Shown piece by piece: positions 1-64,000 of a stretch of DNA of 64,000 bases. The notes beneath the pieces were generated by a model, which was not told the DNA's origin, ran no database searches, and saw only the letters and a program-made list of their open reading frames with translations. A program made the position numbers and the translations under genes. This DNA is from Maribacter arcticus (GTDB lineage Bacteria; Bacteroidota; Bacteroidia; Flavobacteriales; Flavobacteriaceae), in contig NZ_FUYL01000004.1 of the NCBI RefSeq assembly GCF_900167935.1, forward strand, positions 324,256 to 388,255, written 5' to 3'. The number at the start of each line of letters is the position of its first letter. The stretch's first letter is position 1.

Positions 1-938
1 AATAGAACAATTAAGTTTGGGTCTTCTGAATTCCAAAATATTAAACTGTAACCAAGTGCTATAACAGTAAAGATTACCAATGCTAAAAAGGATAAATTAC
101 GCATACCAAAACGCAAGACGAGTGTGCCATTCAAGAGAGTTGAGATTCCTACTGAAAAAGCCAATCCAGCAAAAATATATGGAAAAGTTTCTGTTAAACC
201 ATATAGCTCTTCAAACACATGTTGCGCTGAGCTTAAATACACTAAAAACGACCCAGTTATTAATCCTGATATGAAGGTGCATGAAACGGTCTCCTTATAC
301 TTTAGTATTTCTTTTGTTCCCTTTATAAAAACACCAAAAGAAAATGGAACTTTAAAATCTGGGTTAAGGGTTTCCTCTTGACGTTTCCAAAACCAAATAC
401 CTACCACTAAAGCGAAAAACAATTGAATATAAAAAATACCTTGCCAACCCATAATATCTAAAATCGCTTTACCTATTGCAGGTGCAACAATAGGTACCAG
501 TATAAAGAATGCGGTTACGAACGACATAATTTTTGCCATGTAATCTCCTCTATAGGTATCGCGAATTATAGATATACTAATTGTTCTAGGAGCTGAAAGT
601 CCTACGCCTTGTAATACGCGACCTACCAACATAATCTCGAGATTAGGAGCAAACAAGCAAACAACACTTGCCATTAAAAAAATGATAAATCCGAAATATA
701 CTATTGGTTTTCTACCAAGGCTATCTGAAAGTGGACCAAAGAATAATTGTCCTACCCCTAATCCTAAAAAAATCATAGTAACCAATAATTGATTTCTAGT
801 AGGATCAAGACTATTTATAGCTATACCTATATCGGCTATAGCTGGTAAAATTGCATCAATGGTCAAAGCCACAATAGACATTAATGACGCCATTAAGGCT
901 ACAAACTCAAAATTGGGTTTTACCTGTTCATTTTGCAT
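1..938 (-). CDS. MFS multidrug efflux transporter, Bcr/CflA type (partial)
   Basis: Reading the minus strand from an ATG at 938 gives an open frame to the window edge, about 312 codons, so the C-terminus is missing. The product starts MQNEQVKPNFEFVALMASLM and is a chain of hydrophobic segments. MFS motif A is visible between the second and third helices as FGPLSDSLGRKP, and the helix 4-5 region GRVLQGVGLSAPRTIS fits the drug/proton antiporter group, closest to Bcr/CflA. It would sit in the inner membrane and export small toxic compounds; the substrate cannot be read. A TAnnTTTG promoter element lies 5 nt upstream of the ATG. The short plus-strand frames over it are shadows. Confidence 0.85.
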   Translation of the reverse strand, partial: MQNEQVKPNFEFVALMASLMSIVALTIDAILPAIADIGIAINSLDPTRNQLLVTMIFLGLGVGQLFFGPLSDSLGRKPIVYFGFIIFLMASVVCLFAPNLEIMLVGRVLQGVGLSAPRTISISIIRDTYRGDYMAKIMSFVTAFFILVPIVAPAIGKAILDIMGWQGIFYIQLFFALVVGIWFWKRQEETLNPDFKVPFSFGVFIKGTKEILKYKETVSCTFISGLITGSFLVYLSSAQHVFEELYGLTETFPYIFAGLAFSVGISTLLNGTLVLRFGMRNLSFLALVIFTVIALGYSLIFWNSEDPNLIVL

Positions 939-942
939 CGTG

Positions 943-950
943 CAAAAATA
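943..950 (-). promoter_or_regulatory. -7 promoter element for the MFS gene
   Basis: On the minus strand this reads TATTTTTG, an exact match to the Bacteroidota -7 consensus TAnnTTTG. It ends 5 nt before the ATG at 938, so the transcript would be leaderless or nearly so. Confidence 0.6.
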
Positions 951-1022
951 AGGCTAAGTATTTCAAGCAATGTTAATTAAACTTGATTTTTAAGTTTTGC
1001 GGATATTTGAAATTCAAATATG

Positions 1023-1030
1023 TATTTTTG
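1023..1030 (+). promoter_or_regulatory. -7 promoter element for udk
   Basis: TATTTTTG, an exact TAnnTTTG match, with a possible -33 TTG at 997-999. It lies inside the longest possible reading frame of udk, which argues that translation starts downstream at 1047. Confidence 0.6.
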
Positions 1031-1046
1031 TGACAAAATTAAATGT

Positions 1047-1661
1047 ATGCTAATTATAGGTATAGCTGGTGGAACTGGTTGTGGAAAAACTACTGTGGTA
1101 AATCAAATTATCAATGAACTACCTAATGAGGAAGTTGGTGTAATTTCACAAGATTCTTACTATAATGACTTATCTCACTTATCTTTAGAAGAAAGAAGAA
1201 AAACCAATTTTGACCATCCTAGCTCTATCGATTTTGCCCTTTTAGAGCAACATTTAATAGCGCTTAAAAACGGTGAGTCTATAGAACAACCTGTGTATTC
1301 CTTTCTTGAGTGTAATAGAACGGCAAAAACAGTACTAACACACCCTACAAAAGTTATTATAGTTGAAGGTATATTAATCATGACCAATTCAGCCATTCGT
1401 AAAATGTTCGATATTAAAATATTTGTACATGCCGATACAGATGAAAGACTAATCAGAAGGTTAAAACGAGATGTTAACGAAAGAGGTTGGAATTTAGATG
1501 AAACTTTAGAAAAATATCAGTCCATCATTAAACCTATGCATGAGCAATTTATAGAGCCAACTAAGGAGTATGCTGATATTATAATTCCGAATAACAAATA
1601 CAACACCGTTGCTGTTGAAATTGTAAGGAGTATAATTAATGAAAAATTAATGCAATCCTAA
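1047..1661 (+). CDS. udk: uridine kinase
   Basis: Phosphorylates uridine and cytidine to UMP and CMP in pyrimidine salvage; cytoplasmic. The P-loop GGTGCGKTT lies at residues 8-16 of a 204-residue protein, the usual length of the family. The later EGILIM and HADTDERLIRRLKRD segments match the core and lid regions of the uridine kinase/PRK family. I place the start at 1047 (MLIIGIAGG), not at the upstream ATG at 1020, because the extra nine codons coincide with a promoter element and add no family sequence. The stop overlaps the start of the next gene by one base, so the two are probably translationally coupled. Confidence 0.93.
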   Translation: MLIIGIAGGTGCGKTTVVNQIINELPNEEVGVISQDSYYNDLSHLSLEERRKTNFDHPSSIDFALLEQHLIALKNGESIEQPVYSFLECNRTAKTVLTHPTKVIIVEGILIMTNSAIRKMFDIKIFVHADTDERLIRRLKRDVNERGWNLDETLEKYQSIIKPMHEQFIEPTKEYADIIIPNNKYNTVAVEIVRSIINEKLMQS

Positions 1662-1993
1662 TGGCGTTTAAAGATATAAAACAAAAAAAATGGTTTAAAA
1701 TCATGACCAATATGTATGTATTGGTTCTTTCTGTTTTTGTAGTTTGGATGCTTTTTTTTGACACTAATTCTTTATTAATTCATCTTGAATTGAGAAAGGA
1801 AATTAAAAAGCTAGAGAAAACACAAGACTTTTTAAAAGAAGAGATAGCCAAAGACAAAATAATTATTGAAAAATTATCTGATGAAGACGAGCTTGAACGG
1901 TTTGCTCGTGAAGAATATTACTTAAAGAAAAAGAACGAGGAAATTTATTTAATTGAATATGAGGACAGCTTAAAACAAAAGGATAAAGATTAA
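1661..1993 (+). CDS. septum formation initiator, FtsB/DivIC family
   Basis: A 110-residue bitopic membrane protein. There is a basic N-terminus, one transmembrane segment at about residues 15-34 (MYVLVLSVFVVWMLFF), then a charged heptad-rich helix at about 42-75 and a short C-terminal region with ARE-YYLKKKNEEIY. This layout and the ARExYY-like segment are typical of FtsB/DivIC proteins. In other bacteria they form a trimer with FtsL and FtsQ and activate septal peptidoglycan synthesis. The start codon overlaps the udk stop (TAATG). Confidence 0.85.
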   Translation: MAFKDIKQKKWFKIMTNMYVLVLSVFVVWMLFFDTNSLLIHLELRKEIKKLEKTQDFLKEEIAKDKIIIEKLSDEDELERFAREEYYLKKKNEEIYLIEYEDSLKQKDKD

Positions 1994-2182
1994 TTTTAAT
2001 ATCATTTTAATAAGTTATTGTACCATATAAATTCCATCTCCTAAAAATTACCGTAACCTTTTAATAACTAAAAGTTTAACGCTTTTTTAATGAAAACCAG
2101 TTGGTTATTCACCTAGTGTTAACAAAATCCTTTCATTAGCCCCATAAATAATTGTATTTTTACCACCTAACTTACTTTGAAT

Positions 2183-2956
2183 ATGGGCAAAATTATTGCT
2201 ATAGCCAATCAAAAAGGTGGGGTAGGTAAAACTACCACTACCGTGAATTTAGCTGCCTCGCTAGGTGTATTGGAAAAAAAGGTGCTTTTAATAGATGCTG
2301 ATCCACAAGCCAATGCCACTTCTGGCCTTGGTATTGATGTAGATAGTGTTGAACTAGGCTCTTATCAGCTATTTGAGCACACAAAAAGCGCCAAAGAGAC
2401 AATCATACCGACAACATCCCCAAATGTTGATTTAATTCCTGCACATATTGACCTTGTTGCTATTGAAATTGAATTGGTTGATAAAGATGAGCGTGAATAC
2501 ATGCTAAAAAAAGCTATTATTGATCTCAAGAAAGATTACGATTATATATTAATTGACTGTGCACCTTCATTAGGTTTATTAACATTAAACGCTTTAACAG
2601 CTGCAGATTCTGTCATTATACCAATACAATGTGAGTATTTTGCTCTTGAAGGATTAGGTAAACTTTTAAATACCATTAAAAGTGTACAGCGCCTACACAA
2701 CCCAGATTTAGATATTGAAGGCATGCTATTAACCATGTACGATTCTAGATTGCGCCTATCGAACCAAGTAGTAGATGAAGTGCGTAAGCATTTTGGAGAT
2801 ATGGTTTTCGATACCGTTATTCAACGAAATGTTCGTTTAAGTGAGGCCCCTAGTTATGGAGAAAGTATTATTAAATATGACGCCGCAAGTAAAGGAGCGA
2901 CCAATTATTTAAATATGGCCGATGAAATAGTCAAAAAAAATAAGCAGACGGTTTAA
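2183..2956 (+). CDS. parA: ParA family chromosome-partitioning ATPase
   Basis: Deviant-Walker ATPase of about 257 residues that positions replicated origins or other cargo with ParB. The signature KGGVGKTTTTVNLAA is at the N-terminus, followed by LLIDADPQANATSG (switch I) and ILIDCAPSLGLLTLNAL (Walker B). An in-frame TTG lies two codons upstream, but the ATG at 2183 fits the family start MGKIIAIANQ. A near-consensus -7 element (TATTTTTA, 2155-2162) lies just upstream. parB follows after 2 nt. Confidence 0.95.
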   Translation: MGKIIAIANQKGGVGKTTTTVNLAASLGVLEKKVLLIDADPQANATSGLGIDVDSVELGSYQLFEHTKSAKETIIPTTSPNVDLIPAHIDLVAIEIELVDKDEREYMLKKAIIDLKKDYDYILIDCAPSLGLLTLNALTAADSVIIPIQCEYFALEGLGKLLNTIKSVQRLHNPDLDIEGMLLTMYDSRLRLSNQVVDEVRKHFGDMVFDTVIQRNVRLSEAPSYGESIIKYDAASKGATNYLNMADEIVKKNKQTV

Positions 2957-2958
2957 GT

Positions 2959-3867
2959 ATGGCAAAAGCGACAAAGAAACAAGCTTTAGGTAGAGGACTT
3001 TCGGCACTTTTAAAAGATCCGGAAAATGATATAAAATCTGCCACAGACAAAAATGCAGATAAAGTAGTTGGTAATATAATTGAACTTGACTTAGAACATA
3101 TTGAGGTTAATCCTTTTCAACCACGTTCTAATTTCAATGACGAATCGATTAAAGAATTAGCCACATCTATTAGAGAACTTGGTGTAATTCAACCTATTAC
3201 CGTTCGAAAACTAGGTTTTAATGAATACCAATTAGTTTCTGGTGAAAGAAGATATCGCGCCTCTAAATTATTAGGGTTAGATACAATACCTGCATACATA
3301 CGTATAGCAAATGATCAGGAATCTTTAGAAATGGCTTTAGTTGAAAATATTCAACGCCAAGATTTAGACCCTATTGAAATCGCATTATCCTACCAACGAT
3401 TAATTGATGAAATTAATCTTACACAAGAAAAGTTGAGTGAGCGTGTTGGTAAAAAAAGGTCAACAATTGCCAATTACCTCCGGTTACTGAAATTAGACCC
3501 AATCATACAAACAGGTATGAGAGATGGCTTTTTAAGCATGGGCCACGGTAGAGCTTTAGTAAATATTGATAAAAAGCAAGACCAAATTGCTCTTTATGAA
3601 AAAATCATAAGCGATAGCCTTTCAGTTAGAGAAACAGAAAGTGCTGTTAAAGCTTATCATACTGAAGATACTATACCTAAAGAAATAAAAAAGCCGGTTC
3701 AAAATGACCCTGCTGTTTTTGTTCGAAAGGGAATCAAAGAACTTACTGATGCTTTATCGGTTAAAGTAGATATAAAGTCTTCTGATAATTCAAAAGGTAA
3801 AATCACTATTCCTTTTAAATCTCAAGAGGAGTTCGACCGTATCAAAAAATTGATAACAGGTGCGTAG
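2959..3867 (+). CDS. parB: ParB/RepB/Spo0J family partition protein
   Basis: DNA-binding, CTP-dependent partition protein, 302 residues, normal length. The N-terminal ALGRGLSALL segment, the nucleotide-binding box GERRYRASKLLG, the ENIQRQDLDPIEIA segment and a helix-turn-helix around residues 150-190 (LSERVGKKRSTIANYLRLL) are all present in the expected order, followed by a C-terminal dimerisation domain. It follows parA after 2 nt and overlaps the next gene by 8 nt. No parS-like palindrome is visible in the window. Confidence 0.95.
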   Translation: MAKATKKQALGRGLSALLKDPENDIKSATDKNADKVVGNIIELDLEHIEVNPFQPRSNFNDESIKELATSIRELGVIQPITVRKLGFNEYQLVSGERRYRASKLLGLDTIPAYIRIANDQESLEMALVENIQRQDLDPIEIALSYQRLIDEINLTQEKLSERVGKKRSTIANYLRLLKLDPIIQTGMRDGFLSMGHGRALVNIDKKQDQIALYEKIISDSLSVRETESAVKAYHTEDTIPKEIKKPVQNDPAVFVRKGIKELTDALSVKVDIKSSDNSKGKITIPFKSQEEFDRIKKLITGA

Positions 3868-4507
3868 TTATATCACTTTATTAATTAGTATTCTATTTTC
3901 TATACATTCTTGCTTTTCTCAAGAAGAGCAAGAAACAGTTCCTACAGCAGAAACTGATAGCTTATCATCCACTCTTGCAGAACAAGGAATTATAATAAAA
4001 GACTCCGTCTCATTTAAGAAGTCTAAAAAAGAATTTAATCCGCTTGCGCCAAGTAAAGCGGCTTTTTATTCTGCCATTTTACCAGGAATGGGACAGATTT
4101 ACAACAAAAGGTATTGGAAAGCTCCCATTGCATGGGGACTCATTGGTGGTAGTATCTACATGTACACTTGGAATAATGACAATTATAAAAGTTTTAGAAC
4201 CGCTTTCAAAAGAAGACAGGCCGGTTTTACCGACGATGAATTTTATGATTTAAATAATGGTATTATTCCATCTTTAGATGTTGATGATTTAGAATACCAA
4301 CAAGAACGCTTTCAAAGCGACCGTGACCTGTGGTTGGTTGTTGCAATTGGCATGTATGCACTTAATATTGTGGATGCTAATGTGGATGCACACTTAAAGC
4401 AATTTAATATTGATGATGATCTTAGTATAGATTTTGAACCGTATTTTGACTTCAATCAGGTAACCAACAGTCCGAATTACGGCATGGCCTTAATTATAAA
4501 ATTTTAA
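3860..4507 (+). CDS. DUF5683-family exported/membrane protein
   Basis: A 215-residue protein with an N-terminal signal sequence (SYITLLISILFSIHSCFS). The region SKAAFYSAILPGMGQIYNKR with following KAPIAWGLIGGSIYMY resembles the membrane-embedded PGxGQxYN motif of the DUF5683 family, and a second hydrophobic segment lies near residues 155-170. The start is GTG at 3860, inside the end of parB; no ATG upstream fits the signal sequence. The family is common between parB and dapB in Flavobacteriaceae; its function is unknown to me. Confidence 0.8.
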   Translation: MRSYITLLISILFSIHSCFSQEEQETVPTAETDSLSSTLAEQGIIIKDSVSFKKSKKEFNPLAPSKAAFYSAILPGMGQIYNKRYWKAPIAWGLIGGSIYMYTWNNDNYKSFRTAFKRRQAGFTDDEFYDLNNGIIPSLDVDDLEYQQERFQSDRDLWLVVAIGMYALNIVDANVDAHLKQFNIDDDLSIDFEPYFDFNQVTNSPNYGMALIIKF

Positions 4508-4509
4508 GA

Positions 4510-5211
4510 ATGAGAATTGCACTTTTCGGATACGGAAAAATGGGCCAGATGATAGAGCAGGTTGCCCTAAAACGAGGTCATGAAATCGTTGCCAAAATTG
4601 ATGAGCATACACCAAATATCGATTTTAATTCTATGGATGTTGCTATAGATTTCAGCATGCCTGAAGGCGCTTACAGTAATATAACAAAGTGTATCGAAAA
4701 CAATGTCCCAATTATATCAGGCACAACCGGTTGGTTAGATAAATATAAGGACGCCGTTGCATTATGTGAAAGTAAAAATGGAGCCTTTATCTATGCCTCT
4801 AATTTTAGTCTGGGAGTAAACATCTTTTTTGAGTTAAATAATTACTTAGCGAAAATGATGCATAACCTACCTGAGTACAAAGTCTCATTAGAAGAAATTC
4901 ATCATACACAAAAATTAGATGCGCCTAGTGGCACGGCTATTACCTTGGCAGAAGGGATAATATCCAACTCTGAATATTCAAAATGGAAACTAGATGATAA
5001 TTCTAATGGCTCATTACCCATCACCTCAAAAAGAATAGGTAAGACTCCAGGCACCCATACTGTAACATATGACAATATTGTAGATAGTATTGAAATAAAA
5101 CATACTGCCCATAATAGAGAAGGATTTGCTTTAGGAGCAGTTACTGCAGCGGAATGGATTATCGGTAAAGCCGGTGTATTTTCTATGCGCGATGTGTTAA
5201 ACCTTGGTTAA
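4510..5211 (+). CDS. dapB: 4-hydroxy-tetrahydrodipicolinate reductase
   Basis: Reduces 4-hydroxy-tetrahydrodipicolinate with NAD(P)H in lysine and diaminopimelate synthesis. The N-terminal Rossmann motif GYGKMG (residues 7-12), the DFSMPEG segment, and the catalytic box EEIHHTQKLDAPSGTA are all present. At 233 residues it is shorter than the E. coli enzyme (about 270) but usual for Bacteroidota. It follows the DUF5683 gene after 2 nt and is in the same transcription unit as parAB. Confidence 0.95.
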   Translation: MRIALFGYGKMGQMIEQVALKRGHEIVAKIDEHTPNIDFNSMDVAIDFSMPEGAYSNITKCIENNVPIISGTTGWLDKYKDAVALCESKNGAFIYASNFSLGVNIFFELNNYLAKMMHNLPEYKVSLEEIHHTQKLDAPSGTAITLAEGIISNSEYSKWKLDDNSNGSLPITSKRIGKTPGTHTVTYDNIVDSIEIKHTAHNREGFALGAVTAAEWIIGKAGVFSMRDVLNLG

Positions 5212-5308
5212 AAAACGTAACAATAATCGAACAAAAAGACTGATGGATTATTGATGTTAAAAATAACATCGAAAAAGATTCATATTATTTCAATAAAAAA
5301 CAAAGCTC

Positions 5309-7009
5309 ATGAACGCCACCCAATGGATTATTTTCATTCTACTTGTACAGGTCATACACTTTTTAGGTACTTGGAAATTATATGTAAAAGCTGGTAGAAA
5401 AGCTTGGGAAGCAGCCATACCTGTTTACAATGCTATCGTATTGATGCAAATCATCAATAGACCTAAATGGTGGGTAGTTCTACTATTCATTCCAATCATC
5501 AACTTATTGATGTTTCCTGTAATTTGGGTTGAAACAATTAGAAGTTTTGGTCGTAATAGTACATTAGAAACGTGGCTTGTTGTATTTACTTTTGGCTTTT
5601 ACATATATTATGTCAATTATTCGTTAGAGGTCACTTACATACAAGATAGAAGCCTTCAGCCAAAAACTGCAATGGGCGAATGGGTAAGTTCTATATTATT
5701 TGCAATTGTAGCAGCTACTTTGGTGCATACATATTTCATTCAACCGTATGTAATTCCTACAGGATCTTTAGAACGTACATTAAGAGTGGGTGATTTTCTT
5801 TTCGTAAGTAAATTTCACTACGGTGCAAGAACACCAATGACTACCGTTGCAGCACCAATGGTTCACGATACACTTCCTGTTTTAGGAGTTCCTTCTTATT
5901 TAAAAAAGCCACAACTACCCTATTTCAGACTTCCTGGTTTTACCAAAGTCAAACGAAATGACATTGTAGTTTTTAGCTGGCCTGCCGATACGGTACGTGT
6001 ATTCTTTAAAAAAGAAAAAGGTGTAGATAAACCTATTGACAAAAAATCGAATTATGTTAAACGTTGTGTGGGCGTCCCAGGCGATTCATTAGAGGTTCGA
6101 ATTGGTTACGTATTCATTAATGGAAAACAATTGGAATTGCCTGGTAGCGCCAAACCACAATTTGATTATAAGGTATATAGCTCTAAAGGTGTCTCCTCAA
6201 GAACACTTGATGCATTAGGCATTACAGACTTCACCAGAAAATATTTGTCTAACCCCCTAAATCAAGAACAGGTTAACGGAATACGAAGTTATCTGTTAGG
6301 TTACAATCAAGCTGAAAATGGTCAGATAGAACTGTTCACTAAGGGTTCTGGCATACCTGCCAACGTCATTTCAAAATATAGATTATCTCTGAAAGAGATT
6401 ACCGACCGTGAACGCACAGTACCATTAACCGCTGATATGGTTAAAACACTTAAAGCCGACGCTAGCATAGATTCAGTAATTCAAAATGTAGCTGAAAAAG
6501 GACGAAGAGGGGTCAATTTATTTCCTCAAAGTCCTGACTATCCTTGGAATTACAGTCAAATGGGCCCTATCTATATTCCACAAAAAGGAGCTACTATAGA
6601 CTTGAATCTTAAAGTTTTACCACTTTATAAAAAAATTATTAGAGAATACGAAAAAAATGAAATTTCCGTCTCAGGTAATCAGATACTCATTAACGAGAAA
6701 CCAGCTACTACATATACTTTTAAACAGGATTATTATTGGATGATGGGTGATAACAGAGATCATTCTGAAGATAGTAGAGCTTGGGGTTATGTACCTGAAA
6801 ATCACATTGTAGGAACACCAATTTTCATTTGGATGAGTTTCGATAATTTCACTGAAGGTATTAGCAACTGGAGACCTAGATGGGACCGTATCTTTACCAC
6901 AGTAAACGGGGAAGGCGAGCCACAGTCTTACTTCAAGTATTTTTTAATTTTATTGGTTGCTTATTTCGTTGGAAACTGGTTTTGGAAACGAAACAAGGCT
7001 AAGAAGTAA
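5309..7009 (+). CDS. lepB: signal peptidase I (long Bacteroidota form)
   Basis: Membrane serine protease that removes signal peptides, using a Ser/Lys dyad. The predicted nucleophile is Ser153 in IPTGSLERTL and the general base is Lys251 in NYVKRCVGVPGDSLEV. The GDNRDHSEDSR box starts near residue 480. Several hydrophobic segments occupy residues 1-140, and one more closes the C-terminus (YFLILLVAYFVGNWFW). The 566 residues far exceed the E. coli enzyme (324). Much of the extra length is an insertion of over 100 residues between the Lys box and the GDNRD box, plus the extra N-terminal helices. Confidence 0.93.
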   Translation: MNATQWIIFILLVQVIHFLGTWKLYVKAGRKAWEAAIPVYNAIVLMQIINRPKWWVVLLFIPIINLLMFPVIWVETIRSFGRNSTLETWLVVFTFGFYIYYVNYSLEVTYIQDRSLQPKTAMGEWVSSILFAIVAATLVHTYFIQPYVIPTGSLERTLRVGDFLFVSKFHYGARTPMTTVAAPMVHDTLPVLGVPSYLKKPQLPYFRLPGFTKVKRNDIVVFSWPADTVRVFFKKEKGVDKPIDKKSNYVKRCVGVPGDSLEVRIGYVFINGKQLELPGSAKPQFDYKVYSSKGVSSRTLDALGITDFTRKYLSNPLNQEQVNGIRSYLLGYNQAENGQIELFTKGSGIPANVISKYRLSLKEITDRERTVPLTADMVKTLKADASIDSVIQNVAEKGRRGVNLFPQSPDYPWNYSQMGPIYIPQKGATIDLNLKVLPLYKKIIREYEKNEISVSGNQILINEKPATTYTFKQDYYWMMGDNRDHSEDSRAWGYVPENHIVGTPIFIWMSFDNFTEGISNWRPRWDRIFTTVNGEGEPQSYFKYFLILLVAYFVGNWFWKRNKAKK

Positions 7010-7040
7010 ATTTAGCATTCTGAACTTTAAATCTTAACAG

Positions 7041-7670
7041 ATGAAACTAATTCATCCATCTTATTTTCCGAACATTATTACGTTCAGTTATATTATGCAC
7101 CATGATATCTGTTTGGAAGTAGAGGACAATTACCAAAAACAGACATTTAGAAACCGTACCTATATTTGCAATGACCGAGGCAAACATATACTAAGTATAC
7201 CCATTATACATGTAGGTTCTACCAACGGAAGACAAAAATATAAAGATGTAACCATAGACAATTCATACCCTTGGCAAAGGCAACATTGGCGTACACTAGA
7301 AACAGCTTATAGAACATCTCCTTTCTTTGAGTTCTATGAAGATGACATTAAACCTTTATACACAGAAACCTTTGAAGGCTTACTAGACTTTAATCTTAAG
7401 ACCATAGAAACTATTTTCGAGTGTCTTCAGATAGAAATGCCTCAGTTAAAAACGGAAAAGTTTGAAGTTGCACCTGTTGATCAGGAGGACTATAGATTTC
7501 TTATTAGTGCTAAATTAAAACCCCAATTAGACTTTGAACCCTATGTTCAAGTATTTAATGACCGTAATGGCTTTATACCTAATTTAAGCATCTTAGACTT
7601 ACTTTTTAATGTTGGCCCAAATACGGTAGATTATTTAAACCACGAATTCATTATACCAACAAATGATTAG
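7041..7670 (+). CDS. WbqC-family protein
   Basis: A 209-residue soluble protein matching the WbqC-like family: N-terminal HPSYFPNIITF, the box FRNRTYI, and QRQHWRTLETAYRTSPFFEFY followed by LDFNLKTIETIFECL. Relatives sit in polysaccharide or O-antigen loci of other bacteria, but the biochemical role is not established. Here it lies directly after lepB and overlaps the next gene by 8 nt. Confidence 0.82.
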   Translation: MKLIHPSYFPNIITFSYIMHHDICLEVEDNYQKQTFRNRTYICNDRGKHILSIPIIHVGSTNGRQKYKDVTIDNSYPWQRQHWRTLETAYRTSPFFEFYEDDIKPLYTETFEGLLDFNLKTIETIFECLQIEMPQLKTEKFEVAPVDQEDYRFLISAKLKPQLDFEPYVQVFNDRNGFIPNLSILDLLFNVGPNTVDYLNHEFIIPTND

Positions 7671-7983
7671 GTTTATAGCTCATTATGGTATTCATTTTAT
7701 CGCACCTATTTTTATAGCCTTTTACTTTTATAAGGATAATCGATTTTGGGTATCCTTAATATTATTATTAGGTATAGTTATAGACTTAGATCATGTATTG
7801 GCCAACCCAATGTTCGACCCAAATCGTTGTAGTATTAATTTTCACCCACTTCATAGCTATTGGGCAATAGCAGTATATATAATTCTTTTTATATTCAAAA
7901 AAACAAGAGTAATCGGCTTAGCCTTATTATTACATATACTTGCAGACACGGTAGATTGTCTATTTATTCGCTCAAAATTTTAA
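7663..7983 (+). CDS. DUF6122-family small membrane protein
   Basis: A 106-residue protein with about four hydrophobic segments. It has conserved polar boxes DLDHVLANPMFDPNRCSI and HILADTVDC; the D-x-DH and H-x3-D residues recall the membrane-bound metal-dependent hydrolase group (YdjM/DUF457-like). Its start overlaps the WbqC gene by 8 nt. Its 3' end overlaps the convergent EEP gene by 20 nt, so the two transcripts would be complementary there. Confidence 0.75.
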   Translation: MIRFIAHYGIHFIAPIFIAFYFYKDNRFWVSLILLLGIVIDLDHVLANPMFDPNRCSINFHPLHSYWAIAVYIILFIFKKTRVIGLALLLHILADTVDCLFIRSKF

Positions 7984-8992
7984 TCGTCGCCATGATAGGC
8001 TCATGGTCAGAAAGATTAATGTTATAATTCTTATGAGATAGTACTTCTAAAGATGGATCCACTAAAACAAAGTCAATCCTAAATGGAAATTTCCAGAAGT
8101 TAATAGTCTTACCATAACCTCTACCCTTTTCCAAAAAACTATCTTTTAAATTACCCTTTATAGTAAAATATGAGTTTGAAAATTGAGTATTATTAAAGTC
8201 CCCACAAACAATATTTTTATAAGGACTATTATTCAAATGCTCCCTAACAATAGTGGACTGCTCTTGCTGCTTGGCAAAAGAATGCCTTAATCTTCCAAAC
8301 AATTTATCTGACCGTTCTTTTTTAATGTTATTTGGCCGGATATTTAAAGATTCTAAATGCAGGTTATAAATTCGTATGGTATCACCCATATACTTTACAT
8401 CAACAAAAATTGCGCTATTAGATGATTCAGGAAAATCTAAAATACCTTTTTCTAAAATCTTATGCCTAGAATACACCGCTTGAATAACCCTTCCATTATC
8501 AGGTCCGAACTCAAAATCAACATACTTAAACGGGTATTCTTCAAAATAATGAGACCTTATCTTCTTGTAATCAAACTCTTGAAAACAAACAATATCAGGA
8601 CGTTCATTTTGAATAAACTTTACTATAGTATCACCAGCGGTACTTTCCCATTCATGTTTTTTACCTTGAAACCCCAAACTATTAAAACTCATAATAGACA
8701 ATGAGTCTTCATTATTTATAGTCTTATTAATTGAGTTAAAACCAATAAAAGTACCTAATGTCAAATAACCATAAACCAAAATTGAAAGGGAGAGTAAAAA
8801 ATAAAATTTTTTACGTAACAACCAGTATATAAAGAATAAGATATTTATAAACACCAACAAAGGCACTGCTAAACTGACAAATGCCAAACTAGCGGAAGAA
8901 GTATATGGAATTATACATGCCAGCAATAAACAAAAAGAGAAAATCATGTTTACTAGCAACATGATTTTTGAGAAAAAAGATAGTTTTTTCAT
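7964..8992 (-). CDS. endonuclease/exonuclease/phosphatase-family membrane protein
   Basis: A 342-residue protein with three N-terminal hydrophobic segments (about residues 8-85) followed by an EEP-fold domain. The catalytic landmarks are MSFNSLG, CFQEFD (metal-ligand Glu), NLHLESLN, CGDFNNT and SDHEPIMA (catalytic Asp-His). The substrate could be DNA, a phosphoinositide-like molecule or another phosphodiester; it cannot be told from sequence. The domain probably faces the periplasm or cytoplasmic face of the inner membrane. It is the last gene of a minus-strand operon, 5 nt after a rhomboid gene. Confidence 0.85.
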   Translation of the reverse strand: MKKLSFFSKIMLLVNMIFSFCLLLACIIPYTSSASLAFVSLAVPLLVFINILFFIYWLLRKKFYFLLSLSILVYGYLTLGTFIGFNSINKTINNEDSLSIMSFNSLGFQGKKHEWESTAGDTIVKFIQNERPDIVCFQEFDYKKIRSHYFEEYPFKYVDFEFGPDNGRVIQAVYSRHKILEKGILDFPESSNSAIFVDVKYMGDTIRIYNLHLESLNIRPNNIKKERSDKLFGRLRHSFAKQQEQSTIVREHLNNSPYKNIVCGDFNNTQFSNSYFTIKGNLKDSFLEKGRGYGKTINFWKFPFRIDFVLVDPSLEVLSHKNYNINLSDHEPIMATIKILSE

Positions 8993-8997
8993 CTTGT

Positions 8998-9876
8998 TCA
9001 GCTCTCTTTACCTGCCTTAAACAGAAAGTCTTTTTCTACTTTAGAAAGGCTTTCATAACCAGACTTACTTATCTTATCAAGTATAGCATCAATCTTTTTT
9101 TGATGAGTCTTTTTATCATAATCATCCGTAGAAGAAACGCTGCTACTCGTCTTTTTATTTTTATAAACAGTTTTCATCGGAGCTTTCTTTTTTGAGCCTT
9201 TAAATAGATTTGCAATACTGTCCATAAACCTAGAAAAGCCAGAACCTATATCATTTCCTTTAAGTAATTGGCTAGCGTATAAATAGCCTAAGAAAGCACC
9301 TCCTAGGTGTGCCAAATGCCCTCCAGAATTACTAATTGGCAATTGAACTAGATCTGATAAAACAACCGCCGCTCCTACCATCCAAAGTTTTACATTGAAA
9401 AAAATAATTCTTACTTCTTGATTCGGCAGATAAGTACATATAAAAATCAGAACTGCACTTGCTCCGGCTGAAGCACCTATTAAATATGCATTAGTATTAA
9501 AAAAAGCCGGAAAGATGTTGTAGCCTAAAACGAAAAACAGTCCACCTAATATGACACCGAGTATATAAACGTTCAAAAATCGTTTCGTATCAAATAGATT
9601 AAGAAAGATTTTCCCAACAAAATATATCATCAGCATATTCCAAAATAGATGCCCAATTCCACCATGAAAAAAAGAATAAGTCACAATCGACCATGGCTGA
9701 AATGCAACATCAACGATATCATTTGGCAATTCGAACCACTGTACAATACTATTTTTAGGTATACCCAATAAAAAAGGCACCAAAGCATTTACGATAAAAA
9801 CTAAAACGTTTATCGCAATTAGCTTTTCTGCAATGTTTAACCTACTAAACTGATATTTTAAATCGGGTTGAGCCAT
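8998..9876 (-). CDS. rhomboid-family intramembrane serine protease
   Basis: A 292-residue, six-helix rhomboid protein. The catalytic serine lies in the IGASAGASA segment, and the partner histidine in HLAHLGGAFLGYLYA; the helix-1 loop box FWNMLMIYFVG replaces the usual HxxxNM in part (FFHGGIGHLFWN is present upstream). A basic, Ser-rich cytoplasmic tail of about 80 residues follows the membrane core. It lies 3 nt after a second rhomboid gene. Confidence 0.9.
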   Translation of the reverse strand: MAQPDLKYQFSRLNIAEKLIAINVLVFIVNALVPFLLGIPKNSIVQWFELPNDIVDVAFQPWSIVTYSFFHGGIGHLFWNMLMIYFVGKIFLNLFDTKRFLNVYILGVILGGLFFVLGYNIFPAFFNTNAYLIGASAGASAVLIFICTYLPNQEVRIIFFNVKLWMVGAAVVLSDLVQLPISNSGGHLAHLGGAFLGYLYASQLLKGNDIGSGFSRFMDSIANLFKGSKKKAPMKTVYKNKKTSSSVSSTDDYDKKTHQKKIDAILDKISKSGYESLSKVEKDFLFKAGKES

Positions 9877-9879
9877 ATC

Positions 9880-10623
9880 TTAGTTCCACCTTTTATTATT
9901 AAACTGATTTTTTTTCCAATACCACATCATTAAGAATCCGAATAGTGCTCCACCAACATGGGCAAAGTGGGCAATTCCTTGTCCGAATAAACTATACCCA
10001 GTTACACCCGAAAATAAATCTAATGCGATAAGAACCGGAATAAAGAACTTTGCTTTTATAGGTACTGGCAGAAATATAAGAAAAAGTTCACTGTTAGGAT
10101 ATGACATGCCGAATGCCACAAGAATACCATAAATTGCACCAGAGGCACCAACCACAGGAGTATTGAATGCTCCTAGAAAATTATCAATAGTAGATTTACC
10201 TGCAATGGAATACCATTCTGTGTAGTATTGTCCGGTATTGATAATTTCTAAAATGCTACTTTCTGTCAACCCAGATTCTATTAAGGCGCTCATACCAGCA
10301 TTGTAATAATAATAGTTAACACCTATATGAATTAGGGCTGCACCTAAACCAGCAGATATATAGAAAAACAAAAACTTATTTCTGCCCCACATACGCTCTA
10401 ATGGCGTACCAAATGCCCACAAAGCATACATATTGAATAATATGTGCATAAAGCCACCATGCATAAACATGTGGGTTATAATTTGCCAAAGCTGAAAATG
10501 CTCATTCTTAGGAAAATATAGCGAAAACAACTCATACATTTGTTCGCCATACATTTGTGTGGCAACAAAGAACAGAACGTTAATTATAAGTAAGTGCTTG
10601 ATTGTTTCAGTTAGTCTTCCCAT
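9880..10623 (-). CDS. rhomboid-family intramembrane serine protease
   Basis: A 247-residue rhomboid. MFMHGGFMHILFNMYALW is the conserved H-x3-N segment, VVGASGAIYGIL carries the nucleophilic serine in GxSG, and HFAHVGGALFGFLMMW carries the catalytic histidine. It clips substrates within or near the membrane. It abuts mutL with no gap and precedes a second rhomboid gene that differs considerably, so the pair are old duplicates or separate subfamilies. Confidence 0.92.
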   Translation of the reverse strand: MGRLTETIKHLLIINVLFFVATQMYGEQMYELFSLYFPKNEHFQLWQIITHMFMHGGFMHILFNMYALWAFGTPLERMWGRNKFLFFYISAGLGAALIHIGVNYYYYNAGMSALIESGLTESSILEIINTGQYYTEWYSIAGKSTIDNFLGAFNTPVVGASGAIYGILVAFGMSYPNSELFLIFLPVPIKAKFFIPVLIALDLFSGVTGYSLFGQGIAHFAHVGGALFGFLMMWYWKKNQFNNKRWN

Positions 10624-12474
10624 TTAAATAAATTTTCGTTCAATATCATTCTCTGTGATTGTCATATATACTTTTTTATTAAACGGACTCAAGGTTGTTT
10701 CCTTACAGGCAAATAAATCATTTACCAATTTTACTTGAGAAAACTCATCTAACGTTTCACCAGTTTTTACTGATAATGTTTTAGCTAGTGTTTTTGCTAA
10801 CATATCACTTTGCGAAAAACTATCGCCTGGCACCTCTTGTTGAAAATCAGAAATTAACTGCTCCATTATCATTTGCACTTCACTTTCTGCCACTAAAACA
10901 GGCACTCCCTTAATTTCTACACCATCTTCAGCAACTTCACCAAATACAAAGCCAACGGTACATAAATTCTCTTTAATTTCATTAAGAATACTAATCTCAC
11001 TTGGCGAAAATGACAACGTAAGCGGAAACAATAATTGCTGGCTAACCGCTTCTTTAATAGTTATATTTTTCAAGAATTTCTCGTAAAGAACTCGTTGATG
11101 TGCTCTACTCTGATTAATAACAACCATCCCAGATTTTATCGTCGTTATAATATATTTTTTACGCAATTGAAAAGTCGTAGTCGTATGGTCTACAACTTCT
11201 TGCCCTTCATCAAAAATACTACTATTTACAACTTCAGACTCAAATTCTAAATTACTATGATTATCCCCATCTATAGACATATCCATTCCTGAATACAGGT
11301 TTTCCCATCCTTCAACCTTAGGTTTAGAATAATTACTGGTAGAATTACCTCTCGACGTCTTAACAGCCTCAAATGGATTGAATGAGGAATCAACAACTAC
11401 TTGAGGTATACCAACCTCTTTATTTTTATAGGAATACGGAGTATCTAAATTCTGGTCTTGTTCAAAATCTAAAGCAGGGGTAACATTAAATTGCCCTAAA
11501 CTATGTTTAACTGTAGACTTGAGCATAGCATATAAGGTATGCTCATCATCGAATTTAACTTCTGTTTTAGTTGGATGTATATTAATATCTATAGTGCCTG
11601 GGTCAACTTCTAAGTTTAAAAAATAACCTGGGTGAGTACCCGGTCGAATTAATCCTTCAAAAGCACCTAATATAGCATGATGTAAATACGGGCTCTTAAT
11701 AAACCGATTATTGGCAAAGAAAAACTGCTCACCCCTACTCTTTTTGGCAAATTCAGGCTTTTGTATGTAACCTGAAATTTTGACAACATGGGTTTCTTCC
11801 TCAACAGGCACCAATTTTTCATCTGTCTTTCTTCCGAAAATCTGAACAATTCGCTTTCTAAAATCATTAGCCGGTAATTGAAAAACATCACTCCCATTAT
11901 TATAGAAATTAAACGCAACTTGAGGGTGCGCTAATGAAATTCTATGAAACTCATCGGTAATGTGTCTAAATTCAACGTGGTCAGATTTTAAGAAATTGCG
12001 TCGGGCCGGAATATTGAAAAATAGATTTTTGACCAGCATTGAAGTCCCTTTAGGCGCAACAACTACTTCTTGGGCAACAACTTTACTGCCTTCCATTTTT
12101 ATTCGCGTGCCAATCTCATCTTCTTCAGTTCTGGTAAGCATTTCAACATGTGCAATTGCAGCGATTGAAGCCAACGCCTCACCTCTAAAGCCTTTGGTAT
12201 GTAAATTAAATAAGTCTTCTGCCTTTTGAATTTTAGATGTAGCATGCCGTTCAAAACTCAACCGCGCATCGGTACCACTCATACCCTTGCCATTGTCTAC
12301 GATTTGAATCAATGTTTTACCGCCATCCTTTACAATTAGTTGAATTTCGGTTGCGCCGGCATCTATAGCATTTTCCAATAATTCTTTTACCACAGAAGAT
12401 GGACGCTGAACAACTTCACCTGCAGCAATTTGATTTGCTACATGATCAGGTAATAATCTAATAATATCGGCCAT
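10624..12474 (-). CDS. mutL: DNA mismatch repair protein MutL
   Basis: A 616-residue mismatch-repair ATPase. The GHKL motifs ELLENAIDAGATEI, DNGKGM and GFRGEALASIA are in the first 110 residues, followed by the transducer domain (HPTKTEVKFDDE), a linker and a C-terminal dimerisation domain. The C-terminal metal site looks lost: the endonuclease box DQHAx2Ex4E is replaced by NQSRAHQRVLYE, and the expected CPHGRP stretch near the end by SPFNKK. The start overlaps the stop of the upstream gene by one base (TAATG). Confidence 0.95.
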   Translation of the reverse strand: MADIIRLLPDHVANQIAAGEVVQRPSSVVKELLENAIDAGATEIQLIVKDGGKTLIQIVDNGKGMSGTDARLSFERHATSKIQKAEDLFNLHTKGFRGEALASIAAIAHVEMLTRTEEDEIGTRIKMEGSKVVAQEVVVAPKGTSMLVKNLFFNIPARRNFLKSDHVEFRHITDEFHRISLAHPQVAFNFYNNGSDVFQLPANDFRKRIVQIFGRKTDEKLVPVEEETHVVKISGYIQKPEFAKKSRGEQFFFANNRFIKSPYLHHAILGAFEGLIRPGTHPGYFLNLEVDPGTIDINIHPTKTEVKFDDEHTLYAMLKSTVKHSLGQFNVTPALDFEQDQNLDTPYSYKNKEVGIPQVVVDSSFNPFEAVKTSRGNSTSNYSKPKVEGWENLYSGMDMSIDGDNHSNLEFESEVVNSSIFDEGQEVVDHTTTTFQLRKKYIITTIKSGMVVINQSRAHQRVLYEKFLKNITIKEAVSQQLLFPLTLSFSPSEISILNEIKENLCTVGFVFGEVAEDGVEIKGVPVLVAESEVQMIMEQLISDFQQEVPGDSFSQSDMLAKTLAKTLSVKTGETLDEFSQVKLVNDLFACKETTLSPFNKKVYMTITENDIERKFI

Positions 12475-12767
12475 TATGAAGAATAGAATATTGAGAGGTC
12501 AAAATCAATTATATAGAGGAAAATAAACACCAAAACAGCTAAAATAACGAGCATCCTAATCTTCAGATTACGATCTCCTTTTCTTTTAGCATCTTCTAAA
12601 GCACGATTGATTTTTCTTTTTAATCCACGAGATGTATCTAAGGTGCTACGAAATTGGTCAAATTTGGGTTCCATCTTAAAAGGATTGCCTTTACCCTTGC
12701 CATCATAATATCTAGGGTTATAGTCGAATTTCCTATTTTTTCGTAACCGCGTTATTTTACTCAACAT
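12474..12767 (-). CDS. small basic membrane protein upstream of mutL
   Basis: About 97 residues: a strongly basic N-terminal half (RLRKNRKFDYNPRYYDG and RGLKRKINRALEDAKRKG) and one C-terminal transmembrane segment (IRMLVILAVLVFIFLYII). Related proteins sit between ribH and mutL in many Flavobacteriaceae and are sometimes labelled riboflavin synthase subunit beta. Nothing in this sequence resembles a riboflavin enzyme, so that name probably comes from the neighbour. The start could be 12767 or 12773; an open frame extends to 12809. Confidence 0.7.
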   Translation of the reverse strand: MLSKITRLRKNRKFDYNPRYYDGKGKGNPFKMEPKFDQFRSTLDTSRGLKRKINRALEDAKRKGDRNLKIRMLVILAVLVFIFLYIIDFDLSIFYSS

Positions 12768-12894
12768 CCCCATAGTACCAAAGTTACTTAAAATAGAAAA
12801 ACAGGGCATATAAGGAATGCCAAAATTTGTTAACAGCTGCAGTAAACCTACACTAAAGTTAGTCTCTACAAAAAATTAGTAAGAATTTTGGTGA

Positions 12895-13380
12895 TTACTC
12901 TTTTCCGAGTACGGCCATTTTAATGGCTGCAATTGCAGCCTCTATACCTTTATTACCATGTTTACCTCCACTACGATCAATGGATTGTTGCATGTTATTA
13001 TCTGTAAGAACACAGAAAATAACAGGAACATTCATAGTTACATTTAAGTCTTTTATACCTTGTGCAGTTGCCTCACACACAAAATCAAAATGTTTGGTCT
13101 CGCCTTGTATCACACTACCAATAGCAATAATCGCATCAACTTTCTGTGTCTCAATCATTTTCTTTGAACCATAAGTAAGTTCAAAACTACCAGGCACATT
13201 CCATCTTAAAATATCAGTTTTCACGGCTCCACAATCTATTAAAGCTTCTAATGCTCCAGAAAACAACCCTTCAGTTATTTCAGAATTCCACTCAGAAACA
13301 ACAATCCCAAACCGAAGTCCGTTCGCGTTTGGGATTGTTGCTTTATCATAAACTGATAAATTTTTATTTATTGTTGCCAT
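12895..13380 (-). CDS. ribH: 6,7-dimethyl-8-ribityllumazine synthase
   Basis: Condenses 5-amino-6-ribitylaminouracil with dihydroxybutanone phosphate, the penultimate step of riboflavin synthesis. The 161-residue length is typical. Family landmarks are VSEWNSEITEGLFSGA, VPGSFELTYG, IAIGSVIQGETKHFDF (active-site region with the conserved His) and FCVLTDNNMQQSIDR. Its start overlaps the stop of the TPR gene by one base. Confidence 0.95.
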   Translation of the reverse strand: MATINKNLSVYDKATIPNANGLRFGIVVSEWNSEITEGLFSGALEALIDCGAVKTDILRWNVPGSFELTYGSKKMIETQKVDAIIAIGSVIQGETKHFDFVCEATAQGIKDLNVTMNVPVIFCVLTDNNMQQSIDRSGGKHGNKGIEAAIAAIKMAVLGKE

Positions 13381-14147
13381 TACTCACCACTTTTAGCCAT
13401 TCCTATAAAAGCATTTATAGAATTTGCATTTTCTGATTTTGGAAACTCACTTTTAATTCTTTCAAAAAAGCCTAAAGCTTTACTCTTATCTCCCATTTCT
13501 AGAGCAGTTACACCTGCTTTGTATAAAAATTTAGGAGTAGTATATTCATTTTTGCTATGAGCTACAGCAGCTTCATAGTAACCTAAAGCATCCGAAGGCT
13601 GGTCTAATTGCATAAATGCATCTCCTAAACCACCTTTAGCCAAAGCGCCTAAAATAGCATCTTCTGAACTAAAATCTTCTAAATAAGTTATTGCTTCTTG
13701 ATAATTGTTCATATTCAAGTAAGACATACCAGCACCATAATTTGCTAAATTTGCAGCCTTAGTACCACTATATTCCTCAATGATATCTAAGAAGCCGTAT
13801 TTACCATCAGCACCTTCTAAAGCCAATGTAAACAAAGAATCTTTAGCTGTTGCACTCGCCAATGCTTGGTCAAAATATTGTTGTGGATAGTACATTTCAT
13901 TAGCAGCACTAGTCTCTTTAGGCTTTACAACAAATTGGTTGTAAGCCAAATAACCTAAACCACATATAGCTATTACGACAATAGTACTTAATATATAGTT
14001 CTGATTTTTAGAAACCCATTCTTCTGATCTTGAAGCTCCTTCATCTAAAGAACTAAAAACCTCAGCGGTTGTACTTTCCTGTTCATCAAATTCTTGCTTT
14101 TCAGCTTTGGTTTCAGGTTTATATCCTCTTTTCTTATATGTAGCCAT
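13380..14147 (-). CDS. tetratricopeptide-repeat membrane protein
   Basis: A 255-residue protein with an acidic, low-complexity N-terminus, one transmembrane segment at about residues 50-70 (YILSTIVVIAICGLGYLAY) and a C-terminal domain of about three TPR-like helical pairs (YEAAVAHSKNE, KAGVTALEMGDKSKALGFF). This is the YfgM-like layout: a membrane anchor carrying a periplasmic TPR scaffold. It is the first gene of the minus-strand operon running through ribH and mutL. Confidence 0.85.
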   Translation of the reverse strand: MATYKKRGYKPETKAEKQEFDEQESTTAEVFSSLDEGASRSEEWVSKNQNYILSTIVVIAICGLGYLAYNQFVVKPKETSAANEMYYPQQYFDQALASATAKDSLFTLALEGADGKYGFLDIIEEYSGTKAANLANYGAGMSYLNMNNYQEAITYLEDFSSEDAILGALAKGGLGDAFMQLDQPSDALGYYEAAVAHSKNEYTTPKFLYKAGVTALEMGDKSKALGFFERIKSEFPKSENANSINAFIGMAKSGE

Positions 14148-14167
14148 CTCTAATTTTATTGGTCGCG

Positions 14168-14175
14168 CAAAAATA
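14168..14175 (-). promoter_or_regulatory. -7 promoter element for the TPR-ribH-mutL operon
   Basis: Minus-strand TATTTTTG, an exact TAnnTTTG match, 20 nt upstream of the ATG at 14147. Confidence 0.6.
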
Positions 14176-14211
14176 AAGGTTTTATTGAAATCCTATAGGG
14201 TATTTATTCGT

Positions 14212-14219
14212 TATTTTTG
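14212..14219 (+). promoter_or_regulatory. -7 promoter element for recF
   Basis: Plus-strand TATTTTTG, an exact TAnnTTTG match, divergent from the TPR promoter and about 50 nt upstream of the recF ATG. Confidence 0.55.
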
Positions 14220-14270
14220 GATATTTTAAGGTAGTTTTCATCCTTCCAAATCTAAAATTCAAGAAATTTA

Positions 14271-15350
14271 ATGCTGCTGAGACAATTATCATTGATCAAT
14301 TACAAAAATTTTGAGTCCAAAGAACTTGTATTCGATTCTAAAATAAATTGTTTTGTGGGCGATAATGGCATTGGTAAAACCAATATTCTCGATGCTATTT
14401 ATCATCTTTCTTTCGGAAAAAGCTACTTCAATCCTATTTCTTCTCAAAACATACGTCATGGATCCGACTTCTTTGTAGTTGACGGATCCTTCGAAAAAGA
14501 TGATCGAGAAGAAAAAATTGTGTGCAGTTTAAAAAGGAACAATAAAAAAATTATTAAAAGAAACGGAAAAACCTACGAGCGTTTTGCCGACCATATAGGT
14601 TTATTGCCGTTAGTAATTATTTCACCTGCAGATCGTGATCTAATAATTGAGGGTAGTGATACCCGTCGCAAATTTATTGATGGAGTTATCAGTCAATCCG
14701 ACAAAAACTATTTACAGCAACTTATCAACTATAACAAAGTAGTATCACAAAGAAATGCACTTTTAAAATATTTTGCCGCTAACCGCACTTTTAATAAAGA
14801 TACTTTAGCGGTTTACAATGAGCAATTGCATAAGTATGGTACTGAAATATTCAATAAAAGAACTTCTTTTTTAAAAGCTTTTATTCCAATTTTTCAGGAA
14901 CAATATAAAGCTATAACCAGTAACACTGAAAAAGTATCACTTAGCTACGACAGTAAATTGTTACAAGACGACCTACTGACTTTACTAAACAAAAATTTAG
15001 ATAAAGATCGGGCATTGCAATACACCAGTGTTGGCATTCACAAAGACGACCTTAGTTTTGAGATTAGTGAATTTCCTATTAAAAAATTCGGTAGTCAAGG
15101 TCAACAAAAATCGTTTCTAATTGCCCTTAAATTTGCGCAGTTTCATTTTATGAAATCGCAAAGCGGTACAACTCCAATTTTAATTTTGGATGATATTTTC
15201 GACAAATTAGATGAACATCGTGTATCGCATATTATTACTTTGGTAAATGATGAGAACTTTGGTCAAATTTTCTTAAGTGATACCCATGCAGAACGGACAG
15301 AAAGTGTGGTTAAAAAAATTCATCAGTCGTATAAAATATTCAAACTATAA
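14271..15350 (+). CDS. recF: DNA replication and repair protein RecF
   Basis: SMC-like ATPase that helps load RecA at gaps. Walker [10 protein letters not shown] is at residues 30-38, followed by the [13 protein letters not shown] segment. The signature-like region [16 protein letters not shown] and Walker [13 protein letters not shown] are near residues 268-310. The 359-residue length is normal. The next gene starts 2 nt after the stop, so recF heads a three-gene transcript with a lipoprotein and a DciA-like gene. Confidence 0.95.
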
Positions 15351-15352
15351 TA

Positions 15353-15769
15353 ATGAAACAACTTCTTCTATTTTGTGCTTTATTATTTATCTCATGTGGC
15401 TCAAAAATTGACCAAGAGCAATTACATCTTTTAAATGGCTACTGGGAAATAAAAGAGGTTACCTTTAAGGATGGAACAAAAAAAGAGTATTCAGTAAACA
15501 CCACAGTCGATTACATCAGTTTGGATTCTTTGAAGGGGTTTAGAAAAAAAATGAGTCCTAAATTCAATGGTACTTTTGAAACCTCTAATGATGCCGAGCC
15601 GATATTGATACGAATCTCTAACGATTCTATCTTTATGAATTATACCACCGAATTCAACACTTGGGAAGAAGTTTTACTCTCTCTTTCTGAAAAAAGTTTC
15701 TCAGTAAAAAACGAACAAGGTATTACCTATACATATGAACGATTTGAACCTATTAATATAAACCCATAA
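15353..15769 (+). CDS. small lipoprotein, lipocalin-like
   Basis: A 138-residue predicted lipoprotein: MKQLLLFCALLFISCGS has a lipobox ending at Cys15. The mature part begins LLNGYWEIKEVTFKDG and continues with alternating beta-like stretches, reminiscent of Bacteroidota lipocalin-like lipoproteins. No catalytic motif is visible. It lies 2 nt after recF and overlaps the next gene by one base, a placement I associate with other Flavobacteriaceae. Confidence 0.75.
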   Translation: MKQLLLFCALLFISCGSKIDQEQLHLLNGYWEIKEVTFKDGTKKEYSVNTTVDYISLDSLKGFRKKMSPKFNGTFETSNDAEPILIRISNDSIFMNYTTEFNTWEEVLLSLSEKSFSVKNEQGITYTYERFEPININP

Positions 15770-16065
15770 TGGCAAGGCGAGACAACGAAAATTCATCTAT
15801 GAAAGATGCTCTTTCTGCATTTATTCAAAAGAATAAATTAGAAAAGGGAATGGACAAAGTAGAGGCACGAGAGGCATGGGTAAGACTAATGGGTAATGGG
15901 GTAAATAATTACACGACCGAAATTGAATTACGTTTCGACACCCTTTATGTTTCACTATCCTCATCGGTATTAAGAGAAGAATTAAGCTTAGGGAAATCGA
16001 AAATAATACGCATGATTAATGAAGAAATTGGAAAAGAACTAGTAAAAAAAATAGTACTCCGTTAA
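15769..16065 (+). CDS. DUF721/DciA-like protein
   Basis: A 98-residue protein with the DUF721 pattern: N-terminal helix (MKDALSAFIQKNKLEKGMDK), the box EAREAWVRLMGNGVNNYTTE, then VSLSSSVLREELSLGKSKII with a terminal hydrophobic-basic strand. DUF721 includes DciA, a loader or operator of the replicative helicase in many bacteria; a role in DNA metabolism fits the recF neighbourhood but is inferred. Transcription ends at the hairpin just downstream. Confidence 0.8.
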   Translation: MARRDNENSSMKDALSAFIQKNKLEKGMDKVEAREAWVRLMGNGVNNYTTEIELRFDTLYVSLSSSVLREELSLGKSKIIRMINEEIGKELVKKIVLR

Positions 16066-16086
16066 ATGTTGGTTGAAGGAAAATAA

Positions 16087-16116
16087 AAAGAGCCAGTCCT
16101 TTCGAACTGGCTCTTT
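16087..16116. terminator. bidirectional terminator hairpin
   Basis: Perfect 11-bp stem (AAAGAGCCAGT paired with ACTGGCTCTTT) around an 8-nt loop, between convergent DUF721 and ndk genes. A-rich and T-rich ends let it work on both strands. Confidence 0.75.
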
Positions 16117-16135
16117 GAATATTATATTTTAAAAT

Positions 16136-16555
16136 TTAGTAAATCTCTCTACCTGCAAAATGAAAAGAACCCTCAAGAGCAGCATTCTCATCACTATCTG
16201 AACCATGTACTGCATTCTCACCAATACTAGTAGCGAACATTTTACGAATAGTACCTTCAGCTGCATCTGCAGGGTTAGTAGCACCTATCAATGCTCTAAA
16301 ATCTTCAACAGCATTCTCTTTCTCTAAAATAGCAGAAACTATTGGTCCTCGTGTCATAAACTCAACCAACTCGCCAAAGAAAGGACGCTCTCTATGTACA
16401 CCATAAAATTCTTGCGCATCTCTTAAGCTAAGTTGTGTATATTTTAAAGCTACTATTTTAAAACCAGCAGCTGTAATTTTTTCTAATATTGCCCCAATAT
16501 GTCCATTCTCAACGGCATCTGGCTTAATCATAGTAAACGTTCTATTCGTACTCAT
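16136..16555 (-). CDS. ndk: nucleoside-diphosphate kinase
   Basis: Balances nucleoside triphosphate pools through a phosphohistidine intermediate. [16 protein letters not shown] opens the protein, and the catalytic His117 lies in [12 protein letters not shown]. The 139-residue length is standard. It is a single-gene unit with its own -7 element upstream and a terminator hairpin downstream. Confidence 0.97.
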
Positions 16556-16571
16556 ATCTTAAATTTTTGCG

Positions 16572-16579
16572 CAAAAATA
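16572..16579 (-). promoter_or_regulatory. -7 promoter element for ndk
   Basis: Minus-strand TATTTTTG, exact TAnnTTTG match, 16 nt upstream of the ndk ATG. Confidence 0.6.
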
Positions 16580-16601
16580 CGTTTTTCCACATAACTCACA
16601 A

Positions 16602-17630
16602 CTATTGATAGCTTTGTTCTAATTTCTGCAAGACAACACCGTTGTTACCAATTATCTTAAAATCAACCTTTTTAGAACTAAAATCGAACTCTAAAGTTCC
16701 GAAACTTTCTGTAAAAACAACATCCCCTACTCTATACGGATTAGGTTCTCCTGTAAATCCTTTATAAGCATGTGTGAGTCCACTACTCGTAAAATCGATT
16801 AATGGATAATTCATGCCATCTATTTGAGTTTGAGAAAACTCAGAGATATGACGATCTCCAGATAATATAATAACTCCTTCAGCCTTAGAGCTAGAAATTA
16901 ATTTTTCTAAACGGTCTGCCTCATGAGGAAAATTACCCCACGCCTCAAAACCATGTTCATTAGATAAAACTTGAACACTGCTTACAATAATATTAAAATC
17001 TGCATTAGATTGGTTCAACTGTTTCTCTAACCAAGTCCACTGAATTTCTCCAAGTACAGTGCCCATGCCATATTCATTTGGTTTTACTCTTTTATCTGTT
17101 TCAGTATCCAGTGTAATAGCTGTTCTAAAATATCTGGTATCTAGAACTATTATATTAATACTGCCCTTCTCTAAATCATATTTTTTTGAACTATAGACTC
17201 CCTCTTGTTCCCTTAAAGGACTATCCGTTGAAACATTCATAAAATTCAAAAACTCTTGTTGACTTTCCGCTTTAGCCTCAAATTCTACACCACCATCATT
17301 TAGTCCGTAATCATGGTCATCCCAAGTTCCAATGATTTCTGTTTTTTTAATAAGTTTTTTATACTCCTTATTCTCGTTTTGCATTGTATACATTGCTCTT
17401 AACGCTTCCATATCGTCAGTATCTGCATAAACATTATCTCCACCCCAAACCCAAACATTGGGTTTTGTATTTAAAATATCGTCCCATAAGAGGTTTGGCA
17501 AATCGGTTCTATTACAAGAACCAAAAGCGAGAACAAAATCAGTGCTTTCTACCTTGTTCATTGAAACCTTTTTATTTGTGGAACAAGACAGTAATAGAAT
17601 TGTAATGATAGAAATTATAGAAATTTTCAT
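16602..17630 (-). CDS. PhoD-like metallophosphatase lipoprotein
   Basis: A 342-residue predicted lipoprotein (MKISIISIITILLLSCSTN, lipobox Cys16). The metal-ligand blocks of PhoD-type phosphatases are visible: FGSCNRTDLP, VWGGDNVYAD, GTWDDHDYG and ILSGDRHISEF. Members release phosphate from mono- or diesters. It would be anchored to the cell envelope, perhaps scavenging phosphate, but no Pho-type regulator or transporter lies nearby. It is divergent from nrnA. Confidence 0.88.
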   Translation of the reverse strand: MKISIISIITILLLSCSTNKKVSMNKVESTDFVLAFGSCNRTDLPNLLWDDILNTKPNVWVWGGDNVYADTDDMEALRAMYTMQNENKEYKKLIKKTEIIGTWDDHDYGLNDGGVEFEAKAESQQEFLNFMNVSTDSPLREQEGVYSSKKYDLEKGSINIIVLDTRYFRTAITLDTETDKRVKPNEYGMGTVLGEIQWTWLEKQLNQSNADFNIIVSSVQVLSNEHGFEAWGNFPHEADRLEKLISSSKAEGVIILSGDRHISEFSQTQIDGMNYPLIDFTSSGLTHAYKGFTGEPNPYRVGDVVFTESFGTLEFDFSSKKVDFKIIGNNGVVLQKLEQSYQ

Positions 17631-17692
17631 GGCAGTAAGTTATGTCTGAGTAAAATTACGTTATTCAGTTTAAAGCCTATATTTTTAAATTG

Positions 17693-17700
17693 TATCTTTG
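17693..17700 (+). promoter_or_regulatory. -7 promoter element for nrnA
   Basis: TATCTTTG, exact TAnnTTTG match, ending 5 nt before the nrnA ATG at 17706; implies a leaderless or very short-leader mRNA. Confidence 0.6.
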
Positions 17701-17705
17701 CCGCC

Positions 17706-18722
17706 ATGAATTTAGAGCACCTAAATGAGCTTAAAAAGCTGCTTTCTTCTTCAAAGAAAATAGCTATTATACCACATAAAAATCCCGACGGCGATGCCAT
17801 TGGCTCAACGTTGGCGCTTTGGCATTATCTGGTAAATAGCGGACATACTGCGAGTATTGTTTCTCCTAATGATTTTCCGAAATTTTTAAAGTGGATGCCA
17901 GGTGCAGACAAGATATTAAATTTTGAAAAGGAAAATATACAATCAAAATCATGCATAGAAAAGGCAGATATTGTTTTTACGTTAGATTTTAATCATTTGG
18001 GGCGTGTGGGTCACATGAGTGAAACATTAGAATCTGCGAATGCAACCTTTGTTATGGTGGATCATCACCAAGAACCATCTGATTATGCAAAAATCATGTA
18101 TTCAGATGTAAGTATGAGTTCAACCTGTGAAATGGTCTATGTTCTAATTAAAAAATTAGGTAATGAGAATAGTATAACCCCTGAAATGGCCAACTGTATT
18201 TATACAGGAATCATGACAGATACGGGTTCTTTCAAATTTGCCGCTACGACAAGTAATACGCATAGAGTTATTGCCGACCTTATGGATAAAGGTGCAGAAG
18301 GTACCGAAATTCACCACAGAATTTACGACACCAATTCACCAAGTAGATTACATCTTTTGGGCTGCGCGCTAAAAAACATGGTCATTCTACAAGAATACCA
18401 AACTGCATATATTACACTTAGCCAAGAGGAATTAGACAAATACAACTACCAAAAAGGAGACACCGAAGGCTTTGTAAACTACGGTTTAACTTTAGATGGC
18501 ATTCGTTTTGCTATAATATTCATTGAAAATAAAGAAGAAGGTATTTTTAAAATATCATTTAGATCAGTGGGTGATTTTTCAGTAAATGACTTCGCAAGGA
18601 AACACTTTCATGGAGGAGGCCATACCAATGCAGCTGGCGGAAAAAGTGATTATTCGATAGAAGAAACCATTGCATACTTTATTTCATTATTACCATTATA
18701 TAAGAATCAATTACAATCATGA
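17706..18722 (+). CDS. nrnA: DHH-family nanoRNase / pAp phosphatase
   Basis: Degrades very short RNAs and can dephosphorylate pAp. The DHH-domain motifs NPDGDAIGS, TLDFNHLGRVG, VDHHQEP and MTDTGSF coordinate the manganese ions, and the C-terminal DHHA1 domain ends in the substrate-binding GGGHTNAAGG. The 338-residue length is typical of NrnA. Its stop overlaps the gldI start by 4 nt. Confidence 0.93.
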   Translation: MNLEHLNELKKLLSSSKKIAIIPHKNPDGDAIGSTLALWHYLVNSGHTASIVSPNDFPKFLKWMPGADKILNFEKENIQSKSCIEKADIVFTLDFNHLGRVGHMSETLESANATFVMVDHHQEPSDYAKIMYSDVSMSSTCEMVYVLIKKLGNENSITPEMANCIYTGIMTDTGSFKFAATTSNTHRVIADLMDKGAEGTEIHHRIYDTNSPSRLHLLGCALKNMVILQEYQTAYITLSQEELDKYNYQKGDTEGFVNYGLTLDGIRFAIIFIENKEEGIFKISFRSVGDFSVNDFARKHFHGGGHTNAAGGKSDYSIEETIAYFISLLPLYKNQLQS

Positions 18723-19249
18723 GATTAGTTTCATTATTATTTCTTTTTATAATTTTTAGCAGCTGTGATGGTCCAGAACCTAGAAAACCAGTTCAGACAA
18801 AAAGTGGTAGTTTTTTCAAAGAATCTATTGAAAGAAGTCGAAAATTATTAGAAGCCGAGGAAAGTAAAATTCAAAATATTATAAAACTTGATTCACTTAA
18901 GGACTATTCTCATAGCGCTTCTGGATCATGGTACCATTATTTAAATGTAAACGAGGAAAGTGATTATACTCCTAAAACAGATGATTTAGTAGTGTTCAAT
19001 TATGATATATTAACCTTGGATAATGACACCATATACTCAAAAGAAGATATTGGTATTGTCACCTACAAGGTTAATAAACAGGAACTTTTTCTAGGACTAC
19101 GTGATGCTGTTAAAATGTTAAAGGTAAATGAACGGGCTACTTTTTTGTTTCCTTCTTCAATAGCATTTGGGTATCATGGCGATGAAAATAAAATTGGAAG
19201 CAATGTTCCTTTAAAATCAACTATTACCATTTTACAAATTGAAAAATAA
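18719..19249 (+). CDS. gldI: gliding-motility-associated FKBP-type PPIase lipoprotein
   Basis: A 176-residue predicted lipoprotein (FLFIIFSSCDGPEPRKP, Cys16) with a C-terminal FKBP-type domain (VVFNYDILTLDNDTIYS, LGLRDAVKMLKVNERATFLF, FGYHGDENKIGSNVPL). Length, lipobox and position directly behind nrnA match GldI, which is required for gliding in Flavobacterium johnsoniae and is thought to help fold gliding or type IX secretion components in the periplasm. That role is carried over from the relative. Confidence 0.85.
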   Translation: MRLVSLLFLFIIFSSCDGPEPRKPVQTKSGSFFKESIERSRKLLEAEESKIQNIIKLDSLKDYSHSASGSWYHYLNVNEESDYTPKTDDLVVFNYDILTLDNDTIYSKEDIGIVTYKVNKQELFLGLRDAVKMLKVNERATFLFPSSIAFGYHGDENKIGSNVPLKSTITILQIEK

Positions 19250-19280
19250 CAAGATAATACAGTAAATTAAAATGACCATT

Positions 19281-20420
19281 ATGATTAAAAAAATGTACTT
19301 ACTTGCAGTTATCGGTTTAATTATGACCAGCTGTAAAACCAGCAAAAGAGCTGACTTAGGTGATGGCATCTTTGCCGATATAAAAACTTCTAAAGGTGAT
19401 ATTATCATTCGCTTAGAGCAAGATAAAACACCTGTTACCGTTGCAAATTTTATATCATTAGCAGAAGGCACAAATACTTTTGTTAGCGAAGAATATAAAG
19501 GTAAAAAATATTATGACGGACTAACGTTTCATAGAGTGATGAAGGATTTTATGATTCAAGGTGGCGATCCATTAGCTAATGGAACCGGAAACCCAGGATA
19601 CCGGTTTATGGATGAATTCAACGATTCATTGATTCATGACAAAAAAGGAATTTTATCATCTGCCAACGGTGGTCCATCATCTAACGGTAGTCAATTTTTC
19701 ATCACTCACAAACCTACACCTTGGCTAGATAATAGACATACCGTTTTCGGTGAAGTTGTAGAGGGTATGGATGTTGTTGATTCTATTGCTAACGTAGCTG
19801 TTGGTGCAGGTAACAAACCTGTAGAACAAGTTACGATGAATACTGTAGAAATTATTCGTAACGGTAAAGAGGCTCGTAAATTTGATGCAGTTAAAGTAAT
19901 GACAGAATACTTTGATGGGGAAGAAGATAGACTTGCTGCAATAGAAAAAGAAAAGGCTGATAAAATAGAAGCAATTAAAAGAGTTAAGGAAGAGTTTGCA
20001 ACAGAAATAGAAGCTGAAAAGGCAAAAGCTACTACTTTACCTTCCGGACTTAAAGTATTGACTTTAAAAGATGGAGATGGCGAAAAGCCTAAAGTCGGAC
20101 AAAAAGTAAATGTTATGTACGCAGGCTATTTAATGGACGGTACTTTGTTCGATAGTAATTACGAAGAAGTTGCTCGCAAATATGGTACTTTCGATTCGAA
20201 CAGAGAGCAAGGTGGCGGTTATATGCCAGTACCTATGGATTATTCTCCTGAATCCAGATTGATTGCAGGATTCAGAGAAGGATTATTAACAATGAAAATT
20301 GGCGATAAAGTTCGTTTGTTCATACCATCTCACTTAGGTTATGGTGCACAAGGGGGCGGTCCGATACCTGCTGATGCTGACTTGGTATTTGATTTAGAAA
20401 TAACTGGTCTTACTCAATAA
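19281..20420 (+). CDS. dual cyclophilin-FKBP peptidyl-prolyl isomerase lipoprotein
   Basis: A fusion of two unrelated isomerase folds in about 379 residues. After a lipoprotein signal (LLAVIGLIMTSCKTSK), residues of about 25-190 form a cyclophilin domain (FHRVMKDFMIQGGDP, NGSQFFITHKPTPWLDNRHT). A highly charged, helical Glu/Lys linker follows, then an FKBP domain at the C-terminus (GQKVNVMYAGYLMDGTLFD, GFREGLLTMKIGDKVRLFIP, LGYGAQGGGPIP). It would act as a periplasmic chaperone-isomerase next to GldI. Start at 19281 fits the signal peptide; 19272 is possible. Confidence 0.88.
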   Translation: MIKKMYLLAVIGLIMTSCKTSKRADLGDGIFADIKTSKGDIIIRLEQDKTPVTVANFISLAEGTNTFVSEEYKGKKYYDGLTFHRVMKDFMIQGGDPLANGTGNPGYRFMDEFNDSLIHDKKGILSSANGGPSSNGSQFFITHKPTPWLDNRHTVFGEVVEGMDVVDSIANVAVGAGNKPVEQVTMNTVEIIRNGKEARKFDAVKVMTEYFDGEEDRLAAIEKEKADKIEAIKRVKEEFATEIEAEKAKATTLPSGLKVLTLKDGDGEKPKVGQKVNVMYAGYLMDGTLFDSNYEEVARKYGTFDSNREQGGGYMPVPMDYSPESRLIAGFREGLLTMKIGDKVRLFIPSHLGYGAQGGGPIPADADLVFDLEITGLTQ

Positions 20421-20430
20421 ACAACTATGT

Positions 20431-20501
20431 AAAACTATAATCGTTAACCCAAAATTCATAAATAGTATGTTTAAACAATGTGGCTTAACGATTATAGTTT
20501 T
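20431..20501 (+). repeat. perfect 17-bp inverted repeat around the GH5 start codon
   Basis: Arms 20431-20447 (AAAACTATAATCGTTAA) and 20485-20501 are exact reverse complements, separated by 37 nt that contain the start codon at 20467. A T-rich run (to about 20509) follows the right arm. It could be the terminator of the upstream immunophilin gene or an attenuator of the GH5 gene. Confidence 0.75.
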
Positions 20502-21531
20502 TCTTTTTTCGAGTATTGTATTTTCATGTGAATCTTCAAACGAAGAAAATACTGCACAAATAAAGGTTTTAGAAACTCCTACTACCGAAACCGATATTCT
20601 CACAACCCCAAATATAGATGGCTCAATTGTTTCCCTACATGGGCAATTACATGTTGAGGGAAATCGAATTTTAGACCAAAATAATAATGATGTTCAACTA
20701 CGAGGAATGTCATTTTTTTGGAGTCAATAGATGGGTAAGTACTATACACCCGAAACGGTTCAATGGTTAAAAGAAGATTGGCAATGTACTATTGTAAGGG
20801 CAGCTATGGCTGTTGATGATTCAGACGGTTACATCACCAATCCTGAGATTGAAAAGAATAAAATATTTACCGTAATAGATGCTGCAATTGCTGAAGGTAT
20901 TTATGTTATTGTAGATTGGCATAGTCACCATGCAGAAGACTATGAAGAACAGGCAAAATTGTTTTTCTCTGAAGTAGCCGAGAAATACGGAAACCAACCG
21001 AACATCATTTATGAATTATATAATGAACCCTTAGATGTAGCTTGGAATACGGTTCTTAAACCATACCATGAAGCAGTACTAGCTGAAATTAGAAAACATG
21101 ACCCAGACAATATTGTAATTTGCGGTACTCGAAACTGGTCGCAAAATGTAGATGATGTCATCGGTAATGAAATTGATGATGACAATGTTGTATATACCCT
21201 TCACTATTATGCAGCAACGCATAAACAAGAATTACGTGATATAGCACAAGAAGCAATTGACAATAACATTGCGCTTTTTGTAACCGAATTTGGCACAACC
21301 GATTATTCGGGCGACGGTTTTATTGATGTAGAAGAAGCAAATACCTGGTGGAATTTCTTAGATGAAAACAAAATATCATGGTGTAATTGGTCTATAGCCG
21401 ATAAAAGTGAAAACTCCGCAGCCTTATTTCCAAATACAAGCACAGAAGGTCAATGGAACGAGAGCGACTTAACCCAAAGTGGTTTACTAGTTCGCGAAGA
21501 ACTTAAAAGCAAGAATCCCAATTTTAAATAA
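20467..21531 (+). pseudogene. GH5-family endoglucanase-like lipoprotein, interrupted by an in-frame TAG
   Basis: One frame codes for a lipoprotein signal (MFKQCGLTIIVFLFSSIVFSC) and then a GH5 domain resembling Bacillus Cel5A. The frame is cut by TAG at codon 88 (20728-20730), inside GMSFFWSQ-stop-MGKYYTPE, where relatives have a Trp, so one G-to-A change from TGG explains it. Both catalytic Glu remain: acid/base E187 in ELYNEP and nucleophile E274 in VTEFGT. The second part opens with ATG directly after the stop, so restart could give a 266-residue fragment without the signal or first strand. It may be a recent pseudogene, a strain polymorphism or a sequencing error. Confidence 0.85.
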
Positions 21532-21544
21532 AACCGGGATTCTT
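21511..21544. terminator. possible bidirectional terminator after the GH5 gene
   Basis: A 9-bp stem (AAGAATCCC paired with GGGATTCTT) encloses the GH5 stop codon; it lies between convergent GH5 and pepD. The flanking T-run is weak. Confidence 0.45.
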
Positions 21545-21567
21545 AATTAAAATAAGTTTACATATTT

Positions 21568-23013
21568 CTAATTCGTATTCTTTAAAATTTCTAAAAGTAA
21601 TTTCCAAAATTTCTGAACAGAAGATATACTTACACGCTCATCTGGCGAGTGAGCACCCAAAATTGTGGGCCCAAAACTAACCATATCAATATCAGGATAG
21701 TTTTGCCCTAAGATACCACACTCCAAACCAGCATGGCAAGCAATTACCTTAGGTTCTTCTTTGAATAAATTTATATAAGTATTCTTAGTTATAGAAAGTA
21801 TTTTAGAATCCGGATTTGGATTCCAACCAGGGTACGCACCACTAGATTTCACATCGAAACCTCCTAATTCGAAAACAGAACGTAAAGAATTTGCTAAGTC
21901 CAATTTTGCAGAATCAACTGAAGAACGTGTTAGACAAGCAACAGTAATCTTACCATCTTTAACCAAAATTCTTGCGATATTATTTGATGTTTCAACCAGG
22001 TTCTCAATCGAAGCACTCATTGCATATACCCCATTATGAGCAGCATATATAGCCTTTATTAATTTGCCTTGAGCACCTAGTCCCATTACTTCTTTTGCAG
22101 GCTTAATTTCTTCTAAGTTGATTGTAAGGTTTGGCTCCTGTACTTTTAATTCTGCTTTAATAGCATCAGCTAAGGCATTGAATTTTGTTACGACCTCAGC
22201 AACATGCTTTCTACCAATATTCAATTGACAAGTGCTTTCTCTAGGTATTGCATTTCGTAAACTTCCACCTTCTAAAGAGCTAATTCGCATATTATAATCA
22301 AGACCCAAATAAAGTAAACGGTTCATAATTTTATTTGCATTACCAAGGCCTTTATGAATATCCATTCCGCTATGCCCACCTTTCAATCCTTTAATAGTAA
22401 TTTGAAGTCCCGCATCACCATGTGTTCCTGGTTTTTTATTATATGACCTAGTTGCGGTAACATCAATACCACCGGCACAACCTATATCAATTTCATCATC
22501 TTCTTCTGTATCAAGATTTAAAAGTATCTCTCCTTTTAATATTCCTCCCTCTAACCCAAAGGCACCGGTCATACCTGTTTCTTCATCAATAGTAAACAAT
22601 GCTTCAAGAGCAGGATGAGAAATTGAATCACTCTCAAGCAGCGCCATTATTGCAGCTACTCCCATACCGTTATCAGCACCTAAGGTCGTTCCCTTAGCCT
22701 TTACCCAATCACCATCGACGAACATATCTATACCTTGTACATCAAAATCGAATTGAGTTTCTGTATTTTTTTGATGAACCATATCTAAATGGCTTTGAAG
22801 CGTTATCATTTTCTTACCCTCCATACCTGAAGTTGCTGGCTTTCTAATAATAACATTACCTATGGCATCAGAAAAAGTTTCCAAGCCAAGTTCATTTCCG
22901 AAACCTAACATAAAAGCAATTACCCTTTCCTCCTTTTTTGAAGGTCTAGGTACCGCATTTAATTTTGAAAAATTACTCCAAACCGATTTAGGTTCTAACT
23001 GATCAATATTCAT
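21568..23013 (-). CDS. pepD: aminoacyl-histidine dipeptidase (PepD, M20 family)
   Basis: Zinc dipeptidase of 481 residues that cleaves Xaa-His and other dipeptides. M20 landmarks are visible: LQSHLDMVHQ (first metal His and catalytic Asp), GTTLGADNGMGVAA (bridging Asp), TIDEETGMTGA (catalytic Glu pair), LNLDTEEDDEI, GGHSGMDIHKG and, near the end, ACHAGLECGIL. No signal peptide, so cytoplasmic. It has its own TAnnTTTG promoter and is divergent from the DUF3810 gene. Confidence 0.94.
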   Translation of the reverse strand: MNIDQLEPKSVWSNFSKLNAVPRPSKKEERVIAFMLGFGNELGLETFSDAIGNVIIRKPATSGMEGKKMITLQSHLDMVHQKNTETQFDFDVQGIDMFVDGDWVKAKGTTLGADNGMGVAAIMALLESDSISHPALEALFTIDEETGMTGAFGLEGGILKGEILLNLDTEEDDEIDIGCAGGIDVTATRSYNKKPGTHGDAGLQITIKGLKGGHSGMDIHKGLGNANKIMNRLLYLGLDYNMRISSLEGGSLRNAIPRESTCQLNIGRKHVAEVVTKFNALADAIKAELKVQEPNLTINLEEIKPAKEVMGLGAQGKLIKAIYAAHNGVYAMSASIENLVETSNNIARILVKDGKITVACLTRSSVDSAKLDLANSLRSVFELGGFDVKSSGAYPGWNPNPDSKILSITKNTYINLFKEEPKVIACHAGLECGILGQNYPDIDMVSFGPTILGAHSPDERVSISSVQKFWKLLLEILKNTN

Positions 23014-23038
23014 AGCTTATTTTCATAGTTAATGACTA

Positions 23039-23046
23039 CAAAAATA
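23039..23046 (-). promoter_or_regulatory. -7 promoter element for pepD
   Basis: Minus-strand TATTTTTG, exact TAnnTTTG match, 25 nt upstream of the pepD ATG. Confidence 0.55.
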
Positions 23047-23067
23047 CTGATAGAAAAAGGATTTCGC

Positions 23068-23075
23068 TATTTTTG
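23068..23075 (+). promoter_or_regulatory. -7 promoter element for the DUF3810 gene
   Basis: TATTTTTG, exact TAnnTTTG match, ending 5 nt before the ATG at 23081; near-leaderless arrangement. Confidence 0.6.
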
Positions 23076-23080
23076 AGATA

Positions 23081-24148
23081 ATGAAGATATCATTTAAAAA
23101 TGCCGTAGCACTTTCATTGATTCCCCAAATCGTAATCGTAAAATGGCTCGGCAACCACTCAGAATTCGTTGAGAATTATTACAGCACAGGTTTTTATCCA
23201 TTTATCTCTGGAGTTTTTAGAATATTGTTTGGTTGGATTCCTTTTTCTATCGGTGATCTTATGTATTTCGCCCTAATAATACTTGCACTTACTTATCTAT
23301 ATCGAAATAGAAAATCTATCTGGAAAAACAAATTATCTTTTGCTCGCAACGTTTTAATGATACTTTCTGTCGCATACTTCACCTTTCATTTTATGTGGGG
23401 CATGAACTATTATAGAGAACCATTAGCAGATAAGTTAAGCTTGACAGAAACTAGAGATTATCAAGAACTTTTAGATTTTACACAGCAATTAATTCGAAAA
23501 ACCAACGATGCACAATTAAACATTACTAATGATTCTAGTTTGGCCGTATCTATACCGTACAGTCAGAAGCAAATTTTTGACAAGACGATTATTGGGTATG
23601 ATGAACTTAAAACCATACATCAATTTTTAAAATATACTACCCCTAGTGCAAAAACTTCTTTGTTTAGTAAAGGACTCACCTATATGGGATACGCTGGTTA
23701 TCTCAATCCTTTCACGAATGAAGCCCAAGTAAACGGTTTGCTTCCAAATTTTAGATTTCCAGTGGTAGTAGGTCATGAAATTGGTCATCAATTGGGCTAT
23801 TCTGCAGAGAACGAAACTAACTTTATAGGCTATTTGGTTACTGCTAAAAATAATGATATTTATTTTCAATATGCAGCCTATGCATATGCTTTGGGATATT
23901 GCTTAAGTGATATAAGAAGTGCAAATAAAGAAGAATTCAACCGATTACTCTCAACCTTAAACCCTGGTGTAAAGAACAACTTTCAGGAAATGGCCGATTT
24001 TTGGAATTCTTACGAAAATCCGATGGAACCAGTTTTTAAGTCAATATTCAATTCTTTCCTAAAAGCAAATAATCAAACTGAAGGCATTAGAAGTTACAAT
24101 GCTGTAGTTTCTCTTTTAGTAGCCTACCACAAACAACATCCATTATAA
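23081..24148 (+). CDS. DUF3810-family membrane protein with an HExGH motif
   Basis: A 355-residue protein with three hydrophobic segments in its first 110 residues and a large soluble part. The segment VVGHEIGHQLGYSAENETNF contains HEIGH plus a downstream Glu, the arrangement of zincin metallopeptidases, so it may be a membrane-bound protease. DUF3810 proteins have no established substrate. It is a single-gene unit, divergent from pepD. Confidence 0.8.
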   Translation: MKISFKNAVALSLIPQIVIVKWLGNHSEFVENYYSTGFYPFISGVFRILFGWIPFSIGDLMYFALIILALTYLYRNRKSIWKNKLSFARNVLMILSVAYFTFHFMWGMNYYREPLADKLSLTETRDYQELLDFTQQLIRKTNDAQLNITNDSSLAVSIPYSQKQIFDKTIIGYDELKTIHQFLKYTTPSAKTSLFSKGLTYMGYAGYLNPFTNEAQVNGLLPNFRFPVVVGHEIGHQLGYSAENETNFIGYLVTAKNNDIYFQYAAYAYALGYCLSDIRSANKEEFNRLLSTLNPGVKNNFQEMADFWNSYENPMEPVFKSIFNSFLKANNQTEGIRSYNAVVSLLVAYHKQHPL

Positions 24149-24321
24149 TTGATTTATACATTCCGCAATCAAATTAGGTAGTAACAGTCTTTCATATAAT
24201 ATTTTAAGATTAAAATACATATTATGAATTAAAGAACTTTCAACTGTTAAACAAAAGTGAAATAGACCGTACATACTGGTAAATCCAAGTATTTTTAAAG
24301 TACTAATTCAAACCAAACATA

Positions 24322-27276
24322 ATGAAAAAACTAATTTTCACACTATGCCTTCTTTGGTGTAGTACTATTTTAACTGCTCAAGAGTATTTTCCCGAAAATG
24401 CAGGGGTAAAAGTCAACAATAATAACTACACGGCTTTTACGAACGCTAAAATTTATGTAACTCCTACACAAATAATTGAAAAAGGAACATTACTAATTCA
24501 ACATGGTAAGATTGTAAGCGCCTCTAGTACAGTCAGTATACCAAAAAACTCAATAATTATTGACCTAAATGGAAAGTCCATTTATCCATCTTTTATTGAT
24601 ATCTATTCAAAATTTGGAGTGGAACAACCTAAAAAGAAACCAGGTAGTGGGCGATCTGCAGAATACGCGCCTTCTAGAGATGGTTATTATTGGAACGACC
24701 ACATTATGCCAGAGAATAAAGCAATTGCCAAGTTTAAATACGATGATAAAGAGGCCAAAGTTTTACGTGAAGCTGGTTTTGGTGTCGTAAATTCTCATAT
24801 ACAAGACGGTATTGCGAGAGGAACTGGTGTATTAATCGCACTAAATGGTGAAGGTACAGACGCTAATCGAATTCTAGATGATGAGTCTGCACAATACTTT
24901 TCATTGGATAAAAGTATCGCAAAAGGTCAATCATATCCTAGCTCTTTAATGGGCGCCTTAGCATTGCTAAGACAAATGTATAGCGATTCCGATTGGTATT
25001 CAAAAGGTAATTCAAAAACCACCGACCTTTCATTAGAAGCATTGAATGCCAATAAAAATTTAGTTCAAATTTTTGAAGCGAAAGACAAAGGAAATGATTT
25101 ACGTGCTGATAAAATAGGTGATGCTAATGGAATTCAATATACCATTTTAGGTGGTGGAAATGAGTTTGAAAGAATCGAAGAGATTAAAGCAACTAATGCG
25201 AAATTTATAATTCCAATTAATTTCCCTGATGCTTATGACGTTTCTGACCCATATGCAGTTGGTTACGTTTCACTGCAAGATATGCGGTTCTGGAACCAAG
25301 CACCTACCAACCCAAAAGTATTGGCAGACAATGGCATTCAGTTTTCTCTAACTACCTATGATTTAAAATCTCCTTCAAATTTCAAGGAAAAATTAATGAA
25401 AGCCATTGAATACGGACTATCCAAAACAAAGGCTTTAGAAGCATTAACTACGGTTCCGGCTCAAATTTTAGGCAAATCGAATGAAATCGGTTCCTTAAAA
25501 AATGGCGCATTTGCAAACTTTCTAATTACCTCAGGGGATGTTTTTGATACCTCTACCACTCTTTACGAGAATTGGGTTCAAGGCACTAAAAGTGTCATCA
25601 CATCTATGGAAACGAAAGATATTCGTGGAGATTATAACCTAAACGTACAAGGAAAAATATACGCAATGTCAATTACAGGTGAAGTTGCAAAACCTGCGAT
25701 AGAAGTAAAACAAGATACCACAAAGCTTACTTCTAAAATAGCATATGACAATAATTGGATGACTATTTCATTCGCAACTGATGAAGGTGAAAAAACCTAT
25801 AGAATGACTGGAGCTGCAACGGAAGCTTCTGATAATCTTTCTGGTCTGTTAGTTCTACCTAACGGAAATGAAACACAATTTACAGCGACTAAATCTAAAG
25901 CATTTGAAGAAAAAGACGGTAAAGATGACAAAGCTAAGGATGCACCTAAAGTAATGCCTGTAATGTACCCGAATGTAGGATATGGTTTTGCTAACAAACC
26001 AAAATCAGAAACCGTTTTATTTAAAAATGCTACGGTATGGACAAGTGAAGAAGCCGGTATTTTAAGAAATACCGATGTACTTATCAAAAATGGTAAAATA
26101 GCAAAGATAGGAACGAACTTAAGCGCAGGAGGTGCTAAAGTTGTAGATGCTACAGGTAAGCATTTAACTGCTGGCATTATTGATGAGCACAGCCATATCG
26201 CTGCATTAGCAGTAAACGAATCAGGTCATAATAGCACTGCCGAAGTAAAAATGGAAGATGTTGTTGACCCTGAACATATGGGTATATATCATTCCCTTGC
26301 AGGTGGAGTAACATCCCTTCAATTATTACATGGCTCCGCTAACCCAATAGGTGGTAGATCAGCAATTTTAAAATTAAAATGGGGCGAAGAGGCCGATGGT
26401 CTGATCTATGACAACTCGCCTAAGTTTATCAAATTTGCTTTAGGTGAAAATGTTAAGCAAAGTAACTGGGGTAGTTACTCTCGTTTTCCACAAACACGAA
26501 TGGGTGTAGAACAACTTTACATGAATTACTTTCAAAGAGCCAAGGAATATGATACCAAAAAGAAAAATGGAGAGCCATATCGTTATGATGAGGAAATGGA
26601 AGTTTTAGCTGAAATACTAAATGGCGAACGTTATATTTCATGTCACTCATATGTTCAGAGCGAAATAAATATGATGATGAAAGTTGCTGAACATTTCGGA
26701 TTTAAAATAAACACGTTTACCCATATTCTTGAAGGTTATAAAGTTGCTGATAAAATGGCTGAGCATGGTGCAGGTGCCGGCACATTTAGTGATTGGTGGG
26801 CATATAAATATGAAGTGAATGATGCTATACCATACAACGCTGCTATAATGCAAAAGCAAGGTGTTGTTACCGCTATAAATAGCGATGACCGAGAAATGAT
26901 AAGAAGGTTAAATCAAGAAGCTGCAAAAACTATAAAGTATGGTGGCATGACCGAATTGGAAGCTTGGAAAATGGTTACAATTAACCCTGCTAAACTTTTA
27001 CACTTAGACGATCGCGTAGGAAGCATAAAAGAAGGAAAGGATGCAGATTTAGTTTTATGGTCTGGTAGTCCATTATCAGTTTATTCTAAAGCAGAAAGAA
27101 CAATGATAGAAGGGACAACATATTTCGATTTAGAAACGGATAAGCAAAACCGCGAAAAAATTAAAAAAGAACGAAATGAGTTGGTTACTATGATGCTTAA
27201 AGAAAAGAGCGGTGGTAAAAAAACGCAAGGCCCAAAGCAAAGTGTTAAAAGAGATTTCACCTGTGAAAGTCTTTAA
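24322..27276 (+). CDS. large exported two-module amidohydrolase
   Basis: A 984-residue protein with a signal peptide (FTLCLLWCSTILTAQ) and two amidohydrolase-like modules. The N-terminal one (about 30-430) has lost the usual HxH metal pair: YPSFIDIYSKFG stands where YPGFIDxHxH is expected. The C-terminal one (about 560-960) keeps it in IIDEHSHIA, with later EHGAGAGTFSDWW and INSDDREMIRR supplying further metal-site candidates. Substrate unknown; the family includes imidazolonepropionase-like and peptidase-like enzymes. It would act in the periplasm. A related gene follows after 45 nt. Confidence 0.85.
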   Translation: MKKLIFTLCLLWCSTILTAQEYFPENAGVKVNNNNYTAFTNAKIYVTPTQIIEKGTLLIQHGKIVSASSTVSIPKNSIIIDLNGKSIYPSFIDIYSKFGVEQPKKKPGSGRSAEYAPSRDGYYWNDHIMPENKAIAKFKYDDKEAKVLREAGFGVVNSHIQDGIARGTGVLIALNGEGTDANRILDDESAQYFSLDKSIAKGQSYPSSLMGALALLRQMYSDSDWYSKGNSKTTDLSLEALNANKNLVQIFEAKDKGNDLRADKIGDANGIQYTILGGGNEFERIEEIKATNAKFIIPINFPDAYDVSDPYAVGYVSLQDMRFWNQAPTNPKVLADNGIQFSLTTYDLKSPSNFKEKLMKAIEYGLSKTKALEALTTVPAQILGKSNEIGSLKNGAFANFLITSGDVFDTSTTLYENWVQGTKSVITSMETKDIRGDYNLNVQGKIYAMSITGEVAKPAIEVKQDTTKLTSKIAYDNNWMTISFATDEGEKTYRMTGAATEASDNLSGLLVLPNGNETQFTATKSKAFEEKDGKDDKAKDAPKVMPVMYPNVGYGFANKPKSETVLFKNATVWTSEEAGILRNTDVLIKNGKIAKIGTNLSAGGAKVVDATGKHLTAGIIDEHSHIAALAVNESGHNSTAEVKMEDVVDPEHMGIYHSLAGGVTSLQLLHGSANPIGGRSAILKLKWGEEADGLIYDNSPKFIKFALGENVKQSNWGSYSRFPQTRMGVEQLYMNYFQRAKEYDTKKKNGEPYRYDEEMEVLAEILNGERYISCHSYVQSEINMMMKVAEHFGFKINTFTHILEGYKVADKMAEHGAGAGTFSDWWAYKYEVNDAIPYNAAIMQKQGVVTAINSDDREMIRRLNQEAAKTIKYGGMTELEAWKMVTINPAKLLHLDDRVGSIKEGKDADLVLWSGSPLSVYSKAERTMIEGTTYFDLETDKQNREKIKKERNELVTMMLKEKSGGKKTQGPKQSVKRDFTCESL

Positions 27277-27321
27277 TTTAATCAACCTATGCGAAGTATC
27301 ACAAAATCTAAAAATACAGAA

Positions 27322-28614
27322 ATGAAAAAATACATAACCTTATTAATAGCATTTGGTTTGGTCTTACAAACCATGGCACAACAAACACCTTCACCTAAAC
27401 AAACAGAAGCTATCACTATTGAAGGTGCAACGGCTCATTTGGGTAATGGTGAAGTAATTGAAAGTTCCCTTATCATGTTCGAAGATGGTAAACTGACTTT
27501 TGTTGGAGATTCTAAAATGAAAATCGCCCGCAAAGGAAAAGTAATCGATGCAACTGGAAAACATGTATATCCAGGGTTTATAGCTCCAGCAAAAACCTTA
27601 GGTTTAGTTGAAATTGATGCTGTTAGAGCAACTAAAGATGAAGATGAACTTGGAGACTTTATTCCCCATGTAAGAAGTTTAATCGCTTATAACGCAGAAT
27701 CGAAAGTTGTAGAAAGTATGCGGCCTAATGGAGTTTTAATTGGCCAGATAGCGCCTACTGGCGGTAGAATTTCTGGCACCTCATCAATTGTACAGTTTGA
27801 TGCATGGAACTGGGAAGACGCGGCAATAAAAGTTGATGATGGTGTGCATTTAAACTGGCCAAATACATTTAGACAAGGTCGTTGGTGGGCTGGTGAAGAA
27901 AGAGGATACCAACCAAATAAGGATTACGGCGAACAAACACAAGCAGTAGTTACTTTTTTCAAAAATGCAGCTGCGTATGGCAAATCTACTTCTAAAGAGG
28001 TGAATCCTGCTTTTGCAGCAATGAAAGGTATTTTTGATGGCACTCAAAAACTATATGTTCACGCCGATGGCGAAAAAGAAATCATTGATGCCATTAATAC
28101 ATTAAAAGCCAATGGCACCAAAGAGATTGTTCTTATAGGAGGATATCACGCATATAAAATTCCTGAATTTTTAAAGAGTAATAACATTCCTGTTTTAGTT
28201 CAATACACCCATAATTTACCTGTTTATGATGATGATGATTATGACTTACCTTATAAGCTTCCTAAATTATTGGTAGATGCTGGGTTGATGGTAGCTATTC
28301 AAAATTCGGATGCAGAAAATTTTCAGACCAGAAATTTACCTTTCTATGCTGGGCAAGTTGTACAACAGGGCTTAGATAAAGAAGTAGCTGTGCAGCTTTT
28401 AACGGGTAATACAGCTAAAATATTAGGCATCGATGACCTATATGGAACTTTAGAGAATGGTAAAAGCGCAACGCTTTTTATATCTGAAGGTGATGCCTTA
28501 GATATGGCTGGCAATCAACTAACACATGCTTTTATAGATGGTAGGTCAGTTTCACTTGAAACACACCAAACCGAACTATGGAAACGTTATTTAGGTAAAT
28601 ACGAAGGAGAATAA
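27322..28614 (+). CDS. exported amidohydrolase-family protein, metal site degenerate
   Basis: About 430 residues with a signal peptide (KYITLLIAFGLVLQTMAQQ). It resembles the N-terminal module of the preceding gene: GKHVYPGFIAPAKTLGLVE sits where the HxH box should be, and the C-terminal part carries LLTGNTAKILGIDDLYGTLE typical of the family. The usual catalytic metal ligands are missing, so it may be a non-catalytic partner of its neighbour. The open frame extends upstream to 27289, but 27322 fits the signal peptide. Confidence 0.8.
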   Translation: MKKYITLLIAFGLVLQTMAQQTPSPKQTEAITIEGATAHLGNGEVIESSLIMFEDGKLTFVGDSKMKIARKGKVIDATGKHVYPGFIAPAKTLGLVEIDAVRATKDEDELGDFIPHVRSLIAYNAESKVVESMRPNGVLIGQIAPTGGRISGTSSIVQFDAWNWEDAAIKVDDGVHLNWPNTFRQGRWWAGEERGYQPNKDYGEQTQAVVTFFKNAAAYGKSTSKEVNPAFAAMKGIFDGTQKLYVHADGEKEIIDAINTLKANGTKEIVLIGGYHAYKIPEFLKSNNIPVLVQYTHNLPVYDDDDYDLPYKLPKLLVDAGLMVAIQNSDAENFQTRNLPFYAGQVVQQGLDKEVAVQLLTGNTAKILGIDDLYGTLENGKSATLFISEGDALDMAGNQLTHAFIDGRSVSLETHQTELWKRYLGKYEGE

Positions 28615-28718
28615 AAAAGTAGTACGAAGAATAAAATAAAACTGTAAATTTAAGCTGATACCCATCGGCCTTAAAATCACATATTTACTTTAATTAAATT
28701 CTGAGTATTTACACTAAG

Positions 28719-28822
28719 AGGGTATTTAAAAAGTCCGATAAATTCGAATAATCTAAAGATTCAATAGTTCACTATTGAATCTAATTTGAATAAAATCAAT
28801 AAATGGACTTTTTATATACCCT
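28719..28822. repeat. 104-nt nested imperfect palindrome
   Basis: Outer arms 28719-28736 and 28805-28822 are 18-nt inverted repeats with one mismatch (left AGGGTATTTAAAAAGTCC). A middle pair lies near 28742-28749 and 28783-28791. A perfect 12-nt inner pair (28757-28768 and 28771-28782, AGATTCAATAGT) closes it. All share nearly the same centre. No ORF inside. It ends 29 nt before the penicillin acylase start. It resembles a MITE-like element or a strong mRNA-leader structure; no target-site duplication is clear. Confidence 0.8.
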
Positions 28823-28851
28823 TTATTTATAACCAATAAACCAATAATCTT

Positions 28852-31251
28852 ATGAAAAACATTTTTATTCTTTTTTTATTGGTCCTTGCTTTTTCCTGTA
28901 AAAAATCAAAGACCACCAGTTCAGATATGTTGTTGCTTGCGGAACTACAAGAACCTGTTGAGATGGTTAGAGATGAATGGGGTATTAACCATATCTACGC
29001 AAAAAATCAACATGATCTTTTTTATGCTCAAGGATATGCCGCTGCGGCAGACCGCCTTTTTCAATTCGAAATTTGGCGAAGGCAAGCTACCGGAACCGTT
29101 TCTGAAATATTAGGAGAACGTGAACTGAAAAGAGATATCGGCACTCGTCTCTTCAAATTTAGAGGCGATATGAAGACCGAAATGAATCATTACCATAAAG
29201 ATGGTGTTGAAATAATAACCGCCTATACTGATGGGGTAAATGCATACATAGAAAATATTTTAAAAACGCCAGAACTATTACCTATTGAATTTCAAATTTT
29301 AGATATTAAACCTCAGAAATGGACACCAGAAGTGGTTATTTCAAGGCATCAAGGACTTTTAGGGAATATTGGCGAGGAACTTCAGATAGGTCGTACTGTC
29401 GCAAAGTTAGGTACAGATAAAACAAAAGAATTGTTCTGGTTGCATCCAAAAGAACCCAATATAGAAATTGATCCAATTATAAATACAAGTTTATTAAGTA
29501 ATGACATCCTAGAGCTTTATAATGCCTATCGTAAAACCGTTAAGTTTAAAAAAGAAGACATTATACCATCATTTCGAAATACGAGTGAAGAAAAAGCGAT
29601 AATATCCCTTATAAGTGTTAAATCTGATTCCTTAGGTATAGGAAGTAATAATTGGGTGGTAGATGGTTCACAAATGGAAGATGGCAATACCTACATGGCA
29701 AATGACCCCCATAGAACCATTGCAATTCCATCATTACGCTACATGACTCACTTAGTTGCTCCTGGCTGGAATGTTATAGGAGGTGGAGAACCAGAAATTC
29801 CGGGTATTTCTATTGGGCATAATGAATATGGAGCATGGGGCCTAACGGTATTTGAAACTGACGGAGAAGATTTATATGTGTATGAATTAAATCCTGAGAA
29901 TCAAAATCAGTATAGATATAAGGATCAATGGGTAGACATGACACATATTTCGGAAAATATAAAAATAAAAGGTCAAAAAGATAGTATCGTAGATTTAGTA
30001 TATACCATTCATGGCCCTGTAATTTATAAGGACAAAGGGAATAATGTTGCTTATGCCGTTCGCTGTGCTTGGCTTGAACCTGGCGGTTCTCCTTATTTAG
30101 CTTCGCTAAGAATGAACCAAGCTAAAAATTGGGAAGAATTTAGAGAAGCGTGTAATTATAGTCACATTCCAGGGGAAAATATGATTTGGGCTGATAAAGA
30201 AGGGACGATAGGATGGCAAGCTGTTGGCATTGCCCCTATTCGTAGAAATTTTAGCGGTCTTGTTCCAGTGCCTGGGGATGGGCGTTATGAATGGGATGGG
30301 TATCTACCCATTAAAGAAAAGCCCCATAGTGTAAATCCTAAAGAAGGCTTCTTGGCCACCGCCAACCAAAACGTAACCCCAAATGACTACACCCATTGGG
30401 ATGCTATAGGATATTCTTGGGCCGATCCTTATCGTGGTGAGCGCATTAAGGAAGTGCTAGAATCAGGTAGTAAAATGACAATGAATGACATGAAGGCTCT
30501 TCAAACGGATTATCTTTCTATTCCTGCCCGTGAACTAGTACCATTATTAGAACAAATTAGTTTTGAGGATAAGGTTTTACAGGCAAGGGACAAACTGAAT
30601 CAATGGAATTATAAATTGGAAGCCAATTCTATTCCTGCGGCAATTTACGTTGCATGGGAAGATCAAATAATGCAGAAAGCCGATGACATGTTTATACCCA
30701 AAGCCGGCAAAGGTATTGTTCCAAATTTACAGTTAAAGCGAGTACTAGATTGGCTGATTAAACCAGACAAAAAATTCGGAACAAACCCAATAGTTGGCAG
30801 AAATAAATTTTTAGGTGAGGCTTTCAAAGCTGCCGTAACCAATTTGGAAACCAGACTAGGATCAGATATGAACCATTGGCAATATGGTCAAGTAAAAAAC
30901 AAGCATACGTATATGGAGCATGCTTTAGGTAGTGTTGTAAATGAAACAACCAAAAGTAATTTAGATCTAGGCCCCTTACCAAGAGGAGGAAACGGCCAAA
31001 CTGTAGGTTCTACTGGCGGAAATTCAAGACAAAGCAGCGGTGCTTCATTTAGAGTAATTATCAACACTGGTGATTGGGATGCCTCAGTAGCCACCAATGG
31101 CCCTGGGCAATCTGGAAACCCAGACAGTCAATTTTATAGCAATCTATTTGAACCTTGGGCAAATGACCAATATTTTCCTTTGTATTATTCTAAATCCAAG
31201 ATTGATTCCGTAGCGGTAAGTACCCAAATTTTAAATCCCGTGGAGAAATAA
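28852..31251 (+). CDS. penicillin acylase-family N-terminal-Ser hydrolase (lipoprotein)
   Basis: A 799-residue precursor. A lipoprotein signal (FILFLLVLAFSCKKSK, Cys16) is followed by the alpha-chain region (RDEWGINHIYAKNQHDLFYA). The predicted self-cleavage site is just before Ser265 in GSNNWVVDGS, where Ser would become the N-terminal nucleophile of the beta chain. The family hydrolyses amides such as penicillins, acyl-homoserine lactones or N-acyl amino acids; which applies here is not decidable. The mRNA leader contains the end of a long palindrome. Confidence 0.92.
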   Translation: MKNIFILFLLVLAFSCKKSKTTSSDMLLLAELQEPVEMVRDEWGINHIYAKNQHDLFYAQGYAAAADRLFQFEIWRRQATGTVSEILGERELKRDIGTRLFKFRGDMKTEMNHYHKDGVEIITAYTDGVNAYIENILKTPELLPIEFQILDIKPQKWTPEVVISRHQGLLGNIGEELQIGRTVAKLGTDKTKELFWLHPKEPNIEIDPIINTSLLSNDILELYNAYRKTVKFKKEDIIPSFRNTSEEKAIISLISVKSDSLGIGSNNWVVDGSQMEDGNTYMANDPHRTIAIPSLRYMTHLVAPGWNVIGGGEPEIPGISIGHNEYGAWGLTVFETDGEDLYVYELNPENQNQYRYKDQWVDMTHISENIKIKGQKDSIVDLVYTIHGPVIYKDKGNNVAYAVRCAWLEPGGSPYLASLRMNQAKNWEEFREACNYSHIPGENMIWADKEGTIGWQAVGIAPIRRNFSGLVPVPGDGRYEWDGYLPIKEKPHSVNPKEGFLATANQNVTPNDYTHWDAIGYSWADPYRGERIKEVLESGSKMTMNDMKALQTDYLSIPARELVPLLEQISFEDKVLQARDKLNQWNYKLEANSIPAAIYVAWEDQIMQKADDMFIPKAGKGIVPNLQLKRVLDWLIKPDKKFGTNPIVGRNKFLGEAFKAAVTNLETRLGSDMNHWQYGQVKNKHTYMEHALGSVVNETTKSNLDLGPLPRGGNGQTVGSTGGNSRQSSGASFRVIINTGDWDASVATNGPGQSGNPDSQFYSNLFEPWANDQYFPLYYSKSKIDSVAVSTQILNPVEK

Positions 31252-31285
31252 CAGAGACAATAGCACTAATCAAAAATATTGTTAT

Positions 31286-31326
31286 TCCCACTTTATAAGC
31301 GATAAATCATTACCTATAAAGTGGGA
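31286..31326. terminator. putative bidirectional terminator
   Basis: Perfect 12-bp stem (TCCCACTTTATA with TATAAAGTGGGA) around a 17-nt loop, between two convergent genes. Flanking T-runs are poor, so its efficiency is uncertain. Confidence 0.55.
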
Positions 31327-31345
31327 TTAGCTATATAATAGAAAA

Positions 31346-31753
31346 TTACTTGTTAGCAAACATCCATCCTAAATACGCCATTGGAATATATGCCATTAGT
31401 AGGTCTAAGGCATTGAACCACATAGGGCCGTCTAACATAGATATACTTATAGAACCACCGATTAGAAAAAATACACCAATTAATAAGGCCATAAGTTGCT
31501 TTCTCGTAGCCGCTATTTTGGCAGCTACAAATGCTCCAACTAAAGTACCCAAGGCATGAGCTAAAAATGGAAATAAAAAATGTTTAGGTTCAAATAAATG
31601 CATAGTAGATTTTAAACCTTCCATAGTGGTGATATCCCCACCTTCTGGTGGTGGAATGATGGATCCACTTATCATTATAATCCCCATATTTACTATACTG
31701 CCTATAATTATTCCTGCAACTACAGCTAAAACATTTTTGAATGTCGGATTCAT
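31346..31753 (-). CDS. four-helix membrane protein, unknown function
   Basis: A 135-residue protein with four hydrophobic segments (about 8-30, 60-80, 88-106 and 112-133) separated by short polar loops, including a Pro/Gly-rich loop IIPPPEGGDITTMEGL. I recognise no named family. It starts 12 nt after the DUF3500 gene stop and is probably cotranscribed with it. Confidence 0.65.
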   Translation of the reverse strand: MNPTFKNVLAVVAGIIIGSIVNMGIIMISGSIIPPPEGGDITTMEGLKSTMHLFEPKHFLFPFLAHALGTLVGAFVAAKIAATRKQLMALLIGVFFLIGGSISISMLDGPMWFNALDLLMAYIPMAYLGWMFANK

Positions 31754-31765
31754 ATACTTTAAATT

Positions 31766-32971
31766 TTAATTTTCATGATGATGAATTTCTTTATGCTGAC
31801 GTAACAAATCCTTACCATAATCATTCCCATTTGGGGTTCGCACCATAGTATGAATATGTTGTCTAGAAGGACCATCATATCCATTTTTAGGCATACCTAC
31901 TATCCCTTGATGGTCGAATTCAATGAGAACAACAGGACTATGAATACGATAATAAAAAACGGCATCCGCTGTAATGTTTCCCACCCAAGCGAACCAAGTA
32001 TCATCTAGATGAGATTTAATTTCTTCCATTTTTACCTGGCTATGACCCTCTTTTAAATTATTAATATATTGCTCTGCCAAATGAATTAAGGCTTCCTGTT
32101 GTTCACCCGTAAGTTCTGAATAGGCTATTCCTGAGTAATTTAAGGTAATGTTATCCTTACTTGCTGACGCCTTTAAGTCATTATGATTCTTGTTTGGATT
32201 GAGGGTAGCCTTATCTTGTTGTGCTTTATTTAGTGTTTGCATAAATGCCAATCCTAAATTCTGCTCATCTTGAAATAATGTATTCCCTTTATATTTTCCA
32301 GTTGTTGTAATTATTGGTTCTCCTCCCATAAACACAGGGGACATGACCACCAAATCTCCTAATAAAAAATAGTTGATAACCAAATGGTGACCATCTATTT
32401 GCCAACCCCATGGTTCAGTCTCAGAAGGTTCACCCAAAATCGTGAAGTAGTACAATTCCTCGTCATATGCCGGATCATCATTATTATATTCACGTAAGGT
32501 CTGATCCGTTTTCATAATATCCTTACTTAATTTCAATCCCTTAATGCTTAAGGATACTTGCATTAAATCAAATGCCAGCTTACGTTGATTTTCATCCATC
32601 TCCTTTATACTCACTCCTTGACGCTTATAGATTCCATTATCAACATTACTCCACATTCGCCATTCTTTATCTTCAATAGGAAAAGTTGTACGATTTTTCT
32701 GTTCAGGATTCAAAGATTTTAAAAATATTATAGCTGCATTCTGAATTGATTCAGTTGAAATACCGGTAGGTTTAATTGAAAATAGATTGGTTTCCCTTCC
32801 AGCATCAGTTTCTATTCCCCTATACTCTTGGGCGAGATTAGACCTCTCCATTTTTTCAAAATAGGTTTTGAAGTCTACTGTATTCGGTTCTTTTTCATTT
32901 GTTTTTTCTTGACAAAAGACAAAAGAAAAAACAAAGGAAAAAATAACGATTAGTGAATTTTTTGTATTCAT
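31766..32971 (-). CDS. DUF3500-family secreted protein
   Basis: About 401 residues with an N-terminal signal (LIVIFSFVFSFVFCQEK) compatible with lipoprotein processing at Cys. The C-terminal half carries the DUF3500 pattern: HLAEQYINNLKEGHSQ, TWFAWVGNITADAVFYYRIH, VLIEFDHQGI and RQHIHTMVRTPNGNDYG. The histidine-rich end (HKEIHHHEN) is notable. The function of DUF3500 is unknown. The frame is open upstream to 33040, but the signal peptide argues for 32971. Confidence 0.8.
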   Translation of the reverse strand: MNTKNSLIVIFSFVFSFVFCQEKTNEKEPNTVDFKTYFEKMERSNLAQEYRGIETDAGRETNLFSIKPTGISTESIQNAAIIFLKSLNPEQKNRTTFPIEDKEWRMWSNVDNGIYKRQGVSIKEMDENQRKLAFDLMQVSLSIKGLKLSKDIMKTDQTLREYNNDDPAYDEELYYFTILGEPSETEPWGWQIDGHHLVINYFLLGDLVVMSPVFMGGEPIITTTGKYKGNTLFQDEQNLGLAFMQTLNKAQQDKATLNPNKNHNDLKASASKDNITLNYSGIAYSELTGEQQEALIHLAEQYINNLKEGHSQVKMEEIKSHLDDTWFAWVGNITADAVFYYRIHSPVVLIEFDHQGIVGMPKNGYDGPSRQHIHTMVRTPNGNDYGKDLLRQHKEIHHHEN

Positions 32972-33142
32972 TTTTGAGATTAAATTAACAACAAGGTATT
33001 TAATTTTGGTAGAATACACCCTTTCAACGTAAAATTGCATTTTAAAAGAATAATTAATACATGAATACTAGTTACTATTCTCATTAATTCAGCTAATACA
33101 TAAGGCTCATTTTGGGTTTAAAAAATAGCCTAGACCTTAAAA

Positions 33143-34144
33143 CTACACTTTTATATACTTACCTGGATTATTCTCAAAACTAACCTTACAACCATCACAA
33201 CAGAAATAAACCTTCTCACCTGCATATTCTATAATATGCTTTGGATTTTTCTTCGACACGGGTACATTACAAACCGGATTTATATAATACTCCTCATTAA
33301 ACTGATTATTCACATCAGCTTCAGTTTTGGAAGGTTTAGAGCTCCCGCAACAAGAACCACTACTGGTTTTTTCTTTACGAAAATCGTCAATTACCTCTGC
33401 TAATATACTTATAGCCACTTCACTAGCAAGTTTTGCATTAATGTCTAAACCTACTGGGCTGCGTAACTCTGAGATACGCGCATCGGAAATACCTGCATTG
33501 GTCAAATACGTTTTAATATCTTCTGCCTTTTTAGCACTAGCTACAAAGCCAACATAATTCACTGAAGTTTCCAAAGCCTTCTTTACAGAGAGTTCATCAT
33601 CTTCGCCTTGGGTTGTAATAATTATATACGTATTTGTCAAATTTTTAAAAGTGCTAAAATCCACTTTATCAGAAACACTATTGGCCGATGGAAACATTAG
33701 TAAATCTGCATCAGTCGCCATCACAGAAACTCTAAAATCAGCGGCCGAAGCCATTTGCACCAATTTACGGGCAATATTACTCTTACCCACTACAATTAAT
33801 TCGGGTTGTGGTATTACAGGTTCTATCATAATTTCTAGGGTTCCTTTGCTTTGACATGACATAACATATTCTTTAAACGTAGCTGTAGAACGTGTGCCAC
33901 CTTCAGGAGAAATACGCACGCGTCGGTAGCGTTTGCTTTTAATAACATCTAAGGCTTCTTTGATAACGATACCACGCACACAACCACCACCTATCCAACC
34001 GATAAGCTCACCGGTTTCTAAAATAAGGGCCTTATCCCCTACTTTACCAGAACTTGGGGCTATACGGTCTACCACTTGTGCAATGGCAAAGTTGGAGCCT
34101 TTGGCCAAGTGCTTTTCTATTTGTAACGCGAGTTCGTTAAACAT
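33143..34144 (-). CDS. coxF: CoxF/XdhC-family maturation protein with C-terminal YHS-type domain
   Basis: Residues 1 to about 265 form an XdhC/CoxI-type protein: FAIAQVVDRIAPSSGKVGDK, GWIGGGCVRG, and a Rossmann-like domain from PELIVVGKSNIARKL. Members bind molybdenum cofactor and pass it to xanthine- or CO-dehydrogenase-type enzymes. A Cys-rich linker (SGSCCGSSK) and a roughly 50-residue YHS/TRASH-type domain follow, with INPVCNVPVS and VYFCCDGCKVSF. In Oligotropha the coxF product is needed for installing copper; a metal-binding tail fits that role but is inference. Its start overlaps coxE by 8 nt. Confidence 0.85.
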   Translation of the reverse strand: MFNELALQIEKHLAKGSNFAIAQVVDRIAPSSGKVGDKALILETGELIGWIGGGCVRGIVIKEALDVIKSKRYRRVRISPEGGTRSTATFKEYVMSCQSKGTLEIMIEPVIPQPELIVVGKSNIARKLVQMASAADFRVSVMATDADLLMFPSANSVSDKVDFSTFKNLTNTYIIITTQGEDDELSVKKALETSVNYVGFVASAKKAEDIKTYLTNAGISDARISELRSPVGLDINAKLASEVAISILAEVIDDFRKEKTSSGSCCGSSKPSKTEADVNNQFNEEYYINPVCNVPVSKKNPKHIIEYAGEKVYFCCDGCKVSFENNPGKYIKV

Positions 34145-35273
34145 CCATCAATAATTTTTCTAATTTTAATAAACTATCCAAGTTGTGTGCTGATTCAAAC
34201 GCATCTAAATGCGGCATCACATTCACCATTCCTTTTTGAATAGGCTGATAACCTTCCATACCTTTTAACGGATTCAGCCAAACTAAGGTCTTGCATTTTC
34301 TGCGTATCGTTCTTACGGCCTCCCTAAGCACTGTTACGTTTCCTGTTTCAAGTCCGTCACTCAAAATCACTACAATATGTTTTTGACTCAAAAATTTACT
34401 TCCGTATACGGAAAGAAATTCCGTAAGCGACTCCCCTATCTTAGTGCCACTTGACCACGAATTTACATTCTTACCAATCTGCTTTAAAACTTCTTGTTCG
34501 TTGTTTTGTCGGAGCATTGGGGTAACATGTGTCAAGGTTGTACTAAAAGTAAAAAATTCAAGGCTCTTAAAATACTTCTTTAACACCATCACGTATCGTA
34601 AAAGATAATAGCTATAGGTGTCCATAGAACCACTTACATCGAGAATAAAAACCACTTTCCGCTTTTCTTTGCGTTTTCTTTTATGGGATAAATCTAACAA
34701 CATTCCACCTTTTGAAATTCCATGGCGAATCGTATTTCGAATATCAATTGTTCCCTTGTTAGCATTCTCAAGCCTACGTTTAAAACGCATACTCATTTGA
34801 TGAAAAAGCTCTTCGGCCAATTCTTCCAACTTTTCCTTATCAGCAACATTTACCTTAGAAAAATCGGTAAGTCTTAGTCGTATACTCTCATTTGCGCCAA
34901 CAGTTTCTTTAGCTTCTTGTTCTATGACTTCTTTTTTGGGTACCTTAAATTCTGTTCCCAAAAATATAACTGTGGCAGTCTCTTTTTCCTTTTTAAGTTG
35001 TTTGATTTGTTTTTTACGTTGTTCTAATCTCTCTTCGTAATAACGACTCCAAAAACGGTCGAACATTTCATCAAAGCGGTCAAAATGCTCTTTGCGTTTA
35101 CAATAAATAGCCTTTAAACTATACTGAAACAGCTTACGATCTAAAACCCAGCCTCGTTCTGCAACTTCAAAAGCATCCCTAGTTTCTTGAGGACCCAAAA
35201 CAAACTGACGCTCCCGACAATACATGGTGAAGTCGATGAGGCGTTCTTTGAATGTTTTTTCTACAGCTTGCAC
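34137..35273 (-). CDS. coxE: CoxE-like VWA-domain protein
   Basis: A 378-residue cytoplasmic protein with an N-terminal helical, Lys/Glu-rich half and a C-terminal von Willebrand A domain. The MIDAS motif is intact as DVSGSM, with a downstream Thr in SSGTKIGESL and ILSDGLETG. Partnered with the MoxR-type ATPase encoded just upstream, such proteins act in assembling cofactor sites; in aerobic CO bacteria CoxE is required for copper insertion. It overlaps coxF by 8 nt. Confidence 0.9.
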   Translation of the reverse strand: MQAVEKTFKERLIDFTMYCRERQFVLGPQETRDAFEVAERGWVLDRKLFQYSLKAIYCKRKEHFDRFDEMFDRFWSRYYEERLEQRKKQIKQLKKEKETATVIFLGTEFKVPKKEVIEQEAKETVGANESIRLRLTDFSKVNVADKEKLEELAEELFHQMSMRFKRRLENANKGTIDIRNTIRHGISKGGMLLDLSHKRKRKEKRKVVFILDVSGSMDTYSYYLLRYVMVLKKYFKSLEFFTFSTTLTHVTPMLRQNNEQEVLKQIGKNVNSWSSGTKIGESLTEFLSVYGSKFLSQKHIVVILSDGLETGNVTVLREAVRTIRRKCKTLVWLNPLKGMEGYQPIQKGMVNVMPHLDAFESAHNLDSLLKLEKLLMDV

Positions 35274-35360
35274 AGATTATAGAAATTTAGGTTTTTGAGT
35301 TTGAACTTATTTTTTTATAATGTTGAAGGCCTAGTCTAGGATTCCAATTAGGATGACATT

Positions 35361-36233
35361 CTAATCAATAGGATATAAAAATTCCTGAACAGACTTATTC
35401 CTCACAAACTCTACATCATCTTTATGTTTCAGAACACTACCAATGGTTGTTTTTACAATCTCATCAGTGATATTCTTTTGATTCATCAACAACAAGGTCT
35501 TTGCCCAATCTAGAGATTCTGCAATACCCGGTGGTTTATGTAAACTTGACTTTCTTAAATTGTGAATAAAAGTAACCACCTGTGTTGCCAATGCTTCATC
35601 AATATTCGGAAGCTTTTTAGCAATGATATCAATCTCTTTTGTTTTCGATGGAAAATCAACCCAATGATACAAACATCTTCGTCTTAAAGCATCACTGAGC
35701 TCTCGAGTTCGATTTGAAGTCAAAATAACCAAAGGTTTTGATTTTGCTTTTATCGTTCCCAATTCAGGTATACTAATTTGAAAATCAGAAAGTAGCTCTA
35801 ATAGATATGCCTCAAATTCTTCATCAGCCCTATCAATTTCATCAATCAACAGTACTACAGGTTTGTCAGCACTTATTGATTGTAACAAGGGGCGTTGAAG
35901 TACATAATCCATCCCAAAAATCTGATTTTGAAGCGCCAACTTATCTTCATCCTGCTCAAAAAGCTTAATGTGCAAAAGCTGTTTTTGGTAATTCCATTCG
36001 TAAATGGTAGTACTTACATCCAAACCTTCATAACATTGCAAACGAATTAAATTTGTGCCCAAATGTTCGGCCAAAGTTTTGCCCAGCATGGTCTTTCCAA
36101 CTCCTGGATTACCTTCTAATAATAAAGGTTTCTCTAAATTTTTCAAAAGAAAAATAGAAGTTGCCAGTTCTTCATTTAGAATATAGTCGTGCTCATAAAA
36201 ATCTTTTATAAGCTTTTCGATGTCTTTGTTCAA
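35361..36233 (-). CDS. coxD: CoxD-like MoxR-family AAA+ ATPase
   Basis: A 290-residue AAA+ protein. Walker A is GNPGVGKTM (about residues 40-48), Walker B VVLLIDEIDRAD, and the sensor-1 region VILTSNRTRELSDALRRRC is intact. In Oligotropha the homologue CoxD reshapes the CO dehydrogenase apo-form so that sulfur can be added to the Mo centre; the same role is likely here. It lies 66 nt after coxG, the gap containing a 12-bp hairpin. Confidence 0.92.
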   Translation of the reverse strand: MNKDIEKLIKDFYEHDYILNEELATSIFLLKNLEKPLLLEGNPGVGKTMLGKTLAEHLGTNLIRLQCYEGLDVSTTIYEWNYQKQLLHIKLFEQDEDKLALQNQIFGMDYVLQRPLLQSISADKPVVLLIDEIDRADEEFEAYLLELLSDFQISIPELGTIKAKSKPLVILTSNRTRELSDALRRRCLYHWVDFPSKTKEIDIIAKKLPNIDEALATQVVTFIHNLRKSSLHKPPGIAESLDWAKTLLLMNQKNITDEIVKTTIGSVLKHKDDVEFVRNKSVQEFLYPID

Positions 36234-36248
36234 TAGCTTTAATTTAGA

Positions 36249-36276
36249 AAAGCTATGCTGTCCCCAGCATAGCTTT
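36249..36276 (-). terminator. intercistronic hairpin between coxG and coxD
   Basis: Perfect 12-bp stem with a 4-nt loop (left arm AAAGCTATGCTG). On the transcribed strand it ends in TTTTC, so it may be a weak terminator or an RNA-stabilising stem. Part of its arm repeats the last codons of coxG (36298-36307). Confidence 0.55.
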
Positions 36277-36299
36277 ATTATTATAGATAATTAGTCTAG

Positions 36300-36770
36300 C
36301 TATGCTGCTGCCTCTGCCTCGGCAAGTTTCTTTGAAAAATTTGAAACAAACTGCTTAAAAAGCTGATTGGATACCGTTGTAATTAAACGAGAACCAAATT
36401 GAGCAATTTTCCCGTTTACGGTAACGTCCATTATGGCATCTAATTTCACTCCACCTTCAGCACGCTCACTAAGGTCAATAGTCATCATCATTTCAGCATT
36501 ACCGTTACCCTTAGAATCAACACCTTCACCTGTAATAATAATTTTGCGGTTCGCTTTATCAATTTCATTATAATGGATATCGGCATCGTATTTGACCCCC
36601 ATAGGACCGAATTTCATACCAACTTTCCCCTTATAATGATTTTCACCCACCTTTTCATCTATGGTGACACCAGGTACGCAGTCCATTATTTTTTCTGGAT
36701 CGATTAGGTGTTCCCAGACTAATTCTGTGCTTTGGGGCACTTCGAATGATTTATCTAATTGTGTTTTCAT
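36300..36770 (-). CDS. coxG: CoxG-like SRPBCC-domain protein
   Basis: A 156-residue START/SRPBCC-fold protein: SFEVPQSTELVWEHLIDPE, DCVPGVTIDEKVGENHYKG and the conserved C-terminal LITTVSNQLFKQFVSNF match the CO dehydrogenase subunit G family. It is not a catalytic subunit. CoxG has been linked to anchoring CO dehydrogenase to the membrane and to quinone handling; which applies here is open. It lies 226 nt downstream of coxL. Confidence 0.9.
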   Translation of the reverse strand: MKTQLDKSFEVPQSTELVWEHLIDPEKIMDCVPGVTIDEKVGENHYKGKVGMKFGPMGVKYDADIHYNEIDKANRKIIITGEGVDSKGNGNAEMMMTIDLSERAEGGVKLDAIMDVTVNGKIAQFGSRLITTVSNQLFKQFVSNFSKKLAEAEAAA

Positions 36771-36790
36771 AGTAGTGCAATTTTATTTCA

Positions 36791-36808
36791 TTCTCACAAA
36801 GGTGAGAA
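36791..36808 (-). repeat. small hairpin in the coxG leader
   Basis: A 7-bp stem (TTCTCAC with GTGAGAA) and 4-nt loop, 20 nt upstream of the coxG ATG, so near its ribosome-binding region. Confidence 0.45.
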
Positions 36809-36913
36809 CCTATTTATTTTTACTAAATGGTTAATTCAAGTAAAGGGCTTTCTAAACGAAGAACTACCCTACCCTAATGACTTGGGCTTTCAAACCCTCA
36901 GTCAAACAAAGTT

Positions 36914-36944
36914 GGATACCTCCCATTATTAGAAGGGAGGATCC
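36914..36944 (-). repeat. hairpin downstream of coxL
   Basis: GGATACCTCCC pairs with GGGAGGATCC with one bulged base and a 10-nt loop, 53 nt past the coxL stop. It has no T-run after it on the transcribed strand, so it looks more like a 3'-end stabiliser or partial attenuator than a full terminator. Confidence 0.5.
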
Positions 36945-36996
36945 ACTTTATTTTTCCTTTGTTCTTTGCTTTTGAAACTTCTAACCAAATACTTTA

Positions 36997-39363
36997 TTAT
37001 GCTTTCGCTTTTGCTACTTGAATAGCATCCCAAACCTTATCGGGAGTAATAGGAATATCCAAATGCTTAATTCCTAACGGATACAATGCATCTATTATCG
37101 CATTTGCAATTGCAGGTGGCGCACCTACCGTTGGTGATTCAGCAACACCTTTTGCACCTAATGGATGATGTGGTGATGGTGTAATAGTATGACCCGTTTC
37201 CCAATGTGGAGATTCTACTGCGGTTGGCACTAAGTAATCCATTAAAGTTCCATTCAAGACATTTCCTTCATCGTCATAAACGATACCTTCATACATAGCA
37301 GGGGCAATTCCTTGCGTTAGTCCACCATGTATTTGACCTTCAACAATCATTGGGTTGATGATATTTCCACAGTCATCGATAGCCACAAAGCGTTTTACAT
37401 CAATAGCTCCAGTTTCTTCCTCGACCTCAACTACACAAATATAAGCGCCGTTAGGGAAGGTTAAATTTGGTGGATCATAGTAATGTGTTGCTTCAAATCC
37501 GGGTTCCATTCCTTCTGGGAAATTCGTATACGCCGCAAAGGCTACATCTTGAATCGTTTTAGACTTTTCAGGGGCGCCTTTTACAAAGTACTTGCCAACT
37601 TCCCATTCAATATCCTCTTCGCTAACTTCTAACAAGTGAGCAGCAATTTTCTTGCCCTTATCACGAAGTTTACGTGCTGCTATCGCCGCAGCAGCTCCTG
37701 CTGTAGGTGTACTTCTACTTGCATAAGTACCTAACCCATAAGGTGCTGTATCTGTATCTCCTTCATCAATTTCAATATCAGTGTAAGGAATTCCCAATTC
37801 TTCCGCTAGAATCTGAGCGTAGGTCGTTTCATGACCTTGACCTTGTGACTTCGTACCAAAGCGTGCCAATGCCTTTCCTGTAGGATGTACACGTATTTCA
37901 GCACTATCGAACATCTTTATTCCTAAAATATCAAAATCTTTAGATGGTCCTGCGCCTACAACTTCCGTAAAAGTACAAATGCCAATACCCATCAATTTTC
38001 CTTGTGCTCGCTTCTCGGCTTGCTCCTTTTTATAATCGGCGTACCCAATCATATCCATGGCTTTTTCTAAAGTTTGTTTATAATCGCCACTATCATAGCT
38101 CCATCCTAAGGGAGAGGCATATGGAAATTGTTCCTTTTTAATAAAGTTTTCGAAACGTAATTGCGCAGGATCTTTACCTATTTCAGCAGCCAGTTTATCA
38201 ACCATACGCTCGATTGCATGTACAGCTTCCGTCACACGGAAAGAGCAGCGATAGGCTACACCACCTGGTGCTTTATTTGTATATACCGCGTCTAATTCTG
38301 CAAAAGCATGTTCGTAATCATACGAACCTGTACAGATAGAGAACATGCCCGTAGGATATTTAGAAGGATTAGCGGATGAATCTGTGTATCCATGATCCGC
38401 TAAAGTCGAAACTTTAAAGGCCTGAATTTTACCATCTTTGGTAGCCGCCAATTCACAGTCCATATGATAGTCACGTGCAAAGCCATTAACCAAATTCTCA
38501 GAACGATCTTCAATCCATTTCACTGGTTTTCCTATTAAAAAGGAAGCTGCAATAGCTATTACATACCCAGGATATACAGGCACCTTTCCTCCAAAACCAC
38601 CCCCAATATCAGGAGCAATAATTCGAATTTTTTCTTCAGATAGACCAACATGTCCGGCAACCAAGGCTAGAATAGTACGAATCGCATGTGGCGCCTGAGA
38701 TGTTAAATAAATCAACATTTTCTCGGTATCCTTATCATAGGAAGCAACCACACCACAAGTTTCAATAGATGCAACATGAATTCTTGGTAAATAAATACGT
38801 TCCTTTACAACCACATCGGCAGCGGCAATAGCAGCATCCGTTTTTGCCCTTTCGCCTCGTTCCCAATGGTAAATATGATTATCTTTTTGACCTTCTTTAT
38901 CAGGACGCAACAAAGGTGCATCTTTATCTAGGGCTTTATATGGGTCAACAAGTGCTTTCATTGGCTCGTATTGAACGTCTACAGCTTCTGCCCCATCAAC
39001 AGCAATATATCTATCTGTAGCAATAACAGCGCACACTTCTTGCGATTGGTGCATAACTGTATCCGTAGGTAAAACCATTTGTGAATCTGAAAGTAATGTA
39101 GGCATCCAATGCAAATTGTATTGCGCTAGGTCTTCTCCAGTAATGACAGCTAAAACTCCATCAATGGCCAACGCTTTTTCTTTATTGATACTTAAGATTT
39201 TGGCATAGGCGTAAGGACTACGCACAATGACCATATGCAACATGCCAGGTAATTTCACATCATCGGTAAACTTACCTTTGCCGTGCAAAAATCTTGCATC
39301 TTCTTTTCGTTTTACAGAGTGGCCCATTCCGCCAACCTCTGGTGATGTTTTACATTTAAACAT
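36997..39363 (-). CDS. coxL: aerobic carbon monoxide dehydrogenase large subunit, form I
   Basis: Catalytic molybdoprotein subunit, 788 residues, that oxidises CO with water to CO2 and passes electrons to the FeS subunit. The loop VAYRCSFRVTEA is the form I signature AYxCSFR; Cys373 would carry the copper of the Mo-S-Cu centre. Other cofactor contacts are GGGFGGK and KGVAESPTVG with the conserved Glu742. Xanthine-dehydrogenase-type relatives lack the CSFR loop. It follows coxS by 24 nt. No signal peptide, so it faces the cytoplasm. Confidence 0.96.
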   Translation of the reverse strand: MFKCKTSPEVGGMGHSVKRKEDARFLHGKGKFTDDVKLPGMLHMVIVRSPYAYAKILSINKEKALAIDGVLAVITGEDLAQYNLHWMPTLLSDSQMVLPTDTVMHQSQEVCAVIATDRYIAVDGAEAVDVQYEPMKALVDPYKALDKDAPLLRPDKEGQKDNHIYHWERGERAKTDAAIAAADVVVKERIYLPRIHVASIETCGVVASYDKDTEKMLIYLTSQAPHAIRTILALVAGHVGLSEEKIRIIAPDIGGGFGGKVPVYPGYVIAIAASFLIGKPVKWIEDRSENLVNGFARDYHMDCELAATKDGKIQAFKVSTLADHGYTDSSANPSKYPTGMFSICTGSYDYEHAFAELDAVYTNKAPGGVAYRCSFRVTEAVHAIERMVDKLAAEIGKDPAQLRFENFIKKEQFPYASPLGWSYDSGDYKQTLEKAMDMIGYADYKKEQAEKRAQGKLMGIGICTFTEVVGAGPSKDFDILGIKMFDSAEIRVHPTGKALARFGTKSQGQGHETTYAQILAEELGIPYTDIEIDEGDTDTAPYGLGTYASRSTPTAGAAAAIAARKLRDKGKKIAAHLLEVSEEDIEWEVGKYFVKGAPEKSKTIQDVAFAAYTNFPEGMEPGFEATHYYDPPNLTFPNGAYICVVEVEEETGAIDVKRFVAIDDCGNIINPMIVEGQIHGGLTQGIAPAMYEGIVYDDEGNVLNGTLMDYLVPTAVESPHWETGHTITPSPHHPLGAKGVAESPTVGAPPAIANAIIDALYPLGIKHLDIPITPDKVWDAIQVAKAKA

Positions 39364-39387
39364 AGTTAATTTATTTAGAGGTTAGAC

Positions 39388-39879
39388 TTAGACTGAAGCT
39401 TCTTTTTCTTTTGCCATTTCTGCCGCAGCTTGCTGCACAGATTTTACGATATTGTTGTAACCAGTACAACGACAAAGATTTCCTGAAATACCCCAACGTA
39501 TTTCTTTTTCAGTAGGGTTCGGGTTTGTTTTCAACAGATCTATTGACCTCATTATCATTCCAGGCGTACAGAAACCACAATGCAGACCATGTTGGTCATG
39601 AAATGCTTTTTGCAGCGGATGGTTTGTACCATCTGCGGCAATACCCTCTATTGTTGTGATTTCAGCACCATCTGCTCGAACAGTTAAGTAGGTGCAAGAC
39701 TTGACCGATTTACCATCTATTAAAATTGTGCACGCACCACAGCTTGATGTATCACACCCAATATGTGTGCCTGTCATATCTAAATTTTCTCGAATAAAAT
39801 GAACCAAGAGCAAGCGCGAATCTACCTCGGCAGTAACGCTCTTTCCATTTATTGTCATTGTTACTTTATGTTTTGCCAT
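39388..39879 (-). CDS. coxS: carbon monoxide dehydrogenase small (2Fe-2S) subunit
   Basis: A 163-residue protein with two 2Fe-2S clusters. The plant-type ferredoxin cluster is [15 protein letters not shown] with a downstream Cys in KSCTYL, and the C-terminal cluster uses CGFCTPGM and CRCTGY. It carries electrons from the Mo site of CoxL to the FAD of CoxM. It begins 6 nt after the coxM stop. Confidence 0.95.
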
Positions 39880-39885
39880 AATTCT

Positions 39886-40755
39886 TTATTTTCTTGCTCT
39901 CTCTAAAGCCTTGTTCAACATTCGTTTTGTTATTGTATTTACTATCGACCGTTTATAAGCTTCTGAACCTCTTAAATCAGATTCAGGCTCGGCATCTTCA
40001 CCAGCTATAACACCAACTTGTTCAATGAGTTCATCTGTTATTTTTTTACCGCGAAGTATTTCCTCGCCTCTTTCCAATCGCATCGGCACTGCGCTAACAT
40101 TAGTTAGTCCGATACCTATTTCTTGGCATACCCCATCGTCGTCTAGTTCAATATGAACGGCAACACCAGCCGTTGCATAATCACCAACTTTACGTTCAAC
40201 CTTATGATATGCACCACCGCTATTCTTTTTTGTTTTTGGAATTTGAATTTCAGTCAATATATCACCAGGCTCCAAAGCAGTCATATAAAATCCATGAAAA
40301 AAATCATCGATTGGAATTGATTTTTTCCCATCAACGCCTTCAGCAATTATCGTCGCTCGCAATGCTAACATCAACGCTGGTTGGTCATTGGCAGCATCAC
40401 CATGGGCGATATTACCACCTATAGTTCCACAGTTTCTAACCGAAGGATCAGCAGTTAACCAAACTGCATCACCGAAAATCGGGTAATTTTCTTTTAAATT
40501 CGGATTATGTTCTAGTTCAGTTTGGGTGGTCAACGCACCTATTTTCAAAAGATTTCCCTCCTCTTTAATGTAAGAGAGCCCTTTAATTTTACTGATATCG
40601 ATAATGTGTTCTGGAGTGGCAAAACGAAGTTTCATCATCGGCAATAGACTATGTCCGCCAGACATGTATTTCGCTTCTTCGCCAAGCTCTTGTGACAAGG
40701 CAATCGCTTCTTTCAAAGTATTAGCCTTGTGGTAATTGAAATTAGCTGGAATCAT
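39886..40755 (-). CDS. coxM: carbon monoxide dehydrogenase medium (FAD) subunit
   Basis: A 289-residue FAD-binding subunit of the CO dehydrogenase/xanthine dehydrogenase family. The FAD contacts MSGGHSLLPMMKLR (about residues 31-44) and TIGGNIAHGDAANDQPA are both intact. It is the first gene of the cox operon; the M-S-L order is the one seen in form I clusters. The promoter region shared with the cysteine desulfurase gene contains a Crp/Fnr-like dyad. Confidence 0.95.
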   Translation of the reverse strand: MIPANFNYHKANTLKEAIALSQELGEEAKYMSGGHSLLPMMKLRFATPEHIIDISKIKGLSYIKEEGNLLKIGALTTQTELEHNPNLKENYPIFGDAVWLTADPSVRNCGTIGGNIAHGDAANDQPALMLALRATIIAEGVDGKKSIPIDDFFHGFYMTALEPGDILTEIQIPKTKKNSGGAYHKVERKVGDYATAGVAVHIELDDDGVCQEIGIGLTNVSAVPMRLERGEEILRGKKITDELIEQVGVIAGEDAEPESDLRGSEAYKRSIVNTITKRMLNKALERARK

Positions 40756-40818
40756 AATGTTTTAGGAATTAAATTACGTAGTAAGCATTAAATATACCTC
40801 AAATACATTAAAATAACA

Positions 40819-40832
40819 ATGATGTAGATCAT
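40819..40832. promoter_or_regulatory. candidate Crp/Fnr-family operator in the cox promoter region
   Basis: ATGATGTAGATCAT is a dyad of the form TGAT-N4-ATCA, the core pattern bound by Crp/Fnr regulators, 64 nt upstream of coxM and 124 nt upstream of the divergent desulfurase. Such a short pattern is expected a few times by chance in a sequence this AT-rich. Confidence 0.35.
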
Positions 40833-40955
40833 ATGCTATTAATTTAATAAAAAATTAACCTTGACTAATCCCCATCCCAATATTCTGAATCTTGTAAGCA
40901 TCAAAAATTATTTAATCCTTACCTTTATAAAGAAGAAATCGACGAAGCTCAAAAA

Positions 40956-42146
40956 ATGTACTCCCAACTCTATTTTGATTACAATGCAACCACTCCTTGC
41001 CTTAAAGAAGTAGTAGATAGCATGTTACCTTATTTTAATCAGGATTTTGGAAATCCATCAAGTAGCCATCACCCTTATGGTTGGTTAGCAAAAAGTGCAG
41101 TTGAAGATGCTACACTAGCTATCGCCCAAAATTTAGGTATTTCGCCAAGTAGTTTAGTATTTACTTCTGGCGCTACAGAGAGCATTAATATGGTTTTAAA
41201 AGGGGTTGCTCGAAAAATGCAATCCAAAGGAAATCATATCATTACAACAAAATCAGAACATAAGGCTGTTTTGGATACTTGTGCTTTTTTAGAAGAAAAT
41301 GGTTTTGAAGTGACTTATTTAGACGTTGATTCTAAAGGATTGATTTCCGTTGAAATGTTAAGCGAAATGTTGCGCCCTGAAACTATTCTGGTGTCTATTT
41401 TATACGCTAACAATGAAACTGGTACAGTTCAACCCTTAGATGAAATATCAAGACTGACCCATAAAAATGGAAGTTTGCTATTTTCTGATACTACCCAAGC
41501 TTTGGGAAAAGTAGATTTAAGCAAAGTATTCCAGCTAGTTGATTTCGCCTGTTTTTCAGCCCATAAAGTATATGGCCCTAAAGGAATTGGATTGGTATTT
41601 ATAAAGGATAATGAGGACGGAAATGGTTTACCTAGTTTTATCCAGGGAGGAGGTCAACAAAAAAAACAAAGAGGTGGGACTATAAACACACCTTTAATAG
41701 TAGGTTTCTCAAAAGCGATTGCATTGGCCATTGAGAATATTAATATAGAAACACAGCGCTTAAAAACTTTGCGAAATAAACTGGAAACAGGTTTGCTACA
41801 AATTGAATTAGCAATATCGAACAGTACAACTCCCCAGCGATTACCAAATACTGTTCATATTTCTTTTCCCTATGTTGATGGTGCAAATTTGTTAACTGCT
41901 CTCAGTCGACAAATTGCCGTTTCAAATGGGTCCGCTTGTAATTCTGCTTCTGTAGAACCTTCGCATGTATTAACGGCTATGGGTATTGAGCGAAGTTTGG
42001 CTTATGCCTCTTTGCGATTAAGCCTAGGGAAATATTCTACGGAAAATGATATTGAAAAAGCGATTGCAATAATTACCAACGAAGTTGTCAAACAACGAGA
42101 TAACAATATTCTTTGGGATCGGCGTGAAAAAGAACCCACCCCTTAA
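40956..42146 (+). CDS. cysteine desulfurase, NifS/IscS type
   Basis: PLP enzyme of 396 residues that removes sulfur from cysteine. The PLP lysine is Lys204 in FSAHKVYGPKG and the catalytic cysteine is Cys328 in NGSACNSASVEPSHVL. It is divergent from the cox operon and lies inside the molybdenum-cofactor island. A likely job is to supply sulfur for MoaD thiocarboxylation or for the sulfido ligand of the Mo-S-Cu centre, rather than general FeS assembly. That assignment rests on position only. Confidence 0.88.
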   Translation: MYSQLYFDYNATTPCLKEVVDSMLPYFNQDFGNPSSSHHPYGWLAKSAVEDATLAIAQNLGISPSSLVFTSGATESINMVLKGVARKMQSKGNHIITTKSEHKAVLDTCAFLEENGFEVTYLDVDSKGLISVEMLSEMLRPETILVSILYANNETGTVQPLDEISRLTHKNGSLLFSDTTQALGKVDLSKVFQLVDFACFSAHKVYGPKGIGLVFIKDNEDGNGLPSFIQGGGQQKKQRGGTINTPLIVGFSKAIALAIENINIETQRLKTLRNKLETGLLQIELAISNSTTPQRLPNTVHISFPYVDGANLLTALSRQIAVSNGSACNSASVEPSHVLTAMGIERSLAYASLRLSLGKYSTENDIEKAIAIITNEVVKQRDNNILWDRREKEPTP

Positions 42147-42148
42147 TC

Positions 42149-42165
42149 TTTTCCGAAGTGGAAAA
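42149..42165. terminator. short hairpin between convergent genes
   Basis: A 6-bp stem (TTTTCC with GGAAAA) and 5-nt loop, flanked by A and T runs, between the desulfurase and the second XdhC gene. Weak but well placed. Confidence 0.4.
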
Positions 42166-42180
42166 AATCAATCCTGAAAA

Positions 42181-43287
42181 TTAGTTTCGCTCATGAATCG
42201 GTCCAACCTTATTGCGAAGCATGCCTCCGGTATTTCCAGAAAGAACACTTAATATTTCACTGAATAAACTCATAGCTATTTCTTCTGGTGTATTGGCGCC
42301 TATTTCTAATCCGCATGGCGCATAAATTCGTTGAAGTTCATCTTTTGAAAACTCAAAACCATTTAATTTAAATTCTGCAATCATTTTATCAAAGCGTTTT
42401 CTTGGTCCTAAAGAAGCTATATAAGGAGCGGGGCTATTTACCAATTGTCTTAGATTTTCATAATCGGTTTTATAATCATGTGCCATTAAAATAATTGCTG
42501 TACGACTATCTATTTTTGGGCGGGCATCAAAATCTTTTAGATAGATGTATTTTACAGATTGTAATTTTTCCTTTTTGAGCTTCTGAACATTACCTACTAA
42601 GCTTACATCCCAATCCATCAATTTTGCCATTTCAAGCATGGGGTATACATCATAATTGTCACCATAAATTGCTAAATGAAATTGCGGTGGAATTAGTTCG
42701 ATAAAAACACTTGCCTTCACCCCTTGGTTTTCAAAATGATAGGTTTTCGATTTTTGGTTTTCTAAAACATCTTTAATTCTGTCTTGAAGAAAATTTCGTA
42801 ATCCATTAGGTTGGCAATCTTCTAAAGACGCTGAATGCTTATTATAATAAAAACTTCTTCCTAATGGTATAGTTTCTATTTGGGTATTTAGCGCTGTTAC
42901 CGTAGTGATAACATGAAATCCTCTATCTGAAACACATTTCTGTAACATTTCTAAAGTAGCAGAATTTTCAGAAATAGGTGAAATCAAAACATCAATGACC
43001 CCATTACAACCTAAACCGACACCAATTTCATTTTCTTTAGAAGTGTCATAGGTTACAATAGATGGTTCTTGTTTAAGAATTGCGATTTGAGAACGTTGTA
43101 AAGCATCTCCCTCTAAACATCCTCCACTTATTCCGCCTTCAAAAACCCCAGATTCAAAAACAAGCATTCGAGCACCTTCTCTTCTATATGATGACTCTTC
43201 TACTCTCACTACCTGCGCTATGGCACATTTCTCACCAGATTCTTTGAAATTATTGTACAGTTGAAGAATCGATTTAATTTCTTTCAT
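42181..43287 (-). CDS. XdhC/CoxI-family protein (second copy)
   Basis: A 368-residue XdhC-family protein: CAIAQVVRVEESSYRREGAR, GGISGGCLEGDALQRSQ and IGVGLGCNGVIDVLI in the N-terminal domain and a Rossmann-like C-terminal domain (HDYKTDYENLRQLV, ASLGPRKRFDKMI, CGLEIGANTPEEIAMSL). Unlike the first copy it has no YHS tail. Homologues bind and protect the molybdenum cofactor and hand it on for sulfuration and insertion. Divergent from moaA, convergent with the desulfurase. Confidence 0.88.
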   Translation of the reverse strand: MKEIKSILQLYNNFKESGEKCAIAQVVRVEESSYRREGARMLVFESGVFEGGISGGCLEGDALQRSQIAILKQEPSIVTYDTSKENEIGVGLGCNGVIDVLISPISENSATLEMLQKCVSDRGFHVITTVTALNTQIETIPLGRSFYYNKHSASLEDCQPNGLRNFLQDRIKDVLENQKSKTYHFENQGVKASVFIELIPPQFHLAIYGDNYDVYPMLEMAKLMDWDVSLVGNVQKLKKEKLQSVKYIYLKDFDARPKIDSRTAIILMAHDYKTDYENLRQLVNSPAPYIASLGPRKRFDKMIAEFKLNGFEFSKDELQRIYAPCGLEIGANTPEEIAMSLFSEILSVLSGNTGGMLRNKVGPIHERN

Positions 43288-43379
43288 TTTTATAGGTTAT
43301 AATTTTCTTTTTCGCATTAACAAAGCTAATATATCTAAAAATACCTATATTCAATATTCTTAAACTCCCGAGTATTGCT

Positions 43380-44363
43380 ATGAAGGATTCCTTTGACAGA
43401 ACTATAGATTATGTTCGTATTGCTGTAACAGACCGCTGTAATTTGCGGTGCTTTTACTGTATGCCGGCAGAAGGCATACCCTATGAACCTAAAGCACATT
43501 TACTTAGTTATGAGGAAATTACTCGATTACTAAAAGTATTAGGTGAACTGGGTTTTCAAAAAGTACGATTTACCGGTGGCGAACCTTTTCTTCGTAAAGA
43601 TTTCATGAAATTGTTGGAAAATACTGCAGGATTAGATGATTACAAATCCATCCATATTACTTCAAACGGCACACTTTTACAAAAACATATTCCGAAATTA
43701 AAGGAATTAGGAATCACCAAAATCAACCTAAGTATTGACTCTTTGGATAAGGAACGCTTTCATAAAATCACCCGTCGTGATGATTTTGAAAAAGTAATTG
43801 AGACATTTCACATGCTCATTGACAACGGATTTAAAATCAAACTGAATGCGGTCATCATGAAAGGTATCAATACCCAAGATATTATTCCTTTAGCAGAATT
43901 GGCTAAAGATTATCCTGTTGATGTACGTTTTATTGAAGAAATGCCTTTTAATGGTGGATATAAAGAAAATGTAGAGATGTATTCGGCACGTGATATCAAT
44001 GCCGATTTAAAAGCGCATTTTTCTGGTTTAGAAGAAATTCCTGGTAAACATGGTGATACTGCAAGTTTGCTTTCGGTACCTGGTTACAAAGGGAATATTG
44101 GCGTAATTGCCGCTTTCTCAAGAACCTTTTGTAATACCTGTAATCGACTTCGAATATCTTCTAAAGGAGAAATCAAAAGTTGTTTGTATGATGATGGCGT
44201 TTTTAATATTCGTGATTATATGCGCTCTGGAGTTACAGATTTAGAATTAGCGGATAAGTTTAGAGAAATCGTTCGCCTCAAACCAAAAGACGGATTTGAA
44301 GCAGAAAAAATGCGGAAATCTCCAAAAGATGCAATGCAAAGTATGAGTAGTATAGGAGGATAA
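43380..44363 (+). CDS. moaA: GTP 3',8-cyclase
   Basis: Radical-SAM enzyme that starts molybdopterin synthesis from GTP. The N-terminal 4Fe-4S motif is C20-x3-C24-x2-C27 (TDRCNLRCFYCMP). The C-terminal cluster is in FCNTCNRLRISSKGEIKSC, and the conserved terminal Gly-Gly (SSIGG) needed for activity is present. The 327-residue length is standard. It is followed one base later by moeA. Confidence 0.96.
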   Translation: MKDSFDRTIDYVRIAVTDRCNLRCFYCMPAEGIPYEPKAHLLSYEEITRLLKVLGELGFQKVRFTGGEPFLRKDFMKLLENTAGLDDYKSIHITSNGTLLQKHIPKLKELGITKINLSIDSLDKERFHKITRRDDFEKVIETFHMLIDNGFKIKLNAVIMKGINTQDIIPLAELAKDYPVDVRFIEEMPFNGGYKENVEMYSARDINADLKAHFSGLEEIPGKHGDTASLLSVPGYKGNIGVIAAFSRTFCNTCNRLRISSKGEIKSCLYDDGVFNIRDYMRSGVTDLELADKFREIVRLKPKDGFEAEKMRKSPKDAMQSMSSIGG

Positions 44364-44364
44364 T

Positions 44365-45579
44365 ATGGAAAACACTTTTATTCCCTACGAAAAAGCCCTT
44401 TCAATTTTAGAAGAACACAAAGGCGAATTCCCCATTGAATCAAGAAACTTAGAAGATTGTATTGGTGCCTATCTTGCAGAAGACTTATTAGCTGACCGTG
44501 ACTTCCCTCCTTTTGATAGAGTTACCATGGATGGTATTGCCATTGTTTATGGCACTTTTGAAAATGGAAAACGAACTTTTAATATTGAATCGGTCGCTGC
44601 TGCGGGAACTCCACAACTTACTTTAAAAGACACTCAAAATTGTATCGAAGTAATGACAGGCGCTATAATGCCCAACGGAGTTGACACGGTAATTCGTTAT
44701 GAAGACCTTACAATTGAGAATAATCAAGCTACAATTAATCTTGATTCCTTAAATCACAAACAGAATGTGCATTTCAAGGGAATAGATATTGCACAAGGGA
44801 CCAAAATTGTCAATCAAGGAAAAAAGCTTTCGAGTGCCGAAATAAATATTGCCGCCGCAGTAGGAAAAGCTTCCTTGCTGGTTAAGAAAATGCCCAAAGT
44901 GGTTATTTTTTCAACGGGAGATGAATTGGTACCTGTACATCAAACCCCAAAATTACATCAAATACGAAGGTCGAATATTTACGGAATTCAAGCAACGCTA
45001 AAAGAATGGGGGGTTTTAGCTAAACTAGAGCATTTAGCGGACAACAAAGAAGAAATGTTAGCAACCATTTCGGTATTGCTCAAGGAATACGACCTTTTTA
45101 TTTTTACAGGAGGCGTATCAAAAGGAAAATTTGATTACCTACCTGATGTGCTTGAAGAATTAAAAGTTAAAAAACACTTTCATAAGATTCAGCAACGCCC
45201 AGGCAAACCTTTTTGGTTTGGAAGTAATACAGAAGGGAAAAAGATTTTTGCCCTTCCAGGGAATCCAGTTTCTTCTTTTGTATGTGTATATATGTATTTG
45301 CAGTTTTGGCTTCAAAAATCATTGGGTATTGAACAGGAAGTCCTTCATGTAAAGCTCAAAAACGATGTAGAATTTAAACCAGACTTGGTATACTTCTTAG
45401 AAGCAACTTTAGAAAGCAACCCTGACGGAACTCTTTCTGCTGAGGCGATTAAAGGAAATGGCTCAGGTGATTTCGCTAATCTCGTTAAAACGGACGGATT
45501 TTTAATATTACCGCAAAATAAAAGCCAATTTTTTGCGAATGAAGTCTATCCTTTTGTACCTTACCGTACAAAATGGTAA
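44365..45579 (+). CDS. moeA: molybdopterin molybdenumtransferase
   Basis: Inserts molybdate into adenylated molybdopterin. The 404-residue protein shows DFPPFDRVTMDGIAI, the MTGAIMPNGVDTVIR segment, STGDELV, the FTGGVSKGKFDYLP motif and LPGNPVSSFVC, all standard for MoeA. No separate mogA/moaB (MPT adenylyltransferase) is present in the window, so that step needs a gene elsewhere. It is 1 nt after moaA. Confidence 0.95.
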   Translation: MENTFIPYEKALSILEEHKGEFPIESRNLEDCIGAYLAEDLLADRDFPPFDRVTMDGIAIVYGTFENGKRTFNIESVAAAGTPQLTLKDTQNCIEVMTGAIMPNGVDTVIRYEDLTIENNQATINLDSLNHKQNVHFKGIDIAQGTKIVNQGKKLSSAEINIAAAVGKASLLVKKMPKVVIFSTGDELVPVHQTPKLHQIRRSNIYGIQATLKEWGVLAKLEHLADNKEEMLATISVLLKEYDLFIFTGGVSKGKFDYLPDVLEELKVKKHFHKIQQRPGKPFWFGSNTEGKKIFALPGNPVSSFVCVYMYLQFWLQKSLGIEQEVLHVKLKNDVEFKPDLVYFLEATLESNPDGTLSAEAIKGNGSGDFANLVKTDGFLILPQNKSQFFANEVYPFVPYRTKW

Positions 45580-45588
45580 ACTATTGGT

Positions 45589-46053
45589 ATGGAAACCATA
45601 AAGACAACTTGCTGTAAAACTAAATTTGTTTCAGTCAAAAAAGTGGAAGCTGCAAGCGGCTCTATGTCTTTTATTTCCACCATTTTAATGATTCTCATCC
45701 CCAAGTGTCCGCTTTGTTTGACAGCCTATATGAGCGCTATGGTACTATTCTTCGATGTTGAATATTCAACCTTGGTTCCTGTATTACTACATACAAAACC
45801 TATTATGGCACTTTTAATCATCACCATGATTCTGTTAAATAGAAAAGATAAGAGAACTTATATTTCTTTGGGGATTGCAGGGATTGCATTGACCTTTTTG
45901 GTTTTAAAAACCTATTTCGCTACCGCTTTGTTGTTACCTGATTGGATACTATATATCGCATTTATATTTGCGATTTGGTACAATGGTAACTTCCAATATT
46001 TTTACCGGTTCTTGAAATCTAAAAAAAATAGCCAAGTAGTTGCTAAACCATAA
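45589..46053 (+). CDS. four-helix membrane protein with CC and CPLC motifs
   Basis: A 154-residue membrane protein with about four hydrophobic segments. Two possible metal-binding sites are visible: an N-terminal Cys pair (KTTCCKTK) and CPLC at the end of the first helix (MILIPKCPLCLTAYMSAM). The layout recalls MerC-type small metal transporters, but I cannot assign it to a family. It starts 9 nt after moeA and is probably cotranscribed, which makes transport of a metal for the Mo/Cu enzyme a plausible but unproven guess. Confidence 0.65.
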   Translation: METIKTTCCKTKFVSVKKVEAASGSMSFISTILMILIPKCPLCLTAYMSAMVLFFDVEYSTLVPVLLHTKPIMALLIITMILLNRKDKRTYISLGIAGIALTFLVLKTYFATALLLPDWILYIAFIFAIWYNGNFQYFYRFLKSKKNSQVVAKP

Positions 46054-46117
46054 TCAATATCTTTACATCAATTCGGACAACCATAATAAAACCGAACAAT
46101 TTATAATAGAACAAAAA

Positions 46118-46594
46118 ATGACCTCCAGTAGCAAAAGAGAATTTCTTGCCAATTCATTTCCTAAGCTTTTGAACAACTTAAACATAGACACAAAAGCAAA
46201 TTTCGGGCTCATGACACCTCAACATATGGTTGAACATTTAATAATGGCTTTAGGGAGTGCTACGACTAAATTTGAAGGAGAAAGAATAAAACCTGCTTCT
46301 GAGCAACAATTGGGTATGCAGCAGTTTATAAAAAGTGGATCTGTTTTGGTTCACAGACCAAGTGAAAAAACAAAAGCAGATTTACCGCCATTGAAATACG
46401 CATCAATAGAAGAAGCAATTACAAACATTCCTGATGCAGTCGAAAAATATTATGCCTTTCAAGACAATAACCCAAATTACATACCTTACGCTTCTTTCAT
46501 GGGTGAGGTCTCTTATGAAGATGAAGAGTTATTTCATTACATGCATATTAAATATCACCTATGGCAGTTTGGTTTACTTGAGCAATATCCTTAA
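46118..46594 (+). CDS. DUF1569/DinB-like protein
   Basis: A 158-residue soluble protein. MTPQHMVEHLIMALGSA near residue 30 and the C-terminal EELFHYMHIKYHLWQFGL resemble the histidine-bearing helices of the DinB/DUF1569 four-helix family, where His residues bind a metal. No biochemical role can be given. The start is taken at 46118; a frame opening at 46040 overlaps the preceding gene and adds no recognisable sequence. It converges on the TauE gene with a 15-nt gap. Confidence 0.65.
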   Translation: MTSSSKREFLANSFPKLLNNLNIDTKANFGLMTPQHMVEHLIMALGSATTKFEGERIKPASEQQLGMQQFIKSGSVLVHRPSEKTKADLPPLKYASIEEAITNIPDAVEKYYAFQDNNPNYIPYASFMGEVSYEDEELFHYMHIKYHLWQFGLLEQYP

Positions 46595-46609
46595 AAAATC
46601 TTGGTGATT

Positions 46610-47383
46610 TCAAAACTGCAACCCATTAACAAACAGAACCCGAATTCCAACAATCAACACCAAAATTGCAGTAACCACTTTAATACCGTTTCCTGTAAGT
46701 TTACTTAAGCTTAAACGAATTCCAATTTGTCCTCCTATAAACACGGCAACAATTAGACCACTAGCTTCTATCCAAGGGAGTTCGAACATTCCTTTTGTCA
46801 ATAAACCACCTATGCCTGAAATAGAATTCACCAGGATAAAAAAGCTAGCCAACGCCGCAATTTTGATTGATTTATCCCACTTCATATGATTAAGAATAGG
46901 TGCTAAAAAAATACCTCCACCTATTCCTACCAATCCAGACAACAGACCAATTCCTGCCCCTAACAAATATGTTACATATGGGGGATAATTCGGATTCACC
47001 TCTTCCGATTTCTTCAGTTTCAAAGTCTGAAATATCAACGCTAAGGCAGATACTATTAAAGCACCTCCTAAAATGATAAAGAAGACTTGCTCAGATAATC
47101 GAAATCGCGCTCCTAAAAAGGCAAATGGAATACTTGCCAATATGAAAGGTAAAAACTTTTTAAAATCTAAGTGTCCGTTTTTCCAATAGAGATAAGTACT
47201 ACCAGAAACGACAACCAGATTACAAATCAAAGCCGTACTTCTAATGGCAAAAAAACTTGTCAAAACCAATGCTAATAAGGCTAAATAACTAGAACCACCC
47301 CCAAAACCTACTGAAGAATAGAGCGTTGCAATGACCAAAAAGCCAAGCATTAATAATACAAGTTCGGTAACAGTTAGGAGCAT
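46610..47383 (-). CDS. TauE/SafE-family anion transporter
   Basis: A 257-residue inner-membrane protein with about eight helices. The repeated glycine-rich loops of the TSUP family are clear: YSSVGFGGGSSYLALLAL and LLSGLVGIGGGIFLAPIL. Family members move sulfite, organosulfonates or other anions. It is the last gene of the moaD operon and overlaps moeB by 10 nt, so its substrate may relate to sulfur traffic of cofactor synthesis. No modABC molybdate transporter is present in the window. Confidence 0.85.
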   Translation of the reverse strand: MLLTVTELVLLMLGFLVIATLYSSVGFGGGSSYLALLALVLTSFFAIRSTALICNLVVVSGSTYLYWKNGHLDFKKFLPFILASIPFAFLGARFRLSEQVFFIILGGALIVSALALIFQTLKLKKSEEVNPNYPPYVTYLLGAGIGLLSGLVGIGGGIFLAPILNHMKWDKSIKIAALASFFILVNSISGIGGLLTKGMFELPWIEASGLIVAVFIGGQIGIRLSLSKLTGNGIKVVTAILVLIVGIRVLFVNGLQF

Positions 47384-48441
47384 AAAGCCAAATACTGGTT
47401 TAGACCTCCTAAAATACTAAAAAGCGAACTTTGTGGGTGCTGTTCGCGCAATTGTTTTAGAGCGGTCTCACTTCGTTTTCCTGATTGGCATAATAAATAC
47501 ACGGGGAGTGAAAAGTTAATCTTCCCAGTATTAGCCTTTAATTCATTTAAAGGGATATGAACGGAATCTGGTAGATGATAATTTTTAAATTCCTCAATCG
47601 TACGTACATCAATAATTTGTGGCTTATCAACTAGTAATTTTTGAATTTCTTGTGCTTCAATTGTTGGAACGATTTCGCAAGGGTCATTCCACTCATAAAA
47701 ATCTTGCAGCTTTTCAATTTTTATATTTTCGGGCTGTAATTTGAATTTTATTTTTTGATAAGATTGTTGGAGGCCATCAAAAATCAACAGTTTTCCCGAA
47801 AGCAAATCCCCAATTCCAGTGAGTACTTTAATAGTTTCTAAAGCCTGCAGGTTACCTATGATTCCGGGGATAATTCCAAGTACGCCATGTTCATTACAAT
47901 TCGGAACCTCATTTTCATTAGGCATATTTGGAAAAAGACAGCGGTAGGTTGGTCCATCCTTATAATTAAAAACACTTACTTGACCTTCGTAACCATGCAA
48001 TGCACCATACACAAAAGGCTTTTTAAGGATTACGCAGGAATCATTCACTAAATAGCGGGTAGGAAAGTTGTCTGATGCATCAACCACAATATCATAATCC
48101 GCTATAATTTCAAGAGCATTTTTTGTGGTTAAAAATGTATTAAAAATGACTATCTCGGTATTTGGATTTTGTGCCTTTAGTTTCTTTAGCGCCGCTTTTA
48201 CCTTCGATTGGCCTATATCACTTTCCGAATATAGTACTTGGCGGTGTAAATTAGTAAGCGAAACAATATCATTATCTACAATGCCAATGGCACCTACACC
48301 CATTGCGTTCAAGTATGTAAGTACTGGTACACCTAGACCCCCAGCACCAACCACCAAAACTTTTGCTTCGGCAAGTTTTTTTTGGCCTTCTATGCCGAAG
48401 CCCTTAAGAATGGTTTGTCTGGTATAACGTTGGTTGTTCAT
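47374..48441 (-). CDS. moeB: MoeB/ThiF-type adenylyltransferase fused to a rhodanese domain
   Basis: A 355-residue fusion. The N-terminal ThiF/MoeB domain (VVGAGGLGVPVLTYL, VDNDIVSLTNLHRQ, NPNTEIVIFN, VVDASDNFPTRYLVND) adenylates the C-terminus of MoaD. A conserved Cys is in PNCNEHGVLG. The C-terminal rhodanese domain (IDVRTIEEFKNYHLPDSVHI) has a catalytic Cys in LLCQSGKRS and can carry persulfide sulfur. The fusion puts activation and sulfur transfer to MoaD on one chain. It follows mobA after 2 nt. Confidence 0.92.
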   Translation of the reverse strand: MNNQRYTRQTILKGFGIEGQKKLAEAKVLVVGAGGLGVPVLTYLNAMGVGAIGIVDNDIVSLTNLHRQVLYSESDIGQSKVKAALKKLKAQNPNTEIVIFNTFLTTKNALEIIADYDIVVDASDNFPTRYLVNDSCVILKKPFVYGALHGYEGQVSVFNYKDGPTYRCLFPNMPNENEVPNCNEHGVLGIIPGIIGNLQALETIKVLTGIGDLLSGKLLIFDGLQQSYQKIKFKLQPENIKIEKLQDFYEWNDPCEIVPTIEAQEIQKLLVDKPQIIDVRTIEEFKNYHLPDSVHIPLNELKANTGKINFSLPVYLLCQSGKRSETALKQLREQHPQSSLFSILGGLNQYLALCS

Positions 48442-48443
48442 GC

Positions 48444-49034
48444 TTATGCCAATTTCTCCAATGCCTCTTTATAATCCTCCTCAGAGTTGGCGTTCAACAA
48501 AACATTCTCATATTTCGGAAACACCAATTTCGTATAATGATTGATAAGATATTTTCTCGGGCAAGTCCCGTTCCCACTTTCTAAATAAGTAATAGATTGT
48601 TGCAACGCATGCGGTTCCCAAATTGCACATAAAGGTTCTGGTAGCGGATTCTCTTTTAAAGCGAAGGCAGTTGCTTCTTTTGCGGTATCGCGTTGGGAAA
48701 TCAATTCTTTTAAGGCGTCTAAATCCATTAGAGGAAGGTCACAGGCTAAAACTAGCCAAGCCACATCTGGATATTTTTTGTGTGCAGACAAAAGTCCGTT
48801 GTAAGGTCCTTTGAATTCATTTAAATCAACAATAGTTTTCATAGCCGTTGGTAGTTCATCTTCCTGTTCTTCACGCAGACTAATGAAAGTATTTTCGCAA
48901 ACTTGACTAAGTAAATTGTACAAATATTCACGTTGAGGAATGCCGTGATATTCAATCAATCCTTTGTCTGTACCCATTCGAGTACTCTTCCCTCCAGATA
49001 AAACGAGACCGTATAGTTTAGCGATTGAAGTCAT
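48444..49034 (-). CDS. mobA: MobA-like molybdenum cofactor nucleotidyltransferase
   Basis: A 196-residue NTP transferase that adds a nucleotide to molybdenum-bound pterin. The nucleotide-binding motif is LSGGKSTRMGTDKGL (about residues 12-26), followed by VDLNEFKGPYNGLLSA and LACDLPLMD. The LSGG start is like the guanine-binding LAGG of MobA, not the TAAG segment of cytosine-specific MocA. CO dehydrogenase is known to use the cytosine form, so specificity is in question. It overlaps moaC by 17 nt. Confidence 0.88.
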   Translation of the reverse strand: MTSIAKLYGLVLSGGKSTRMGTDKGLIEYHGIPQREYLYNLLSQVCENTFISLREEQEDELPTAMKTIVDLNEFKGPYNGLLSAHKKYPDVAWLVLACDLPLMDLDALKELISQRDTAKEATAFALKENPLPEPLCAIWEPHALQQSITYLESGNGTCPRKYLINHYTKLVFPKYENVLLNANSEEDYKEALEKLA

Positions 49035-49491
49035 TCTTACCTCCTGTTTTTTGTTCTAATTGTATTTCAGAAATTTTGATATCATGCGACAAGGCCTTAC
49101 ACATATCGTAAATAGTTAATGCACTGACAGAAACTCCCGTTAGGGCTTCCATTTCAACCCCAGTTTGCTCGTTACATTTTACTTTGCAGGTAATTTGTAA
49201 AGCATTTTTTATTGGGGCTATATCTATCTGTATTTTGGAAAGATTGAGTTGATGACAAAGCGGAATTAACTCAGCAGTCTTTTTAACCGCTTGAATTCCT
49301 GCAATAACGGCTGTTTGAATTATACTTCCTTTATGTCCCAAAAAGTCTTGAGAGGCCAAGGTATCAAAAACATCTGAAGGAAAAACAACTTTTCCCGTAG
49401 CAACCGCTGTTCGCACTGATACTTGTTTATTTGACACATCTACCATTGAGGCATTGCCAGATTCGTCTATATGTGAAAGTTGTTTAGTCAT
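49018..49491 (-). CDS. moaC: cyclic pyranopterin monophosphate synthase
   Basis: Acts after MoaA to make cyclic pyranopterin monophosphate. The 157-residue protein has family landmarks MVDVSNKQVSVRTAVA, GIQAVKKTAELIPLCHQL, VKCNEQTGVEMEALTGVSV and LTIYDMCKALSHDIKI. The active-site Lys lies in the C-terminal region near QKTGGKNDF. It lies 112 nt downstream of moaE. Confidence 0.95.
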   Translation of the reverse strand: MTKQLSHIDESGNASMVDVSNKQVSVRTAVATGKVVFPSDVFDTLASQDFLGHKGSIIQTAVIAGIQAVKKTAELIPLCHQLNLSKIQIDIAPIKNALQITCKVKCNEQTGVEMEALTGVSVSALTIYDMCKALSHDIKISEIQLEQKTGGKNDFNR

Positions 49492-49603
49492 ATGTATTGT
49501 TATGTACCTATAAGATGGAGGTTGTTTTAATCTTAGGTTTATCGAGTTTATTTCATATTTAAATAAAACTCTTTAACTCCATAATTCAAAAAAACTTTAA
49601 AAT

Positions 49604-50023
49604 TTATGGATGCGCCGATACCCAAACAGATTTGTTCTCAAAACGTTCTTTTTTCCAAATTGGGACAGTTTTTTTAAGGGTGTCTATTAAATACCTACAA
49701 GCCTCAAAACAAGCATCTCTATGTGCAGAAGAAGCACCTACGACAACTACAGGCACTTCAACTTCTTTTAAACCAACTGCATGACGAATAATCACTTTAT
49801 TTAAATTCCATTTAACAACCGCATCCGACGCAATTTTGTCCATTTCTTTTAAAGCCATTTTCTTATATGTCTCAAATTCCAAAGAAACTACCTCTTCTTC
49901 CCTTGTAAATTCTCTCACAGTACCTACAAACACGCAAATACCTCCGCTCTTAGGGTGAGAAAGCTCCTTAAACACTTGCGAAGCATCAATATTATCTACT
50001 ATTTCTACTATTTTTTCACTCAT
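49604..50023 (-). CDS. moaE: molybdopterin synthase large subunit
   Basis: With MoaD, converts cyclic pyranopterin to molybdopterin. The 139-residue protein shows SGGICVFVGTVREFT, SLEFETYKKMALKEM, RHAVGLKEVEVPVVVVG, SAHRDACFEACRYLID and the final KTVPIWKKERFENKSVW containing the conserved active-site Lys and Arg. Its start overlaps the moaD stop by one base. Confidence 0.95.
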   Translation of the reverse strand: MSEKIVEIVDNIDASQVFKELSHPKSGGICVFVGTVREFTREEEVVSLEFETYKKMALKEMDKIASDAVVKWNLNKVIIRHAVGLKEVEVPVVVVGASSAHRDACFEACRYLIDTLKKTVPIWKKERFENKSVWVSAHP

Positions 50024-50265
50024 TATCCTCCACTTACAGGTGGTATGATTGCTATTTCATCATCCACAGTTAAAGATACGTCATCTTCTGCATATTCACT
50101 ATTTACAGCTACCGCCAAAGAAGTTAATTTTGAAAGTTCTGGATAAGAAATTATCAACTGAGCCTTTAAATCAGCAACAGAATTAGGCCTTTTAAATTCA
50201 TCAGAAAATGTAATTTGAGAACTTCCCACAATGTCTTTGGCAATCCCAAAAAAAAGTACGTTCAT
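50023..50265 (-). CDS. moaD: molybdopterin synthase sulfur carrier subunit
   Basis: An 80-residue ubiquitin-fold protein ending in the functional Gly-Gly (IIPPVSGG), which is adenylated by MoeB and then carries a thiocarboxylate. N-terminal NVLFFGIAKDIVGSSQ and AVNSEYAEDDVSLTVDDE match the family. It is the first gene of the moaD-moaE-moaC-mobA-moeB-tauE operon. Confidence 0.93.
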   Translation of the reverse strand: MNVLFFGIAKDIVGSSQITFSDEFKRPNSVADLKAQLIISYPELSKLTSLAVAVNSEYAEDDVSLTVDDEIAIIPPVSGG

Positions 50266-50277
50266 TTTTATAAAAAT

Positions 50278-50291
50278 TTGATGAAATTCAA
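50278..50291. promoter_or_regulatory. candidate Crp/Fnr-like dyad upstream of moaD
   Basis: TTGATGAAATTCAA matches nine of ten informative bases of the Fnr pattern TTGAT-N4-ATCAA, 12 nt upstream of the moaD ATG. It resembles the site in the cox promoter region; chance occurrence is possible. Confidence 0.3.
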
Positions 50292-50458
50292 GTTACTTAT
50301 AAAATTTAAGTCGCCATAGAAAAGGTGATACTTTAAGAAATTATTTTAGGTGCATTGGGTAAAACAAGTGTGTAAAATGAATTCTTTGTTAAACCTATTT
50401 CAATCAAAGTATATTTCTAGGTTGATCGAAATATTACATACCAATAAACAGATTAGAT

Positions 50459-50466
50459 TACTTTTG
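50459..50466 (+). promoter_or_regulatory. -7 promoter element for the RNA methyltransferase gene
   Basis: TACTTTTG, exact TAnnTTTG match, ending 6 nt before the ATG at 50473; predicts a leaderless mRNA. The remaining part of the 207-nt gap shows nothing else clear. Confidence 0.55.
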
Positions 50467-50472
50467 TAAATC

Positions 50473-51285
50473 ATGCATTCAACAAAACATATAAGCAGCG
50501 CTCAAAATCCTTTGATCAAAAAGGCTTTATTGCTAAAAGAAAAATCTAGGGAACGCAAAAAAACCGGACTATTTCTTTTAGAAGGAATGCGCGAGCTACA
50601 AATTGCAAACCGGGCTCAATACGAAATAGCTACTATTTTCTATTGTGAGAATATTTTAGTTGATGCCCAAAACAACACCTTTTTACAATCATTTTCTGCG
50701 GATAAATTAATTTCGGTAAGTAATGATGTGTATAAAAAAATAGCACATCGAGATACTACCGAGGGCATAATAGCAATAGCCAAAAGCAAAGATCATAACC
50801 TTTCCTTATTAAAATTTGAAGGTTCAAATCCCTTAGTACTTATAGCAGAGGCACCTGAAAAACCAGGCAATATTGGAGCTTTATTAAGAACAGCAGATGC
50901 AGCCAACTTAGATGCTGTACTAATTGCTAACCCAAAAACAGACCTATATAATCCTAATATTATAAGATCCAGTGTAGGATGTATATTTTCAAGAAATGTT
51001 AGAATGGGTAGCACCGAAGAAATCATAGAATTCTTAAAAAAAGGAGGATTTCAGATTTACTGCGCAGCGCTATCTGCTTCAAAAGATTATACGACAGTAG
51101 AATTTAATGGGCCTACCGCTATCGTTGTTGGAACCGAAAACTCAGGCTTAAGTGAAGACTGGCTAAATAATTCCACCCAAAATATTATAATTCCCATGGA
51201 AGGCGAAATCGATTCTATGAACGTTTCAGTATCTGCAGCAATACTTATCTTTGAAGCTAAACGCCAGCGAAAATTAAATACTTAA
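50473..51285 (+). CDS. SpoU/TrmH-family RNA 2'-O-methyltransferase
   Basis: A 270-residue SPOUT methyltransferase with an N-terminal substrate-binding domain (LKEKSRERKKTGLFLLEGMR). The C-terminal knot domain has motif 1 EAPEKPGNIGALLRTADAAN, motif 2 VVGTENSGLS and motif 3 IPMEGEIDSMNVSVSAAI. The target may be 23S rRNA or tRNA; the sequence does not decide. Confidence 0.9.
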   Translation: MHSTKHISSAQNPLIKKALLLKEKSRERKKTGLFLLEGMRELQIANRAQYEIATIFYCENILVDAQNNTFLQSFSADKLISVSNDVYKKIAHRDTTEGIIAIAKSKDHNLSLLKFEGSNPLVLIAEAPEKPGNIGALLRTADAANLDAVLIANPKTDLYNPNIIRSSVGCIFSRNVRMGSTEEIIEFLKKGGFQIYCAALSASKDYTTVEFNGPTAIVVGTENSGLSEDWLNNSTQNIIIPMEGEIDSMNVSVSAAILIFEAKRQRKLNT

Positions 51286-51330
51286 AAAGCTTAAGGTCAC
51301 TATTTGAATTTTCCTATTATAATATATTCT

Positions 51331-52563
51331 ATGGATAAAACATTTGTATTTTACTGTATTCTTTTTATTCTAGTCGGTGAATTTATTCTCGCTACAGTAA
51401 TGAATTATCTAAATGCCAAACGATTTAAAGACCCAATTCCAACTGACCTTAACGATGTGTATAATTCTGAAGAATATGAAAAATCTCAAGCTTATAAATT
51501 AAGTAATTACAAATTTGGCATAGTAACTTCTATATTTTCTTTAGCTTTAATTCTTGGTTTTTTATTTTTTGGAGGTTTTGCTTGGGTAGATGGTTTCGCA
51601 TATAAACTCACTAGTAATACAATTGTACAAGCTTTAATTTTCTTCGGAATAATAATGCTCGGCAGCGACATTTTAAATATTCCATTTTCTTACTACCAAA
51701 CTTTTGTAATCGAAGAAAAATTCGGGTTTAACAAAACCACTCATAAAACATTCTTGATTGATAAGTTGAAGCAATGGGCAATGACCATTATTATTGGAGG
51801 AGGTATTTTATCGTTGGTGATTTGGTTCTTTCAATGGGCTGGCACAAATTTTTGGCTATATACTTGGGGTCTAATCACCATTTTCACACTGTTAATGAAC
51901 TTGTTTTATAGTAAGCTAATTGTTCCATTATTCAACAAACAAGAGCCCCTGGAAGCTGGTAGCTTAAAAGAAAAAATAGAACACTATGCTGCAAATGTTG
52001 GTTTTGACTTACAACATATATTTGTCATTAACGGCTCTAAGCGTTCAACAAAAGCCAATGCATATTTTTCTGGTTTTGGAAAAGAAAAAAGGGTGACACT
52101 TTACGATACCTTGATTAATGATTTGGAAGAAGAAGAAATCGTTGCTGTTTTAGCACATGAGATTGGTCACTATAAACACAAACATATTATCTTCAATTTG
52201 GTATCATCAATTTTACTTACAGGGTTTATGTTGTTTCTATTATCCCTTTTCATTAACAATCCCGAAGTTTCCTTGGCGATTGGTGTTGACAGGCCTAGCT
52301 TTCATGCTGCCCTAATTGGTTTTGGCATTTTATATAGTCCGGTTTCAGAAATTACTGGTTTATTAATCAATTACTTCTCAAGAAAATTCGAATACGAAGC
52401 AGATGATTATGCCAAAAACACATATGCTGCCTTACCATTAGTTTCTTCATTAAAAAAGCTATCTAAAAATAGTCTTAGCAATTTAACTCCGCATCCTGCA
52501 TATGTTTTTATGCATTATTCTCATCCACCCCTTAAAGAGCGTATACGTAATTTAAAGGCGTGA
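51331..52563 (+). CDS. M48-family (Ste24-like) membrane metallopeptidase
   Basis: About 410 residues with several transmembrane helices and the zinc motif HEIGHYKHKH (about residue 275); a downstream Glu in RKFEYEADDYAKN completes the site. This is the CAAX-protease/Ste24 branch; bacterial relatives degrade membrane proteins. The N-terminal NSEEYEKSQAYKLSNYKFG is typical. The frame opens at 51304, but the start is taken at 51331 (MDKTFVFYC), which leads straight into the first helix. Confidence 0.88.
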   Translation: MDKTFVFYCILFILVGEFILATVMNYLNAKRFKDPIPTDLNDVYNSEEYEKSQAYKLSNYKFGIVTSIFSLALILGFLFFGGFAWVDGFAYKLTSNTIVQALIFFGIIMLGSDILNIPFSYYQTFVIEEKFGFNKTTHKTFLIDKLKQWAMTIIIGGGILSLVIWFFQWAGTNFWLYTWGLITIFTLLMNLFYSKLIVPLFNKQEPLEAGSLKEKIEHYAANVGFDLQHIFVINGSKRSTKANAYFSGFGKEKRVTLYDTLINDLEEEEIVAVLAHEIGHYKHKHIIFNLVSSILLTGFMLFLLSLFINNPEVSLAIGVDRPSFHAALIGFGILYSPVSEITGLLINYFSRKFEYEADDYAKNTYAALPLVSSLKKLSKNSLSNLTPHPAYVFMHYSHPPLKERIRNLKA

Positions 52564-52607
52564 TTTTTGTTGCCCATCATATAACTTTATCTTATTTTTA
52601 ATATAGT

Positions 52608-54812
52608 ATGACACAAGCCGCAATAGAAGAAGAGAATAAGCTCATAGCTCATGAGTATAAAGAATTATTGCGTATTAGCTACCAAACCCTCACTGACGAG
52701 GACAAAAAACTTATACGTAGTGCTTTTGAGGTGGCTGTTGATGCGCATAAAAATCAACGCAGAAAATCTGGTGAAGCTTACATATTTCACCCTATAGCAG
52801 TAGCGAAAATTGTTGCCTCCGAGATAGGCCTTGATGCCGTTTCTATTGCCTCTGCCCTATTACATGATGTGGTCGAAGATACCGAGTATACTTTAGATGA
52901 TATCGATCGTATGTTTGGTGAAACAGTTGCCCGTATCGTAGATGGTCTTACCAAAATATCACATTTAAAAAAGGACATGAACATTTCTCAGCAAGCTGAG
53001 AATTTTAGAAAAATGTTATTGACTTTAAATGATGATGTACGTGTAATCATTATTAAAATTGCAGATCGTTACCACAATATGCTCACTATGGACTCAATGC
53101 CAGAGCATAAACAGGTGAAAATCGCATCTGAAACTTTATACATATACGCCCCATTAGCCCATAGAATAGGCCTTTACAATATTAAAACAGAACTAGAAGA
53201 CCTAAGTTTAAAATACACAGAACCTGAAGTTTACAATTCTATAAAAGATAAAATAGAGGATAGTAAAGAAGAGCAACAAGCCTATATTAACGCTTTTTCA
53301 GACACTATCGATAATTCACTTAAACAAGAAGGCCTTAATTATACAATTAAGGGAAGAATGAAGTCTATTTTTTCTATGCGTAGAAAAATGCTTAATCAGA
53401 ACGTAACCTTCGAAGAAATCTATGATAAGTTTGCCATTAGAATAATTTATAAGTCTGATGCACAAAATGAAAAGTTTCTTGCTTGGAAAATATATTCGAT
53501 TGTTACAGATCACTTTACTCCTAATCCTGTTCGTTTAAGAGACTGGATTTCTTCTCCTAAATCAACTGGGTACGAAGCATTACATATCACTGTAATGGGG
53601 CCTAAAGAAAAATGGGTAGAAGTACAAATTAGAAGTGATCGTATGCATGAAATTGCTGAAAAAGGGTATGCTGCACACTTTAAATACAAACATGGAGATC
53701 AAAAAGAACAAGGTATTGAAGAATGGTTGAATAAACTTCAAGAAGCATTAGAAAATGCAAATACCAACGCTGTTGACTTTGTTGAAGAATTTAAGCTCAA
53801 TCTATATTCAAAAGAGATTTTTGTGTTTACCCCAAAAGGTGAATTAAAATCTCTGCCAAAAGGAGCCACACCATTAGATTTTGCATTTAATATACATACC
53901 GAAGTTGGTATGCGAACAAGAGGCTCTAAAGTAAATGGAAAACTAGTCCCTTTAAATACAACATTGCAAAGTGGTGATCAAGTAGAGATAATTACATCTG
54001 AGCAAGCCACACCAAATCAAAACTGGTTAGATTATGCTACAACAGCCAGAGCTAGGGCAAAAATTAAATCAGTTTTAAGAGAAGAGAAAAAATCTGTTGC
54101 CGAAGATGGAAAAGAAATTTTACGTAGAAAATTAAAATCTCAAAAAATTAGTTTAAACGAGGACTCTATTAATAAAATGGTCACCTTCTTTAAGTTAAAA
54201 ACAAGTTTAGATCTCTTTTATCGAGTAGGCATTGGCTCAATCGATAATACCATGCTAAAAGATTTTGCATCCTCTTATAGCAATGCATTCATCAGTTTTT
54301 TTAAAAATAGGATGCGCAAAACCCCAATACCCGAAGATGTCAATAGAGATGAAATCACCTCTAAATACGACATGCTGGTTTTTGGTAAAGAAGAAGAAAA
54401 ATTAGAATATAAACTTTCTCAATGTTGCAATCCTATACCGGGCGACGAAGTATTTGGGTTCGTAAGTGTATCCGAAGGTATTAAAGTGCATAAAAAGAAT
54501 TGTCCGAATGCAATATCCTTACAATCGAATTATGCATATCGTATAATTAGCGCTAAATGGATAGATTCATCGCAACAAGAATACCAGGCAGATATAGAGC
54601 TAACAGGTATTGACAATCTTGGTTTGGTGAGTGATATTACAGAAGTGATATCAGATATTATGCATGTAAATATGCGTAATCTAAACTTTAGCACAGATGG
54701 TGGCACCTTTAAAGGAAAAATTACGGTGGTGGTAAAAAACAAAGCTATTCTTAAAAAATTGACCGATACTTTAAGAGAGATTAATGGTATTGACAAAGTA
54801 ACCCGTATTTAG
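52608..54812 (+). CDS. bifunctional (p)ppGpp synthetase/hydrolase, RelA/SpoT family
   Basis: Stringent-response enzyme of 734 residues. The N-terminal HD hydrolase domain is intact (FHPIAVAKIVAS, LLHDVVEDTEYT), so it can degrade (p)ppGpp. The synthetase domain (about 230-350) includes RDWISSPKSTGYEALH and EVQIRSDRMHEIAEKGYAAH. The TGS domain (FTPKGELKSLPKGATPLDFA) and a C-terminal ACT domain (ELTGIDNLGLVSDITEVIS) follow. A normal full-length Rel. Confidence 0.95.
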   Translation: MTQAAIEEENKLIAHEYKELLRISYQTLTDEDKKLIRSAFEVAVDAHKNQRRKSGEAYIFHPIAVAKIVASEIGLDAVSIASALLHDVVEDTEYTLDDIDRMFGETVARIVDGLTKISHLKKDMNISQQAENFRKMLLTLNDDVRVIIIKIADRYHNMLTMDSMPEHKQVKIASETLYIYAPLAHRIGLYNIKTELEDLSLKYTEPEVYNSIKDKIEDSKEEQQAYINAFSDTIDNSLKQEGLNYTIKGRMKSIFSMRRKMLNQNVTFEEIYDKFAIRIIYKSDAQNEKFLAWKIYSIVTDHFTPNPVRLRDWISSPKSTGYEALHITVMGPKEKWVEVQIRSDRMHEIAEKGYAAHFKYKHGDQKEQGIEEWLNKLQEALENANTNAVDFVEEFKLNLYSKEIFVFTPKGELKSLPKGATPLDFAFNIHTEVGMRTRGSKVNGKLVPLNTTLQSGDQVEIITSEQATPNQNWLDYATTARARAKIKSVLREEKKSVAEDGKEILRRKLKSQKISLNEDSINKMVTFFKLKTSLDLFYRVGIGSIDNTMLKDFASSYSNAFISFFKNRMRKTPIPEDVNRDEITSKYDMLVFGKEEEKLEYKLSQCCNPIPGDEVFGFVSVSEGIKVHKKNCPNAISLQSNYAYRIISAKWIDSSQQEYQADIELTGIDNLGLVSDITEVISDIMHVNMRNLNFSTDGGTFKGKITVVVKNKAILKKLTDTLREINGIDKVTRI

Positions 54813-54836
54813 AAAAAGGAAATTAAAATTTAACTG

Positions 54837-54844
54837 TACATTTG
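54837..54844 (+). promoter_or_regulatory. -7 promoter element for the Fur-family gene
   Basis: TACATTTG, exact TAnnTTTG match. It overlaps a possible upstream TTG start of the gene at 54842, so it supports the ATG at 54863. Confidence 0.5.
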
Positions 54845-54862
54845 TATATTAATGCAGTAAAT

Positions 54863-55339
54863 ATGTCTTCGGATAAAAATCAAGAAATTGTAAAAAACGT
54901 CTTCACTACCTTTTTAGAGGACAAAGGACATAGAAAAACCCCTGAACGCTACGCTATACTTCAAGAAATTTATGAAAGTGATGAACATTTCGATATAGAA
55001 TCACTTTATATTAACATGAAGAATAAGAAATATAGAGTTAGTAGGGCTACTTTATATAACACCATAGAACTTCTTTTAGACTGTAAACTAGTACGCAAGC
55101 ATCAGTTTGGTAAAAATCAGGCTCAATATGAAAAGTCTTATTTTGACCGCCAGCATGACCATGTTATTCTTACCGATACTGGCGAAGTAATGGAGTTCTG
55201 CGATCCTAGAATTCAATCTATTAAAAAAACAATTGAAGAAGTTTTTGATATTACGATAAATGCACATTCCCTTTATTTTTATGGGACCAAAAACACACCT
55301 ACCAAAGAAGTAGGTACAAAAGAAAATAAAAAGAACTAA
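54863..55339 (+). CDS. Fur-family transcriptional regulator
   Basis: About 158 residues. The winged helix has [19 protein letters not shown] and [21 protein letters not shown]; the dimerisation part has the metal-ligand stretch [19 protein letters not shown]. The structural zinc CxxC pairs of classic Fur are not evident, so it could be Fur, Zur or PerR-like. It is between the Rel gene and purA; a target cannot be read. The last residues are basic (KENKKN). Confidence 0.87.
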
Positions 55340-55358
55340 CCAAGTATATAATATTTAG

Positions 55359-56630
55359 ATGGCAGTAGATTTATTGTTAGGCCTACAATGGGGTGACGAA
55401 GGAAAAGGAAAAATCGTTGATGTATTAACCGAAAATTATGACATTATTGCTCGTTTTCAAGGCGGGCCAAATGCTGGTCATACTTTAGAGTTTGATGGAA
55501 TAAAACATGTGTTACATACTATTCCATCAGGAATTTTTCATAAAAATGCAGTTAACGTTGTTGGCAACGGTGTTGTCATCGATCCAGTTATTTTTCAAAA
55601 AGAATTAGATGCATTAAAGAAATTTAATCTGGATATTAAGTCCAAATTATTCATTTCTAGAAAAGCACATTTAATTTTACCAACCCACCGTTTGTTAGAT
55701 GCAGCTTCTGAAGCATCTAAAGGAAAAGCAAAAATCGGTTCTACCCTAAAAGGAATTGGTCCTACTTACATGGATAAGACAGGTAGAAACGGAATGCGTA
55801 TTGGTGATTTAGAACTAAGCGATTGGAAAGAAAAATACCGTAGCCTAGCTAATAAGCATGAAGCTATGATAAGTTTCTACAATGTAGATATTCAATATAA
55901 TCTTGCTGAACTAGAAGCCGATTTCTTCAAAGCTGTAACAGAGTTAAAAGCATTAACTTTTATAGATAGTGAAGAATACTTATACCAAGCACAAAAAGAA
56001 GGTAAAAAAATATTGGCCGAAGGTGCACAGGGATCTCTTCTAGATATTGATTTTGGAACTTACCCATTTGTAACTTCATCTAATACTACCGCAGCTGGTG
56101 CATGTACTGGTTTAGGTGTTGCACCAAATCAAATTGGTGAAGTTAAAGGAATATTTAAGGCATATACCACAAGAGTAGGTAGCGGTCCTTTCCCAACTGA
56201 ATTATTTGATGAAGATGGCGAAACAATGGGTCGCGTAGGCAATGAATTTGGAGCTACGACGGGTAGACCAAGACGTTGTGGATGGTTAGACCTAGTGGCT
56301 TTAAAATATGCAGTTCGTATAAATGGCGTTACCGAACTAATGATGATGAAAGGTGATGTGTTGAGCGGATTCGAAAAACTAAAAGTTTGCACCGCCTATA
56401 ACTATAAAGGAGAAAAAATAGAGCATTTCCCATACAATATAGAAGCAGAAAATGTGACTCCGATATACACAGAAATGAATGGTTGGAAGGAAGATTTAAC
56501 CAAAATGACTTCTGCTGACCAATTACCGAAGTCATTGAATGATTATATCTATTTTCTAGAAAAAGAATTAGAAGTGCCAATCAAGATAGTTTCTGTTGGC
56601 CCAGACCGAACTCAAACAATTCACAGATAA
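55359..56630 (+). CDS. purA: adenylosuccinate synthetase
   Basis: GTP-dependent enzyme joining IMP and aspartate on the way to AMP. The P-loop LGLQWGDEGKGKIVD opens the 423-residue protein. The FQGGPNAGHTL, GSTLKGIGPTYMDKTGRNG, LAEGAQGSLLDIDFGTYPFVT, VGSGPFPTEL and TGRPRRCGWLDLV segments are all present. It follows the Fur gene after 19 nt and ends at a strong terminator. Confidence 0.97.
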   Translation: MAVDLLLGLQWGDEGKGKIVDVLTENYDIIARFQGGPNAGHTLEFDGIKHVLHTIPSGIFHKNAVNVVGNGVVIDPVIFQKELDALKKFNLDIKSKLFISRKAHLILPTHRLLDAASEASKGKAKIGSTLKGIGPTYMDKTGRNGMRIGDLELSDWKEKYRSLANKHEAMISFYNVDIQYNLAELEADFFKAVTELKALTFIDSEEYLYQAQKEGKKILAEGAQGSLLDIDFGTYPFVTSSNTTAAGACTGLGVAPNQIGEVKGIFKAYTTRVGSGPFPTELFDEDGETMGRVGNEFGATTGRPRRCGWLDLVALKYAVRINGVTELMMMKGDVLSGFEKLKVCTAYNYKGEKIEHFPYNIEAENVTPIYTEMNGWKEDLTKMTSADQLPKSLNDYIYFLEKELEVPIKIVSVGPDRTQTIHR

Positions 56631-56664
56631 ACATTTAACAGCTTAATTAAGTTGTTCGGCTAAC

Positions 56665-56711
56665 AAGAATGGCGATATAGGGAAATACCTTTATCGCCAT
56701 TCTTTTTTTTT
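56665..56711 (+). terminator. Rho-independent terminator after purA
   Basis: A 13-bp stem (AAGAATGGCGATA at 56665-56677 with its complement at 56692-56704) and 14-nt loop, followed by a run of nine T (56703-56711). Confidence 0.9.
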
Positions 56712-56766
56712 GTAATTTCAGAACGGTGTGAGATTTTTACTCACATTACCAAAACCAACTGAAAAA

Positions 56767-57564
56767 ATGAAAAAATTCGCCTACACTACAATATTGTTTT
56801 TATTACTTTCTACCGTATCCTGTAAAACAGATAAGAATAAAGAAGAAGATTCTAAAGTCACCACTGAAATGGAAACCAAAAATGAGTGGATTACCCTTTT
56901 CGATGGAAAAACGACAAAAGGATGGCGCGCATATAATGGACAAGAATTACCCCCAGGTTGGATTGCTAAAGATGGAGAACTACAATTCGACACCGAACTA
57001 GGAAAAGAACAAGATTATACAGGTGGAACGGATATCATTTATGGTGCTGAAGAATTTGATAATTTCGAACTTTATGTTGAGTGGAAATTACCAAAAGGAG
57101 GAAATAGCGGTATTTTTTATCACTTAAAAGAAGGTTATGACAGCCCACCAGAGGTATCCCCTGAATATCAATTAATAGATGATGAAAATTATGCTAGTAT
57201 GCATGACTTAACATCTTACAATTTAAGCTTAGGATATACCGATAAACCAGAAGAATTAAAACCATTGCAACAGACGGCTTCTGATTATGCTATGCATGCA
57301 GCTGACCCTAATGGTAAAGTTTTAAATCCTGCAGGAGAATGGAATACCACTAAAATCATCTTTACACCAGAGCAGGTTGAACACTGGCTGAACGGAAAAA
57401 AAGTAGTATCTTTTGTACCATGGGACGAAGCTTGGTACGAGAAAAAAAATTCCGATAAATGGAAAAACAGTAAAGATTACGGAAAGTTCAAAACAGGCTA
57501 TATAGGGTTTCAAGACCATTCTAGCCCTATTTGGTTCCGTAATATAAAAATTAAAAAACTTTAA
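56767..57564 (+). CDS. 3-keto-disaccharide hydrolase (DUF1080) lipoprotein
   Basis: About 265 residues with a lipoprotein signal (TTILFLLLSTVSCKTD) and a concanavalin-like DUF1080 domain: WITLFDGKTTKGWRAYNG, DIIYGAEEFDNFELYVEWKL, GNSGIFYHLKEG, NTTKIIFTPEQVEHWLNGKK and GYIGFQDHSSPIWFRNIKIK. Some members hydrolyse 3-keto-glycosides. The oxidoreductase just downstream could provide the keto-sugar, so the pair may act in 3-keto-glycoside breakdown. The frame is open to 56728, but 56767 fits the signal peptide. Confidence 0.88.
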   Translation: MKKFAYTTILFLLLSTVSCKTDKNKEEDSKVTTEMETKNEWITLFDGKTTKGWRAYNGQELPPGWIAKDGELQFDTELGKEQDYTGGTDIIYGAEEFDNFELYVEWKLPKGGNSGIFYHLKEGYDSPPEVSPEYQLIDDENYASMHDLTSYNLSLGYTDKPEELKPLQQTASDYAMHAADPNGKVLNPAGEWNTTKIIFTPEQVEHWLNGKKVVSFVPWDEAWYEKKNSDKWKNSKDYGKFKTGYIGFQDHSSPIWFRNIKIKKL

Positions 57565-57575
57565 CCACCACACCA

Positions 57576-59012
57576 ATGAACAAAAGAGATTTTATAAAAA
57601 GCGCAGCAGCGCTGTCCACATTTGTATTATTACCATCTGGACTATGGTCATGTAAAAAAGAAGTTAAAAAATTAACCAGATTACGAACCGCACATATTGG
57701 CGTTGGTAATATGGGAGCTGAAGACCTAAAGGCAATTTCATCCCATAGCAAGGTAGATGTTACCGCTTTGTGTGATATAGATGCTAATAATTTGGCCGCA
57801 GCAAAAGAACTACATCCAAATGCAAAAACATACACCGATTATAGAGTGATGCTAAAGGAGATGGGTGATGAAATAGACGCAGTGATAGTATCAACCCCAG
57901 ACCACACGCATGCACCAGCGTCTATGATGGCGATGGAAATGGATAAACCAGTCTATTGTCAAAAACCACTAACCCATTATGTATCTGAGGCTAGGGCCAT
58001 GAATAAATTAGCGGCAGATAAAGGTTTGGTTACCCAAATGGGAATTCAAGTTCATTCATTTTACGATTATAAATTAGCAACATTATTAATACAATCTGGC
58101 ATTATAGGTAAAGTACATACCGTAAGAGCCTGGTCTCCTAAAGATTGGGGATATGATGGGCCTGAGCCAACAGGGCAAGATCCAATTCCTGAAACATTAG
58201 ATTGGAATTTATGGCTTGGCACATCAGCTGAAAGACCGTACAAGGAAGGTTTTTATCATCCAGGAAATTGGAGAAAATTAGTTGATTACGGTTGCGGTAC
58301 TTTAGGTGATATGGGAGTTCATATTTTCGATACCCCTTACAACGCGCTAGATTTACAAGTACCAATGACTATTAAGAATGAATGTAGAGAACCTAATGGA
58401 TTCGGATTTCCACAAAATAATATTGTAACCTACGAATTTCCACAAACCGATTACACTACGGAAACCTTGAAATGGGTTTGGTATGATGGCCCAGGTGCAC
58501 CACAAGACCATGAAGATTTAAAACTTCCAGGTGCAGACCAAATGGAAACCTCAATAGAAGCTACTGAAGATTCTATGGAGGACAAAATGTCTTTAGAAAC
58601 CAAAACAGGAAGTGAAGGAACCTTACCAGACCAAGGCGCCATGTTTATAGGTGAAAAAGGCAGACTGTTATTACCTCATTTTATGCAGTTACCAAAGAAA
58701 ATTGTCGATGGAGAATATGTAGATATTTCAGCGGAAATTGAAGCAGTCGAAAAAGCCAATAACATGGGTAAACCTATTCGTGATTATGATTCTGAAGGTC
58801 CTAAACATTATCATCAGTTTGTAGATGCCTGTTTAGGTGACGATGAAACTACAGCTCCTTTTTCATACGCATCAAGACTTACAGAAACAATACTTCTCGG
58901 TGTAATAGCCGGCAGATTCCCTAATCAAGTTTTACACTGGGATAGTGAAAATGCTAAATTCGCTGAAGATGAAGCAAATGCTTATTTAGAAGGCGATTAT
59001 AGAAATTTCTAA
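57576..59012 (+). CDS. Gfo/Idh/MocA-family oxidoreductase with Tat-like signal
   Basis: A 478-residue NAD(P)-dependent sugar oxidoreductase. The N-terminus (NKRDFIKSAAALSTFVLLPS) resembles a Tat signal with KR instead of RR and continues to a lipobox-like LWSC, so it is probably exported folded. The Rossmann start is IGVGNMGAEDLK, and MDKPVYCQKPLTHYVSEAR is the typical active-site-side segment with the catalytic Lys in KPL. It follows the DUF1080 gene after 11 nt; a sugar substrate is likely, not identified. Confidence 0.88.
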   Translation: MNKRDFIKSAAALSTFVLLPSGLWSCKKEVKKLTRLRTAHIGVGNMGAEDLKAISSHSKVDVTALCDIDANNLAAAKELHPNAKTYTDYRVMLKEMGDEIDAVIVSTPDHTHAPASMMAMEMDKPVYCQKPLTHYVSEARAMNKLAADKGLVTQMGIQVHSFYDYKLATLLIQSGIIGKVHTVRAWSPKDWGYDGPEPTGQDPIPETLDWNLWLGTSAERPYKEGFYHPGNWRKLVDYGCGTLGDMGVHIFDTPYNALDLQVPMTIKNECREPNGFGFPQNNIVTYEFPQTDYTTETLKWVWYDGPGAPQDHEDLKLPGADQMETSIEATEDSMEDKMSLETKTGSEGTLPDQGAMFIGEKGRLLLPHFMQLPKKIVDGEYVDISAEIEAVEKANNMGKPIRDYDSEGPKHYHQFVDACLGDDETTAPFSYASRLTETILLGVIAGRFPNQVLHWDSENAKFAEDEANAYLEGDYRNF

Positions 59013-59031
59013 ATCTCATTTTTATTATAAC

Positions 59032-59057
59032 AAAAACCACTTTCGAGTGGTTTTTTT
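59032..59057 (+). terminator. Rho-independent terminator after the oxidoreductase
   Basis: A 10-bp stem (AAAAACCACT with AGTGGTTTTT) closed by a TTCG tetraloop and followed by T residues to 59057. Confidence 0.88.
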
Positions 59058-59103
59058 ATATCTATATTTAAAGAAGAAATTAATTAAACCACCAACCTCG
59101 ACC

Positions 59104-61103
59104 ATGAAAGAAATCTTCAAAACATCTTTTAGATTCACTTTACTATTAATTTCAATACTAGTCATTCAAAGTTGCACCAAGAACCATTAGTAGTGGTGAA
59201 ACCGCATTCTTCAATAGTTTTAATTGGAAATAATTTAGGGTCCAGAATGTTGAATTTTGGCACATTTGAAACTGAAATGCAACTTCGATATCCTACAGAT
59301 TCATTGGTTATTAGAAACATGTCCGATGGTTGCGATACATCAGGTTTTAGACCTCATTCTGGCAGAGTTTCATCATGGGCTTTTCCAGGTGCTGAGAAAT
59401 TTCAAACCGAGTTAGCACAGAATTCTGGAAGTGAAGGTGCTTTTGGAACGCCTGATGAATGGTTATCACGATTACAAGCTGATATCATATTAGGTTTTTT
59501 TGGCTATAACGAATCTTTTGAAGGGCCACAAGGTCTAGAAAACTATAAGGCAGAATTAGATGCATTCATTAAACACTCCTTAAAGTAAAAATATAATGGT
59601 ACGACACCACCTCAATTAATAATCGTTTCCTCTATTGCTTTTGAAGACACTTCTAACCATATAGATGTACCAAATGGAGAAGCTGCAAATCAGAATCTCA
59701 AATTGTATTCAGAGGCCATGAAAGAAGTTTGTTTAACGAATAACATTCCCTTCATAAATGCATTTCAAGCATCAAAGAATGGGTACGATACAGATAATAA
59801 TGACCTTACCATAGATGGTTCACAATTGAACAAAGAAGGATATGAAAAATTTGCTCAATTCTTAGTAGATGAACTTACCGGAAATAAATCAATAAAGTCA
59901 GAAGGAAAAAGACTTGCCGTAAATGAAGCTATCAAAGAAAAAAACTTCTATTGGCATAATGATTATAAAATTCCGAACGGTGTACATGTTTTCGGCAGGC
60001 GTCATGCACCATACGGACCAGACAATTATCCTTATGAAATAAAGAAAACAAGAGAACTCACTGCCATACGCGATTCAATGATTTGGGCAACCGTACAAAA
60101 CCAATCGTATGATGTAGCGTCCGCAGATGCGTTGACCAGTAAGTTACCTCCTGTAAAAACTAACTATAATCTTGGTCATAAGGAATCTATTTTACAATAC
60201 AAATATGGAGATGAAGCCCTTCGAGTTCGACCAACATCTGGCATGGAATTTATTTCTAGCAGCCATTTCCCCGATGAAGTTCAAGGTGATATGCTTTTAG
60301 CTAATTCCATTGGGTTTTTAGGCCTAAAGCAGCATCAAATGATGGAAGATGGAACATGATACACCTCTAAACATCGCCAAGATTTAATTACCAGTAATGA
60401 CCCAAATTTTAGACCAGTAGAAATGGAATTCGCTCCTGATAGCTCTCTTTACATTGTTGATTGGCATAATGTCTTAATTGGTCACATGCAACATAATGCC
60501 CGTGATTCATTACGAGATTATGTGCATGGTAGAATATATAGAATTACATATCCTTCTAGGCCGTTAGTAAAACCTGCAAAAGTATTCGGCCAACAATGGA
60601 TTACTCATCATGGTCATTTTGATGATGGTAAATTTCCTGTAACAAATATCTCAATTATAGAAAGCCAAACTAAAAATCCAATATTGAACGGATTTGAAGA
60701 ATTTGAAGCATACTCTTGGTTGTACCATGTAGATGGTGGAGATTGGAAACTTCAAGGCGATAGTGAACCTTTGTTGATGGGACATTCGACAAAGTCACAA
60801 CATGAAATCGACGGAGACCTTGACAAATTTTCTTTAGACAACCCTGTGGCTTGGACCAAGAGTTATACTGGTACTTCCGGAAATAAAGCACGAGTTTTCT
60901 TTACAACTTTAGGTCATCCTTATGATTTTAAAATGCCTGTGGTACGCAAGATAGCAATGAATGGAATATATTGGGCATTAGGAAAAGAAGGTGAAATTCC
61001 TGAAGATGGTGTAAACGTAGTTTTAGATGAACCCTTCTTGCCAAACAATTCTGGTTTCGGACAAAAGTTTAAAAAGAACCAAAAACCTACACCTATACAC
61101 TAG
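59104..61103 (+). pseudogene. decayed SGNH / PVC-type / ThuA-domain gene
   Basis: A multidomain lipoprotein gene in decay. A lipoprotein signal (59104-59190, ending VIQSCTKNH-stop) runs in one frame. The body continues in another frame from about 59175 (EPLVVVKPHSSIVLIGNNL), so one indel lies near 59177-59190. Two nonsense codons follow in that frame: TAA at 59586-59588 before KYNGTTPPQ, and TGA at 60357-60359 where relatives have Trp (GT-stop-YTSKHRQDL). Recognisable parts are SGNH-like, PVC-type (YIVDWHNVLIGHMQHN) and the end of a ThuA domain (NPILNGFEEFEAYSWLYHVD). The heme CxxCH site of PVC proteins is missing, implying large internal deletions. Confidence 0.85.
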
Positions 61104-61153
61104 CTCTATACTAAATGTATGCTAATAGTGTTATACGCTCTTTTAAAATGTTC

Positions 61154-61161
61154 TATTTTTG
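61154..61161 (+). promoter_or_regulatory. -7 promoter element for the OstA-like gene
   Basis: TATTTTTG, exact TAnnTTTG match, 13 nt before the TTG start at 61175. Confidence 0.6.
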
Positions 61162-61174
61162 AAAAAAAAGTAGA

Positions 61175-62878
61175 TTGAAAACCATTTACGCATCCATTCT
61201 TTTATTTTTCGGTTTCTCATTATTGGGTCAAACCCAAGAAAAAGGTGATCAAGAAGAATCAAAACAAATTAATATAGTTTATGGTGCCAACTTCACTAAA
61301 AATGAAGTTGAATACCCAGGTGCATCTATTTTCAGTAAAGATGACCGTCAGGTTCAATTCGAACATCAAGGTGCTGACCTTTGGTGCGATGTTGCCATTT
61401 ATTATCAAAAAGACAACCGTTTAGAAGCCATAGGAAATGTCATATTAAAGCAGGGAGATTCTGTTCAGATGACCAGTAAAAAAATCAACTATTTAGGAAA
61501 TGTAAAACTTGCTAAGGCATGGGGTAATGTGGTTTTGACCAATTCTGATATGACCTTACGAACAGACACCTTGCGTTTAGACCGTGAAAAACAAGAAGCT
61601 TATTATAAAGATAATGGTACAGTAATAGATTCATCAAATACCTTGACCAGTAAAATCGGAAAGTATTTTATGGAGTTAAAAAAGTATCAGTTTTTAGATA
61701 GCGTACATGTTCAAAATCCGGAATATACTTTAGATTCTGAACAGTTAGATTACTATACCTCCTCAAAAAATGCATACATGTATGGTCCTTCTACCATTAA
61801 CGGAAAGACCTATAAAATTTATTGTGAAAGAGGATTTTATGACACCAAAGTAGAAAGTGGTTATGGGATAAAAAATACGCGTATAGACTACAATAATCGA
61901 ATAATTGAGGGAGATAGCGTCTATTTTAATAAGGTCAATGAGTTTGCTTCAGCAACTAATAACATCACTGTTACCGACACCATAAATAATGGAATTATAA
62001 GAGCCCACTATGCCGAGGTATATAAAGCCAAAGATTCTGTTTTCGCTACTAGAAGGGCAGTTTCAATTTCTGTGCAAGAGCGAGATTCTCTTTATGTTCA
62101 CGGTGACACCTTAATGGTGACAGGAAAACCAGAAGAACGTCTACTTAGGGCATTTAGAAATGCCAAGTTTTACAAAACAGATTTAAGCGGAAAGTGTGAT
62201 AGTATACATTCTGAACAAAAGACAGGTATTACCCAACTCATAAAGAATCCGATTATTTGGAACGGTGCAAATCAAATGACGGGCGATAGCATTCATTTAA
62301 AATCTAATTTAGAAACGGAAAAGTTAGACTCTTTAAAAGTACTAGAAAATGCTTTTATTATTTCTCTAGATAGTGTCAGCATGACCGGATACAACCAAGC
62401 TAAGGGAATAAATTTATTTGGACAGTTCATAGAAAATGAATTAAAAATCATTGATCTTATTCAAAATACCGAGGTTGTTTATTATTTGTATAACGATGAC
62501 GATGAACTCATAGGCATTGATAAAACAGTTTGTAGTAAGATTCGAATTACGATGGCTGAAAATGATATTGAGGACTTAACTTTTTATACCGATCCCGACG
62601 GTGATATATTCCCAGAAAAGGACTTACCAGAGAACAGTAGAATTTTGAAAGGGTTTGTGTGGCGTGGCGATGAACGTATTTTATCTAAAGATGATATATT
62701 TGACGAGGATGATAATAATTTAGAGCTTGTAGTTATAAAAGGGATTGATAATCCTATTGATATTGATGCTGAAGAACAGCAGCGTAGCCAAAATGAAACG
62801 GACCCAATAAACAACATTCAACCTAAGACTAAGGCTACAGGACCTAAAAAGTCTACTACCTCTAAAAAAGTGAAATAG
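61175..62878 (+). CDS. OstA/LptA-like outer-envelope protein
   Basis: A 567-residue exported protein with signal KTIYASILLFFGFSLLGQ. Repeated beta strands of the OstA/LptA fold are clear in the first 300 residues: GNVILKQGDSVQMTSKKINY, LAKAWGNVVLTNSDMTLRTD and KEDS-type repeats such as SDRE/LDREKQEAYYKDNG. LptA-type proteins bridge lipopolysaccharide to the outer membrane. The C-terminus is acidic then Lys/Thr/Ser-rich. The start is TTG; no ATG precedes the signal, and a promoter element lies just upstream. Confidence 0.85.
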   Translation: MKTIYASILLFFGFSLLGQTQEKGDQEESKQINIVYGANFTKNEVEYPGASIFSKDDRQVQFEHQGADLWCDVAIYYQKDNRLEAIGNVILKQGDSVQMTSKKINYLGNVKLAKAWGNVVLTNSDMTLRTDTLRLDREKQEAYYKDNGTVIDSSNTLTSKIGKYFMELKKYQFLDSVHVQNPEYTLDSEQLDYYTSSKNAYMYGPSTINGKTYKIYCERGFYDTKVESGYGIKNTRIDYNNRIIEGDSVYFNKVNEFASATNNITVTDTINNGIIRAHYAEVYKAKDSVFATRRAVSISVQERDSLYVHGDTLMVTGKPEERLLRAFRNAKFYKTDLSGKCDSIHSEQKTGITQLIKNPIIWNGANQMTGDSIHLKSNLETEKLDSLKVLENAFIISLDSVSMTGYNQAKGINLFGQFIENELKIIDLIQNTEVVYYLYNDDDELIGIDKTVCSKIRITMAENDIEDLTFYTDPDGDIFPEKDLPENSRILKGFVWRGDERILSKDDIFDEDDNNLELVVIKGIDNPIDIDAEEQQRSQNETDPINNIQPKTKATGPKKSTTSKKVK

Positions 62879-62887
62879 AAATTTCAC

Positions 62888-64000
62888 ATGAAAAATGATT
62901 TTTTAAAATATCAAGCACAAACATCACCATATCCTCTAGGCATGGAAATTTCACATGCCAGTGGAAGTTACATTTATGATACTGAAGGCAATGCTCACTT
63001 AGACTTTGTAGCAGGTGTTTCGGCCTGTACACTTGGTCATTGCCACCCAGAAGTAGTATCAGCCATAAAAAATCAAGCGGAAAAATACATGCATGTTATG
63101 GTTTATGGTGAATATGCCCAATCACCAGCTACTAACTACACTAAGTTATTGGCAGAGAATTTACCAGATCCTTTAGAGGTCACTTATTTGGTTAACTCGG
63201 GTACAGAAGCAATTGAAGGCGCTTTAAAATTAGCACGTAGATATACAGGACGCTCACAAATAATTTCAGCAAAAACAGCCTACCATGGTAATACTATGGG
63301 CAGTTTAAGCCTAATGGATTTTGAGGAACGTAAAAGTGTTTTTAGACCATTACTACCCGATATTTATCATATTAGGTTTAACAATGAAGAAGATTTAGTT
63401 AAAATTACGCATAAAACGGCTTGTGTAATTTTAGAGACCATACAAGGTGGCGCTGGTTTTATCGTACCTCAAAATGATTATTTAAAAAAAGTAAAAAAGC
63501 GCTGTACAGAAATGGGCGCCCTTCTTATACTTGATGAGATACAACCAGGTTTTGGAAGAACAGGTAAGTTATTTTCCTTTGAACATTTCGATTGCGTTCC
63601 AGATATTTTGGTAATCGGTAAAGGAATGGCCTCTGGCTTACCTGTAGGAGCATTTACATCTAGTAAAGAAATAATGGAAACTCTAAGTGAAAACCCTAAA
63701 ATGGGTCATATCACAACGTTTGGAGGAAACCCGGTTATTGCAGCATCCAGTTTAGCAACTTTACAAGTATTACTGAAAACTTCATTAATTGAAGACACCT
63801 TAAAAAAAGAGGTACTCTTTAAAGAACTATTGAAACACCAGAAGATAAAAGAAATTCGGGGTAAGGGATTAATGCTTGCCCTTATCATGGATTCTGCTGA
63901 AACAGCCAATGAATTAGTACTGCGTGCAAAAGAAGATAAACTAATTTTGTTTTGGCTATTATTTGAAAATAAGGCGGTGAGAATATCACCTCCCTTGACT
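62888..64000 (+). CDS. class-III PLP aminotransferase (partial)
   Basis: An open frame from ATG 62888 runs off the window after 371 codons; about 25 residues are probably missing. It reads as an aspartate/acetylornithine-type class-III aminotransferase: GVSACTLGHCHPEVV, VNSGTEAIEGALKLAR, YHGNTMGSLSLMDF, LILDEIQPGFGRTGKLF and the PLP lysine in LVIGKGMASGLPVGAF. The last part, RGKGLMLALIM and RISPPLT, is also typical. The substrate (acetylornithine, GABA or other) is undetermined. It starts 9 nt after the OstA-like gene. Confidence 0.92.
   Translation, partial: MKNDFLKYQAQTSPYPLGMEISHASGSYIYDTEGNAHLDFVAGVSACTLGHCHPEVVSAIKNQAEKYMHVMVYGEYAQSPATNYTKLLAENLPDPLEVTYLVNSGTEAIEGALKLARRYTGRSQIISAKTAYHGNTMGSLSLMDFEERKSVFRPLLPDIYHIRFNNEEDLVKITHKTACVILETIQGGAGFIVPQNDYLKKVKKRCTEMGALLILDEIQPGFGRTGKLFSFEHFDCVPDILVIGKGMASGLPVGAFTSSKEIMETLSENPKMGHITTFGGNPVIAASSLATLQVLLKTSLIEDTLKKEVLFKELLKHQKIKEIRGKGLMLALIMDSAETANELVLRAKEDKLILFWLLFENKAVRISPPLT

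Follow-up and report, generated by a model that had tools for sequence, protein, structure and literature searches.

The locus described here raises two questions: how the Mo-Cu site of an aerobic CO dehydrogenase obtains its copper, and how the genes for such an enzyme came to lie next to molybdenum cofactor (Moco) genes in the flavobacterium Maribacter arcticus. The available text of Pelzmann et al. 2014 (PMC4240915) names the finding of missing maturation factors as a challenge for the future. The C-terminal tail of CoxF may bear on the copper route, and the proposed replacement of a Moco locus offers a concrete path by which CO oxidation could have spread patchily among marine Bacteroidota. 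With a probability of roughly three in four, the form I operon is complete, the YHS domain of its CoxF carries copper, and the island took the place of the resident Moco locus by homologous recombination.

The analysed window is a stretch of 64,000 nucleotides, and ORF mapping confirmed what had been predicted for it, namely seven cox ORFs in the order M-S-L-G-D-E-F on a single strand, the minus strand, between 33143 and 40755:

39886-40755, minus strand: coxM, FAD subunit, named by order and homology (40.6% to O. carboxidovorans CoxM)
39388-39879, minus strand: coxS, 2Fe-2S subunit, cysteines aligned to O. carboxidovorans CoxS
36997-39363, minus strand: coxL, form I Mo-Cu catalytic subunit, by TIGR02416, motif and form I clade
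36300-36770, minus strand: coxG, PF06240
35361-36233, minus strand: coxD, AAA ATPase with TTG start, PF00004/PF07728
34137-35273, minus strand: coxE, VWA protein with GTG start, PF05762 VWA_CoxE at 179.7 bits
33143-34144, minus strand: coxF, XdhC_CoxI plus XdhC_C plus C-terminal YHS, PF02625, PF13478 and PF04945

CoxL scores 1194.9 bits against the equivalog model of aerobic CODH large subunits (TIGR02416, cut-off 991). The predicted form I loop AYRCSFR was found at residues 370-376 with Cys373 at the position of the copper-ligating cysteine, and Cys373, Gln223 and Glu742 map to Cys388, Gln240 and Glu763 of O. carboxidovorans CoxL, which we take to be the catalytic residues. The eight cysteines of the two 2Fe-2S clusters of CoxS are all kept in comparison with O. 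carboxidovorans CoxS. A CoxL phylogeny, which the original prediction had proposed as a check, places the window CoxL inside the form I clade: in a tree of 60 rows, 50 form I rows are split from 10 form II-like rows at SH-aLRT 100, the form II label standing for annotation and the AYRGAGR motif, the mark of form II, and not for an assayed form II enzyme. The form I gene organisation (M-S-L plus the maturation genes coxD-G) is also present, and the loop motif, the equivalog model, the catalytic residues and the phylogeny support, at the level of sequence, the assignment of CoxL to the form I aerobic CO dehydrogenases. A form II or xanthine-dehydrogenase-type enzyme is ruled out by motif, family model and tree. 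The GC content peaks over coxL at 0.417, the highest value in the window, but this carries no weight given the size and conservation of the gene.

On the other side of the operon lie the Moco and accessory genes of the island:

40956-42146, plus strand: NifS/IscS-like cysteine desulfurase, best matches IscS/NifS, under equivalog cut-offs; PF00266
42181-43287, minus strand: second XdhC/CoxI-type maturation protein without YHS, PF02625 and PF13478 only
43380-44363, plus strand: moaA, TIGR02666 at 350.8 bits, cut-off 284
44365-45579, plus strand: moeA, over cut-off only for TIGR00177, the general molybdenum-cofactor domain
45589-46053, plus strand: cox-linked 154-aa protein, hydrophobic-looking, with N-terminal CC and CPxC, by co-occurrence with cox
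46040-46594, plus strand: 184-aa ORF, no match in the Pfam/NCBIfam scan at E<=0.001
46610-47383, minus strand: TauE/SafE permease, PF01925
47374-48441, minus strand: moeB-type with C-terminal rhodanese-like part, MoeB subfamily model at 276.3 bits, cut-off 266
48444-49034, minus strand: mobA-type nucleotidyltransferase, PF12804; MobA models under cut-off
49018-49491, minus strand: moaC, TIGR00581 at 178.8 bits, cut-off 141.5
49492-49603, no strand: gap after moaC, at which 14 of the 15 loci fetched from cox-negative Maribacter have a resident moaA
49604-50023, minus strand: moaE, best match MoaE, under cut-off
50023-50265, minus strand: moaD, TIGR01682 at 57.2 bits, cut-off 66 not reached

That Moco genes adjoin cox was thus predicted correctly, with moaA and moaC over equivalog cut-offs and moeB over its subfamily model, and the names mobA, moaE and moaD rest on best matches under the model cut-offs. 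The cysteine desulfurase, the second XdhC, the TauE-type permease, the two unnamed genes and the YHS domain of CoxF had not been predicted. The Moco genes of the island are spread over both strands. The cofactor of form I CO dehydrogenase is molybdopterin cytosine dinucleotide. The only MocA-like protein of the genome is encoded outside the island (TIGR03310, 138 bits vs cut-off 186), and a stand-alone MogA/MoaB was not found in the genome. The gene of the 154-aa protein occurs in 49 fetched loci of cox-positive genomes and in none of 19 cox-negative Moco loci, and its CPxC motif is invariant (C40 and C43 kept in all 48 rows of the alignment).

The pHCG3 locus of O. (Afipia) carboxidovorans shares with the window coxMSL, the AYRCSFR loop, the mapped catalytic residues and 8/8 CoxS cysteines, and coxD, E, F and G are all present in both. 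The gene order is M-S-L-D-E-F-G on pHCG3 as against M-S-L-G-D-E-F here, linked Moco genes and a cysteine desulfurase distinguish the window, and the window CoxF has a YHS domain whereas the 280-aa CoxF of O. carboxidovorans has none. The MHYT-annotated proteins of pHCG3 have no match in the window.

This YHS domain takes up residues 288-331 at the C-terminus of CoxF (PF04945, 40.0 bits vs a gathering cut-off of 30.3) and has three conserved cysteines, Cys292, Cys315 and Cys319, with the three YHS cysteines kept in 72/73, 71/73 and 72/73 domains. In the predicted model of CoxF, the linker (260-283) has a pLDDT below 50 and the blocks over 291-330 reach 79-86; a fold search with this model returned only the XdhC-type structures 2we8, 2we7 and 3on5 at E<=0.001 and was uninformative on the metal. 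Among 89 complete CoxF proteins of form I systems, profiles detect YHS in 72, HMA instead in 8 and neither in 9, in a sample that leans to relatives of the window, as most loci were found via its CoxL, and whose flavobacterial rows are non-independent. The YHS count takes in G012, where a frame break interrupts the domain, and Deinococcus L196, which is just under the Pfam cut-off. The set derives from 112 loci with a form I-like CoxL, from which 15 without CoxF, 5 with a truncated one and 4 identical copies were taken out and to which L249 was added, its CoxL lying on another contig of the same genome; the CoxF core tree uses 52 of the 89 sequences, close relatives being omitted. Of 397 genomes of the family, 11 have a form I CoxL, and it is just these 11 that encode a CoxF with YHS (E<=1e-15).

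HMA domains (PF00403) are of the copper-chaperone type. Such a domain is the CoxF tail of relatives, like that of a Rhodothermales MAG (31.4 bits vs 24.8, with MSCxxC), and is absent from the window CoxF; L238 (G519) also has an HMA tail and stands outside the 89, its contig being too short to show CoxL. The CoxF proteins of O. carboxidovorans, of seven other alphaproteobacterial plasmids and of Nonomuraea have no tail, and the tail is therefore not universally required. Two Neomarinimicrobiota loci (L050, L054) encode two CoxF-like proteins each, one with and one without a tail. MHYT-like genes lie near 8/9 tail-less vs 1/80 tailed loci, an association that is confounded by phylogeny because all 8 tail-less cases are alphaproteobacterial, and the single hit at a tailed locus (L203) is a gene annotated LytTR.

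Mutants in CoxE and CoxF yield Cu-free CODH, and it has been proposed by Pelzmann et al. 2014 that CoxF supplies the copper, with a copper site in the protein core of O. carboxidovorans CoxF (PMC4240915, from the available sections). Domain, partner and distribution suggest that the CoxF tail may be a swappable copper-delivery module, and a fused, swappable metal-binding tail on CoxF in most lineages examined is the new element here. In the open-licence literature, no paper was found that ties YHS or HMA to CoxF, and two selenoprotein reviews naming both "YHS domain" and "CO dehydrogenase" have them in separate table rows. Also the adenylyl cyclase of M. phlei has a tethered C-terminal YHS domain with conserved cysteines, for which a response to Cu2+ has been shown (PMC4626032, in its available part), but there it regulates cyclase activity, whereas in the window it is fused to an XdhC-type enzyme-maturation protein. 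From this copper-responsive switch, and from the tail-less alphaproteobacterial CoxF proteins, of which that of O. carboxidovorans works (PMC4240915, available text), it may be argued that the YHS/HMA tail does not donate copper but senses copper or redox state, or binds zinc in a structural role. This is rather unlikely, as the tail is located on a protein required for copper insertion, is missing from all 65 other XdhC proteins of the same loci, and gives way to an HMA domain in a Rhodothermales-type order. YHS and HMA domains are able to bind metals other than copper.

With a copper-carrying tail, the assembly could proceed as follows. CoxD, to which molybdenum sulfuration is ascribed by analogy (PMC4240915 and PMC3471820, as far as their available texts go), would likely sulfurate the Mo together with the cysteine desulfurase, a candidate sulfur source for the Mo-S-Cu site; CoxF would insert Cu(I) with CoxE, and the YHS domain, on its flexible linker, would carry that copper. 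The mature CoxMSL would oxidise CO and pass the electrons to the respiratory chain, with CoxG as the probable membrane link for electron transfer (role according to the available part of PMC4240915), and the strain may oxidise trace CO for energy. Robiginitalea biformata, also of the Flavobacteriaceae, encodes an uptake hydrogenase and has shown no substantial H2 consumption (PMC10305171, available sections), which would fit an operon that is intact but silent, or that serves CO detoxification or another substrate and not energy gain. That is unlikely, however, as all seven cox genes are open, the catalytic residues are kept, and the CoxL proteins of the Flavobacteriaceae loci found share 90-99% identity with that of the window (99% in M. 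orientalis), which points to selection for function.

The second question, that of the origin, turns on the site itself. Comparison with relatives lacking the block, as suggested with the original prediction, showed the site to be occupied by a plain Moco operon in 15/15 fetched cox-negative Maribacter loci (of 32 such genomes), and the three cox-positive genomes compared are without the resident moeA and moaA and carry cox and a divergent Moco set. The flanking genes keep to the species and the shared Moco genes side with other genera, a conflict of trees that marks a horizontally moved island. In the flank-gene tree, cox-positive G000 and G019 on the one hand and cox-positive G012 on the other stand in two places among cox-negative relatives. 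In the Moco tree, cox-positive Maribacter group with G076, G108, G161 and G452, all cox-positive, and with G327, which has no form I coxL (99/95), the cox-positive G095 falls outside this group, and a single Maribacter clade is rejected (p-AU 0.00025). Pairs of cox-positive and cox-negative Maribacter have 63-67% Moco identity in 42/42 cases, on average 11 points under the trend of the 91 pairs of cox-negative genomes. G010, the Moco genes of which are split into several ORFs, was omitted from both trees and from the pair comparison. The labels rlmB, htpX, relA, fur and purA are our own and stand for Pfam matches to SpoU methylase, M48 peptidase, RelA/SpoT, FUR and adenylosuccinate synthetase.

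The proposed route is an exchange of the resident Moco locus, presumably by homologous recombination, in which cox arrived with moaA, moeA and the Moco genes next to them and would have overwritten the native Moco operon; the other molybdoenzymes of the host would therefore depend on the moaA and moeA of the island. This moaA is the sole MoaA match of the genome at E<=1e-40, and moeA is its only PF00994 protein apart from one of CinA type. The right breakpoint of G000/G019 is not the same as that of G012. In the open-licence literature, no paper was found that ties the spread of CO dehydrogenase to Moco-locus exchange. Vertical descent, by which the cox-linked Moco allele would be ancestral in Maribacter, lost by most and followed by a later acquisition of the plain operon, could draw on G452, G076, G095, G241 and G413, related genera that have Moco genes of the cox-linked type at this relA-linked site, which makes the site an old one. 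The idea is improbable, as the Moco genes of cox-negative Maribacter vary in step with the flank genes (91 pairs, residual sd 2.0), make up a single clade of 14 rows (100/100) and therefore look resident, the flank tree has cox-positive rows in two separate positions, and G012 retains resident-type moaE/moaD (supports 82-88, nearest branches). An integrase insertion at a tRNA was rejected, with no tRNA in the window and, for the ORFs scanned (27289-56630), neither an integrase nor a transposase among their family matches. Also the picture of cox dropped into an empty site is wrong because in the fetched cox-negative relatives the site holds a Moco operon, and the cox-positive genomes compared lack two of its genes.

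A wider reading, which stands at about even odds, joins Moco-locus replacement and copper-carrying tail: CoxF would be a metallochaperone with an exchangeable YHS, tandem YHS or HMA tail on an XdhC-type core and a copper donor across bacteria and archaea, the CPxC protein (45589-46053) a possible metal importer in Bacteroidota, and the spread in Flavobacteriaceae would occur by overwriting of Moco loci, tying all molybdoenzymes of the host to the incoming genes.

Form I cox was found in 11 of the 397 family genomes and, the own genome included, in 4 of 36 of the genus. It is thus uncommon in Bacteroidota by count, as had been claimed, but already reported for the phylum (PMC6794299, PMC13203968, PMC13240472, PMC10305171); these published loci share with the window the form I CoxL, and neither a Moco-locus replacement nor a CoxF tail is described in the available parts of those papers. 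The claim that the block moved as a unit is supported inside Maribacter, where flank and Moco trees conflict, but in some other loci the cox half moved alone. That cox and Moco always form one unit is wrong: the two halves give different trees for L006/L015, with the groups of both clade tests picked after the identities had been seen, and in G108 they lie on separate contigs.

By open reading frame order, family matches and relatives in fetched loci, the following genes of Maribacter arcticus (genome G000) were assigned:

33143-40755, minus strand: coxM, coxS, coxL, coxG, coxD, coxE and coxF, in this order (open reading frame order and family matches)
45589-46053, plus strand: cox-linked gene of a 154-aa protein (relatives in fetched loci)

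The complete form I CO dehydrogenase of the original prediction is borne out by the M-S-L-G-D-E-F order, the AYRCSFR loop (CoxL residues 370-376, with Cys373 inside), the equivalog score and the position on the form I side of a CoxL tree. CoxL exceeds the cut-off of the NCBIfam equivalog for the large subunit of aerobic CODH (1194.9 bits vs 991), and among solved structures it is most closely matched by 8uem, 1ffu and 1n5w, all of them large chains of CODH. Aligned to Oligotropha carboxidovorans CoxL (plasmid pHCG3), it keeps Cys388, Gln240 and Glu763, and 8/8 cysteines are conserved in the CoxS alignment with that organism. In the CoxL tree of 60 rows, 50 form I rows are separated from 10 form II-like rows with an SH-aLRT of 100, and the window lies within a Flavobacteriaceae clade. 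This CO dehydrogenase adds a new member to a known class, and CO oxidation by M. arcticus is a predicted capacity.

Four of 36 Maribacter genomes, G000 counted in, and 11 of 397 Flavobacteriaceae genomes encode form I CoxL; the M. orientalis CoxL is 99% identical to that of the window. The trait, expected to be uncommon in Bacteroidota, is thus rare by count in the family, but passages in PMC6794299, PMC13203968, PMC13240472 and PMC10305171 already report form I cox genes for the phylum. Thirteen further family genomes hold only a 42-43% CoxL homologue and no form I, four of the 11 form I genomes hold such a homologue as well, and all six that were fetched group with the form II-like rows. These form II-like homologues occur in 17/397 family genomes in total (loci L204-L209 among those recorded), and three matches (G344, G288, G229) contain one TAA each.

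After cox follow genes of a cysteine desulfurase and a second XdhC, then moaA, moeA, two unnamed genes, a TauE permease gene, moeB, mobA, moaC, moaE and moaD, so that all molybdenum-cofactor (Moco) genes predicted to adjoin cox were found. The relA-linked site of this island was fetched from 15 of 32 cox-negative Maribacter genomes; all 15 carry moeA, tauE, moeB, mobA and moaC there, none carries the cox operon, and moaA follows moaC in 14, the exception being G001. In the cox-positive Maribacter genomes G000, G019 and G012, the left part of the site consists of coxFEDGLSM, desulfurase, xdhC2, a moaA and a moeA unlike the resident ones, and the 154-aa gene; of the resident genes, moeA and moaA are no longer present. 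Among the 36 genus genomes, all four cox-positive ones have the island-type moaA (82-100%), and a genus-wide search found a 39-46% type in 31/32 cox-negative genomes; the remaining one (85% complete) gave no moaA match at E<=1e-40. In other genera, G241 and G413 have a relA site with the cox-linked Moco type and without cox. G001, the nearest cox-negative relative by relA, has a relA-linked Moco operon lacking moaA and a second, divergent Moco cluster elsewhere (L127, L128).

A tree of the flanking rlmB-, htpX- and relA-type proteins (22 rows) joins 17 Maribacter at 100/100, with G000 and G019 falling among cox-negative species and G012 next to cox-negative G032 (98/98). The tree of the shared tauE, moeB, mobA and moaC (26 rows) instead unites the cox-positive Maribacter with cox-positive G076, G108, G161 and G452 from other genera and with G327, a genome without form I CoxL (99/95); cox-positive G095 lies outside this group, and 14 cox-negative rows form a single clade (100/100). 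Constraining Maribacter to one clade is 53.4 log units worse (p-AU 0.00025). In 91 cox-negative pairs, Moco identity tracks flank identity (residual sd 2.0), and in 42 mixed pairs it is 63.4-66.7%, on average 11 points under this trend; between the window and G452, of a different genus, it is 80.1%. For moaE and moaD, G000 and G019 group with cox-type G108 and G327 (96/89), but G012 joins the types resident in Maribacter (bootstrap 82-88 on the nearest branches). The right breakpoint therefore seems to differ between G000/G019 and G012, and this points to at least two replacements of the Moco locus. The suggested movement of the block as a unit is supported by the conflict of flank and Moco trees in Maribacter, but it does not hold throughout: of 27 Flavobacteriaceae loci, L006 and L015 stand beside the window in the cox tree and distant from it in the desulfurase-xdhC2-moaA-moeA tree, and in G108 cox and Moco genes are on different contigs.

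In G000, the single MoaA match at E<=1e-40 and the single MoeA are encoded on the island. Three further xanthine-oxidase-family large subunits are encoded outside it and presumably depend on the island moaA and moeA. A stand-alone MogA/MoaB was not found in G000, where the sole PF00994 matches are MoeA and a protein of CinA type.

Relatives of the 154-aa gene were present in 49 fetched loci, every one from a cox-positive genome (some genomes fetched twice), and in 0/19 cox-negative Moco loci. The protein reads as hydrophobic, with CC near the N-terminus and a CPxC motif invariant in 48/48 aligned rows, and similarity to MerC is faint in one distant relative (17.9 bits, below the cut-off of 27.6); as a guess, it is a candidate metal importer or transporter. 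An adjoining 184-aa gene (46040-46594, plus strand) without known family is matched in some loci only.

The window CoxF consists of XdhC_CoxI, XdhC_C and a C-terminal YHS domain (PF04945, 40.0 bits vs cut-off 30.3). The form I systems of the gathered loci yielded 89 CoxFs that were complete and distinct: 71 have one YHS, one has two, eight have an HMA domain and nine have neither; scored as YHS were the borderline Deinococcus L196 (29.1 bits) and G012, whose domain is interrupted by a frame break. This break (within L143:5514-6428) lies at a homopolymer and is either genuine or a sequencing error. Neither domain occurs in the 65 other XdhC-family proteins of the same loci, which include the second, tail-less CoxF-like proteins found beside tailed ones in Neomarinimicrobiota L050 and L054. 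Within the 397 family genomes, CoxF extends into YHS in exactly the 11 with form I CoxL, and six other XdhC matches end before it. By Pfam, YHS also occurs in Thermomicrobium, a haloarchaeon, a Gemmatimonadetes MAG, an actinobacterial MAG and Paraburkholderia, two tandem copies in a Calditrichia MAG (L221:1248-2393), and HMA in a Rhodothermales MAG, in whose order 9/9 CoxF matches from 114 genomes have an HMA-like tail. In a tree of the core without the tail (52 of the 89 CoxFs and 8 outgroup rows), the HMA rows lie inside one clade with YHS rows (99/98), and four state changes explain the tail distribution.

The YHS cysteines 292, 315 and 319 are conserved in 72, 71 and 72 of 73 domains, and an AlphaFold2 model of CoxF (mean pLDDT 83) has a disordered linker (260-283) and an ordered YHS. 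PMC4240915 describes coxE and coxF mutants of O. carboxidovorans as making CODH without copper, and passages there and in PMC3471820 link CoxD to sulfuration. For the YHS of a Mycobacterium phlei adenylyl cyclase, PMC4626032 describes a Cu2+ response, the ligands probably being three cysteines and one aspartate. On the simplest reading, the CoxF tail would be a tethered copper donor, swapped for an HMA domain in one lineage, the metal being putative. The suspected copper site of O. carboxidovorans CoxF was placed in the core by its authors (PMC4240915), and alphaproteobacterial systems do without a tail, whereas the window CoxF has YHS. With the Moco locus of the host replaced and a metal-binding tail on CoxF, the system would be a new variant, and it yields a testable claim on how copper reaches the Mo-Cu site.

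The nine tail-less CoxFs come from eight alphaproteobacterial plasmids, O. carboxidovorans among them, and from Nonomuraea. MHYT-like genes lie near 8/9 tail-less cox loci (L194, L202, L213, L214, L215, L217, L218, L219) and 1/80 tailed ones, an association confounded by phylogeny, as all eight are alphaproteobacterial.
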